Below, in pieces: positions 1-64,000 of a stretch of 64,000 bases of DNA. The DNA lies in NCBI GenBank assembly GCA_947650365.1, contig OX393555.1, positions 18,889,592-18,953,591 on the forward strand, read 5' to 3'. The DNA is from Chamaelirium japonicum. Its lineage: Eukaryota; Streptophyta; Magnoliopsida; Liliales; Melanthiaceae. The notes beneath the pieces are model-generated. The model did no database searches. It was given only the letters and a program-made list of their open reading frames with translations, and was not told where the DNA came from. The translations under genes were made by a program, and so were the position numbers. The first letter of the stretch is position 1. Each line of letters begins with the position of its first letter.

Positions 1-844
1 CCATGATAGCTTGGTGCAAACATTTTCATCACAGTTGGAGCACAATTTTTCTTGCTACAGCTCCATAATTGGCTAGATCAGATAATAATTTGAATACTGC
101 TCTCTTTATATATTTGAGAGAGAGAGAGAGAGAGAGTTTGGCCCAAATTTCTGACCACTTCACCTCCTTAGACCAAATACTTTTTTTTGTTGTTGTTGGA
201 CTTTAGAGTTGAAATAGAGAAACATAAAATTCTATTTTCTCAATTCATCCTCTTTGATGTGCCACCACAGGAACACAAAAGGAAAGAAAAAAAAAATCCA
301 TTCATGTGTTTGTTCATGACTGTACTCTTTTGCATAAAAGTTCAAGAGATGATTCATATAAGGGGGGAGTAAATAATGATATCATACACACAAAACCATC
401 AATATATCTTTATTCCAATCACAATCTTACATATATCTCCAAAGAGACTTTTAGAGGAGGGCTACAAATAGTATGATATAGCACACAACAGAGACACCAC
501 ATGGAATGGCTACATACATGACCCAGAGCTACATACATGACCCAACCATGAGGGCCTCCTTATTTTATTTCTTGCACACAAAAACCCACTCCAATTGGAT
601 GACCCCTCCTCCAATTGTTCCACGAAACTCGACGCAAAATTACAAAACGCTATAATGCAGTGTATATGTACAACCAACCGGCAAACCAAACATCAACATT
701 ATTTGAGATAACTTTGGGTATAGATTCTAATGACGGTCCGGAGCTTGAATAGGCCTTATCAGGATCTCTAAGAACCAGCATCTCTAATTCTTCGATACAC
801 TTGCAGCACTCAGTGACACAATTCTCAAATCTGATAGATGTACT
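1..844. other. Non-coding stretch with a short (GA)n tract
   Basis: No coding exon is recognisable on either strand. The open frame at 187-372 has no family resemblance and is AT-rich filler. A (GA)n microsatellite lies at about 115-136. The last ~120 bases could be the 3' untranslated region of the minus-strand exon that ends at 845, but I see no polyadenylation evidence strong enough to annotate. Confidence 0.5.
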
Positions 845-1105
845 CTATATAAATGAAGAGGGTCGCTTTGGTAGCCCGCTGTTGAAATCATAAACTGGTG
901 CTATAGAGCTGTGAGTTGATGGGTTGGTGGCAGGAGGACCAATAATAGAAGCAGTTGTAAATTTTGGATGACGAAACCATAGCCTCAGCCTCATATATGA
1001 ACGGACAACTGCATCTGCATTCCACATCACATCTTTCATAGTAGACACCATTTCTCTCACCAAAGCATTCTTATTTTTAATAGCAATACTGATTCCTTCA
1101 AGATC
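845..1105 (-). CDS. Candidate terminal exon of an unrecognised gene
   Basis: An 87-codon open frame on the minus strand runs from a good splice acceptor (pyrimidine-rich tract then TACAG at 1106-1110) to a TAG stop at 845-847. The translation starts DLEGISIAIKNKNALVREM and ends SGLPKRPSSFI. It has balanced composition and looks like real coding sequence: a charged, probably helical first half, then a Pro/Thr/Ser-rich tail. I do not recognise the family. The candidate exon upstream (1765-1926) does not join it in phase without an intervening exon, so the two may belong to a broken or captured gene, or to different genes. It is seen as an exon-like frame; its function is unknown. Confidence 0.4.
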   Translation of the reverse strand, partial: DLEGISIAIKNKNALVREMVSTMKDVMWNADAVVRSYMRLRLWFRHPKFTTASIIGPPATNPSTHSSIAPVYDFNSGLPKRPSSFI

Positions 1106-1764
1106 CTGTAGAAAGAAGAAAATTCAGTGTTCAGTAGTCATGAAACCTATGGTATGCCCCCAACACAGTGATGCATATGGTTGGGCCGTCAGATATGCAT
1201 GCTTATGAAAGGTGCCGTCCAGTATTTAAAAAATTAAACTTAAGGTATTCAATTCGAAGGTATATATCAGTATAATTCTGATGCCAGGGGTTTTAATATA
1301 CCCAAGCACACATTTCATCTAACATGCGCACACATTTTAATATACCCAAGCCAAGCTTTCACTCTCTTTCTTTTACGAAGGGGACAATGGAGAGTCCACT
1401 CTTAAACCATTGGTCCATTAACCATTAGAATCTATACCCAAAGTTATCTATATGTCCATTCCAGCAGGGTTGTCAAGCAACATAAATTCAATGATAATAT
1501 TGACTATGCTGATTTATAATCAATAATGAAGCATAATCTAGTGATAAAGAATATGTTAAAAAACCTGTAGTGATAAAGAATATGTTCAAGAATCTGGTGC
1601 CGTTAAAGATTTCTAAATCGATAGTGGGTTTCAGCCACCAGATGCACGCTGCCACGTCAATCGGGCCAGCGAAATCGGGACAAACCTTTGGGCTGAATAA
1701 CATTTCTCATATGAAAAATATGTGATGCATTGATGATGCTGAAATAGGATGACTTGTTCTCTAC
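1106..1764. other. Non-coding stretch, intron-like
   Basis: AT-rich sequence between two minus-strand exon candidates. It contains two small direct duplications: a ~17-base repeat around 1290 and 1334, and a ~28-base repeat around 1539-1596. No coding signal is convincing. The 71-codon minus-strand frame at 1488-1703 is hydrophobic and low in complexity and matches nothing I know. Confidence 0.4.
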
Positions 1765-1926
1765 CTCATCTGCTTGAAGGGTGCCAATGTCTCTGCTATA
1801 CCATCCACAATACATCCCTCTTGAGCTACGACCCTCTTGTTGTTTGGGTTGACATATGAACCAATGTTCTCCTCTGATGAGGCCTCATGCTTTGCCCGCT
1901 TCTTGCAGAGAGTAGAGAAGCGGTTC
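1765..1926 (-). CDS. Candidate internal exon of an unrecognised gene
   Basis: On the minus strand an acceptor (TTCAG) precedes position 1926 and a donor (GAG followed by GTAGAG) follows position 1765. Between them is an open frame of 53 complete codons that starts NRFSTLCKKRAKHEASSEEN and ends ETLAPFKQMR. The basic NRFSTLCKKRAK segment recalls the end of a Myb/SANT-type DNA-binding helix, but that is only an impression. The 162-base length, both splice signals and the codon composition support an exon. A stop codon follows immediately if the donor is not used. No start codon or complete gene could be assembled. Confidence 0.4.
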
Positions 1927-2766
1927 CTGAACAATCAGATTGACTAAAATTACATAATTTAACTACATACAATGTATTGTTGTACCATACTTGTATATTT
2001 AAATGAAAAGTTCCAATGTAAACACGATTTAAAGAGAGAGTGAGAGAGAGAAACATCAACACACTTTAGTCACCTGAGAAGTGTCTCTATTGTCTTATTC
2101 CTTCCTTGGGTTCATACACATTTGACTGTAAGGAATCATCAATAGAAAACTACTACACAATAGTAATCAATCAACATACATATAGAACTTTAAGACGAAG
2201 TAAGAAAATTCCACCATAAAATTACCATGCAAAATAACAGCTAGAAAGTATCTATGAAAATATGCCCAAAAAGAAGATAGAAAGTCTTGAACTAATTACA
2301 TAATGTAAATTACTGCATTATGACATATTTACATTCATCACATAATAATCCACCGTCTTCAATTTTATCCCGAACCAGGTCCCTACAAATAAGACAAACT
2401 CCAATCTGTGAACAAATAAGAAAGAGTTAGACAATAAAAAATATACCACTACGTTATAAAGCGATCAAACATATCCGAATTGACTACCATATATCTAAAA
2501 AAAAGGCGAAACATATCACTTTGGTGAAACATATGTGCTCACCATCAATATGAGTATATTCTATAATATTATTGCCTCCGTCTTGCCATGATTAGTCGTC
2601 ATCTTTGTTCTGCCCTCCATATCGCTGCATCATTTATTAATTGTCTCTCGACAACATAACGATGGCGTCCCTCGATATGGTTCTCTGTGAAAATGATCTT
2701 ATAATTTTTAATTTTTTTTAGTACATTATATTGAATTTATAAATATTTTTAATAGAGAAAACATAC
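1927..2766. other. Non-coding stretch, AT-rich
   Basis: No convincing exon on either strand. A short GA tract lies at about 2033-2052. The rest is AT-rich and intron-like, between two minus-strand exon candidates. Confidence 0.4.
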
Positions 2767-2950
2767 CCTCAAGAAGCATCTCCATCCATGTTCTTCTTAA
2801 AAACATTGAAACATCACGGGCATATGGCATTAATCGCCAAATAACATTTTGGCTCATCCCATATAGGTGAACTCTACCACGAACAGGCCACCTAGGCCAC
2901 CCATTGACCCGTTCTTCAATGGGAATGACGGGTACATACCTATCCCACAC
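2767..2950 (-). CDS. Candidate internal exon of an unrecognised gene
   Basis: A minus-strand open frame of 61 codons lies between an acceptor (CTTTGCAG, read at 2951-2958) and a donor (GAGG then GTATG, ending at 2767). It begins VWDRYVPVIPIEERVNGWPR and contains GRVHLYGMSQNVIWRLMPYA and a C-terminal FLRRTWMEMLLEG. The aromatic-rich, balanced composition and paired splice sites argue for a genuine exon. I cannot name the family. It lies only 420 bases past the end of the Helitron helicase gene, on the same strand, so it may be a host exon captured by the Helitron or part of an older gene the Helitron entered. Confidence 0.4.
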
Positions 2951-3370
2951 CTGCAAAGGTGAGAAGTTGCAACTATAAGTCATCTTATTTAATGCATATA
3001 ATTTGATAAAGGTAATGAGCGTATACATTACCTCAGATCCTCGTGAAAACACCAGCTGAAAAGGCGCCTGTCGAAGTGTCCGCACTGGTGAGGGTAATGG
3101 CAGCGAAGGCGACTGTGTTGATGAGGATAGCTAGAGAAAGCGACGATATTGGCATGTGTTATCGACACGATATGATAATGGCAGCTATAACAATGCCATA
3201 TAAGTATATTTGGAGTAAGATGAAAGGAGTGATGGAGAGGGGGAGAGAGATACCAAACGTGAAGACGACGGCTGGAGTGAACGACGGTACTAACGTGCAT
3301 TACCGACGCGACGAGACGGTAATGGAAACTGTAATGGTATCGTATAAGTATCTTTGGATTTAAAACTTTT
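2951..3370. other. Region downstream of the Helitron helicase gene
   Basis: This should hold the 3' terminus of the Helitron, which on the plus strand would appear as YYAG followed shortly by a hairpin. I could not fix such a terminus by eye. The 106-codon plus-strand frame at 3043-3363 and the 123-codon minus-strand frame at 3028-3399 overlap each other in a purine-rich stretch and are not convincing proteins. Confidence 0.35.
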
Positions 3371-6300
3371 TCAAGACAATAGTACTTCAGGATAAACAAT
3401 ATTTGCAGTTTCAGTTGTGCCGTCTGGTCGAAGAAGTATAGAAATTCTGTTTGTTGATGTACATCTTGAAAGTGCTACATATAACTGTCCATGGCTAAAA
3501 ACCATTGTCCTCAAATCAATCCCGACGTACTTGACTGATTGGCCTTGAGCCTTATTGATTGTCATTGCATATGCAAGCCATATAGGAAATTGACGCCGTG
3601 ACATTGGAAATGGCAATTCTGATGATGACGGTATTAAAGATATCCTTGGAATAAATACCAAATCACCTGATTTATCTCCAGTTAAAATCTGGGCTTCAAT
3701 TACCCGAGTTTGACAACGGATAACCATTAATCTAGTCCCGTTGCAAAGTCCATCTTTAGGCGCAAGATTCCTGAGCAATATTATTGGGGACCCTACCTTT
3801 AATTTAAGCTTGAATGGTGGTAATCCGGAAGGATCAAGTGAATTCAAAAATTTAGTCGGATAACCATTAGACGTTAAACTAAGATCATCCTCGATAGCTT
3901 TATCTGCAGCATAATATACAATTATTTTTCCAGGGAATAGTTCCAATGCTGCATCATTTATTGCATTCACATCATCATTACGTACAGTAAGAATTATACG
4001 TTCAGTTAGGAATGATACAGATGATGTACCCTCCATATTTAATTGTGGGTAAACTAAAAGAATAAAATCTGTAAGATCTTTTAAGAAATAAATTCCTAAC
4101 GGTAATTGAATCGTTTCAGTTGGATTTGTTCCGACCTGTAATAATAAAAATAAAGATTTAGTTGGTAAGAAGCAATAAAGGACAACATATGGATTTCCAA
4201 TGGATGTTATAGTATTTACCTCAATCAGAAAGTTGGCAAAATTAATATTTTCGGGTTCCGCCCTATCCAAACGCATATTTTGTACCAAGTATAAAACTTG
4301 TACATGATTCCATATTATTGAGCGTCTGAGCGATGCAGCCACAATTTGTTCTCACACACCTTTTGGTATAATAGGTAAGATTTGTCAAAAATCTCCACCA
4401 AGAACAACTGTAATTCCACCGAATGGTCTTTTATTGCCTTTAACATCTTAAAGGGTTCGATCAACAGATTCAACACAATATCTATATTGCATTGTGATTT
4501 CATCCCAAACAATCAGCTTAGTCTCTCTAAAAAGAGCAGCATGTATTGATTGTTTCGTAAATCCATAACTTGAGTTTTCTAATATATCAAGGGGTATCTT
4601 AAATATTGAGTGTGCTGCACACCCTCCAGATAATAACAAAGATGCAATACCAGACGAAGCAACCATGATGACAATGTGACCAAGACTATGGCAAGCACCT
4701 GCAATTGTATTATATACAAATGTCTTCCCAGTACCAGCTGCTCCACTTAGAAAAAAAACTTTCCCCATTTCATTGAATACAGACTCAGTTACTGCTTTGT
4801 AAGCATTGTGTTGCTCAGTATTAAGACGCGCAACGTTATCAGCTGTTTCTTCTTGTTGTCCCTCGTACATTAATTGTTGTTGCTCCTAAATTAGTCTATT
4901 TTCAATCACCATACTCCATACTCCTACTAGCAAAGGTAGGGGAGGAAAATATGTCACGCTTTTACCTGCTTGTAAAAGAAGTTGGTCTAACAAATATAGA
5001 CCATAATCAGTTACTTGTTCTTTTGTTGGACTGGGAATGTTAAACTCCACACGAAGCTTATGATGAAGATCATCACATATATTTTGTGAAAATATATTCC
5101 ATAATGAATCGGGTTATAATGGAGAATATTTCAGTAGTATAATGCTGAACAATCTTCACAGTTGATATCTTGTATTCAAGATAGTAGCCTCCATAAGACA
5201 TTGTATCCATTCAGCATCATCTTCTAGCAATCCAAGTTCAGCACATGCAGATTTGAATGTAGGAAAAATAACACCATTCACTGTCCATAAATATTCAAAT
5301 AATTGTGGCCCTTTCACGACAGTGAGCAACAAACGAAGAAAGAACTTCTTGCCTTCATTTGGATTAGCAAAATACATCTTGCCAATAGCAAAACCTCGTT
5401 TCCTTGGGGTCCATATTTTATTTGCCTTACTCCAAACAAAATATTAAGGGAATTCTTGATAAGTAAAATTGCGTGCACTATGATTTTTAGCACAATAATC
5501 AAATAAGGCTATCAAAGTTGAATTTTGATTAGCCGCTCTAGAAATAATATCCCCAATATCTTCTGTTATCTTAAAAGTAACATGATGCATTCCAGGTAGA
5601 TGAATTGCTAACCGCACAACATTTGGCTTCTCTTGGTGTAATGGAAACTCAAGTAGTCTCCATGTTACTTCAGGTGGTCCGATGTATCGTGCATCAATGT
5701 ACTGCTGAATCTCATCACCTCCCAAAACCATGGTAGTTCTGTCATGTCCCTTATAAATGTATTTGTGAATATATTTAACCGCACGACATGATGCGCACAT
5801 TCAGCATTAATATAACAATCGAACATTACAGATAAATGAGGATTATATGGAACAACATCCCTATTATCAACCTCTTGTCCCCTCACAATATATACTTGAT
5901 TGGTATTACGACATCGATAAATAGGATATACATCCAAATCCATAGATGTTTCATCAGTAAACTTGCGTGGATAACGTTTGGTGCATTGACCGTTATCCAT
6001 ACATGATGCACGCTGGTTTCTCAACCCGCACGGACCATGAACCATGCATTTTTTAACAGTTTAAAAAAGCAGAGGATGTGTGTCAGGGTCTAGAAATTCA
6101 GCTGAAATTATTTGATCAACTTGTGCAACTGTTCGAATCTTATCTGCATGTTGAAGGAAGATCAATGCGTGTATATGTGGAAGACCGCGCTTTTGAAATT
6201 CAATTGTGAAAACATATGCAACTACTCGGCCAAATATCCCATTTTGTAAAATTTCTTTCATTATTGCTTTCCGCTTCAACTCAAATACATGAGCAACTAA

Positions 6301-9300
6301 ATCAGGTCGAAGAACAGCAGTTTGATAAGGTAACAATTCTGCTTTAATTTCTGGCTAATTAGAATTTGCAGTTACTATAAGAAATATATCTGGATGTTTG
6401 TTGTATCGTGTGATCGCCATGGAGTCTTGGAAAATCTCGTACATATTTCTTGGACTTCCTGAATGCGACGATGGTAAAATAAATCTTTTTCCAATTTGAG
6501 CTACAGACAAACCCTCTTCCGCCATATCTGTTAAACCCTTGTATATATCCGTCCGAATGATGTTTTGATTGAGTTTAACAAAACGAAGACGATTTTGTTC
6601 ATTCGTGGCCCATGCATCTACTAAGAATTCTTGGAATAATTTTCCTCCATGTAAGATTATTGAATATTCTATCGGGCGAGGGAATAACCGATATGCAAAA
6701 TATAATGTATGAGTAAGTCTGGAATTGCTTGAGCAATTATTGATTACATCAAACTGTCGTAGATCTTCTGACCACCCTAATTCTCCGAAAGGGAACATAA
6801 GTACGTAGTGCAATGGTAGATACGCCGGATGATATTCACTTATCTGTTTCAATTCTTGGCCGCCTCTCAAATGAAGAATGATGTCTCGTGTAGCATGAGC
6901 CTCACTTCCATCTCCCGGTAATATAATTGCAACTTCATCTGTCGTTGGAAAATTATAGCGACGACGATCGGTACCATGTTTATAGTGTAGATATGCCAAT
7001 ACATTATTGTTCTCTTGAGAATTTTTAATTGTACTTAAAATCTCGTATGCATGTTTATAAAGTTTGCAAAAGGGATTATTTTGCAAAAGTGTATCTTGAA
7101 TGGTACTTAAGACATCCCTTGATAAATTCGGATTACGGTGATCTCGAAAATCCAATGCAGTGTCTGGATCATAAATATAAAGCTGCAAATAAATCAGATC
7201 TTTACCAATATCTGGTAGCAATGCTCCCGTTTGGTGACGTAATTCTCCGTGTATTATAAACGACATAGGCCCATATCCAGTTAATGATCGGTCATCTATT
7301 TGTGCCCCAAGACTTGTAAAAGCATTTGCTGAATTATATTCTCTAATATATTTTTGAAATGACGTTGATCGTGAATCAGAGCCTTCGTATAGTGATTGAA
7401 GAGTAGGAGGCAATGCAGTAAGTGGGGGTAACTTTATTTTTCCTTCTAAACAGCACATTCCAAATAAAGAATGTTCAGCAGAAGATGTGGTTAATTGTTC
7501 ATCTTTCCAATAAAGAGCTGAACAAAATATACAGATAACATTCATACGTCCAAGAAAATGACAACCAGTTGGAACATGATGCGACGATCCTGTCTCTGTC
7601 ATATTTTCGTCTCCACATTCATACTCAAATGTATCTTCAATATAGGTGGTTTGCACATCATTTCTCATGTTATTACTCTCATGAGGTAGTTGCATTGGAT
7701 TTTCACTGTTAACATAATAAAACAGTTATATATATATACTTATTAAGATAATCCATACTTTTAAAATATTTATAATTTAATATTAAAATTTATTTTACAT
7801 TTCATAATATTACCTGTTATTTTCTCTATTTGGATATATGCTTTCAAATATGGATGAACATGCAACTGATTGAAACTCGAGTCCAAGGTTTTGAAATATG
7901 ACATTTGAGGTAGATTCACCAACTACGCTGCTTGTATAACTCTCTGGCAGTTCAAAAGAATATACCATTTTTTCTTTAGACGCTTTTTCTCTTGATCTCC
8001 GTATATGTTGTGATATTGCACGTATTGATACTGTTACTTCAGAACCAACCAATAACGGGACGTGACTTTCAACTCTTAACGATGATGTAGTTGATGGCCT
8101 CAAATGAGCAATCCTTTCAACCTCTTTCTCTTTCCCCTTGTTTCCATCCTGCACCAGACGTGAGCTCCCACCGATTATGAAGTCTTTGAAGGTAACTTGT
8201 GTTGATAGTTGGTCATTAATCATTTTTCCTTTAGCTTCTTTTTCTCTTACTCTCCGTGCTTGTTGGGATACTGTACGTAATGATACTGCTATGTCTTCCT
8301 TGGTAGTTTCTGTTGATAATTGATTTGCTATAAATTTAGCTCACTTTGATGAAAATATAGTTTCTTTTTCTCTCTCTCTTCGAGCATACTGCGCTAATGA
8401 CCGTTGAGATGGCCCTCGGTTGATCAGTAACTTTTGGAACTGCATTTGAATTTTTGAAACTCAATAAAATGAAAATACTTAAAAATGTAATAATCTTAAG
8501 GTCATGAGGCTTAATAAGGTGAGGCATATGTCTCAAAATTTTATAATGTATATGTTTTATGGATTGTTAAAATTTTTGGTATATTATATATATTACAAAC
8601 TCTGAAAAGAGTTAAGATGGATCATTTTGGTTTGTTATTTTTGTAGTATATCTTATTTGCCAAAGAACTTGATTGTATTTCTAACATGAACAAAAATCCA
8701 ATCGAAATTAAAAAAAAAAACGTATCAAAAAAACAATATCTGATTACATGTATAATTTTTTTTATTCCAAGACGTGCCAAAGATCATTTTGGTTTTTTTC
8801 AATGTTTGAGACCCTAAAATAATATTTTGCCTAAGATATATTATAATATTTATTAACTCTGTACTCTTTAAAAATAGCAAACAATCTTGGGTATGTTTCT
8901 AACATTAACAAAAATCTGATCAAAATCTAAGATAACTTAGCAAGATATTAACATTAACAAAGGAAACAACCAAATGAACTTTCTAATCACCATAGCATGC
9001 TTGAAATTAAAAAACTGTAATAAATTGAATAATAATAACTTGAATAGAAACAAAATGAAATTCATAATGCCAAGATTGACAAACCATGGAGGCAACACAT
9101 GGTGATGTTAGTAAGGGTCCAGAGGGTGGCTGACCGCGTTCAGCCTGATCGGCTACTGCTACAGAGGCTGATTGGTGAGACACATTTCCTATGAAAAGAT
9201 GAATAATATTACAATATGATCATATTCATATAATAAAAAAAGAAGAAGATATAGTGGTAACTAACCAGCCACAGTGATGTCGAGAATATCAATCATGGTT

Positions 9301-9365
9301 GACACAACAGGCACTAATGGTCTGACCATGGGAATGACAGACACAGTATACCCGGTAGACACTTG
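3371..9365 (-). mobile_element. Autonomous-type Helitron remnant, ends not located
   Basis: The span given is only the coding core. A Helitron is a rolling-circle DNA transposon that inserts between A and T and ends in a hairpin plus CTRR. Both the TC-type 5' end (to the right of 9365, on the minus strand) and the hairpin end (to the left of 3371) must lie outside, but I could not identify either by eye. The unidentified exon at 2767-2950 and the TMEM115 exon near 10.5 kb could lie inside or outside the original element. Confidence 0.75.
3371..9365 (-). pseudogene. Helitron RepHel (rolling-circle replicase plus Pif1 helicase), decayed
   Basis: Rolling-circle transposase that would nick, unwind and copy the Helitron. 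A consistent exon model, with matching phases, is 9365-9266, 9188-9085, 8439-7814, 7705-4220 and 4135-3371. The Helitron_like_N region covers ~7500-6061 and carries the HUH motif in EFQKRGLPHIHALIFL (about 6180). The two-tyrosine motif is KYIHKYIYKGHD (about 5760). The Pif1 helicase follows, with Walker [10 protein letters not shown] (about 4740), a Walker-B-like LIVWDE (about 4510) and the late motif [20 protein letters not shown] (about 3540). Lesions in frame: stops at 8341, 6355, 6061, 5444, 5156, 5114, 4886, 4448, 4385 and 4352, plus a one-base frameshift near 5800 between the HUH and tyrosine motifs. No initiator exon was found upstream of 9365. Many stops fit C-to-T change, as expected for a methylated, silent copy. 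Confidence 0.9.
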
Positions 9366-10295
9366 CTGTAGGGATAAAAATTTTAAATTATTCAAAGAAT
9401 GCATGAAGCTAAGTCAACGAACAAACTATATAATCTTAATATTTAATTTGTCTAGAATATGTAAGGTAGGATGAGGATCGAGGTCAAGTATGACAGGGGG
9501 TAAATTACACTTTTATCCCCTGAGGTCTAAATTTTTTAATATTCTTTTACTATTTTGGCCATTACTTAGACCCAATAGGCATTACTTAGACCCAAAATAT
9601 TCTTCATTCAGGTTTGATAATTGGACCCAAAATTTCAGAGCAATGGATTGAAAATTTTGGCCCCGATATAAATATTATTTATCCAAACGTTAAACCCAAT
9701 TAATCTTAGACCCAAAAATCGACTATTAGTAATCCAATATTTGCCAATCGACTATTATTAATCAAAATTTGCAACTCTAAATGAATCAACATGATTTTTA
9801 TCTTACTTCTCTGACATCTTATTTTTCATTTTACCAATATGCCTATTAAGTTGTTTAATTTATACTCTAACTTTGGAGGTCTATAGATGTTATAAACTCA
9901 CTATTTATAAACTCACTAATTATTATCTTTCATAGATTAGGAAAGGCTGTTGCACTTCCTTTCGACCCAAGTGGGTTGTGCCACCTCCAACATTAAAAAA
10001 GGCATAATTGGAAATAGCCTTGATTAAATCGATTTACTATCCAATTTTGGATTCTCGAAAGATTTATGGTGTAAGATATGTACATTAAAGTTGATTTTCT
10101 ACCAGATTTGACAATCACGTATTTAAATTGAATAGTTAAATTAAATAGTTAAATTGAAGGTTAGATGACATCGAAGGACTCGACGGTGTCATTGCATCGC
10201 CCGTTATAAAAAACAACACTCCTTTGTCACCTCCGACGGCGACAGCCATCCTCCGGCGAGCCAAAATAAATCATATTTCAACCGGCAACATGCGA
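9366..10295. other. AT-rich stretch with a possible TATA box
   Basis: No coding exon seen. The sequence around 9480-9720 repeats the phrase TTAGACCCAA several times. A TATAAAA sequence at 10205-10211 is followed by a GC-richer CTCC/CGGCG segment that looks like a plant promoter plus leader. It lies about 310 bases upstream of the orphan TMEM115 exon on the same strand, so it may be a promoter remnant, but no first exon is present. Confidence 0.3.
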
Positions 10296-10308
10296 CTATG
10301 TTGTGTGC

Positions 10309-10475
10309 CAGACTGGAGGACCACATTTAGCCACACATATAGCCACACATGTGTCGGACTGGAGGACCACATTTAGCCACACATGTGCCGGACTGGAGGA
10401 CCACATGCGGCTATGTTTCTTTTGCTTGACATAATTTAGCCACACATTTAGGCACACATATAGCCACACATATAG
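10309..10475. repeat. Short minisatellite of GGACTGGAGGACCACA and AGCCACACAT units
   Basis: The phrases GGACTGGAGGACCACAT and TAGCCACACAT(A/G)TG recur three to five times in about 170 bases, with spacing of roughly 34-50 bases. The copies are not uniform, so this is a small degenerate tandem repeat. The minus-strand frame across it (10296-10478) is a shadow of the repeat. Confidence 0.6.
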
Positions 10476-10521
10476 CATGTGATGGCAACCATGTACCTAT
10501 AACTTGTAACCATTTATGCAG

Positions 10522-10688
10522 GTTGCCATCAGCATATTAAGTCTTCTTTTCATTGGAAAATTGCTGGAACCATTATGGGGATCCAAGGAGTTCTTGAAGT
10601 TTATTATGGTGGTGAACTTTTTAACTTTGATCTGCGTCTTTGTTACTGCTATTGCATTATATTACGTAACTACACAGGAAAGCTACAT
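10522..10688 (+). pseudogene. Orphan exon of a TMEM115/rhomboid-like (RBL19-type) membrane protein
   Basis: A 167-base exon with a good acceptor (TTTATGCAG ending at 10521) and donor (GTAAGT from 10689). It encodes VAISILSLLFIGKLLEPLWG at its start, then EFLKFIMVVNFLTLICVFVT, and ends TTQESYM or similar. This matches the conserved core of plant TMEM115 homologues (DUF1751, rhomboid-like protein 19), Golgi multi-pass proteins. The LLFIGKLLEPLWGS(K)EFLKF segment is the family's most recognisable stretch. Two hydrophobic segments are visible. The frame is intact, but I find neither the preceding exon nor the following exon within several kilobases, so this is an isolated gene piece, probably captured by a transposon. 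The neighbouring Helitron is one candidate vehicle. The family call rests on remembered homologues and was not searched. Confidence 0.75.
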
Positions 10689-11073
10689 GTAAGTATCATG
10701 TGTACCTGAAACTATCTATCTACTTTCCCTTAACTTTGTTATTCATTTTCACCTTAAACATTTTTTCCTTCCAGTTTTCATTTTCAAACAGTGTGTCTTA
10801 ACATTGACCTCACCATATGAAGTTCCATTCTATTTTCATTTCATAGCAAAAGCTGAAAATTTTATATTAGTTAGTAGTCACTTAGTTCCTTTGATTGTGT
10901 GTGATTATGTGTAATTTACCCTTAAAGTTTTTTTGTCCAAAAAATTATGTGACATAATTGTTAGATAATGGAGAACTAATAAAAGCAAGATTGAAACTAA
11001 GATTTTAAATGTCAATTTTGATGTTGATTTTGGTCTGTCAAAAAAAAAAGTAGAAGCACTCTCCAAGGTTATA
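10689..11073. other. Intron-like sequence after the TMEM115 exon
   Basis: T-rich, intron-like sequence follows the donor at 10689. The next TMEM115 exon (encoding the segment that normally follows QESYLY) is not found here. No other feature is seen before the tandem repeats begin. Confidence 0.4.
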
Positions 11074-12330
11074 GAATTCAATGAAGGTTATAGAGTGCAT
11101 CCAATGAAGGTTATAAGCTTCTAACATTCTATAACTTCTAACATGCACTTTCAATAAAATGAATAACTTCTAACATGCACTTTAGAAGTTATTCAATGTT
11201 AGAATGAAAAGCTTTTCAATGAAAAAAAAAATTTAGAAGTTCTATAGAAGTTAGAATGAAAAGTTGGAGCTTTTAACATGCACTTTATAGAATGAATAAC
11301 TTTATCTAACTTTATAAAGCTCCAACTTTGTTAAAACCACTTTATATAGAAGTTCTATAAAGCTCCAACTTTGGAGATTTTCAACTTTATCCAAGTTCTA
11401 TAAAGCTCCAACTTATATAGAAGCTTTCCAACTTCTATATAACTTCTATAGAATGAAAAGCTTCTAACATTCAATGAATTCAATGAAGGTTATAGAGTGC
11501 ATCCAATGAAGGTTATAAGCTTCTAACATTCTATAACTTCTAACATGCACTTTCTATAAAATGAATAACTTCTAACATGCACTTTAGAAGTTATTCAATG
11601 AATTTTTTATAGAATGTTAGAATGAAAGCTTTTCAATGAAAAAAAAAAATTTAGAAGTTCTATAGAAGTTAGAATGAAAAGTTGGAGCTTTTAACGTGCA
11701 CTTTATAGAATGAATAATTTTATCTAACTTTATAAAGCTCCAACTTTGTTAAAACCACTTTATATAGAAGTTCTATAAAGCTCCAACTTTGGAGATTTTC
11801 AACTTTATCCAAAATCTATAAAGCTCCAACTTATATAGAAGCTTTCCAACTTCTATATAACTTCTGTAGAATGAAAAGCTTCTAACATTCAATGAATTCA
11901 ATGAAGGTTATAGAGTGCATCCAATGAAGGTTATAAGCTTCTAACATTCTATAACTTCTAACATGCACTTTCTATAAAATGAATAACTTCTAACATGCAC
12001 TTTAAAAGTTATTCAATGAATTCTTTATAGAATGTTAGAATGATAAGCTTTTCAATGAAAAAAAAATTTAGAAGTTATATAGAAGTTAGAATGAAAAGTT
12101 GGAGCTTTTAACATGCACTTTATAGAATGAATAACTTTATCTAACTTTATAAAGCTCCAACTTTGTTAAAACCACTTTATATAGAAGTTCTATAAAACTC
12201 CAACTTTGGAGATTTTCAACTTTATCCAAGTTCTATAAAGCTCCAACTTATATAGAAGCTTTCCAACTTCTATATAACTTCTGTAGAATGAAAAGCTTCT
12301 AATATTCAATGAATTCAATGAAGGTTATGA
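11074..12330. repeat. Three tandem copies of a ~402-418 bp self-complementary unit
   Basis: The phrase GAATTCAATGAAGGTTATAG starts units at 11074, 11476 and 11894, and its GAATTCAATGAAGG part recurs at 12311, giving periods of 402, 418 and 417. Each unit is itself rich in inverted repeats: AATAACTTCTAACATGCAC faces GAAGTTATTCAATG, and AAAAGTTGGAGCTTTT faces TATAAAGCTCCAACTTT. The transcript of either strand would fold into long imperfect hairpins. No coding frame is present. It could be an amplified foldback MITE or a small-RNA-producing locus; the sequence alone does not decide. Confidence 0.8.
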
Positions 12331-12449
12331 ATTCAATGAAGGTTTCATTTGATAAAGCTTCTAACATTTAATGAAAACTAAGTTGTCGAGGCCATCGTTC
12401 AAAAAAAGAGACATCCTCAAAGAATTGGCATCAATTTAGAATCGGCATT

Positions 12450-12811
12450 AAAAGAAAAATTAGAACTTGGTTTCAGATGTCCATACTTGGGTGGACGGAC
12501 GGGCTGCAGGCGCCGATTTGATCGTCTTTTCAGTTTCCTCAAGACTGAAAAAAAATAGTAAACAACTTATGAATTTAAAAGTCCAAGTACACAGAGAGGA
12601 GAGAGAGAGAGAGGGAGAGAAAGAGAGAGAGAGGGGTTCAAACATGGGTGATGAGGAACATGTAAAAAAAAAAGAAGAAATAATATGTGAGGGAACCAGT
12701 CTCTTTGCTGTTGCTGCTCCATTGACGAAGGATCTAAAGAACGTTTCTTCTCCATTGAAGAAGGATCTGAGGAGCGAAAAAAACATTCATCAAACACAGA
12801 GAGAGAGAGAT

Positions 12812-12847
<36 letters not shown>

Positions 12848-13457
12848 TTTCCAACCTTATTGCACGGAGGGACTGCGGGTGGCGATCGGCTTCTCTCTTT
12901 GTGCCATCGATCAAATTCTCTCTCTGATGGGAAGGGAGGCAGACTGCAAAGGACTGAATAGAAGTCGGGATAGGAGGCGGACTGGGGACGACTGTAGACT
13001 GGAGACGTAGTAAAAGAGATTTGGGGGTTTCAGCTGGCGGATTTTGGGGAGATCGGGTTACAGGGATCGGGATCGTGGGGCGGTAGAGAGAGATGTGGCG
13101 GTAGGATCGGATGAGACCGTGGATCGGGATCGCATGAGAGAGAGAGATGGTGGATGACTGAAAATGAACCATGGGTGAGTTCGTGGATGACTGCGTGGGA
13201 GATCGGGAGAGATCGGTAGAGAACGGTGAGTGAGTTCGTGGTCGGGATCGTGGAGATTTAGGATCGGGAGAGATCAGGAGAGAGATGAGTGAGTTCATGG
13301 TGATGTGGGATCGTGGGGGCGGTAGAGAGAGAGACATGGCTATAGAGAGAGAGAGGGAGATCAGGCTGGAGTTCAGGAGTTTGGGTGAGATCTTGAAAGG
13401 AGATTTGGCGCCGGAGGAGAGGAGGTTGTGCCGGAGAATCAGCAGCCTCCGGACCTT

Positions 13458-13492
<35 letters not shown>

Positions 13493-13657
13493 GGAGGGAG
13501 AAGGCGAGAGGGGGACATCGTGCGGTGAGGCAAGGGGTTGCGTAACAGACCGGGGGAAAGAGAGATCAGGATCTCGAGAGAGATTGAGAGAGAAATGGAG
13601 AGATCGGGCAGGTAGAGAGAGAGAGGGATCGTGCGATTCGAGTGCTGATGAGGCGGT

Positions 13658-13711
<54 letters not shown>

Positions 13712-13930
13712 GGGGACATGTAGATCGGGAGATAGTGTGAGCTCAAGCCGATTGACGTGGCAAAGATCACACAGCGTCTCTTTGAATGCCCGATTGACAT
13801 GGCATATGATCATAGTGTCCGTTTGTCTAGTGGTAGTCTTTGAATGAGATGCACTTGGTCGGGACACGAACGGTAATCACGAATGGGATTCACCGGTCTG
13901 GATACGGACAGTGAGCAGGAATGCAATATA
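12450..13930. repeat. GA-rich low-complexity element, related to 59.64-60.54 kb
   Basis: Purine-rich sequence with (GA)n tracts at about 12599-12635, 13458-13490 and 13660-13707, a (CA)n tract at about 12817-12845, and many GATCGGGAGAGATCGG-like phrases. The 3' part (about 13740-13910) matches, with divergence, the segment at about 60360-60500: both contain GCCCGATTGAC(A/G)TGG(C/T)ATATGATCA followed by CGTTTGTC- and ACGAACGG-like phrases in the same order and orientation. Several long open frames cross the region on both strands, but they are Ser-Leu or Arg-Glu repeats translated from the microsatellites and are not genes. Probably a non-autonomous transposon family. Confidence 0.6.
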
Positions 13931-13968
13931 TAGACTAGTAATACCCGTGCCTGTCGGCACACAAAAGA

Positions 13969-14129
13969 TTTCGAGGGCAGAGACAATATTTTGAGGAAAT
14001 TGACAATATTTCAAAAGTGACAATAAAACATTTTGAGAGTGGTGACAATATTTCAAGGATGGTAACAATATTTCGTGAGCGGTGATAATATTTTGAGGAA
14101 TGTAAAAATATTTCGTGAGTGGTGATAAT
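13969..14129. repeat. Short tandem repeat of a GACAATATTT(CG)-type unit
   Basis: Six to seven degenerate copies of a unit of roughly 20-30 bases with the phrases GACAATATTT, GAGTGGTGA and TTCGTGAG. No coding content. Confidence 0.55.
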
Positions 14130-14950
14130 GCTCGTGTCTGTCGGCATTTGAACGGGGTGGCAAAATTGGTTTGGCGGCATCTACAATCGGCTAGGGCACC
14201 AACTTTCAGCTGGAGAGCCCACACTTGGCAAAAATATTCAACTGTGGCACCCACACTTTAAGAGGGTGGCCTAATTCGTCGTTGATGCTCACATTCAGCG
14301 GGGTGACCACATTCGACACTACAACTACCGCATTTGGAAGCATCACTAAACACTAATTCGTCGTTGGTAGGCAAAGATAACAGAAGAACCAAGCTTTTGT
14401 TCTTCCTTACACTCTGATCTCTCTCCTTGCACCTCTACTTTATCGTAATTTTTTATGTTATATTATTTGTTTTGCTAAATTAAAATCTTATTTGAATAGG
14501 CATTACCCCTTTTTTTAGGTTACTACGGAGGTCCCCTAACTAATCCAGTCCAACATGCCCTTGCTTATTTTCAGGAAGACCGTGATAGACAAATACAATT
14601 GTGTATAAAGCCTGATGTGGCACTTGATCAGTTGATCATGGCGACGAAGATTCCCTTTCTGGCAATCAGGAAGAGGTTGGGTGCCAATGGTTTCATATCT
14701 GAATTAGACTCTAGACCTTTTGATGCATCAGAGAAGAAGGCAGGAGGGGAGTCGATCAGCCATCTCTCCCTTGCTGGTGATCCATCAGAGAAGAAGGGGG
14801 GAGGGGGAGCCGATCAAACCCCCTCCCCCTAACTGCCCATCTTCTTGACATTGACATTCTGAGTAAATTAATATAACCCTCAAAACCCATGTCTGTCGGC
14901 AATACAGCGACCACGGCCACGCCTCCAGTGAACTATCTCCGCAAAGAGAG

Positions 14951-14996
<46 letters not shown>

Positions 14997-15031
14997 CCTG
15001 CGGTAGCTCATCTCCCCCCTCTCCCCCGGGG
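14130..15031. other. Non-coding, with a (GA)n tract and a small direct duplication
   Basis: A frame at 14573-14832 follows a plausible splice acceptor (TTATTTTCAG) and begins EDRDRQIQLCIKPDVALDQL, but I do not recognise it. Its second half covers a tandem duplication of about 65 bases (CATCAGAGAAGAAGG twice), so I do not call a gene. A (GA)n microsatellite lies at 14949-14994. Confidence 0.4.
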
Positions 15032-15297
15032 AGGAAATATTTAGTAGAACCAAGATATACGCAGATGTGGTGCAACCTATTCACAAAACCATCCAATGCA
15101 TTCACATTTATGGGTGAAGCACACCAACCCTTGGATGATGGGATCCACCAAAATCGGTATTGAGTAAGATTCACCCATAGGGGTGTTTGCATAGTTGCAT
15201 CCACGGCTTTGTGCGATTCAGCAATTACATCATATGGTTCTGCAAATAGATTGCACCACACTAGGATGTATCCCGGTTCCACTTTTTATTTTTTCCT
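15032..15297. mobile_element. Foldback MITE of about 266 bp
   Basis: The two ends are imperfect inverted repeats. Reading inward from the left gives AGGAAATATTTAGTAGAACC, then GTGGTGCAACCTATTCACAA. Reading inward from the right on the other strand gives AGGAAAAAATAAAAAGTGGA, then GTGGTGCAATCTATTTGCAG. The similarity continues into the middle as TATGGGTGAA on both strands. There is no coding capacity. I could not settle a target-site duplication, so the superfamily is open. Confidence 0.65.
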
Positions 15298-16133
15298 ATT
15301 GAGGGGCTGACCAATATGGATGCTTTGCGTTTGCTTAGGTCAACGGCCATGCCCAATTATTCTACTCACGTGTTAACTAAAAAAACTTGTGTGAGTCCAG
15401 ATGGTAACACCGAAGAAAACTCATGAGGATAATCACCTTATGATGTCGTGCCAGTGGCAACATTGTAATAAGAGGGAAAAATCATTGTAATGCACAGGAT
15501 ACAGCCCCATGAAAATTATTAAAATTTTAAAAATATAATATATGAACTGAAGTTAAAATTAGAGTTTATTTTCTATAAAAAAAAAGTCTAATGAGTGATA
15601 TTTCAACATAGTACTATACATTAAGGATGAGGGGAGTATTGGTGATAACCTTTCTGTTGCTGATGATGTCGACAATAGCGGCGTTCATGGTGTCGATTAT
15701 GTCGCCCCCAATGTGGGGACCTTATTATATATTTTCATGACTGGACTCGAGGTGAATAAAAGCAAGTAGATAAACAAAATAAAATATCAAACAATTTGAT
15801 ATTTCAAAAATAAGTTTGACATGCATAATAAACGTTTAAAACACAGCTGGAAACTTAGTTCAAATTGCAACAATCTAGTTAACATCAAATTGCTAAAACC
15901 GTAATATATCTTGAAATAGCAAAAACCATGTAACCTTCTTTAAAAAAATATATAACCAAGGTACATAACTAAAGAGTTGAAGTAACAAACTCTTACTTTT
16001 TTATACATAGAAACTCTTATTTTAGATGCATTCCATGATAACAACTATATGAGTAAACCTTCAAATTGATACAATCTAGTTAACAACAAATTACTAAACC
16101 TGTAATACATCTTGAAATAGAAAAAAAACGTAA
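15298..16133. other. AT-rich non-coding stretch
   Basis: No gene, motif or clear repeat recognised. The phrase CAATCTAGTTAACA followed by AAATTACTAAACC-type sequence occurs twice (around 15870 and 16070), suggesting a diverged duplication of about 200 bases. Confidence 0.4.
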
Positions 16134-16370
16134 TGCATCCAGCCAGACACTGAATATGGAATTGGGGAACAGCCGGTGGATGAGATGTTTGGGTATCACC
16201 CCGTTCATCGTGGGGCCGTCGTAGGGGAGCCCACTGCTCAGGACCCTCAGGACCCTCCGAGCTCCGACCATGTCAGCCTCCCCGTTTGTGCTGCTGCCGA
16301 GAACTTTGTGGGTGTGGAGGTCTCGGAGGGTGGTGTCATCTATGAACATGAAGAAGCAAATGGCTTCCAA
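16134..16370 (-). pseudogene. Fragment of a DUF616 (MUCI70/TOD1-like) protein gene
   Basis: The minus-strand frame encodes EAICFFMFIDDTTLRDL, then MNGVIPKHLIHRLFPNSIFS and VWLDA. The NGxIPKxLxHRLFPNSxFSxWxDA signature is characteristic of DUF616, a plant family including MUCI70 and TOD1, which are Golgi proteins implicated in cell-wall polysaccharide or sphingolipid metabolism. The frame is open through ~79 residues, then homology stops abruptly at WLDA (about 16134) and continues into unrelated AT-rich sequence. A TAG stop lies just upstream of the first homologous codon. It is therefore a truncated internal piece, about a third of the usual domain. It may be a captured fragment or a relict gene; the neighbouring CACTA element begins about 1 kb to its right. 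Confidence 0.75.
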
Positions 16371-17353
16371 TGTCTACATGGTTGCAGCTTATTCTCATAG
16401 TAAGTCTCTATTTACACCCTCAAAGACTCCACATCTCCCCATTTCCTCCACCTCGCGGTGGCCATGGCCTCTTCCATGGCTATGGCCAAACCCATGTCTA
16501 AAGGAGTTGAGGCTGGTGATGGATAGGATGACATGGAGATTGTAAAGAAAGAAAACAACACAAAAAAAAAGCAACACAAAAAGACACTATGTTAGTAAAA
16601 AAAATTGACACAAACAAATTGGGAGAGAGAGAGAGAGAGTTGAAGGGGAAACCTGATCGTCGCGTCGAGCTGCTGAGGAGTGGATCTAAGAGATGGGACG
16701 ACATGGAGATTGTAAGAACAAAAAAATCAGCAACACAACTGGAGACTGCTGGTCCCCACAACCATGCCAAGCCCATTGGATAACAGGCTTTTCAGGCTCT
16801 TGACTTGCCTACAACATGCACTTGGCTCAACGCACTCGATGAGGTCCGTTCACACCATCAGTAATATATTTAACAATGAAGATAACAAATATTCTTAGAC
16901 ATGCAAACACCATTGAATTTCTCAAAAAAGTCATGCAAGATTATAGAACCAATAATTGGCCATAGCAAAATCAAAGGAATATGCCCAAACCAAAATAAAA
17001 ATTGCATGAGAAAGCTCGCCAACTTTCGGGGCTAAAAAGTCGTGGACGGAGAAAGTAACAAAATAAGAATCGAAAGGTAGTACGATCCACAATTTGGAAT
17101 TGGTAAGAACTATGGATCAGATATTACGTCGTGACAGATGGTTAATGAGTACTTGTGTTGCACCAAACAAAAAAACCATTCGATAAACTAATGATTAGGG
17201 TATGCAGCTCGGTGGCAATTTGTGCAAAAGATGAAACCAAAGTAAGAGACTTTGGCTTGAAACTGATTCATTCAAAATTCAATCATAACCCATGCGAACA
17301 TCACACTTCAAACAATTTCTAAACAAAATAGAGGCCTGATTACTTCATTATGA
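16371..17353. other. Non-coding flank of the CACTA element
   Basis: A short direct duplication (GACATGGAGATTGTAA at about 16530 and 16704, plus neighbouring bases) and a GA tract at 16622-16640 are visible. From 16800 to 17353 the sequence is AT-rich and intron-like, with no recognised exon. The last three bases, TGA at 17351-17353, are the left copy of the CACTA target-site duplication. Confidence 0.5.
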
Positions 17354-17365
17354 CACTACAAGAAA
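17351..17365 (+). repeat. Left target duplication and terminal inverted repeat of the CACTA element
   Basis: TGA (17351-17353) followed by CACTACAAGAAA (17354-17365). CACTA is the diagnostic terminus of the En/Spm superfamily. Three-base target duplications are the rule for this superfamily. Confidence 0.9.
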
Positions 17366-17375
17366 GAGGGTCTTT

Positions 17376-18100
17376 ACCGACGGACATTTTTATCACCGTC
17401 GGTAATAATACACTTTTTACCGACGGTGACAATAATATCCGTCGGTATTATAACTTTAATTTTTAAATTTTTTTTGCACATTTATTACCGATGGTCAAAT
17501 AGTATTCGTCGGTACAATTATTTATACCGACGGTACATATATGTACCATCGGTAATATACTTTATACCGACGGCTACATAAAGACCGTCGGTAAAATGTC
17601 ACGACGGAACTCAGGGTAAAAACCAAGCCTCTGGAAAAAATGGAACCCTGAGTTTCGTCGGAGATTGTTACCGACGGACTTTATATTTCCGTCGGTATAA
17701 ATAATTATACCGACGGACATTATATGGCCGTCGTTACGATATCGATGGTAATTAAATATCCGTCGGTAAAATTGTCCCGACGAAACTCAGGATAAAAACC
17801 GAGCCTCTGGAAAAAAATGGAACCCTGAGTTTCATCGGCGATTTTTACCGACGGACTAAATAGTTCCGTCGGCATAACTAATTATACCGACGGAAATTAT
17901 ATGTCCGTCGGTACAATACCGACGGTAATTAAATATCCGTCGGTAAAATTATCCCGACGAAACTCAGGGTGAAAACCCGAGCCTCTGGAAAAAATAGAAC
18001 CCTGAGTTTCGTCGCTGATTTGTACCAACGGACATTATTATACCGTCGGTATAAAGTAATTATACCGACGGAACTTATAGTTCCATCGGTAAAAACTCCT
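17376..18100 (+). repeat. Left subterminal repeats, TACCGACGG in both orientations, with 177-bp tandem units
   Basis: More than twenty copies of TACCGACGG or its complement, with a few single-base variants, lie between 17376 and about 18095. From 17601 a larger unit is visible. A 57-61 base imperfect palindrome, with arms CGACGAAACTCAGGGT and ACCCTGAGTTTCGTCG, occurs at about 17601-17661, 17778-17838 and 17955-18014, an exact spacing of 177. These sites are expected to bind the element's TnpA protein during transposition. Confidence 0.88.
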
Positions 18101-18357
18101 TACTTATCCACCGTAGCCTGCACCCTTTTCTTTTTGTGTTTCGACTCCGGCGCGCGCCCCTCTCTCAATCTCTCTCTCTCTCTCACTGACCCGACCCCCC
18201 GGCGACCCCGTCCCCCTCCGGCAGCCCCGCGATCCCCTCCGGCCACCCATCCCCCTCCCGGCCACCCATCCCCCTCCCGACCTCCGCCCCTCCCCGGCCT
18301 CCCGGCCCTCTCTCTCTCTCCCCGGCCTCCTCCCCCCCTCCCCGGCCTCCCTAGCCT

Positions 18358-18412
<55 letters not shown>

Positions 18413-18600
18413 CCTCCCCTCACCTGTCTCTCTCTCTCTCGATCTAAACCCCCCCTCCGGCCGGCCACCCATCCCCTCCCTTGCACCTCCGGCCACCCCT
18501 CCGCTTTCTCGCACCACCGACTACGACACCAGTGCTCCTCCTCCTTCTCGAGGCCTGCCGACCATCGCTGGTGAGCTCCTCCTCCTCCTCCCTTTCCCCC
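18101..18600 (+). promoter_or_regulatory. CT/GC-rich leader region of the CACTA element
   Basis: Strongly pyrimidine-rich sequence with CCGGCC-type repeats and a (CT)n tract at 18361-18408. It ends in a plausible donor (GCTG then GTGAGC, about 18570). Its position between the subterminal repeats and the transposase gene suggests a transcribed leader, spliced to the transposase exon that begins by 19596. The 201-codon frame across it is Ser/Leu/Pro low-complexity and is not a protein. The promoter itself is not identifiable. Confidence 0.4.
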
Positions 18601-18845
18601 TTCGGTTAATTTGTGGTAATATATTGTGGTAATTTTTATTTAGGTAAAATCACAGGAATTAAATATAGTGTGGTATTGTGGTAATTTATTTAGGTAATAT
18701 ATTGTGGTAATTTTTATTAGGTAATTTATTATGGTAATTTTTATCTTGTGGTAATATATTGTGATTTACAACAATACCATAATTTGTGGTAATATATTTG
18801 TGGTAATATATTGTGGTTAATTCCCTCATTTGGTAATTTTTACAC
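18601..18845 (+). repeat. Tandem GTGGTAATATATT-type repeat, left copy
   Basis: Degenerate copies of TTGTGGTAATATATTGTGGTAA with TTTAGGTAA phrases. The same vocabulary, including AATCACAGGAATTAAATA, recurs in the same orientation near the right end at about 57600-57820. The two inner borders of the subterminal zones are therefore related sequence. Confidence 0.6.
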
Positions 18846-19054
18846 TGTTTTAAAACTCGCCGAGTCGACTCGAAACTCGGCCGAGTCGACTCGACTCGGC
18901 TGAGTTTCGATCCGACTCGGTCCAAAACTCGAGTTTCGATCCGACTCGGCTGAGTTTCGATCCGACTCGAGTTTTGTCGGGTTTTAGCCGAGTTGTCGTG
19001 TCTACTCGACTCATTAAGGTTTCGAGTCGAGTCGAGTTTTCGTGTTTTAAAACA
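18846..19054. mobile_element. Small inverted-repeat element nested in the CACTA element
   Basis: The ends are TGTTTTAAAACTCG on the left and CGTGTTTTAAAACA on the right. The interior is a run of GAGTCGACTCG, CGAGTTTCGATCCGACTCGG and similar phrases that pair with one another. There is no coding sequence. It looks like a short foldback MITE inserted in the CACTA leader intron. Confidence 0.5.
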
Positions 19055-19123
19055 TTGATTTTTATCCTATCAAAACTGAATTGAATGGGGGAATGGGGGG
19101 CAAAATGTAGTTTTTAGACTAGG

Positions 19124-19250
19124 GTGAGCGTCGGTTTTGTCGGTCGGTTTCGGTGTGGGTTTTGTCGGTTATATTTTTTTCGGTTTACGAAAAATCAAAA
19201 CCGAAACCGAAACCGAAACCGAAATGGTCGGTTTTTGTCGGTTCGGTGTG
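19124..19250. repeat. CGGTTTTGTCGGT / ACCGAAACCGAAA low-complexity hairpin
   Basis: The left half consists of CGGTTTTGTCGGTCGGTTTCGG phrases and the right half of four ACCGAA units, so the stretch is self-complementary. A shorter related phrase (GGGAACCGAAACCGAAAT) lies at about 19513-19530. The sequence between 19260 and 19590 is otherwise featureless, and the short frames on it are not convincing. Confidence 0.5.
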
Positions 19251-19595
19251 ATATGAGGTATGCTAAAGCCATAAATCTACTCGAGCGACAGAGAGAACCG
19301 TCAGACCCCAAGTGTTTACTTGATGAGGCTCCCTGACTTGTTGACTTACTGTCGCATAACTTTGGTGCTATGCCTAGCATTCGAACTATCAGCAGTTCAA
19401 ATACTGGCCAGCAACCCTAGGTTTACTATGTGACTAGTCTACTCATCATAATACACTCATCCATTAGGGATGTGGATGGCCTGTAGAAGTTTTGGTTCGG
19501 TGTTCCATACCCGGGAACCGAAACCGAAATTGTGCGGAGTCTTATAACATTGTTTGAAATTATATGTCAGGTGTTGTATAGCCAGATAGACGAAG

Positions 19596-22500
19596 ATGTC
19601 TTCGATCGATAAGAGTTGGATGCGTAATTCGAATCGCATGAGCCAAGAGTACAGAGAAGGAGTCAGGAAATTTCTGGATTTTGCATTTGAGCGTCTTGCA
19701 CCGCTTGATGGAAAAATTGTGTGTCCCTGTATAGACTACGGAAGGGTGATTAGGAAGGTTTGAGAGGAATGTGAGGTTGATCTGGTAATGCGTGGCATTG
19801 ACATTACCTATACCCGTTGGTTCTCGCACGGTGAGAAGCTAGATGCAGTCCCCATGGCAGCTCACGGTGAAACTTCAAACACAGTGATCGCTGATGATAA
19901 TATTAATACAGACGATGACGATGACATGCAGGGTATGATACATGATTTGCAAGGTGGAATAGGCACGGAAACACCGTCAGGTGATCAGCCCAATATCGAA
20001 GCGGACAAGTTCTACATATTGCTTAAAGATGTCGGACAACCTCTATACCCGGGGTGTGAGAAGTTTTCAAAACTCTCTTTCACTGTAAAGCTTCTTCATT
20101 TGAAGTGCCTTAATGGTTGGAGTAATAAGTCATTTAATATGTTGGTAGAGTTGCTGAAAGAGGCTTTTCCTATGGGTGAGACAGTACCGAAATCATTCTA
20201 CGAGGCGAAGAAGACAATTAAAGATCTTGGTATGGGTTATGAGAAAATCGATGCATGCGTGAACGATTGTATGTTGTACCGGAAAGAGTACGAACATGCA
20301 CGGTCATGCCACATATGCGGAGCAACGAGATATAAACAGACGGATGCCGAGTCTAGTACCAGTCGAAGGAAGAAAAATGTATCTGCAAAGATTCTCCTAT
20401 ACTTCCCGCTCAGGGACAGGCTTCAGAGGTTGTTTATGTCATCGAAGACTACTGAGCACATGAGGTGGCATGCACGAGAACGTACAGATGACGGGATTAT
20501 GAGACATCCGGCCGACTCTCTGACGTGGAAAGATTTTGATCATACCTATCCTGAATTCGCATATGAAGTTCGCAACGTCAGGTTAGGGCTTGCTAGCGAT
20601 GGCTTCAATCCCTTTGGGAATATGAGTGTGTCGTACAGCATTTGGCCAGTTGTCCTAGTTCCATACAATTTGCCTCCCTGGATGTGCTTAAAAAAGCCAT
20701 ACACAATGCTCTCCTTGCTCATTCCCGGACCCAGGTCGCCTGGTAATGATATTGACGTTTACTTGCAGCCGTTGATTGAGGAGTTGAACCAGTTATGGGA
20801 AGTTGGGGTCGATACGTATGATGCCTCATTGCGCCAGAATTTTCGGATGCATGCGGCACTTCTATGGACCATCAACGATTTTCCTACATATGCCAACTTA
20901 TCCGGGTGGAGTACTAAAGGAAAATTGGCGTGCCCTACATGCAATAAGGAGACAGATTCATTACGGTTGAAGAACGGAGGCAAGTTCTGTTATATGGGCC
21001 ATCGAAGATTCCTTGTTGACGGCCATAAGTGGAGGCAGAACAAAAGAGCTTTCAACGGCAAGAAGGAACTTGCAAAGGCCCCGGAGCAGCTTAAGTCTTG
21101 TGCGAATTGGATCAGCTTGATGCTGTGGCACTTGGAAAAGGTAAAAAGAAGAGAACGCATGAAGATTCTACGCGTGAGCATAACTAGAAGAAGAAGAGTA
21201 TTTTCTTTAAACTACCGTACTGGAGCAGCCTACTCTTGCGGCATAACTTGGATGTCATGCATATTGAGAAAAATGTGTGTGACAACATTATAGGAACACT
21301 GCTGAATCTCGACGGTAAGACGAAGGATAATCTTAAATCTCGTCTCGATCTTAAGGAGTTGGGCATCCGAAAATCACTTCATCCCCAAGAGATTGGGGAT
21401 AAGTATGTGTTGCCAGTTGCATGCTACACCATGAGCTCACAGCAAAAGGCAGCCTTATGTGCATTCCTATGGTCTGTGAAAACGCCAGACAGTTATTCTT
21501 CGAATATCGCACGATGCATGCAAGAGAACGGCCGGAAGTTGTCTAGATTAAAGAGCCACGATTGTCATGTTCTTATACAGCGATTGTTATCTCTTGCTAT
21601 ACGTGGGAATTTAACCGAACAGGTGTCCGGTCCGTTAATTGAGCTCAGCACTTTTTTCAGACAGTTGTGCTCGAAGGTACTTAGAGTGGACCAACTTGAA
21701 CAGATGGAGAGGGATATTGCGCTCACATTGTGCAAGTTAGAGATGATAATTCCACCTTCCTTTTTTGATGTCATGGTGCATTTGACCGTTCACTTAGCAA
21801 ATGAGGCCAAACTCGGCGGCCCAGTTCATTACCGGTGGATGTATTTTATCGAGAGGTAATCGTCTCGTCTCATTCGCACAATGTATTTGATCGTTCTTGA
21901 TATATTCATCCAAATATTTTTTTCTCAAATTAGGTACTTGCGAACATTGAAATCATATGTTCGTAATAAAAGTCGTCCGGAGGGATCAATTACTGAAGGA
22001 TACCTAGCAGAAGAATGTCTAACATTCTGCTCAAGATACCTACATGGTATAGACACGCGATTCAATCAACTTGAGCGGAACTATGACGGTAGTCCAATAG
22101 ACTTCGATGGGGGTCTGTCTATATTTGCCGAAATGGGTAGACCTGTAGGAGGAGGCAAAACCTGTCGATTGTCTGTAGATGAGATTCAACAGGCACATAT
22201 GTATGTGTTGCGCCAATGTGATGAAGTGTGGCCATTCATTGAGTAAGCATTTTACGATCATTTACTCATTCTTTCAGTCCATTCATTAAGTATATGTGCT
22301 AATTATAATCTAATTCATAACCGGTAAAACAGGAAGCATAAAGCCATCATTAATAATCGGGGTACTCGAAATGCTCCCCAAATTCATGATCGTGAATTCC
22401 CATCGTGGTTTGAGAAACACGTAAGTATTCACATCATTACTGAATTTCATTGACATCCATTACCGAACAATAATTATGTGTTCATATCATGAATGTGATG

Positions 22501-23187
22501 TGGTTATTATAGGCACAGGAGCTGCACGACAACCACGATCCGCTGATGAATGAGGATCTCTGGCGTTTATCTTGTAGTCCTTTGCAAGATGCAATATCGT
22601 ACGATGGTTATATCGTGAACGGTTATAGATTTCGGACGAAAGATAGTGAAAAATCACGAAGAACCCAAAATAGTGGGGTTGTCGTCAACGGTGAGCAAGA
22701 AGAATTAGAAAATATCGACTTCTACGGTGTCCTCAACGAGATTCTCGAGATTAAATTCCTTGGCCAAAATCGAATCGTATTATTCAAATGCGATTGGTAT
22801 GATGTTAATAATCGCGGGACTGGTTATAATGTCGACAAATACGGTTTTATCAGCATCAACACTGCCAAGAGATTGAATACCCAATATGAAGATCCATTCA
22901 TTCTTGCCTCTCAAGCGCAACAGATATATTATGCACCGGATAATACCTCTCCAGGTTGGCAAATTGTAGTCAGGTCACCAACCAGAGATTTTTATGACAT
23001 GGGAGACAAGGATGCGGGGGTCGTCGATGATGATTTGGATGCATACCAGAATGATAAGATAATCATTGTCGACGCAGTGCACGACGAAAATGAAGATGTC
23101 GACAATATAAACTGGACAGCGAATGCAGATCAAATAATAGAAGAGGGAAGCGATGAGAGTGACAGAGATGAGACAGAAAATGACTAG
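19596..23187 (+). pseudogene. CACTA TNP2-type transposase (TnpD-like), damaged
   Basis: The catalytic transposase of the element, thought to cut at the CACTA ends. Exon model: 19596-21855, 21934-22242, 22333-22420 and 22513-23187, with good GT..AG borders and matching phases. The start at 19596 is chosen because MSSIDKSWMRNSNRMSQEYR opens the Transpos_assoc domain. Transposase_21 (TNP2) follows, with NDCMLYRKEYEHARSCHICG, then FPTYANLSGWSTKGKLACPT and LDVMHIEKNVCDN. The DUF4218 part spans the intron at 21856 (YFIE then RYLRTLKSYVRNKSRPEGSI). The DUF4216 part has IVLFKCDWYDV near 22770. Lesions: a TGA at 19761-19763, a probable loss of the third cysteine in CPCIDY, a frameshift near 21090 and a TAG at 21185-21187. 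From 21188 the frame stays open to the end. The C-terminus is acidic and ends DETEND. Confidence 0.93.
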
Positions 23188-23204
23188 ACCGTATGTAAAT
23201 CAAA

Positions 23205-23349
23205 TTGTTTCATATTTAAATCAAATTGTTTCATATATAAATCATATTGTTTCATATGTATATCATATTGTTTCATATATAAATCATACCGTTTCACCGA
23301 TTCATATGTAAATCATACCTTTTCATATGTAAATCATACAGTTTCACCG
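23205..23349. repeat. TTTCATATGTAAATCATAC minisatellite, left part
   Basis: About seven degenerate copies of TTTCATATGTAAATCATA(C/T)TG, of roughly 19-21 bases, follow directly on the transposase stop codon. The same minisatellite resumes at 24268, on the far side of the inverted satellite block, so the block appears to interrupt it. Confidence 0.7.
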
Positions 23350-24267
23350 ATTTACGATCCGATCGATTCACCGATTTAGAGTCTAAGTGTTGGAAAATCA
23401 TAAGTTAGCGTGTTTCGGATATGAAATAGGTTTGGATTCGATCGGATCGTCATCGGATCGGCATCCGATAATTCGAAGTTGGAATTATTCCGTATTTCGG
23501 ACTTGCGAGCGGGTTCTAATTGGATATTTGACCAATTTACGCTCCGATTCACCAATTTAGAGTCTAAGTGTTGGAAAATCATAACTTAGCGTGTTTCGGA
23601 TATGAAATAGGTTTGGATTCGATCGGATCGTCATCGGATCGGCATCCGATAATTCGAAGTTGGAATTATTCCGTATTTCGGACTTGCGAGCGGGTTCTAA
23701 TTGGATATTTGACCAATTTACGCTCCGATTCACCGATTTAGAGTCTAAGTGTTGAAAAATCATAACTTAGCGTGTTTCGGATATGAAATAGCTAGGTTTG
23801 GATTCGATCAGATCGTCATCGAATCGGCATCCGATAATTCGAACTTGGAATTATTCTGTATTTCGGACTTGCGAGCGGGTTCTAATTGGATATTTGACCA
23901 ATTTACGCTCCGATTCACCGATTTAGAGTCTAAGTGTTGGAAAATCATAACTTAGCGTGTTTCGGATATGAAATAGGTTTGGATTCGATCCGATCATCAT
24001 CGGATCGGCATCCGATAATTCAAACTTGGAATTATATTCCGTATTTCGGACTTGCGAGCGGGTTCTAATTGGATATTTGACCAATTTACGATCCGATTAA
24101 CCGATTTAGAGTCTAACTGTTGGAAAATCATAAGTTAGCGTGTTTCGGATATGAAATAGGTTTGGATTCGATCCGATCGTCATCGGATCGGCATCCGATA
24201 ATTCGAACTTGGAATTATATTCCGTATTTCGGACTTGCGAGCGAGTTATAATTGGATATTTGACCAA
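23350..24267 (-). repeat. Five 181-bp satellite monomers in inverted orientation
   Basis: About five copies of the same 181-bp monomer that makes up the large array, here as its reverse complement (for example TTAGAGTCTAAGTGTTGGAA at intervals of about 181). Some copies carry small insertions (GAAATAGCTAGG, TTATATTCC). They lie between the two CACTA genes, within a TTTCATATGTAAATC minisatellite. With the large array they form a widely spaced inverted repeat around the TnpA gene. Confidence 0.92.
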
Positions 24268-24471
24268 TTATAACTGTTTCATATGTAAATCATACCATTT
24301 CATATGTAAATCAAACTGTTTCATATTGTTTCATAAATCATACTGTTTTATATGTAAATCAAACTATTTCATATTGTTTCATATGTAAATCATACTGTTT
24401 CATATGTAAATCAAACTGTTTTATATTGTTTCATATGTAAATCTTACTGTTTCATATATAAATTAAATTGT
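24268..24471. repeat. TTTCATATGTAAATCATAC minisatellite, right part
   Basis: About ten degenerate copies of the same short unit as at 23205-23349, ending five bases before the start codon of the TnpA-type gene. It may act as the leader of that gene. Confidence 0.7.
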
Positions 24472-24476
24472 TTCAG

Positions 24477-26173
24477 ATGGCATCACGGTCATATGTTTGT
24501 AGAGGCAGAGGCATGGGTGGGGTAGCTCGGAGCGCTCCGGCTGCCACCCCAGGGTCCGAGGCTGAGCCGTTCGGATCTGGTAGTGCTGTTCCTCTCTCCA
24601 CACCAGCTCCTGCTGTGGTCGCAGCCTCCGGAGCTTCGAGCAGTGCTCAGCACTCGGCTACAGCGTCTACGCCCACAGGTAATGTTTAGATCTAAAGTTT
24701 TATACATGTTGTAAATACTTCTTCAGTACTGATGTATATTTTATTTGCAGGGTCGACCAGGCACGTAGGCGACCGGGGCGTGACGACGGCCCGGCGCTTG
24801 TCGGCCTTACGCGAGCCACTGTCCCTACAGTGGAGCGGCAGGACCTTTGTGGGCGAGCACGCTTCTGACGCCGCCATGTGGGTCGGCATGATAGTACGGG
24901 AGGAAAGGAATGCCCCGATTATGGGGTTTAGGGGGTGGAAGAACATTGATGCATCCTATAAGGAGAGGATGTATCAGCAGTTTTTGGTACGTTAGTTTCA
25001 TTAAAGCATTTTAGAATAATATCGTACTTCTTTATAATTTGATTTGATAAAATGACTTGTTTCTAAATTAATTTTACAGGAGAAATTTAAATAGGAGAAC
25101 ATGGAAACCGACACCCATCGGGAGGACTTGTGGAAGACGATGGGTGAGCGGTACAGGGATTACCATCACGAGCTCTACCAGCTCTACGGTTACTTGGTCG
25201 GCCAACCGGCTGAGGAGGTACAGGCTGCGGTCGAGACGAGAGACGCACCACCGCTATACATTCTATAGTTTTTGGTCGCTCACTGGGCCACCCCTAGCTT
25301 TCAGGTATAATTATAATTTTGTTGATTCGTACTTGTTTTAATGTTATACTAAAAATTTGTATTGATGTTTCAAAATTTAATCGATTGACACAAGCGAAAT
25401 CTGCTATAGGCAAGCAGAATAGAAGTGCCTCGACGACACCTGCTCCAGTGAAGGGGAGGACCTCCATGCCCCAGCTTGCCCAGCAGCTGGTAAATGATAC
25501 AAACAATATTGTTATTATTTAAAGCTCTATACATGTTATATTAACTCATCTATTTATTTTATATGTCCAATAGACACAGTCCTTGGGCCACGAGCCTAAT
25601 ACGATTACCTTTTTGAGGCCTCTAGGAGGCGGCGTATCGATGGAGCATTTCTGGACGACAGGGTTGCCTCGCAAGTGGTAAGTAATTAAATTACTGTTAA
25701 TATATTCTTATACATATGCCATAAAATATCATTGAATATCATTGGTTGTTTTTATATAGGGGAGGATGCGACTTCTGGTGACCCCGTCGGGCGAGGCCGG
25801 CTCCTCCTCCAGCTCAGTATCTGTCAACTCAGCGATGGATACTGTGCTGAGACCTGCCATGCACGGCCGTGTCCTCTGTACGGGCCTTGGAGTCACGCCC
25901 TCCTCCTACTTTGGACGAGAGGGTATGCGCTCGAGGGCACGGGACACCCAGACCGGTGCTATCACTCAGCTGCAGTCTGCGCTAGATGCGGAGCGAGAGC
26001 AGAGGCAGGCCCTCGAGCAGAGGATTGAGGCGGAGCGAGAGCAGAGGCAGGCCATCGAGCAGAGGGTTGAGGCGGAGAAGAAGGCCCTCGATGAGGAAAG
26101 AGAAGCTCGCAGGGAACTGGAGCGTAAATTTTATGAATTCATAAGCCGATCTAGCGGTGGCTCATCCTCATGA
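24477..26173 (+). pseudogene. CACTA TnpA/Transposase_24-type protein gene, damaged
   Basis: The second CACTA gene, whose product is expected to bind the subterminal repeats. The start ATG at 24477 follows TTTCAG. Exons seen: 24477-24678, 24751-24986, 25080-25304, about 25395-25491, a short one ending about 25678, and the last from about 25760 to the TGA at 26171-26173. Exon 1 is an Ala/Ser/Pro-rich linker. Exon 2 holds FRGWKNIDASYKERMYQQFL, the conserved transposase_24-like segment. Exon 3 ends FLVAHWATPSFQ, then IGKQNRSASTTPAPVKGRTS and RRRRIDGAFLDDRVASQV follow. The last exon has the VLCTGLGVTPSSYFG motif and a C-terminal coiled coil of about 60 residues built on AEREQRQALEQRIE repeats. Damage: TAG in KFK*ENMETDTH, TAG after PPLYIL, an in-frame stop before YDYLFEA, and a phase mismatch between exons 3 and 4. 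A donor (AAG then GTACTTAC) just after the stop codon suggests a 3' untranslated intron. Confidence 0.85.
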
Positions 26174-26252
26174 TAAGGTACTTACTAATCTTTATAATAT
26201 TAGCAAAAAATATGAATCTTACTAATTTGAGTTTAGATCATATTATCACACT

Positions 26253-26310
26253 TATGATTTTCCAACACTTACACTCGAAATCGGTAAATCGGATCGTAAA
26301 TGGTCTCTCT
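26253..26310 (+). repeat. Isolated partial 181-bp monomer
   Basis: CTTATGATTTTCCAACACTT followed by diverged AAATCGGTAAATCGG and GATCGTAAATGG, then a (TC)n run. It is the first ~55 bases of a monomer in the large array's orientation. It is more diverged than the array copies and separated from the array by 400 bases, so it may be an older copy from which the array was seeded, or a remnant cut off by an insertion. Confidence 0.75.
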
Positions 26311-26383
26311 CTCTCTCTCATGGTAATGATGTAGCCTCTGTTTTTCTTTTAAATTATTGAATTTTGTTTTTTAATCATGCTAG

Positions 26384-26497
26384 GTGTGTGCCTCGTTGGA
26401 AGAGGGATATCTCCCTCATGTGACATTTGTAGTGGACACAACAATATGCCACCCAACGGAGTTCGATTTCTATCTCTGCAGTTATGCTGGCATACAG
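26384..26497 (+). pseudogene. ARGONAUTE1-like PIWI-domain exon with internal deletion
   Basis: A 114-base, 38-codon open exon between an acceptor (ATGCTAG ending at 26383) and a donor (CAG then GTAAAC at 26498). It encodes [17 protein letters not shown] followed by [20 protein letters not shown] and Q. Plant AGO1-clade proteins carry CASLE..Y.P.VTFVVVQKRHH and, about 35 residues later, VVD(T/S)[19 protein letters not shown], ending at a known exon border. Here the two segments are joined directly and the intervening part, with the intron that normally lies there, is missing. The H of CSHAGIQ is Y. ARGONAUTEs are the small-RNA-binding slicers of gene silencing; this 38-residue piece cannot be functional as a protein. 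It lies between the TnpA gene and the satellite, in the same orientation. The identification rests on remembered family sequence but is strong. Confidence 0.88.
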
Positions 26498-26539
26498 GTA
26501 AACTTTGACTGAAGCTTTGTAAGTGCAAATTATTTTAAA

Positions 26540-26617
26540 TTCACTCATACAATTGGTACTTTTTACGATTATACAAAGAGAATTAATTATAAGGATTATA
26601 CCAATTGCATGAGTGAA
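26540..26617. repeat. Perfect-stem hairpin before the satellite array
   Basis: TTCACTCATACAATTGGTA (26540-26558) is the reverse complement of TACCAATTGCATGAGTGAA (26599-26617) except for one base. The loop is 40 bases. The stretch from 26618 to 26707, leading into the first array monomer, shows no other feature. Confidence 0.65.
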
Positions 26618-26707
26618 GGGCTGTAATTGTAAGGATTTTCAAACTAGAGGGGGACATTTGTAGGGTTTTAAACATGAGGGGGTGAAAGTGATAATCACTA
26701 AAAAATA

Positions 26708-29700
26708 CAATTAGAACCCACTCGCAAGTCCGAAATACAGAATAATTCCAAGTTCGAATTATCGGATGCCGATCCGATGACGATCCGATCGAATCCAAAC
26801 CTATTTCATATCCGAAACACGCTAAGTTATGATTTTCCAACACTTAGACTCTAAATCGGTGAATCGGAGCATAAATTGGTCAAATATCCAATTAGAACCC
26901 ACTCGCAAGTCCGAAATACATAATAATTCCAAGTTCGAATTATCGGATGCCGATCCGATGACGATCGGATCGAATCCAAACCTATTTCATATCCGAAACA
27001 CGCTAAGTTATGATTTTCCAACACTTAGACTCTAAATCGGTGAATCGGAGCGTAAATTGGTCAAATATCCAATTAGAACCCGCTCGCAAGTCCGAAATAC
27101 GAAATAATTCCAACTTCGAATTATCGGATGCCGATCCGATGACGATCAGATCGAATCCAAACCTATTTCATATTCGAAACACGCTAACTTATGATTTTCC
27201 AACACTTAGACTCTAAATCGGTGAATCGGAGTGTAAATTGGTCAAATATCCAATTAGAACCCGCTCGCAAGTCCGAAATATGGAATAATTCCAACTTCGA
27301 ATTATCGGATGCCGATCCGATGACGATCGGATCGAATCCAAACCTATTTCATATCCGAAACATGCTAAGTTATGATTTTCCAACACTTAGACTCTAAATC
27401 GGTGAATCAGAGCGTAAATTGGTCAAATATCCAATTAGAACCCGCTCGCAAGTCCGAAATACGGAATAATTCCAACTTCGAATTATCGGATGCCGATCCG
27501 ATGACGATCCGATCGAATCCAAACCTATTTCATATCCGAAACACGCTAACTTATGATTTTCCAACACTTAGACTCTAAATCGGTGAATCGGAGCATAAAT
27601 TGGTCAAATATCCAATTAGAACCCGCTCGAAAGTCCGAAATACGGAATAATTCCAACTTCGAATTATCGGATGCCGATCCGATGACGATCGGATCGAATC
27701 CAAACCAATTTCATATCCGAAACACGCTAACTTATGATTTTCCAACACTTAGACTCTAAATCGGTGAATCGGAGCGTAAATTGGTCAAATATCCAATTAG
27801 AACCCACTCGCAAGTCCGAAATACGGAATAATTCCAACTTTGAATTATCGGATGCCGATCCGATGACGATCCGATCGAATCCAAACCTATTTCATATCCG
27901 AAACACGCTAAGTTATGATTTTCCAACACTTAGACTCTAAATCGGTGAATCGGAGCGTAAATTGGTCAAATATCCAATTAGAACCCGCTCGCAAGTCCGA
28001 AATACGGAATAATTCTAACTTCGAATTATCGGATGCCGATCCGATGACGATCGGATCGAATCCAAACCTATTTCATATCCGAAACACGCTAAGTTATGAT
28101 TTTCCAACACTTAGACTCTAAATCGGTGAATCGGAGCGTAAATTGGTCAAATATCCAATTAGAACCCGCTCACAAGTCTGAAATACGGAATAATTCAAAC
28201 TTCGAATTATCGGATGCCTTTCCGATGACGATCGGATCGAATCCAAACCAATTTCATATCCGAAACACGCTAACTTATGATTTTCCAACACTTAGACTCT
28301 AAATCGGTGAATCGGAGCGTAAATTGGTAAAATATCCAATTAGAACCCGCTCGCAAGTCCGAAATACGGAATAATTCAAAGTTCGAATTATCGGATGCCG
28401 ATCCGATGACGATCGGATCGAATCCAAACCTATTTCATATCCGAAACACGCTAAGTTATGATTTTCCAATACTTAGACTCTAAATCGGTGAATCGGAGCG
28501 TAAATTGGTCAAATATCCAATTAGAACCCGCTCGCAAGTCCGAAATACGGAATAATTCCAACTTCGAATTATCGGATGCCGATCCGATGACGATCGGATC
28601 GAATCCAAACTTATTTCATATCCGAAACACGCTAACTAATGATTTTCCAACACTTAGACTCTAAATCGGTGAATCGGAGCGTAAATTGGTCAAATATCCA
28701 ATTAGAACCCGCTCGCAAGTCCGAAATAAGGAATAATTCAAACTTTGAATTATCGGATGCCGATCCGATGACGATCAGATCGAATCCAAACCTATTTCAT
28801 ATCCGAAACACGCTAACGTATGATTTTCCAACACTTAGACTCTAAATCGGTGAATCGGAGCGTAAATTGGTCAAATATCCAATTAGAACCCGCTCGCAAG
28901 TCCGAAATATGGAATAATTCCAACTTCGAATTATCGGATGCCGATCCGATGACGATTGGATCGAATCCAAACCTATTTTATATCCGAAACACGCTAACTT
29001 ATGATTTTCCAACACTTATACTCTAAATCGGTGAATCGGAGCGTAAATTGGTCAAATATCCAATTAAAACCCGCTCGCAAGTCCGAAATACGGAATAATT
29101 CCAACTTCGAATTATCGGATACCGATCCGATGACGATCGGATCGAATCCAAACCTATTTCATATCCGAAACACGCTAAGTTATGATTTTCCAACACTTGG
29201 ACTCTAAATCGGTGAATCGGAGCGTAAATTGGTCAAATATCCAATTAGAACCCGCTCGCAAGTCCAAAATACGGAATAATTCCAACTTCGAATTATCGGA
29301 TACCGATCCGATGACGATCCGATCGAATCCAAACCTATTTCATATCCGAAACACGCTAAGTTTTGATTTTCCAACACTTAGACTCTAAATCGGTGAATCG
29401 GAGCGTAAATTGGTAAAATATCCAATTAGAACCCGCTCGCAAGTCCAAAATACGGAATAATTCCAAGTTCGAATTATCGGATGCCGATCCGATGACGATC
29501 AGATCGAATCCAAACATATTTCATATCCGAAACACGCTAAGTTATGATTTTCCAACACTTAGACTCTAAATCGGTGAATCGGAGCGTAAATTGGTCAAAT
29601 ATCCAATTAGAACCCGCTCGCAAGTCCGAAATACGGAATAATTCTAACTTCGAATTATCTGATGCCGATCCGATGACGATTGGATCGAATCCAAACCTAT

Positions 29701-32700
29701 TTCATATCCGAAACACGCTAACTTATGATTTTCCAACACTTAGACTCTAAATCGGTGAATCGGAGCGTAAATTGGTCAAATATCCAATTAGAACCCGCTC
29801 GCAAGTCCGAAATACGGAATAATTCCAACTTCGAATTATCGGATGCCGATCCGATAACGATCGGATCGAATCCAAACCTATTTCATATCCAAAACACGCT
29901 AAGTTATGATTTCCAACACTTAGACTCTAAATCGGTGAATCGGAGCGTAAATTGGTCAAATATCCAATTAGAACCCGCTCGCAAGTCCGAAATACGGAAT
30001 AATTCCAACTTCGAATTATCGGATGCCTATCCGATGACGATCCGATCGAATCCAAACCTATTTCATATCCGAAACACGCTAACTTATGATTTTCCAACAC
30101 TTAGACTCTAAATCGGTGAATCGGAGCGTAAATTGGTCAAATATCCAATTAGAACCCGCTCGCAAGTCCGAAATACGGAATAATTCCAACTTCGAATTAT
30201 CGGATGCCGATCCGATGACGATCGGATCGAATCCAAACCAATTTCATATCCGAAACACGCTAACTTATGATTTTCCAACACTTAGACTCTAAATCGGTGA
30301 ATCGGAGCGTAAATTGGTCAAATATCCAATTAGAACCAGCTCGCAAGTCCGAAATACGGAATAATTCCAACTTCAAATTATCGGATGCCGATCCGATGAC
30401 GATCCGATCGAATCCAAACCTATTTCATATCCGAAACACGCTAAGTTATGATTTTCCAACACTTAGACTCTAAATCGGTGAATCGGAGCGTAAATTGGTC
30501 AAATATCCAATTAGAACCAGCTCGCAAGTCCGAAATACGGAATAATTCCAACTTCGAATTATCGGATGCCGATCCGATGACGATCGGATCGAATCCAAAC
30601 CTATTTCATATCCGAAACACGCTAAGTTATGATTTTCCAACACTTAGACTCTAAATCGGTGAATCGGAGCGTAAATTGGTCAAATATCCAATTAGAACCC
30701 GCTCGCAAGTCCGAAATACAAAATAATTCCAACTTCGAATTATCGGATGCAGATCCGATGACGATCGGATCGAATCCAAACCAATTTCATATCCGAAACA
30801 TGCTAACTTATGATTTCCCAACACTTAGACTCTAAATCGGTGAATCGGAGCGTAAATTGGTCAAATATCCAATTAGAACCCGCTCGCAAGTCCGAAATAC
30901 GAAATAATTCAAAGTTCGAATTATCGGATGCCGATCCGATGACGATCGGATCGAATCCAAACCTATTTCATATCCGAAACACGGTAAGTTATGATTTTCC
31001 AACACTTAGACTCTAAATCGGTGAATCGGAGCGTAAATTGGCCAAATATCCAATTAGAACCCACTCGCAAGTCCGAAATACGGAATAATTCCAACTTCAA
31101 ATTATCGGATGCCGATCCGATGACGATCGGATCGAATCCAAACCTATTTCATATCCGAAACACGCTAAGTTATGATTTTCCAACACTTAGACTCTAAATC
31201 GGTGAATCGGAGCGTAAATTGGTCAAATATCCAATTAGAACCCGCTCGCAAGTCCGAAATACGGAATAATTCCAACTTCGAATTATCGGATGCCGATCCG
31301 ATGACGATCGGATCGAATCCAAACCTATTTCATATCCGAAACACGCTAACTTATGATTTTCCAACACTTAGACTCTAAATCGGTGAATCGGAGCGTAAAT
31401 TGGTCAAATATCCAATTAGAACCCGCTCGCAAGTCCGAAATACGGAATAATTCCAACTTCGAATTATCGGATGCCGATCCGATGACGATCGGATCGAATC
31501 CAAACCTATTTCATATCCGAAACACGCTAACTTATGATTTTCCAACACTTAGGCTCTAAATCGGTGAATCGGAGCGTAAATTGGTCAAATATCCAATTAG
31601 AACCCGCTCGCAAGTCCGAAATACGGAATAATTCCAACTTCGAATTATCGGATGCCGATCCGATGACGATAGGATCGAATCCAAACCTATTTCATATCCG
31701 AAACACGCTAAGTTATGATTTTCCAACACTTAGACTCTAAATCGGTGAATCGGAGCGTAAATTGGTCAAATATCCAATTAGAACCCGCTCGCAAGTCCGA
31801 AATACGGAATAATTCCAACTTCGAATTATCGGATGCCGATCCGATGACGATCCGATCGAATCCAAACCTATTTCATATCCGAAACACGCTAACTTATGAT
31901 TTTCCAACACTTAGACTCTAAATCGGTGAATCGGAGCGTAAATTGGTCAAATATTCAATTAGAACCCGCTCGCAAGTCCGAAATATGGAATAATTCCAAG
32001 TTCAAATTATCGGATGCCGATCCGATGACGATCGGATCGAATCCAAACCTATTTCATATCCGAAACACGCTAAGTTATGATTTTCCAACACTTAGACTCT
32101 AAATCGGTGAATCGGAGCGTAAATTGGTCAAATATCCAATTAGAACCCGCTCGCAAGTCCGAAATACGGAATAATTCCAACTTCGAATTATCGGATGCCG
32201 ATCCGATGACGATCGGATCAAATCCAAACCAATTTCATATCCGAAACACGCTAACTTATGATTTTCCAACACTTAGACTCTAAATCGGTGAATCGGAGCG
32301 TAAATTGGTCAAATATCCAATTAGAACCCGCTCGTAATTCCGAAATACGGAATAATTCCAACTTCGAATTATCGGATGCTGATCCGATGACGATCCGATC
32401 AAATCCAAACCAATTTCATATCCGAAACACGCTAAGTTATGATTTTCCAACACTTAGACTCTAAATCGGTGAATCGGAGCGTAAATTGGTCAAATATCCA
32501 ATTAGAACCCGCTCGCAAGTCCGAAATACGGAATAATTCCAACTTCGAATTATCGGATGCCGATCCGATGACGATCGGATCGAATCCAAACCTATTTCAT
32601 ATCCGAAACACGCTAACTTATGATTTTCCAACACTTAGACTCTAAATCGGTGAATCGGAGCGTAAATTGGTCAAATATCCAATTAGAACCCGCTCGCAAG

Positions 32701-35700
32701 TCCGAAATATGGAATAATTCCAACTTTGAATTATCGGATGCCGATCCGATGACGATCGGATCGAATCCAAACCTATTTCATATCCGAAACACGCTAAGTT
32801 ATGATTTTCCAACACTTAGACTCTAAATCGGTGAATCGGAGCGTAAATTGGTCAAATATCCAATTAGAACCCGCTCGCAAGTCCGAAATACGGAAATAAT
32901 TCCAACTTCGAATTATCGGATGCCGATCCGATGACGATCCGATCGAATCCAAACCTATTTCATATCCGAAACACGCTAACTTATGATTTTCCAACACTTA
33001 GACTCTAAATCGGTGAATCGGAGCGTAAATTGGTCAAATATCCAATTAGAACCCGCTCGCAAGTCCGAAATACGGAATAATTCCAACTTCGAATTATCGG
33101 ATGCCGATCCGATGACGATCGGATCGAATCCAAACCAATTTCATATCCGAAACACGCTAACTTATGATTTTCCAACACTTAGACTCTAAATCGGTGAATC
33201 GGAGCGTAAATTGGTCAAATATCCAATTAGAACCCGCTCGCAAGTCCGAAATACGGAATAATTCCAACTTCGAATTATCGGATGCCTATCCGATGACGAT
33301 CCGATCGAATCCAAACCTATTTCATATCCGAAACACGCTAAGTTATGATTTTCCAACACTTAGACTCTAAATCGGTGAATCGGAGCGTAAATTGGTCAAA
33401 TATCCAATTAGAACCCGCTCGCAAGTCCGAAATATGGAATAATTCTAACTTCGAATTATCGGATGCCGATACGATGACGATCGGATCGAATCCAAACCTA
33501 TTTCATATCCGAAACACGCTAAGTTATGATTTTCCAACACTTAGACTCTAAATCGGTGAATCGGAGCGTAAATTGGTCAAATATCCAATTAGAACCCGCT
33601 CGCAAGTCTGAAATACGGAACAATTCAAACTTCGAATTTTCGGATGCCTTTCCGATGACGATCGGATCGAATCCAAACCAATTTCATATCCGAAACACGC
33701 TAACTTATGATTTTCCAACACTTAGACTCTAAATCGGTGAATCGGAGCGTAAATTGGTAAAATATCCAATTAGAACCCGCTCGCAAGTCCGAAATACGGA
33801 ATAATTCAAAGTTCGAATTATCGGATGCCGATCCGATGACGATCTGATCGAATCCAAACCTATTTCATATCCGAAACACGCTAAGTTATGATTTTCCAAT
33901 ACTTAGACTCTAAATCGGTGAATCGGAGCGTAAATTGGTCAAATATCCAATTAGAACCCGCTCGCAAGTCCGAAATACGGAATAATTCCAACTTCGAATT
34001 ATCGGATGCCGATCCGATGACGATCGGATCGAATCCAAACCTATTTCATATCCGAAACACGCTAACTAATGATTTTCCAACACTTAGACTCTAAATCGGT
34101 GAATCGGAGCGTAAATTGGTCAAATATCCAATTAGAACCCCCTCGCAAGTCCGAAATACGGAATAATTCAAACTTTGAATTATCGTATGCCGATCCGATG
34201 ACGATCAGATAGAATCCAAACCTATTTCATATCCGAAACACGCTAACGTATGATTTTCCAACACTTAGACTCTAAATCGGTGAATCGGAGCGTAAATTGG
34301 TCAAATATCCAATTAGAACCCGCTCGCAAGTCCGAAATAGGGAATAATTCCAACTTCGAATTATCGGATGCCGATCCGATGACGATCGGATCGAATCCAA
34401 ACCTATTTTATATCCGAAACACGCTAACTTATGATTTTCCAACACTTATACTCTAAATCGGTGAATCGGAGCGTAAATTGGTCAAATATCCAATTAAAAC
34501 CCGCTCGCAAGTCCGAAATACGGAATAATTCCAACTTCGAATTATCGGATACCGATCCGATGACGATCGGATCGAATCCAAACCTATTTCATATCCGAAA
34601 CACGCTAAGTTATGATTTTCCAACACTTAGACTCTAAATCGGTGAATCGGAGCGTAAATTGGTCAAATATCCAATTAGAACCCGCTCGCAAGTCCAAAAT
34701 ACGGAATAATTCCAACTTCGAATTATCGGATACCGATCCGATGACGATCCGATCGAATCCAAACTTATTTCATATCCGAAACACGCTAAGTTTTGATTTT
34801 CCAACACTTAGACTCTAAATCGGTGAGTCGGAGCGTAAATTGATAAAATATCCAATTAGAACCCGCTCGCAAGTCCGAAATACGGAATAATTCCAAGTTC
34901 GAATTATCGGATGCCGATCCGATGACGATCAGATCGAATCCAAACCTATTTCATATCCGAAACACGCTAAGTTATGATTTTCCAACACTTAGACTCTAAA
35001 TCGGTGAATCGGAGCGTAAATTGGTCAAATATCCAATTAGAACCCGCTCGCAAGTCCGAAATACGGAATAATTCCAACTTCGAATTATCGGATGCCGATC
35101 CGATGACGATCGGATCGAATCCAAACCAATTTCATATCCGAAACACGCTAACTTATGATTTTCCAACACTTAGACTCTAAATCGGTGAATCGGAGCGTAA
35201 ATTGGTCAAATATCCAATTAGAACCAGCTCGCAAGTCCGAAATACGGAATAATTCCAACTTCAAATTATCGGATGCCGATCCGATGACTATCCGATCGAA
35301 TCCAAACCTATTTCATATCCGAAACACGCTAAGTTATGATTTTCCAACACTTAGACTCTAAATCGGTGAATCGGAGCGTAAATTGGTCAAATATCCAATT
35401 AGAACCAGCTCGCAAGTCCGAAATACGGAATAATTCCAACTTCGAATTATCGGATGCCGATCCGATGACGATCGGATCGAATCCAAACCTATTTCATATC
35501 CGAAACACGCTAAGTTATGATTTTCCAACACTTAGACTCTAAATCGGTGAATCGGAGCGTAAATTGGTCAAATATCCAATTAGAACCCGCTCGCAAGTCC
35601 GAAATACAAAATAATTCCAACTTCGAATTATCGGATGCAGATCCGATGACGATCGGATCGAATCCAAACCAATTTCATATCCGAAACATGCTAACTTATG

Positions 35701-38700
35701 ATTTCCCAATACTTAGACTCTAAATCGGTGAATCGGAGCGTAAATTGGTCAAATATCCAATTAGAACCCGCTCGCAAGTCCGAAATACGAAATAATTCAA
35801 AGTTCGAATTATTGGATGCCGATCCGATGACGATCGGATCGAATCCAAACCAATTTCATATCCGAAACACGCTAACTTATGATTTTCCAACACTTAGACT
35901 CTAAATCGGTGAATCGGAGCGTAAATTGGTCAAATATCCAATTAGAACCCGCTCGCAAGTCCGAAATACGGAATAATTCCAATTTCGAATTATCGGATGC
36001 CGATCCGCTAACGATCGGATCGAATCCAAACCTATTTCATATCCAAAACACGCCAAGTTATGATTTTCCAACACTTAGACTCTAAATCGGTGAATCGGAG
36101 CGTAAATTGGTCAAATATCCAATTAGAACCCGCTCGCAAGTCCGAAATACGGAATAATTCCAACTTCGAATTATCGGATGCCTATCCGATGACGATCCGA
36201 TCGAATCCAAACCTATTTCATATCCGAAACACGCTAACTTATGATTTTCCAACACTTAGACTCTAAATCGGTGAATCGGAGCGTAAATTGGTCAAATATC
36301 CAATTAGAACCCGCTCACAGGTCCGAAATACGGAATAATTCCAACTTCGAATTATCGGATGCCGATCCGATGACGATCGGATCGAATCCAAACCAATTTC
36401 ATATCCGAAACACGCTAACTTATGATTTTCCAAACTTAGACTCTAAATCGGTGAATCGGAGCGTAAATTGGTCAAATATCCAATTAGAACCAGCTCGCAA
36501 GTCCGAAATACGGAATAATTCCAACTTCAAATTATCGGATGCCGATCCGATGACGATCCGATCGAATCCAAACCTATTTCATACCCGAAACACGCTAAGT
36601 TATGATTTTCCAACACTTAGACTCTAAATCGGTGAATCGGAGCGTAAATTGGTCAAATATGCAATTAGAACCAGCTCGCAAGTCCGAAATACGGAATAAT
36701 TCCAACTTTGAATTATCGGATGCCGATCTGATGACGATCGGATCGAATCCAAACCTATTTCATATCCGAAACACGCTAAGTTATGATTTTCCAACACTTA
36801 GACTCTAAATCGGTGAATCGGAGCGTAAATTGGTCAAATATCCAATTAGAACCCGCTCGCAAGTCCGAAATACGGAATAATTCCAACTTCGAATTATCGG
36901 ATGCCGATCCGATGACGATAGGATCGAATCCAAACCTATTTCATATCCGAAACACGCTAAGTTATGATTTTCCAACACTTAGACTCTAAATCGGTGAATC
37001 GGAGCGTAAATTGGTCAAATATCCAATTAGAACCCGCTCGCAAGTCCGAAATACGGAATAATTCCAACTTCGAATTATCGGATGCCTATCCGATGACGAT
37101 CCGATCGAATCCAAACCTATTTAATATCCGAAACACGCTAACTTATGATTTTCCAACACTTAGACTCTAAATCGGTGAATCGGAGCGTAAATTGGTCAAA
37201 TATTCAATTTGAACCCGCTCGCAAGTCCGAAATACAGAATAATTCCAAGTTCAAATTATCGGATGCCGATCCGATGACGATCGGATCGAATCCAAACCTA
37301 TTTCATATCCGAAACACGCTAAGTTATGATTTTCCAACACTTAGACTCTAAATCGGTGAATCGGAGCGTAAATTGGTCAAATATTCAATTTGAACCCGCT
37401 CGCAAGTCCGAAATACAGAATAATTCCAAGTTCAAATTATCGGATGCCGATCCGATGACGATCGGATCGAATCCAAACCTATTTCATATCCGAAACACGC
37501 TAAGTTATGATTTTCCAACACTTAGACTCTAAATCGGTGAATCGGAGCGTAAATTGGTCAAATATCCAATTAGAACCCGCTCGCAAGTCCGAAATACGGA
37601 ATAATTCCAACTTCGAATTATCGGATGCCGATCCGATGACGATCGGATCAAATCCAAACCAATTTCATATCCGAAACACGCTAACTTATGATTTTCCAAC
37701 ACTTAGACTCTAAATCGGTGAATCGGAGCGTAAATTGGTCAAATATCCAATTAGAACCCGCTCGCAATTCCGAAATACGGAATAATTCCAACTTCAAATT
37801 ATCGGATGCTGATCCGATGACGATCCGATTAAATCCAAACCAATTTCATATCCGAAACACGCTAAGTTATGATTTTCCAACACTTAGACTCTAAATCGGT
37901 GAATCGGAGCGTAAATTGGTCAAATATCCAATTAGAACCCGCTCGCAAGTCCGAAATATGGAATAATTCCAACTTCGAATTATCGGATGCCGATCCGATG
38001 ACGATCGGATCGAATCCAAACCTATTTCATATCCGAAACACGCTAAGTTATGATTTTCCAACACTTAGACTCTAAATCGGCGAATCGGAGAGTAAATTGG
38101 TCAAATATCCAATTAGAACCCGCTCGCAAGTCCGAAATACGGAATAATTCCAACTTCGAATTATCGGATGCCGATCCGATGACGATTCGATCGAATCCAA
38201 ACTTATTTCATATCCGAAACATGCTAAGTTATGATTTTCCAACACTTAGACTCTAAATCGGTGAATCGGAGCGTAAATTGGTCAAATATCCAATTAGAAC
38301 CCGCTCGCAAGTCCAAAATACGGAATAATTCCAAGTTCAAATTATCGGATGCCGATCCGATGACGATCGGATCGAATCCAAACCTATTTCATATCCGAAA
38401 CACGCTAAGTTATGATTTTCCAACACTTAGACTCTAAATCGGTGAATCGGAGCGTAAATTGGTCAAATGTCCAATTAGAACCCGCTCGTAAGTCCAAAAT
38501 ACGGAATAACTCCAACTTCGAATTATCAAATGCCGATCCGATGACGATCGGATCGAATCCAAACCTATTTCATATCCGAAACACGCTAAGTTATGATTTT
38601 CCAACACTTAGACTCTAAATCGGTGAATTGGAGCGTAAATTGGTCAAATATCCAATTAGAACCCGCTCGCAAGTCCGAAATACGAAATAATTCCAACTTC

Positions 38701-41700
38701 GAATTATCGGATGCCGATCCGATGACGAACGGATCGAATCCAAACCTATTTCATATCCGAAACACGCTAACTTATGATTTTCCAACACTTAGACTCTAAA
38801 TCGGTGAATCGGAGCGTAAATTGGTCAAATATCCAATTAGAACCCGCTCGCAAGTCCGAAATACGGAATAATTCCAACTTCAAATTATCGGATGCCGATC
38901 CGATGACGATCTGATCGAATCCAAACCTATTTCATATCCGAAACACGCTAACTTATGATTTTCCAACACTTAGACTCTAAATCGGTGAATCGGAGCGTAA
39001 ATTGGTCAAATATCCAATTAGAACCCGCTCGCAAGTCCGAAATACGGAATAATTCCAACTTCGAATTATCGGATGCCGATCCGATGACGATCGGATCGAA
39101 TCCAAACCTATTTCATATCCGAAACACGCTAAGTTATGATTTTCCAACACTTAAGACTCTAAATCAGTGAATCGGAGCGTAAATTGGTCAAATATCCAAT
39201 TAGAACCCGCTCGCAAGTCCGAAATACAGAATAATTCCAACTTTGAATTATCGGATGCCGATCCGATGATGATCCGATCGAATACAAACCTATTTCATAT
39301 CCGAAACACGCTAACTTATGATTTTCCAACACTTAGACTCTAAATCGGTGAATCGGAGCGTAAATTGGTAAAATATCCAATTAGAACCCGCTCGCAAGTC
39401 CGAAATACAGAATAATTCCAAGTTCGAATTATCGGATGCCGATCCGATGATGATCGGATCGAATCCAAACCTATTTCATATCCGAAACACGCTAAGTTAT
39501 GATTTTCCAACACTTAGACTCTAAATCGGTGAATCGAAGCGTAAATTGGTCAAATATCCAATTAGAACCCGCTCGGAAGTCCGAAATATGGAATAATTCC
39601 AACTTCGAATTATCGGATGCCGATCCGATGACGATCGGATCAAATCCAAACCAATTTCATATCCGAAACACGCTAACTTATGATTTTCCAACACTTAGAC
39701 TCTAAATCGGTGAATCGGAGCGTAAATTGGTCAAATATCCAATTAGAACCCGCTCGCAAGTCCGAAATACGGAATAATTCCAACTTTGAATTATCGGATG
39801 CCGATCCGTTGACGATCCGATTGAATCCAAACCTATTTCATATCCGAAACACGCTAAGTTATGATTTTCCAACACTTAGACTCTAAATCGGTGAATCGGA
39901 GCGTAAATTGATCAAATATCCAATTAGAACCCGCTCGCAAGTCCGAAATACGAAATAATTCAAAGTTTGAATTATCGGATGCCGATCCGATGACGATCAG
40001 ATCGAATCCAAACCTATTTCATATCCGAAACACGGTAAGTTATGATTTTTCAACACTTAGACTCTAAATCGGTGAATCGGAGCGTAAATTGGCCAAATAT
40101 CCAATTAGAACCCGCTCGCAAGTCCGAAATACGGAATAATTCCAACTTCAAATTATCGGATGCCGATCCGATGACGATCGGATCGAATCCAAACCTATTT
40201 CATATCCGAAACACGCTAAGTTATGATTTTCCAACACTTAGACTCTAAATCGGTGAATCGGAGCGTAAATTGGTCAAATATCCAATTAGAACCCGCTCGC
40301 AAGTCCGAAATACGGAATAATTCCAACTTCGAATTATCGGATGCCGACCCGATGACGATCGGATCGAATCCAAACCTATTTCATATCCGAAACACGCTAA
40401 CTTATGATTTTCCAACACTTAGACTCTAAATCGGTGAATCGGAGCGTAAATTGGTCAAATATCCAATTAGAACCCGCTCGTAAGTCCGAAATACGGAATA
40501 ATTCCAACTTCGAATTATCGGATGCCGATCCGATGACGATCGGATCGAATCCAAACCTATTTCATATCCGAAACACGCTAACTGATGATTTTCCAACACT
40601 TAGGCTCTAAATCGGTGAATCGGAGCGTAAATTGGTCAAATATCCAATTAGAACCCGCTCGCAAGTCCGAAATACGGAATAATTCCAACTTCGAATTATC
40701 GGATGCCGATCCGATGACGATAGGATCGAATCCAAACCTATTTCATATCCGAAACACGCTAAGTTATGATTTTCCAACACTTAGACTCTAAATCGGTGAA
40801 TCGGAGCATAAATTGGTCAAATATCCAATTAGAACCCGCTCGCAAGTCCGAAATACGGAATAATTCCAACTTCGAATTATCGGATGCCGATCCGATGACG
40901 ATCCGATCGAATCCAAACCTATTTCATATCCGAAACACGCTAACTTATGATTTTCCAACACTTAGACTCTAAATCGGTGAATCGGAGCGTAAATTGGTCA
41001 AATATTCAATTAGAACCCGCTCGCAAGTCCGAAATACGGAATAATTCCAAGTTCAAATTATCGGATGCCGATCCAATGACGATCGGATCGAATCCAAACC
41101 TATTTCATATCCGAAACACGCTAAGTTATGATTTTCCAACACTTAGACTCTAAATCGGTGAATCGGAGCGTAAATTGGTCAAATATCCAATTAGAACCCG
41201 CTCGCAAGTCCGAAATACGGAATAATTCCAACTTCGAATTATCGGATGCCGATCCGATGACGATCGGATCGAATCCAAACCTATTTCATATCCGAAACAC
41301 GCTAAGTTATGATTTTCCAACACTTAGACTCTAAATCGGTGAATCGGAGCGTAAATTGGTCAAATATCCAATTAGAACCCGCTCGCAAGTCCGAAATACG
41401 GAATAATTCCAACTTCGAATTATCGGATGCCTATCCGATGACGATCCGATCGAATCCAAACCTATTTAATATCCGAAACACGCTAACTTATGATTTTCCA
41501 ACACTTAGACTCTAAATCGGTGAATCGGAGCGTAAATTGGTCAAATATCCAATTAGAACCCGCTCGCAAGTCCGAAATACGGAATAATTCCAACTTCAAA
41601 TTATCGGATGCCGATCCGATGACGATCGGATCGAATCCAAACCAATTTCATATCCGAAACACGCTAACTTATGATTTTCCAACACTTAGACTCTAAATCG

Positions 41701-44700
41701 GTGAATCGGAGCGTAAATTGGTCAAATATCCAATTAGAACCAGCTCGCAAGTCTGAAATACGGAATAATTCCAACTTCAAATTATCGGATGCCGATCCGA
41801 TGACGATCCGATCGAATCCAAACCTATTTCATATCCGAAACACGCTAAGTTATGATTTTCCAACACTTAGACTCTAAATCGGTGAATCGGAGCGTAAATT
41901 GGTCAAATATCCAATTAGAACCAGCTCGCAAGTCCGAAATACGGAATAATTCCAACTTCGAATTATCGGATGCCGATCCGATGACGATCGGATCGAATCC
42001 AAACCTATTTCATATCCGAAACACGCTAAGTTATGATTTTCCAACACTTAGACTCTAAATCGGTGAATCGGAGCGTAAATTGGTCAAATATCCAATTAGA
42101 ACCCGCTCGCAAGTCCGAAATACAAAATAATTCCAACTTCGAATTATCGGATGCAGATCCGATGACGATCGGATCGAATCCAAACCAATTTCATATCCGA
42201 AACATGCTAACTTATGATTTCCCAACACTTAGACTCTAAATCGGTGAATCGGAGCGTAAATTGGTCAAATATCCAATTAGAACCCGCTCGCAAGTCCGAA
42301 ATACGAAATAATTCAAAGTTCGAATTATCGGATGCCGATCCGATGACGATCGGATCGAATCCAAACCTATTTCATATCCGAAACACGGTAAGTTATGATT
42401 TGCCAACACTTAGACTCTAAATCGGTGAATCGGAGCGTAAATTGGCCAAATATCCAATTAGAACCCGCTCGCAAGTCCGAAATACGGAATAATTCCAACT
42501 TCAAATTATCGGATGCCGATCCGATGACGATCGGATCGAATCCAAACCTATTTCATATCCGAAACACGCTAAGTTATGATTTTCCAACACTTAGACTCTA
42601 AATCGGTGAATCGGAGCGTAAATTGGTCAAATATCCAATTAGAACCCGCTCGCAAGTCCGAAATACGGAATAATTCCAACTTCGAATTATCGGATGCCGA
42701 CCCGATGACGATCGGATCGAATCCAAACCTATTTCATATCCGAAACACGCTAACTTATGATTTTCCAACACTTAGACTCTAAATCGGTGAATCGGAGCGT
42801 AAATTGGTCAAATATCCAATTAGAACCCGCTCGCAAGTCCGAAATACGGAATAATTCCAACTTCGAATTATCGGATGCCGATCCGATGACGATCGGATCG
42901 AATCAAAACCTATTTCATATCCGAAACACGCTAACTGATGATTTTCCAACACTTAGGCTCTAAATCGGTGAATCGGAGCGTAAATTGGTCAAATATCCAA
43001 TTAGAACCCGCTCGCAAGTCCGAAATACGGAATAATTCCAACTTCGAATTATCGGATGCCGATCCGATGACGATAGGATCGAATCCAAACCTATTTCATA
43101 TCCGAAACACGCTAAGTTATGATTTTCCAACACTTAGACTCTAAATCGGTGAATCGGAGCGTAAATTGGTCAAATATCCAATTAGAACCCGCTCGCAAGT
43201 CCGAAATACGGAATAATTCCAACTTCGAATTATCGGATGCCGATCCGATGACGATCCGATCGAATCCAAACCTATTTCATATCCGAAACACGCTAACTTA
43301 TGATTTTCCAACATTTAGACTCTAAATCGGTGAATCGGAGCGTAAATTGGTCAAATATTCAATTAGAACCCGCTCGCAAGTCCGAAATACGGAATAATTC
43401 CAAGTTCAAATTATCGGATGCCGATCCAATGACGATCGGATCGAATCCAAACCTATTTCATATCCGAAACACGCTAAGTTATGATTTTCCAACACTTAGA
43501 CTCTAAATCGGTGAATCGGAGCGTAAATTGGTCAAATATCCAATTAGAACCCGCTCGCAAGTCCGAAATACGGAATAATTCCAACTTCGAATTATCGGAT
43601 GCCGATCCGATGACGATCGGATCAAATCCAAACCAATTTCATATCCGAAACACGCTAACTTATGATTTTCCAACACTTAGACTCTAAATCGGTGAATCGG
43701 AGCGTAAATTGGTCAAATATCCAATTAGAACCCGCTCGCAATTCCGAAATACGGAATAATTCCAACTTCAAATTATCGGATGCTGATCCGATGACGATCC
43801 GATTAAATCCAAACCAATTTCATATCCGAAACACGCTAAGTTATGATTTTCTAACACTTAGACTCTAAATCGGTGAATCAGAGCGTAAATTGGTCAAATA
43901 TCCAATTAGAACCCGCTCGCAAGTCCGAAATACGGAATAATTCCAACTTCGAATTATCGGATGCCGATCCGATGCCGATCGGATCGAATCCAAACCTATT
44001 TCATATCCGAAACACGCTAAGTTATGATTTTCCAACACTTAGACTCTAAATCGGCGAATCGGAGAGTAAATTGGTCAAATATCCAATTAGAACCCGCTCG
44101 CAAGTCCGAAATACGGAATAATTCCAACTTCGAATTATCGGATGCCGATCCGATGACGATCCGATCGAATCCAAACCTATTTCATATCCGAAACACGCTA
44201 ACTTATGATTTTCCAACACTTAGACTCTAAATCGGTGAATCGGAGCGTAAATTGGTCAAATATTCAATTAGAACCCGCTCGCAAGTCCGAAATACGGAAT
44301 AATTCCAAGTTCAAATTATCGGATGCCGATCCAATGACGATCGGATCGAATCCAAACCTATTTCATATCCGAAACACGCTAAGTTATGATTTTCCAACAC
44401 TTAGACTCTAAATCGGTGAATCGGAGCGTAAATTGGTCAAATATCCAATTAGAACCCGCTCGCAAGTCCGAAATACGGAATAATTCCAACTTCGAATTAT
44501 CGGATGCCGATCCGATGACGATCGGATCGAATCCAAACCTATTTCATATCCGAAACACGCTAAGTTATGATTTTCCAACACTTAGACTCTAAATCGGTGA
44601 ATCGGAGCGTAAATTGGTCAAATATCCAATTAGAACCCGCTCGCAAGTCCGAAATACGGAATAATTCCAACTTCGAATTATCGGATGCCTATCCGATGAC

Positions 44701-47700
44701 GATCCGATCGAATCCAAACCTATTTAATATCCGAAACACGCTAACTTATGATTTTCCAACACTTAGACTCTAAATCGGTGAATCGGAGCGTAAATTGGTC
44801 AAATATCCAATTAGAACCCGCTCGCAAGTCCGAAATACGGAATAATTCCAACTTCGAATTATCGGATGCCGATCCGATGACGATCGGATCGAATCCAAAC
44901 CAATTTCATATCCGAAACACGCTAACTTATGATTTTCCAACACTTAGACTCTAAATCGGTGAATCGGAGCATAAATTGGTCAAATATCCAATTAGAACCA
45001 GCTCGCAAGTCTGAAATACGGAATAATTCCAACTTCAAATTATCGGATGCCGATCCGATGACGATCCGATCGAATCCAAACCTATTTCATATCCGAAACA
45101 CGCTAAGTTATGATTTTCCAACACTTAGACTCTAAATCGGTGAATCGGAGCGTAAATTGGTCAAATATTCAATTAGAACCCGCTCGCAAGTCCGAAATAC
45201 GGAATAATTCCAAGTTCAAATTATCGGATGCCGATCCAATGACGATCGGATCGAATCCAAACCTATTTCATATCCGAAACACGCTAAGTTATGATTTTCC
45301 AACACTTAGACTCTAAATCGGTGAATCGGAGCGTAAATTGGTCAAATATCCAATTAGAACCCGCTCGCAAGTCCGAAATACGGAATAATTCCAACTTCGA
45401 ATTATCGGATGCCGATCCGATGACGATAGGATCGAATCCAAACCTATTTCATATCCGAAACACGCTAAGTTATGATTTTCCAACACTTAGACTCTAAATC
45501 GGTGAATCGGAGCGTAAATTGGTCAAATATCCAATTAGAACCCGCTCGCAAGTCCGAAATACGGAATAATTCCAACTTCGAATTATCGGATGCCGATCCG
45601 ATGACGATCCGATCGAATCCAAACCTATTTCATATCTGAAACACGCTAACTTATGATTTTCCAACACTTAGACTCTAAATCGGTGAATCGGAGCGTAAAT
45701 TGGTCAAATATTCAATTAGAACCCGCTAGCAAGTCCGAAATACGGAATAATTCCAAGTTCAAATTATCGGATGCCGATCCAATGACGATCGGATCGAATC
45801 CAAACCTATTTCATATCCGAAACACGCTAAGTTATGATTTTCCAACACTTAGACTCTAAATCGGTGAATCGGAGCGTAAATTGGTCAAATATCCAATTAG
45901 AACCCGCTCGCAAGTCCGAAATACGGAATAATTCCAACTTCGAATTATCGGATGCCGATCCGATGACGATCGGATCGAATCCAAACCTATTTCATATCCG
46001 AAACACGCTAAGTTATGATTTTCCAACACTTAGACTCTAAATCGGTGAATCGGAGCGTAAATTGGTCAAATATCCAATTAGAACCCGCTCGCAAGTCCGA
46101 AATACGGAATAATTCCAACTTCGAATTATCGGATGCCTATCCGATGATGATCCGATCGAATCCAAACCTATTTAATATCCGAAACACGCTAACTTATGAT
46201 TTTCCAACACTTAGACTCTAAATCGGTGAATCGGAGCGTAAATTGGTCAAATATCCAATTAGAACCCGCTCGCAAGTCCGAAATACGGAATAATTCCAAC
46301 TTCGAATTATCGGATGCCGATCCGATGACGATCGGATCGAATCCAAACCAATTTCATATCCGAAACACGCTAACTTATGATTTTCCAACACTTAGACTCT
46401 AAATCGGTGAATCGGAGCGTAAATTGGTCAAATATCCAATTAGAACCAGCTCGCAAGTCTGAAATACGGAATAATTCCAACTTCAAATTATCGGATGCCG
46501 ATCCGATGACGATCCGATCGAATCCAAACCTATTTCATATCCGAAACACGCTAAGTTATGATTTTCCAACACTTAGACTCTAAATCGGTGAATCGGAGCG
46601 TAAATTGGTCAAATATCCAATTAGAACCAGCTCGCAAGTCCTAAATACGGAATAATTCCAACTTCGAATTATCGGATGCCGATCCGATGACGATCGGATC
46701 GAATCCAAACCTATTTCATATCCGAAACACGGTAAGTTATGATTTTCCAACACTTAGACTCTAAATCGGTGAATCGGAGCGTAAATTGGTCAAATATCCA
46801 ATTAGAACCCGCTCGCAAGTCCGAAATACAAAATAATTCCAACTTTGAATTATCGGATGCAGATCCGATGACGATCGGATCGAATCCAAACCAATTTCAT
46901 ATCCGAAACATGCTAACTTATGATTTCCCAACACTTAGACTCTAAATCGGTGAATCGGAGCGTAAATTGGTCAAATATCCAATTAGAACCCGCTCGCAAG
47001 TCCGAAATACGAAATAATTCAAAGTTCGAATTATCGGATGCCGATCCGATGACGATCGGATCGAATCCAAACCTATTTCATATCCGAAACACGGTAAGTT
47101 ATGATTTGCCAACACTTAGACTCTAAATCGGTGAATCGGAGCGTAAATTGGCCAAATATCCAATTAGAACCCGCTCGCAAGTCCGAAATACGGAATAATT
47201 CCAACTTCAAATTATCGGATGCCGATCCGATGACGATCGGATCGAATCCAAACCTATTTCATATCCGAAACACGCTAAGTTATGATTTTCCAACACTTAG
47301 ACTCTAAATCGGTGAATCGGAGCGTAAATTGGTCAAATATCCAATTAGAACCCGCTCGCAAGTCCGAAATACGGAATAATTCCAACTTCGAATTATCGGA
47401 TGCCGACCCGATGACGATCGGATCAAATCCAAACCTATTTCATATCCGAAACACGCTAACTTATGATTTTCCAACACTTAGACTCTAAATCGGTGAATCG
47501 GAGCGTAAATTGGTCAAATATCCAATTAGAACCCGCTCGCAAGTCCGAAATACGGAATAATTCCAACTTCGAATTATCGGATGCCGATCCGATGACGATC
47601 GGATCGAATCAAAACCTATTTCATATCCGAAACACGCTAACTGATGATTTTCCAACACTTAGGCTCTAAATCGGTGAATCGGAGCGTAAATTGGTCAAAT

Positions 47701-50700
47701 ATCCAATTAGAACCCGCTCGCAAGTCCGAAATACGGAATAATTCCAACTTCGAATTATCGGATGCCGATCCGATGACGATAGGATCGAATCCAAACCTAT
47801 TTCATATCCGAAACACGCTAAGTTATGATTTTCCAACACTTAGACTCTAAATCGGTGAATCGGAGCGTAAATTGGTCAAATATCCAATTAGAACCCGCTC
47901 GCAAGTCCGAAATACGGAATAATTCCAACTTCGAATTATCGGATGCCGATCCGATGACGATCCGATTGAATCCAAACCTATTTCATATCCGAAACACGCT
48001 AACTTATGATTTTCCAACATTTAGACTCTAAATCGGTGAATCGGAGCGTAAATTGGTCAAATATTCAATTAGAACCCGCTCGCAAGTCCGAAATACGGAA
48101 TAATTCCAAGTTCAAATTATCGGATGCCGATCCAATGACGATCGGATCGAATCCAAACCTATTTCATATCCGAAACACGCTAAGTTATGATTTTCCAACA
48201 CTTAGACTCTAAATCGGTGAATCGGAGCGTAAATTGGTCAAATATCCAATTAGAACCCGCTCGCAAGTCCGAAATACGGAATAATTCCAACTTCGAATTA
48301 TCGGATGCCGATCCGATGACGATCGGATCAAATCCAAACCAATTTCATATCCGAAACACGCTAACTTATGATTTTCCAACACTTAGACTCTAAATCGGTG
48401 AATCGGAGCGTAAATTGGTCAAATATCCAATTAGAACCCGCTCGCAATTCCGAAATACGGAATAATTCCAACTTCAAATTATCGGATGCTGATCCGATGA
48501 CGATCCGATTAAATCCAAACCAATTTCATATCCGAAACACGCTAAGTTATGATTTTCTAACACTTAGACTCTAAATCGGTGAATCGGAGCGTAAATTGGT
48601 CAAATATCCAATTAGAACCCGCTCGCAAGTCCGAAATACGGAATAATTCCAACTTCGAATTATCGGATGCCGATCCGATGACGATCGGATCGAATCCAAA
48701 CCTATTTCATATCCGAAACACGCTAAGTTATGATTTTCCAACACTTAGACTCTAAATCGGCGAATCGGAGAGTAAATTGGTCAAATATCCAATTAGAACC
48801 CGCTCGCAAGTCCGAAATACGGAATAATTCCAACTTCGAATTATCGGATGCCGATCCGATGACGATCCGATCGAATCCAAACCTATTTCATATCCGAAAC
48901 ACGCTAAGTTATGATTTTCCAACACTTAGACTCTAAATCGGTGAATCGGAGCGTAAATTGGTCAAATATCCAATTAGAACCCGCTCGCAAGTCCGAAATA
49001 CGGAATAATTCCAAGTTCAAATTATCGGATGCCGATCCGATGACGATCGGATCGAATCCAAACCTATTTCATATCCGAAACACGCTAAGTTATGATTTTC
49101 CAACACTTAGACTCTAAATCGGTGAATCGGAGCGTAAATTGGTCAAATGTCCAATTAGAACCCGCTCGTAAGTCCGAAATACGGAATAACTCCAACTTCG
49201 AATTATCGAATGCCGATCCGATGACGATCGGATCGAATCCAAACCTATTTCATATCCGAAACACGCTAAGTTATGATTTTCCAACACTTAGACTCTAAAT
49301 CGGTGAATTGGAGCGTAAATTGGTCAAATATCCAATTAGAACCCGCTCGCAAGTCCGAAATACGAAATAATTCCAACTTCGAATTATCGGATGCCGATCC
49401 GATGACGAACGGATTGAATCCAAACCTATTTCATATCCGAAACACGCTAACTTATGATTTTCCAACACTTAGACTCTAAATCGGTGAATCGAAGCGTAAA
49501 TTGGTCAAATATCCAATTAGAACCCGCTCGCAAGTCCGAAATACGGAATAATTCCAACTTCAAATTATCGGATGCCGATCCGATGACGATCTGATCGAAT
49601 CCAAACCTATTTCATATCCGAAACACGCTAACTTATGATTTTCCAACACTTAGACTCTAAATCGGTGAATCGGAGCGTAAATTGGTCAAATATCCAATTA
49701 GAACCCGCTCGCAAGTCCGAAATACAAAATAATTCCAACTTCGAATTATCGGATGCCGATCCGATGACGATCGGATCGAATCCAAACTTATTTCATATCC
49801 GAAACACGCTAAGTTATGATTTTCCAACACTTAAGACTCTAAATCGGTGAATCGGAGCGTAAATTGGTCAAATATCCAATTAGAACCCGCTCGCAAGTCC
49901 GAAATACAGAATAATTCCAACTTCGAATTATCGGATGCCGATCCGATGATGATCCGATCGAATCCAAACCTATTTCATATCCGAAACACGCTAACTTATG
50001 ATTTTCCAACACTTAGACTCTAAATCGGTGAATCGGAGTGTAAATTGGTCAAATATCCAATTAGAACCCGCTCGCAAGTCCGAAATACGGAATAATTCCA
50101 AGTTCGAATTATCGGATGCCGACCGATGATGATCGGATCGAATCCAAACCTATTTCATATCCGAAACACGCAAAGTTATGATTTTCCAACACTTAGACTC
50201 TAAATCGGTGAATCGAAGCGTAAATTGGTCAAATATCCAATTAGAACCCGCTCGCAAGTCCGAAATATGGAATAATTCCAACTTCGAATTATCGGATGCC
50301 GATCCGATGACGATCGGATCAAATCCAAACCAATTTCATATCCGAAACACGCTAACTTATGATTTTTCAACACTTAGACTCTAAATTGGTGAATCGGAGC
50401 GTAAATTGGTCAAATATCCAATTAGAACCCGCTCGCAAGTCCGAAATACGGAATAATTCCAACTTCGAATTATCGGATGCCGATCCGTTGACGATCCGAT
50501 TGAATCCAATCCTATTTCATATCCGAAACACGCTAAGTTATGATTTTCCAACACTTAGACTCTAAATCGGTGAATCAGAGCGTAAATTGGTCAAATATCC
50601 AATTAGAACCCGCTCGCAAGTCCGAAATACGGAATAATTCCAACTTCGAATTATCGGATGTCGATCCGATGACGATCGGATCGAATCCAAACCTATTTCA

Positions 50701-53700
50701 TATCCGAAACACGCTAAGTTATGATTTTCCAACACTTAGACTATAAATCGATGAATCGGAACGTAAATTGGTCAAATATCCAATTAGAACCCGCTCGCAA
50801 GTCCGAAATATGGAATAATTCTAAGTTCGAATTATCGGATGCCGATCCGATGACGATCGGATCGAATCCAAACCAATTTCATATCCGAAACACGCTAAGT
50901 TATGATTTTCCAACACTTAGACTCTAAATCGGTGTATCGGAGCGTAAATTGGTCAAATATCCAATTAGAACCCGCTCGCAAGTCCGAAATACGGAATAAT
51001 TCCAACTTCGAATTATCGGATGCCGATCCGATGACGATCGGATCGAATCCAAACCTATTTCATATCCGAAACACGCTAACTTATGATTTTCCAACACGTA
51101 GACTCTAATTCGGTGAATCGGAGCGTAAATTGGTCAAATATCCAATTAGAACCCGCTCGTAAGTCCAAAATACGGAATAATTCCAATTTCGAATTATCGG
51201 ATGCCGATCCGATGACGATCGGATCGAATCCAAACCAATTTCATATCCGAAACACGCTAAGTTATGATTTTCCAACACTTAGACTCTAAATCGGTGAATC
51301 GGAGCGTAAATTGGTCAAATATCCAATTAGAACCCGCTCGCAAGTCCGAAATACGGAATAATTCCAACTTCGAATTATCGGATGCCGATCCGATGACGAT
51401 CGGATCGAATCCAAACCTATTTCATATCTGAAACACGCTAAGTTATGATTTTCCAACACTTAGACTCTAAATCGGTGAATCGGAGCGTAAATTGGTCAAA
51501 TATCCAATTAGAACCCGCTCGCAAGTCTGAAATACGGAATAATTCCAACTTCGAATTATCGGATGCCGATCCGATGACGATCGGATCGAATCCAAACCAA
51601 TTTCATATCTGAAACATGCTAACTTATGATTTTCCAACACTTAGACTCTAAATCGGTGAATCGGAGCGTAAATTGGTCAAATATCCAATTAGAACCCGCT
51701 CGCAAGTCCGAAATACGGAATAATTCCAAGTTCGAATTATCGGATGCCGATCCGATGACGATCGGATCGAATCCAAACCTATTTCATATCCGAAACACGC
51801 TAAGTTATGATTTTCCAACACTTAGACTCTAAATCGGTGAATCGGAGTGTAAATTGGTCAAATATCCAATTAGAACCCGCTCGCAAGTCCGAAATACGGA
51901 ATAATTCCAAGTTCGAATTATCGGATGCCGATCCGATGACGATCGGATCGAATCCAAACCTACTTCATATCCGAAACACGCTAACTTATGATTTTTCAAC
52001 ACTTAGACTCTAAATCGGTGAATCGGAGCGTAAATTGGTCAAATATCCAATTAGAACCCGCTCGCAAGTCCGAAATACGGAATAATTCCAACTTCGAATT
52101 ATCGGATGCCAATCCGATGACGATCTGATCGAATCCAAATCTATTTCATATCCGAAACACGCTAACTTATGATTTTCCAACACTTAGACTCTAAATCGGT
52201 GAATCTGAGCGTAAATTGGTCAAATATCCAATTAGAACCCGCTCGCAAGTCCGAAATATGGAATAATTCCAACTTTGAATTATCGGATGCCGATCCGATG
52301 ACGATCGGATCGAATCCAAACCTATTTCATATCCGAAACACGCTAAATTATGATTTTCCAACACTTAGACTCTAAATCGGTGAATCGGAGCGTAAATTGG
52401 TCAAATATCCAATTAGAACCCGCTCGCAAGTCCGAAATACGGAATAATTCTAACTTCGAATTATCGGATGCCGATCCGATGACGATCCGATCGAATCCAA
52501 ACCTATTTCATATCCGAAACACGCTAACTTATGATTTTCCAACACTTAGACTATAAATCGGTGAATCGGAGCGTAAATTGGTCAAATATCCAATTAGAAC
52601 CCGCTCGCAAGTCCGAAATACGGAATAATTCCAACTTTGAATTATCGGATGCCGATCCGATGACGATCGGAGCAAATCCAAACCAATTTCATATCCGAAA
52701 CACGCTAACTTATGATTTTCCAACACTTAGACTCTAATTCGGTGAATCGGAGCGTAAATTGGTCAAATATCCAATTAGAACCCGCTCGCAAGTCCGAAAT
52801 ACGGAATAATTCCAACTTCGAATTATCGGATGCCGATCTGATGACGATCCGATCGAATCCAAACATATTTCATATCCGAAACACGCTAAGTTAGGATTTT
52901 CCAACACTTAGACTCTAAATCGGTGAATCGGAGCGTAAATTGGTCAAATATCCAATTAGAACCCGCTCTCAAGTCCGAAATACGGAATAATTCCAACTTC
53001 GAATTATCGGATGCCGATCCGATGACGATCGGATCGAATCCAAACCTATTTCATATCCGAAACACGCTAACTTATGATTTTCCAACACTTAGACTCTAAA
53101 TCGGAGAATCGGAGCGTAAATTGGTCAAATATCCAATTAGAACCCGCTCGCAAGTCCGAAATACGGAATAATTCCAACTTCGAATTATCGGATGCCAATC
53201 CGATGGCGATCGGATCGAATCAAAACCAATTTCATATCTGAAACACGCTAACTTATGATTTTCCAACACTTAGACTCTAAATCGGTGAATCGGAGCGTAA
53301 ATTGGTCAAATATCCAATTAGAACCCGCTCGCAAGTCCGAAATACGGAATAATTCCAAGTTCAAATTATCGGATGCCGATCCGATGACGATCGGATCGAA
53401 TCCAAACCTATTTCATATCCGAAACAAGCTAAGTTATGATTTTCCAACACTTAGACTCTAAATCGGTGAATCGGAGCGTAAATTGGTCAAATATCCAATT
53501 AGAACTTGCTCGCAAGTCCAAAATATGGAATAATTCCAACTTTGAATTATCGGATGCCGATCTGATGACGATCGGATCAAATCCAAACCAATTTCATATC
53601 CGAAACACGCTAACTTATGATTTTCCAACACTTAGACTCTAAATCGGTGAATCGGAGCGTAAATTGGTCAAATATCCAATTAGAACCCGCTCGCAAGTCC

Positions 53701-56700
53701 GAAAAACGGAATAATTCCAACATCGAATTATCGAATGCCGATCCGATGACGATCCGATCGAATCCAAACCAATTTCATATCCGAAACACGCTAACTTATG
53801 ATTTTCCAACACTTAGACTCTAAATCGGTGAATCGGAGCGTAAATTGGTCAAATATCCAATTAGAACCCGCTCGCAAGTCCGAAATACGGAATAATTCCA
53901 ACTTCGAATTATCGGATGCCGATCCGATGACGATCGGATCGAATCCAAACCAATTTCATATCCGAAACACGCTAAGTTATGATTTTCCAACACTTAGACT
54001 CTAAATCGGTGAATCGGAGCGTAAATTGGTCAAATATCCAATTAGAACCCGCTCGCAAGTCCGAAATACGGAATAATTCCAACTTCGAATTATCGGATGC
54101 CGATCCGATGATGATCGGATCGAATCCAAACCTATTTCATATCCGAAACACGCTAAGTTATGATTTTCCAACACTTAGACTCTAAATCGGTGAATCGGAG
54201 CGTAAATTGGTCAAATATCCAATTAGAACCCGCTCGCAAGTCAGAAATACGGAATAATTCCAACTTCGAATTATCGGATGCCGATCCGATGACAATCGGA
54301 TCGAATCCAAACCAATTTCATATCCGAAACACGCTAACTTATGATTTTCCAACACTTAGACTCTAAATCGGTGAATCGGAGCGTAAATTGGTCAAATATC
54401 CAATTAGAACCCGCTCGCAAGTCCGAAATATGGAATAATTCCAAGGTTGAATTATCGGATGCCGATCCGATGACGATCGGATCGAATCCAAACCTATTTC
54501 ATATCCGAAACACGCTAACTTATGATTTTCCAACACTTAGACTCTAAATCGGTGAATCGGAGCGTAAATTGGTCAAATATCCAATTAGAACCCGCTCGCA
54601 AGTCCGAAATACAGAATAATTCCAACTTTGAATTATCGGATGCCGATCCGATGATGATCGGATCGAATCCAAACCTATTTCATATCCGAAACACGCTAAC
54701 TTATGATTTTCCAACACTTAGACTCTAAATCGGTGAATCGGAGCGTAAATTGGTCAAATATCCAATTAGAACCCGCTCGCATGTCCGAAATACGGAATAA
54801 TTCCAACTTAGAATTATCGGAAGCCGATCCGATGATGATCGGATCGAATCCAAACCTATTTTCATATCCGAAACACGCTAACTTATGATTTTCCAACACT
54901 TAGACTCTAAATCGGTGAATCAGAGCGTAAATTGGTCAAATATCTAATTAGAACCCGCTCGCAAGTCCGAAATACGGAATAATTCCAACTTCGAATTATC
55001 GGATGCCGATCCGATGACGATCGGATCGAATCCAAACCTATTCATATCCGAAACACGCTAAGTTATGATTTTCCAACACTTAAACTCTAAATCGGTGAAT
55101 CGGAGCATAAATTGGTCAAATATCCAATTAGAACCCGCTCGCAAGTCCGAAATACGAAATAATTCCAACTTCGAATTATCGGATGCCGATCCGATGATGA
55201 TCCGATCGAATCTAAACCTATTTCATATCCGAAACACGCTAACTTATGATTTTCCAACACTTAGACTCTAAATCGGTGAATCGGAGCGTAAATTGGTCAA
55301 ATATCCAATTAGAACCTGCTCGCAAGTCCGAAATACGGAATAATTCCAACTTTGAATTATCGGATGCCGATCCGATGACGATCGGATCGAATCCAAACCA
55401 ATTTCATATCCGAAACACGCTAACTTATGATTTTCAAACACTTAGACTCTAATTCGGTGAATCGGAGCGTAAATTGGTCAAATATCCAATTAGAACTCGC
55501 TCGCAAGTCCGAAATACGGAATAATTCCAACTTCGAATTATCGGATGCCGATCTGATGACGATCCAATCGAATCCAAACATATTTCATATCCGAAACACG
55601 CTAAGTTATGATTTTCCAACACTTAGACTCTAAATCGGTGAATCGGAGCGTAAATTGGTCAAATATCCAATTAGAACCCGCTCGTAAGTCTGAAATACGG
55701 AATAATTCCAACTTCGAATTATCGGATGCCAATCCGATGGCGATCGGATCGAATCCAAACCAATTTCATATCTGAAACACGCTAACTTATGATTTTCCAA
55801 CACATGGACTCTAAATCGGTGAATCGGAGCGTAAATTGGTCAAATATCCAATTAGAACCCGCTCGCAAGTCCGAAATACGGAATAATTCCAAGTTCAAAT
55901 TATCGGATGCCGATCCGATGACGATCGGATCGAATCCAAACCTATTTCATATCCGAAACACGCTAAGTTATGATTTTCCAACACTTAGACTCTAAATCGG
56001 TGAATCGGAGCGTAAATTGGTCAAATATCCAATTAGAACCCGCTCGCAAGTCCGAAATACAGAATAATTCCAACTTTGAATTATCGGATGCCGATCCGAT
56101 GACGATCGGATCAAATCCAAACCTATTTCATATCCGAAACACGCTAACTTATGATTTTCCAACACTTAGACTCTAAATCGGTGAATCAGAGCGTAAATTG
56201 GTCAAATATCCAATTAGAACCCGCTCGCAAGTCCGAAATATGGAATAATTCCAACTTCGAATTATCGGATGCCGATCCAATGACGATCGGATCGAATCCA
56301 AACCTATTTCATATCCGAAACACGCTAACTTATGATTTTCCAACACTTAGACTCTAAATCGGTGAATCGGAGCGTAAATTGATCAAATATCCAATTAGAA
56401 CCCGCTCGCAAGTCCGAAATACGGAATAATTCCAACTTCGAATTATCGGATGCCGATCCGATGACGATCGGATCGAATCCAAACCTATTTCATATCCGAA
56501 ACACGCTAACTTATCATTTTCCAACACTTAGACTCTAAATCGGTGAATCGGAGCGTAAATTGGTCAAATATCCAATTAGAACCCGCTCACAAGTCCGAAA
56601 TACGGAATAATTCCAATTTCAAATTATCGGATGCCGATCCGATGACGATCCGATCGAATCAAAACCTAGCTATTTCATATCCGAAACACGCTAAGTTATG

Positions 56701-57388
56701 ATTTTTCAACACTTAGACTCTAAATCGGTGAATCGGAGCGTAAATTGGTCAAATATCCAATTAGAACCCGCTCGCAAGTCCGAAATACGGAATAATTCCA
56801 AGTTCGAATTATCGGATGCCAATCCGATGACGATCGGATCGAATCCAAACCTATTTCATATCCGAAACACGCTAACTTATGATTTTCCAACACTTAGACT
56901 CTAAATCGGTGAATCGGAGCGTAAATTAGTCAAATATCCAATTAGAACCCGCTCGCAAGTCCGAAATACGGAATAATTCCAACTTCGAATTATTGGATGC
57001 TGATCCGATGACGATCGGATCGAATCCAAACACATTTCATATCCGAAACACGCTAACTTATGATTTTCCAACACTTAGACTCTAAATCGGTGAATCGGAG
57101 CGTAAATTGGTCAAATATATCCAATTAGAACCCGCTCGCAAGTCCGAAATACGGAATAATTCCAACTTCGAATTATCGGATGCCGATCCGATGACGATCG
57201 GATCGAATCCAAACCTATTTCATATCCGAAACACGCTAACTTATGATTTTCCAACACTTAGACTCTAAATCCAAGTCCGAAATACGGAATAATTACAACT
57301 TCGAATTATCGGATGCCGATCCGATCGAATCCAAACCTATTTCAAAACCGAAACACGCTAACTTATCATTTTTTAACGCTTAGACTCA
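26708..57388 (+). repeat. 181-bp satellite array, about 170 monomers
   Basis: Head-to-tail copies of one 181-bp monomer containing, in order, ATGATTTTCCAACACTTAGA, GGTGAATCGGAGCGTAAATT, CCAATTAGAACCCGCTCGCA, ATACGGAATAATTCC and a dyad CGATCCGATGACGATCGGAT, then CATATCCGAAACACGCTAA. Copies differ by only a few substitutions, and indels are rare. Recurring variants include CGCTAAGTTATG or CGCTAACTTATG at the joint and ATCCGATCG or ATCGGATCG in the dyad. Because 181 is not a multiple of three, the 68-codon frame found in nearly every monomer changes frame from copy to copy. It is a by-product of the repeat, not a gene. The last monomers, from about 57105, carry insertions and deletions, and the array ends about 57388. 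Confidence 0.97.
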
Positions 57389-57434
57389 GTTATAGATATA
57401 AACCATTTTTTTAACAAATACATGTTAATTGCAG

Positions 57435-57600
57435 GAGCAGGGCGGCGTCAGGGGATCGATGAGAGCACCAGCGTTGGTGGTGGGCGGGCGTGGTTGAGAT
57501 TGGGCGGCTTCAGGGGATCGATGAGAGCACCAGCGTTGGTGGCGGGCGGGGGTGGTTGAGATAGGGCATATATCATCTCTCAGTTCTGGATTGTGTAAAT
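57435..57600 (+). other. Possible 3' exon after the array, with a 62-bp tandem duplication
   Basis: TTAATTGCAG ends at 57434 and is a good splice acceptor. The sequence then becomes GC-rich. GGCGGC(G/T)TCAGGGGATCG opens two nearly identical 62-base copies at 57441-57502 and 57503-57564, which end GTTGAGAT(T/A)GG or similar. The sequence is in the same orientation as the TnpA gene. With the donor just after that gene's stop codon, it suggests a spliced 3' untranslated exon whose intron holds the ARGONAUTE exon and the satellite. This is inference only. It does not encode a recognisable protein. Confidence 0.45.
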
Positions 57601-57840
57601 ATTATTTTGTAATATGTGGTTATTTTTTGTTCTTGTCTATAATTGTCGGCCGGGTACTGTGGTAATATTTGATAATTTGCTGTAATTTTTTATCAATTTA
57701 GGTAATATTTTAAAATTTGCGGTAATATTTTATAAATTATGGTAATATTTGATAAATTGTGGTAATATATTGTGGTATTGTTATAAATCACAGGAATTAA
57801 ATAACATTATTTAGGTAAATTTATTAAAAAAAAAACATAC
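57601..57840 (+). repeat. Tandem GTGGTAATATTT-type repeat, right copy
   Basis: Degenerate GTGGTAATATTTGATAAATT units and AATCACAGGAATTAAATAAC, matching the vocabulary of the stretch at 18601-18845 in the same orientation. It forms the inner border of the right subterminal zone. Confidence 0.6.
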
Positions 57841-57844
57841 TTAT

Positions 57845-58371
57845 TACCGACGGAAATTAATTATTCCGTCGGTAATAATGTTTTTATTTTTTTTAAATTA
57901 TAAGTAATTTGCCGACGGCATATAATATTTGTCGGTAATATATATATTATTACCGACGGGCAATATATATGCGTCGGTAATAGATATAGTATTACCGACG
58001 GATATATAATATTTGTCGGTAATATATATATTATTACCGACGGGCAATATATATATGCGTCGGTAATATATATAGTATTACCGACAGTATAGACCATAAC
58101 CGTCGGTAAAATGCTTATATATTACCGACGGATTCTTAAGTTACGTCGGTAAATATATATTATATTAATTTTTAATTGATTAAATATTACCGACGGCATT
58201 AATATTACCGTCGGTATTAATTCTTATTACCGACGGTAATATTTGGTCCGTCGTATTGTTTTCCCCGACGCATTTTTTCCCGACAGCCAGCGACGGAAAT
58301 ATCTTCTGTCGCTATAGAACATTACCGACGGAATGTTAATATTACCGACGGATATTGTCCGTCGGTAATAA
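57845..58371 (+). repeat. Right subterminal TACCGACGG repeats
   Basis: About two dozen copies of TTACCGACGG or CCGTCGGTAAT, often arranged head to head around AT-rich spacers of about 20 bases, with a few variants (CGTCGGTAATA without the leading C). The palindromic 177-base unit of the left end is absent here, so the two subterminal zones differ in structure. Presumed binding sites for the TnpA-type protein. Confidence 0.88.
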
Positions 58372-58376
58372 CTGTT

Positions 58377-58391
58377 TTTTTTGTAGTATGA
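58377..58391 (-). repeat. Right terminal inverted repeat and target duplication of the CACTA element
   Basis: TTTTTTGTAGTA ends at 58388 and TGA follows at 58389-58391. Read from the outside on the minus strand the terminus is TACTACAAAAAA, so the first base differs from the C of the left end. The matching TGA on both sides makes this boundary secure. Confidence 0.85.
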
Positions 58392-59180
58392 ATTCTATAT
58401 AATGTTTTGCATATGTTTCAGCTGATTCTTAGCAAGGATAAAGTTTGTACCAAGTTAAAAGATGAACATTCGAAAAATAAAATCAAAAAATAACAAAGAC
58501 GATGATCAATAAAAATAAGATCATACCATCAATTTCTTTCAACGAAGAAAATTGATTATCAAAGTCCCACAAATGGATAAAAAAAAGAAGAGAATCTCAT
58601 CTCTTTTTTAAAATCTCAATGATTGAAATAAAGAACATAATCTTCCAACGCCATCATATCTATGGCCCGCAGTGGATCATCTCTAATGATTATCTTCCTC
58701 AGTTGCAACTTTGAAAGGAAAGAGTGGTCGTCAAGCCATTGCACCACTGAGAGGCGAAGCAGATCCCTTCAAGTAGAAAAGAAAGAGTTCAAAATGCGAT
58801 CAAGTTTATAAAACTATCCAAACCGATGAACCACACGATCTATGGAAGGAAATACCTGCAACTCCAAGTATTTGAAGTAATAAAGGTCATCCAGTCGCAA
58901 TCAAGTCTTTAGAATTACTGTCAGAAAGTCTTCAGTGGGTCTTAGAAGCATAGACAAAACCCTATGTCTTGGCATGTTTCCAAATGAAAATTGATATAAA
59001 GAGAGAATTGCTATGAAGAGGAATTCAAAACTGAAATTCATGACAAAATAACAACCAAGGGAAGCCATAAATGTATTCATTATAAATTAGGACTATTAAG
59101 GGAAGGCTTAAGTCCCTGTTAAGTATGCATGCAAGTTCTGAAAATGATACAAAAACCTACCCAAAAGATGGATCAATCAT
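58392..59180. other. Retroelement leader or unknown sequence right of the CACTA element
   Basis: If the LTR and primer-binding site at 59181-59638 are real, this is the 5' internal part of that minus-strand element, and the CACTA element interrupts it. A minus-strand open frame of about 49 codons at roughly 58620-58770 (beginning DLLRLSVVQWLDDHSFLSKL) looks more like an exon than random sequence, but I do not recognise it. Nothing else is seen. Confidence 0.35.
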
Positions 59181-59192
59181 GCTCTGATACCG
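59181..59192 (-). other. Primer-binding site for initiator-Met tRNA
   Basis: On the minus strand the sequence is CGGTATCAGAGC, one base from the plant LTR-retrotransposon consensus TGGTATCAGAGC, which is complementary to the 3' end of tRNA-iMet. It directly follows the inferred LTR end, where such a site should be. Confidence 0.65.
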
Positions 59193-59193
59193 A

Positions 59194-59638
59194 TATAATG
59201 GGGATAGCATGTACTTTTCATTCAAAAATCTACTCAGTAACGAAGAATCATGAAGGGATAAAGTTCATAAAAAAAACCCAGAGGAAACTGAATTGATAGC
59301 AATTTACATCCCTTGGATAACACAAACCCCCAAGAAACAAAACCTGATATATGGGTTTGGGCTATTCTCTCAAAAACGAATTTAATACCTCTCCCAATCA
59401 GACCCATAGAACTGGCCTTGAGAGAAATTTGTTTCATCTCTCTTTAAAAAAATCTGTAATCCTGAGCTCGGATTAAAAAAGAATCAATCCAATTAGATCA
59501 CCAGAATAATTAGAAAAAACAAAAATAGGAAAATAATTTTGGCATCTGATCACGATTTAATAAACCTCCAAAATATAGAGAGATTTAAAGAGAATAAATT
59601 TACCTATATTGTTATTATTGCTAGCATGTTTACCAACA
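59194..59638 (-). mobile_element. Copia-like LTR, about 445 bp
   Basis: Read on the minus strand it begins TGTTGGTAAACATG, typical of Copia LTRs. It ends CCCATTATA just before the primer-binding site, so the usual terminal CA has decayed to TA. No second LTR and no gag or pol sequence is found in the window. The partner may lie beyond the window, or the element may be truncated. The minus-strand 67-codon frame inside it is not a known protein. Confidence 0.55.
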
Positions 59639-59639
59639 T

Positions 59640-60545
59640 GATGTGCTTTCTGAACAGAACCAAACGGTCCCCTATGGAAAAATCCTCCAGTCGAGGAGCA
59701 CGTTGACAACATTGCTGATTGATGCCTTAAGCGCCATCAACGCACAGCCTGATGGAACTAACCAGATAAAAAAATGTATGAGAGAGAGAGAGAAAGAGAA
59801 GGGAGTGCCCACTGGTCGGGGCTTGACCTCTACTCTCTCTCTATTTTGCGATTTAAAGAAAAGGGAAGAGTGACTCTATTGAGGGAGGCGATCGATTCAC
59901 TGGTCGGGGGCTGCGTGCTAATTCACCTACGGGGGCTGCTGTCAGTCTTGGAAGAGTGTGAATCATTGATCGGAGGTGCCTGCCGATCAGGGGGAGTGCG
60001 ATTCAACCGTCGGAGCATCTTGCCGGGCAGAGGGGAGTATGATTTACCAGCCGAGGCTGCTATGGAAAGCCGGTGGGTGCGGGGTGGTGGCCACAATGGA
60101 AATCGGGTGAGAGGGATCGTGGAGATCGGGCCGATTGCGGTAGAGATTGAGAGAGAGAAAGAGAGAGAGAGGGGGGGGGGGATCATGGAGATCGGGTGAG
60201 AGGGATCGTGGAGATCATGGAAATCGGGAGATCGTGGCTCGGATATCGAGATATTGAGAGAGAGCACGAGAGAGAATGAGAGGGAGAGCACGATGCGGGG
60301 CTTCAATGCTAGCGATGGAGAACTGCTATTCAGCACGAAGCATTTGTCCCGAATGGTCAGCCCAATTGGCGTGGCTTATTATCACAACATATCTTTGCCT
60401 GCCCGATTGACGTGGTATATGATCACAGCGTCAATTTGTCTGTCAGTCATGGTTGAATGCGATTCACTGGTAGGGGAACGAACGGCTATGATCTGGACGG
60501 TGTTACCACTTGATCATTAGTAGACGGTGACACACCACCATAGCA
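59640..60545. repeat. GA-rich element related to 12.45-13.93 kb
   Basis: Contains AGAGAGAGAGAG tracts (about 59775-59800 and 60149-60170) and GAGATCGGGTGAGAGGGATC-type phrases. A 3' segment (about 60360-60500) has GCCCGATTGACGTGGTATAT and the order of phrases found near 13785. Open frames across it are low-complexity Arg/Glu or Ser/Leu translations. The sequence from 60500 to 60650 has no recognised feature. Confidence 0.6.
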
Positions 60546-60643
60546 GATCATGCATAACTACCCAATGTAGAAAGATCTTGGCCATCAAATTCTCTAACCG
60601 TCACTTATGTTTGTATCGAACGGCTTTCTTTATCCATTCCTAG

Positions 60644-60652
<9 letters not shown>

Positions 60653-60698
<46 letters not shown>
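60653..60698. repeat. (TA)n microsatellite
   Basis: About 23 uninterrupted AT dinucleotides, directly abutting the first foldback element at 60700. Confidence 0.97.
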
Positions 60699-60699
<1 letters not shown>

Positions 60700-60702
<3 letters not shown>

Positions 60703-61058
60703 GTGATACATTGTGGCCGGGTAACGTGCGGCTTAACGTGCGGCCACCTCCTTCCGAGGCATTTTGGGATTTTTTTTTTGGGGATTGATCACCCACCCTT
60801 GGATAGCACACACAAAAAATTTCAGCCCGATCCAAGTCCTGTAGGCTGTCCAAATGTGATCGACTTTTATCGATCGTTCATTTTTTTTGTCATTTTGATC
60901 AACACATTTGGACAGCCTATAGGTCTTAGATAGGGCTGAAATTTTTTGTGTGTGCTATCCAAGGGTGGGTGATCAATCCCAAAAAAAAAATCCAAAATGC
61001 CCCGGAAGGGGGTGCTGCACGTTAAGGCCGCACGTTACCGGCCGCAATGTATCACTAC
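60700..61058. mobile_element. Foldback element 1, 359 bp
   Basis: GTAGTGATACATTG at the left is matched by CAATGTATCACTAC at the right, and the pairing continues for about 160 bases on each side: CGTGCGG, GGGATTGATCACCCACCCTT, GGATAGCACACACAAAAAAT and AGGCTGTCCAAATGTG occur on both strands. Almost the whole element is one imperfect hairpin. It has no coding capacity. Confidence 0.92.
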
Positions 61059-61059
61059 T

Positions 61060-61555
<496 letters not shown>

Positions 61556-61610
<55 letters not shown>
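61556..61610. repeat. (CT)n-(TA)n compound microsatellite
   Basis: A CT run followed by a TA run of about 37 bases, between foldback elements 2 and 3. Confidence 0.96.
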
Positions 61611-62359
<749 letters not shown>

Positions 62360-62494
62360 GTTAGGATGCGGCGTGCGGTGCTGCGGCGCCGCACCGCAGC
62401 CGTCTGATGCACTGCTGCGGTGCGTGCGATGCACGCAGCAGTGCATCAGACGGCTGCTACGGTGCGCCACACGCACCGCACGCCGCATCCTAAC
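62360..62494. mobile_element. Foldback element 4, 135 bp, GC-rich
   Basis: GTTAGGATGCGGCGTGCGGT at the left is complementary to the right end (CACGCCGCATCCTAAC-type sequence). CAGCCGTCTGATGCACTGCT in the left half is matched by AGCAGTGCATCAGACGGCTG in the right half. Nearly the whole element is a hairpin, GC-rich unlike its neighbours. Confidence 0.9.
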
Positions 62495-62498
62495 ACCC

Positions 62499-63152
<654 letters not shown>

Positions 63153-63652
63153 NNNNNNNNNNNNNNNNNNNNNNNNNNNNNNNNNNNNNNNNNNNNNNNN
63201 NNNNNNNNNNNNNNNNNNNNNNNNNNNNNNNNNNNNNNNNNNNNNNNNNNNNNNNNNNNNNNNNNNNNNNNNNNNNNNNNNNNNNNNNNNNNNNNNNNNN
63301 NNNNNNNNNNNNNNNNNNNNNNNNNNNNNNNNNNNNNNNNNNNNNNNNNNNNNNNNNNNNNNNNNNNNNNNNNNNNNNNNNNNNNNNNNNNNNNNNNNNN
63401 NNNNNNNNNNNNNNNNNNNNNNNNNNNNNNNNNNNNNNNNNNNNNNNNNNNNNNNNNNNNNNNNNNNNNNNNNNNNNNNNNNNNNNNNNNNNNNNNNNNN
63501 NNNNNNNNNNNNNNNNNNNNNNNNNNNNNNNNNNNNNNNNNNNNNNNNNNNNNNNNNNNNNNNNNNNNNNNNNNNNNNNNNNNNNNNNNNNNNNNNNNNN
63601 NNNNNNNNNNNNNNNNNNNNNNNNNNNNNNNNNNNNNNNNNNNNNNNNNNNN
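63153..63652. other. Assembly gap of 500 Ns
   Basis: Exactly 500 undetermined bases. The round number suggests a placeholder of unknown true size. The gap lies in the foldback/(TA)n region, which is hard to assemble. Confidence 0.99.
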
Positions 63653-64000
63653 ACACTAGATCGCGTGTTAAGCACCCATGTATATTTTTGCAACGAGATT
63701 GTTATTTCTTTAGAGCGCGTCTCTAAATTGATCTATGGATGTCTAAAGTAGTTTAAATTTATTGTTCGCATGTTCATTGTCCTTTCTTAATTTATTTTTA
63801 TCCACCACCTTTCTAACCCCCGGTACCTTTTCAATTTTCCATGATAGATTTTGCATGAGCCATGCTGTGTTTAAGGTCCTTTAACATATTTGAGAGAACT
63901 TTTTAAAGGTCCAGACTGCATGCTTTTTTGCCGTAAAATGCACTCGCTTCTTTCTTATGTTGACTTTATTTCTACGGCCAAGGTTTTAAATTCCGGTTTC
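63653..64000. other. Unannotated sequence after the gap
   Basis: AT-rich sequence with no recognised coding exon, repeat or motif on either strand. Confidence 0.5.

Follow-up and report, generated by a model that had tools for sequence, protein, structure and literature searches.

The window, i.e., the whole stretch of 64,000 nucleotides analyzed here, contains a CACTA element of 41,035 bp, whose limits were set from its termini, its target site duplication (TSD), and empty paralogous sites. Its features are as follows:

17351..17353, no strand: left copy of the TGA target site duplication (TGA occurs once at each of three empty paralogous sites)
17354..58388, plus strand: whole CACTA element
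17354..18085, plus strand: terminal inverted repeat of the left end (CACTACAAGAAAG), followed by subterminal ACCGACGG/CCGTCGGT repeats
19764..23187, plus strand: transposase gene of the TNPD type, divided among several open stretches (Transposase_21, DUF4218, DUF4216)
23192..23352, plus strand: TTTCATATGTAAATCATAC-like repeats of 21 bp on the left side of the minor array
23364..24269, minus strand: minor satellite array of about five 181-bp monomers, running opposite to the major array
24272..24475, plus strand: 21-bp repeats on the right side of the minor array
24475..26173, plus strand: exon-like open stretches of a putative second gene in the TNPA position
26252..26305, plus strand: degenerate 55-bp monomer piece (monomer positions 127-181), outside the arrays
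26384..26497, plus strand: captured Argonaute PIWI exon piece, in frame, about 26 middle residues missing relative to AGO10
26701..57271, plus strand: major satellite array, 30,571 bp, 168.9 x 181 bp
57272..57391, plus strand: right edge of the major array, last monomers truncated and degenerate (same junction in fetched relatives)
57375..57660, plus strand: block right of the major array, shared by all 20 right-end copies that were fetched
57840..58388, plus strand: right subterminal repeats and terminal inverted repeat
58389..58391, no strand: right copy of the TGA target site duplication, on the same basis as the left copy, aligned empty sites included

The left terminus, CACTACAAGAAAG, begins at 17354 directly after TGA, and the right terminus, which finishes in TTTTTTTGTAGTA, stops at 58388 with TGA next. 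The short subterminal repeats ACCGACGG/CCGTCGGT occur in both orientations at both ends. The final base of the right end is A in the window copy (TAGTA) versus G in all 20 fetched copies (TAGTG), and the first 300 bp of the left end scored 96 to 100% in 40 copies, the window copy included. With CACTA-type terminal inverted repeats, a 3-bp TSD, subterminal repeats, and a TNPD/tnp2-type transposase, the element belongs to the CACTA (En/Spm) superfamily. A search with the joined flanks (600 positions) returned 25 places, including the window's own two halves. The insertion point was crossed in 13 of them, over the full length in 8 and up to position 423 of 600 in 5. Three of the eight full-length places were fetched and aligned, and they showed one TGA and a junction without gap. 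Since element-free paralogous copies of the flanks are continuous through the target site, both ends belong to one insertion. The sequence-only reading had proposed to look for the empty target site in a relative; these paralogous copies support its claim of a single element bounded by intact termini, TGA, and subterminal repeats; its counter-scenario, in which the two ends come from different elements, does not agree with flanks that join at the empty sites.

Profile searches placed Transposase_21 (E value, 5.1e-101), DUF4218, and DUF4216 on the plus strand at 19.8 to 23.2 kb. Among the 120 homologues listed of 4,355 proteins, identity was 48 to 62%, none was near-identical, and those named to species were from plants. 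A stop in the DUF4218 frame (21857-21859) raised the possibility of a broken gene, which we rejected; an intron is more likely, because the frame resumes beyond the stop with what we take to be the usual DUF4218 domain sequence. A frame change was also noted near 21.2 kb. The transposase accounts for one of the two CACTA genes claimed earlier; the putative second, TNPA-like gene consists of rightly placed, exon-like stretches, two of which gave no family above its cut-off in a profile search. The Argonaute piece matched AGO10 with an E value of 3.5e-12 in two segments of 8.6 and 36.2 bits, the first of them weak alone, and a 31-mer from it was found at 227 genome sites at ≤2 mismatches. Probable Argonaute exons of the host lie near C2:90735813, C8:78507899, and C4:6184262. 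Despite this captured piece, the element is not a Pack-CACTA, as it has its own putative transposase gene.

The major array is a satellite, that is, a long head-to-tail array of near-identical monomers, with 96% matches and 169 of 169 anchors in the same orientation. The consensus of the minor array differs from that of the major array at 1 of 181 positions; its five best matches to the major array lie on the minus strand (906 to 907 bp, 96.4 to 96.7%), and no plus-strand match was obtained at word size 20. The two arrays sum to 31.5 kb of satellite, in agreement with the roughly 31.6 kb of 181-bp satellite first estimated inside the 41 kb; that satellite had been taken for one array, but it forms two, mutually inverted (30.6 kb and 0.9 kb). 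Outside the arrays, the 55-bp piece at 26252-26305 is 90.9% identical to the monomer (E value, 2.6e-16; 74.3 bits, against 28.3 bits for the best of 30 shuffles) and may be a relic of an earlier array edge. An origin of the monomer from the transposase, gene 2, or the terminal repeats was considered and rejected, as the array-free element gave only this piece and words of 12 to 14 bp among the 12 matches viewed.

We then turned to other copies of the family and fetched the best 20 of 39 non-self right-end places listed, from 1,972 first-look candidates. Because these copies were chosen as nearest by right end, they represent the closest relatives by that end, and distant array-less subfamilies are under-sampled. 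All 20 carry an array in plus orientation that stops about 1 kb short of the right end, with lengths of 2.3 to 8.8 kb (median, 4.2 kb; two values are lower bounds). The sequence-only reading had asked whether other copies contain monomers and had regarded an array of this size between intact ends as unusual. In kind the element is not, given the arrays of all 20 fetched relatives; in length it is extreme, the window copy having the longest array seen in this analysis. The right array junction, read in all 20 copies, falls into two subtypes (9 window-like, 11 other) that differ by point changes alone. The left junction has the window form in 5 copies, which are identical there, and the other 15 have deletion forms, a different left subtype, or a left junction beyond the fetched stretch. 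In the six fetched copies with both ends, the TSDs were perfect by eye (CAT, TTT, AGT, ATC, AAG, and ACC), and one of the six left ends read, that of L042, starts with TACTA. Twelve of the 20 fetched copies show the minor array, always in the opposite orientation, and there it lies to the left of gene 2 or, in L034, of the site that gene 2 had occupied. The internal-deletion copies fetched with both ends had kept the major array (6/6) and lost the minor array (6/6).

Counts over the whole genome agreed with the fetched copies that a DNA transposon can carry a satellite, one of the two possibilities named earlier. At ≤2 mismatches, the array-to-element right junction was found at 1,428 sites, the right terminus at 1,505 sites, and a 29-mer of the block right of the array at 1,004 sites. 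A conserved 30-mer of the monomer occurred exactly 23,380 times and, at ≤3 mismatches, at 45,829 sites; reversed controls for the junction, the terminus, and the exact 30-mer gave 0. If one site equals one monomer, the satellite totals about 8.3 Mb, or about 0.55% of the 1.52-Gb assembly, with 32 monomer sites per junction. On C1, up to 89.77 Mb, an exact junction lay 0.4 to 1.6 kb inward of 68 of the 79 exact right termini, with a mean of 0.05 and a maximum of 2 in 200 shifted controls, the input being the first 100 places listed for junctions and for termini. Four of the 79 termini had neither an exact junction nor the 29-mer of the neighboring block as listed (matched by eye), and 32 of the 100 listed exact junctions were without an exact terminus. 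The first 100 listed junctions are spread along C1, and the first 11 array clusters are scattered across its first 5.8 Mb. Nine of these clusters directly abut element sequence (eight fetched ones and L030), one has a family right end 0.6 kb on, and one is merely near a listed junction and terminus; a free, CACTA-less array was found in none of the 11. As sampled, clusters, junction counts, and terminus counts all tie the monomer to elements and contradict the idea that it is found mainly outside CACTA elements. The listings also place one monomer match and a same-strand junction 12.5 kb apart.

The major array of the window contains 12 duplicated runs of at least four monomers, against 0 or 1 in each of 20 shuffles. 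The longest run spans 21 monomers at a lag of 26, with 15 differences over 3.8 kb (0.4%), and the three longest duplicates diverge by 0.4 to 0.7%, a low divergence that is partly a selection effect because runs were picked at ≤2 differences per monomer. The nearest sampled relative of the window copy stands at 1.5% when 20 relatives are compared over the right part, or at 2.25% when 8 are compared over gene 2, and some duplicated blocks of the 30.6-kb array seem to postdate the separation of the window copy from all relatives sampled. Monomers of the window copy showed 6.62 differences within the element versus 7.45 between elements, a closeness that is not expected from plain in-place amplification of few founders. 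The two values were likewise close in most arrays compared, four arrays being clearly more alike inside. The earlier choice between insertion before expansion and movement of a very large element is only partly settled: arrays of about 2 to 9 kb belong to separate insertions that have the right junction in common, and so must have moved with their elements, and part of the 30.6 kb appears to derive from younger blocks, but most of its monomers show as much diversity as in other copies.

Altogether, the window very probably holds a very long member of an abundant, array-bearing CACTA family that disperses the 181-bp satellite and whose arrays change in length inside fixed edges. The family progenitor would already have had the 181-bp satellite as two inverted arrays, the shorter following the transposase gene and the longer lying between gene 2 and the right end. 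The arrays transpose inside the element, as the fetched copies show, and the transposon is the dispersal vehicle of the satellite, as shown by the sample and in agreement with the genome counts. Blocks of monomers are later gained and lost within the fixed edges, as the block duplications and length differences show; as the likely process we infer unequal exchange combined with out-of-register copying in the repair of breaks, among them gaps left by excision. The major array of the window reached 169 monomers partly via duplication of blocks, the largest of 21 monomers. Most likely, the element merely tolerates the array as a passenger, and we saw no sign here that transposition needs it.

A rather unlikely alternative is that the 41-kb form is old: the progenitor array was already about as long as that of the window, the element transposed at its present size, and the majority of other copies have since shrunk. 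The 168 window monomers comprise 132 distinct types and 59 clusters at ≤2 differences, many for growth from few founders; recognizable duplicated runs hold just 73 of the 168; and the variant pool is largely common to the window array and the other copies. However, 168 monomers drawn at random from the 20 other arrays comprised on average 159 distinct types in 96 clusters, which shows an excess of local copies in the window array, and the nearest own monomer stood at 1.57 differences compared with 2.85 ± 0.12 for size-matched monomers from other elements. Moreover, no comparable array was seen, the longest fetched being at least 8.8 kb, and the order of inner monomers is unlike that of the relatives: local monomer-string alignments of the window against the 20 arrays never rose above the best of 10 shuffles, which five of them tied (L030, L032, L035, L037, and L045). 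Toward the edges, the outermost left monomer was clearly closer than expected (4.0 versus 8.5 differences; 15 pairs, 6 copies) and the fourth monomer from the right slightly closer (5.5 versus 7.2; 210 pairs), with little or nothing at other positions.

In favor of an assembly artefact, the array is long and repetitive, and a gap of 500 N (63153-63652), the sole one of the window, lies 4.8 kb right of the element. That two elements were joined via the array, or that the assembler duplicated the array, is nevertheless very improbable: the three paralogous empty sites join the flanks with one TGA, the element and its array contain no N, and the three longest block duplicates differ, unlike exact assembler duplicates. 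Chance or artefact was rejected on the strength of these empty sites, the genome counts, and the diverged block duplicates. We give the least credence to recent capture of a free satellite by the window element alone. The arrays of Chenopodium quinoa were read as capture by their authors in the part of the report available (PMC8978399), but here all 20 fetched copies have the array, the junction recurs 1,428 times, and the 11 clusters included no free array; an older, single capture by the family progenitor may have occurred. It is also unlikely, judging from sequence features, that the arrays are retained as useful to the family, whether by double-stranded RNA (dsRNA) from the inverted pair, a transcription end signal, or binding sites. 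Such a role would fit the minor array, opposite in all 12 fetched copies that have it, which can pair with the major array over 906 bp at about 96%, and the major array kept in all six internal-deletion copies; yet the six deletion copies have no minor array, losses of the right part fall outside a sample collected via the right end, and descent alone predicts a constant position. It is still less probable that the element has a built-in module acting against or within RNA silencing, in which inverted arrays around gene 2 would fold the transcript into long dsRNA and the Argonaute piece would feed small RNAs touching host Argonaute genes; such a module might have helped the family reach about 1,400 copies, the giant array being an overgrown form.

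The preferred reading, of a family that disperses its satellite, bears on two open questions, the genome-wide scattering of satellites and the origin of new ones. In the present genome, the satellite, at about 45,800 monomer matches, is linked as far as the sampling goes to a single family of DNA transposons; the right junction of this family is fixed, its arrays measure about 2 to 30 kb, and a CACTA element can reach 41 kb with both ends still in place. As each copy is its own insertion, growth, loss, and spread of the satellite become measurable copy by copy. In most of the arrays compared, monomers differ about as much within an element as between elements, which suggests that dispersal by transposition shapes the satellite as much as local homogenization does.

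Tetris of Drosophila virilis reportedly carries internal tandem repeats, as a Foldback DNA transposon versus a CACTA element here. Satellites are also said to arise from tandem repeats carried by long terminal repeat (LTR) retrotransposons, i.e., class I carriers, in contrast to the DNA transposon with both ends described here. A satellite-bearing CACTA as such has a precedent in C. quinoa, where, in the portion of the report available, an element of 16,523 bp combines, as here, a Transposase_21 gene with a satellite array close to the 3' end (171-bp monomer, 5,550 bp, 32.5 monomers); the array is also in elements on three other scaffolds, fluorescence in situ hybridization (FISH) shows the satellite dispersed along chromosomes, and a relative of C. 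quinoa has a similar satellite without CACTA (PMC8978399). The 171-bp and 181-bp monomers are unrelated, their best shared words being 8 to 10 bp. Four scaffolds are named there versus about 1,400 junctions here, the elements measure 16.5 kb versus 41 kb, and the same portion reports no inverted second array, which the window element has (PMC8978399). Apparently new are the scale across the family, the pairing of two inverted arrays, an element size of 41 kb, and the capture of an Argonaute exon piece. The CACTA-like Jozin of Chenopodium is likewise described, in the accessible text, as a satellite source, a tnp2 piece of about 40 bp founding the CficCl-61-40 monomer (PMC7320549). Unlike that monomer, the 181-bp monomer shares nothing longer than 14-bp words with the transposase gene and, in the places sampled, was found solely with elements. 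Galileo of Drosophila willistoni is another DNA transposon with tandem repeats inside, and in three of its copies these repeats helped to extend the terminal inverted repeats, but it belongs to the P superfamily and is not a CACTA (PMC4168063). According to the available part of its description, a rice CACTA carries miR820, a tested microRNA against OsDRM2, and thereby shares with the window element a sequence related to a host silencing gene, represented in the latter only by the Argonaute exon piece (PMC3459959).

The assembly that we searched comprises 1.52 Gb in 3,253 contigs, with the window at G000:C7:18889592-18953591. The CACTA element of the window has subterminal ACCGACGG repeats at its left and right ends and a tnp2-type transposase gene (Transposase_21, E 5e-101; DUF4218; DUF4216), whose homologues with a species name were from plants among the matches listed. 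The element and its two arrays are as follows:

17354-58388, CACTA element, starting CACTACAAGAAAG and ending ...GTAGTA, flanked by TGA/TGA
23364-24269, minus strand, minor satellite array, about 5 copies of the 181-bp monomer
26701-57271, plus strand, major satellite array, 168.9 copies of the 181-bp monomer

The consensus sequences of the two arrays differ at one position, which is itself variable within the major array, and the arrays could pair over 906 bp at about 96%. A degenerate 55-bp piece of the monomer (26252-26305) precedes the major array by ∼0.4 kb and lies directly upstream of an Argonaute-like piece.

The sequence-only reading had assigned both ends to one element. We joined both flanks with one TGA and searched the genome with this query, which found 25 places, 2 of them the window's own halves. 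The insertion junction was crossed in 13 of the 25; 8 of these matched the whole query at 85-97% identity and 5 reached query position 423 at 85-86%. Three other places matched the right part only, and seven matched the left flank and stopped 7-11 bases beyond the insertion point. Three of the eight full-length empty sites were fetched, and their alignments show no gap at the target. We take the empty sites to be paralogues, because the flank itself is a repeat and no match exceeds 97% identity. Since these paralogous sites join the left and right flanks, they show that the two flanks belong together, and the assignment of both ends to a single insertion stands. The insertion site (17054-17353 plus 58392-58691) is within a repeat, with 23 further places listed.

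We then compared the window copy with 20 relatives, the best of 39 non-self right-end places listed from 1,972 first-look candidates, each taken 10 kb inward. All 20 contained the plus array, which ended about 1 kb short of the right end and was followed by the same block (57375-57660 in the window copy). Array lengths were 2,251-8,795 bp (median, 4,249), those of L041, where the array fills the stretch, and L038, where a 500-N gap cuts it, being lower bounds. The minus array was visible in 12 of 20 relatives, in minus orientation in every one. The right junction, between the major array and the element sequence to its right, was read in 20/20 and fell into two subtypes (9 window-like, 11 other); the left junction had the window form in 5/20 and was identical in all 5. 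Six copies covered from end to end (L028, L030, L031, L033, L039, and L042) were internal-deletion forms with 3-bp target duplications that were perfect in 6/6, as read by eye. They kept the plus array, with a break at or within it in 5, and lacked the minus array. In L034 (1-8800, element orientation), only 354 bp, lacking any gene-2 match, separate the inverted arrays, which form a large inverted repeat.

Genome-wide, at up to 2 mismatches, we counted 1,428 right junctions, 1,505 right termini, and 1,004 sites of a 29-mer from the block between them (reversed controls, 0 each). A conserved monomer 30-mer had 23,380 exact sites, and allowing up to 3 mismatches raised this to 45,829 (controls, 0). 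If each of the latter represents one 181-bp monomer, they amount to 8.3 Mb (0.55% of the assembly); there are 32 such sites per right junction. Each count came with positions for its first 100 places. Among those on C1 as far as 89.77 Mb, 68 of the 79 exact right termini were accompanied, 0.4-1.6 kb farther inward, by an exact junction (shifted controls, n = 200: mean, 0.05; maximum, 2). By eye, the 29-mer lay 0.7-0.8 kb inward in 7 of the remaining 11, leaving 4 of the 79 listed with neither. Conversely, 32 of 100 listed exact junctions had no exact terminus. Three exact right junctions at G000:C1:89270950-89277816, on one strand and 3.3-3.5 kb apart, each had the same neighboring block as the family; they may be right halves of the element in tandem, where a free array could begin.

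The first 100 exact monomers by coordinate, which span 5.8 Mb of C1, fell into 11 clusters, and for 8 of these clusters 1.45 kb at one edge was fetched. Six edges led into the CACTA family's block and right end, and two clusters were minor arrays adjoining the transposase gene. One further cluster was relative L030; one had its last exact monomer 0.6 kb short of a family right end (L030, positions 286-748), and one had a listed junction and terminus 7-8 kb off. The association with CACTA was direct for 9 of 11 clusters and indirect for 2, and no free satellite was found among the 11 in the assembled first 5.8 Mb of C1. In this region the satellite was not found mainly outside CACTA elements, though large free blocks may lie in unassembled sequence.

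A CACTA element of C. quinoa, 16,523 bp long, is described with 32.5 copies of a 171-bp unit close to its 3' end, and elements on three more scaffolds contain the same array (PMC8978399), so a satellite array inside a CACTA element was already known. Compared with that description, our family has a different monomer and a second, inverted array. With some 1,400 junctions, it carries the array in 20/20 copies fetched, and one copy reaches 41 kb. Among the titles and abstract openings listed from open-licence papers, none described a CACTA element this large with such an array.

Along the window array, monomers differed on average by 5.9-7.0 of 181 positions at the printed lags 1-120 and by 7.7 at lag 150; the differences are nearly flat and therefore indicate little decay. 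Block duplications were present. Counting runs of ≥4 monomers gave 12, versus 0-1 per shuffle (20 shuffles), and 73 of 168 monomers lay within such runs. The longest run (21 monomers, lag 26) had 15 differences (0.4%), a low divergence that is partly by choice, since a run was allowed no more than 2 differences per monomer. Divergence from the nearest of the relatives sampled was 1.5% for the right part (20 relatives) and 2.25% for gene 2 (24475-26173; 8 relatives), so by sequence divergence the duplicated blocks look younger than the split of the window copy from that relative.

Window copy monomers differed by 6.62 among themselves, little less than the 7.45 that separated them from those of other elements. 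L027, L028, L031, and L033 were clearly more alike inside (4.8-5.4 versus 6.3-6.8), whereas monomers of L035, L045, and L046 differed more inside than from other elements. In size-matched comparisons, 18 of 21 arrays (all but L029, L032, and L040) had their nearest own monomer at a shorter distance than the nearest foreign one, by >3 standard deviations in the window copy, L028, L041, L044, and L046. The inner order of monomers was not conserved between the window array and the relatives. These patterns point to a progenitor array whose variants were spread by transposition, with blocks of monomers then gained and lost between fixed edges, presumably by misaligned repair synthesis and unequal exchange. 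Such a mechanism draws on the known behavior of tandem repeats and on the gap repair that follows transposon excision. In 4 of the 5 deletion junctions, left-hand and right-hand matches share 3-8 bp, which fits such repair, but chance extension of the matches may account for part of the overlap.

An in-frame open stretch of 38 residues (26384-26497) matched a PIWI exon piece of plant AGO10 (E 3.5e-12), and 24/24 sequences matched by it were Argonautes. The match is in two pieces, the first weak alone (8.6 bits) and the second at 36.2 bits, with ∼26 residues missing between them. When up to 2 mismatches were allowed, a 31-mer from it matched the genome at 227 sites, of which the 100 listed included places inside L027, L029, L031, L037, L040, L043, L044, and L046. 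A Piwi profile search of the genome listed several similar short matches and probable host genes. The piece is a host Argonaute exon fragment captured by this CACTA family. Rice CACTA elements are reported to carry miR820 against a methyltransferase (PMC3459959), an analogy that makes the Argonaute piece worth testing and no more. In L044 (4400-5300, element orientation), ∼0.9 kb absent from the window copy, and partly exon-like to the eye, separates the Argonaute piece from the array; this is a left subtype, and similar spacing occurs in L037, L040, and L043.

Outside the element, the window contains minus-strand open frames at 2726-8340, which we take to resemble a Helitron Rep/helicase gene, and a second, unrelated tandem repeat at 11195-12328 (2.7 copies of a 418-bp unit, 97%).
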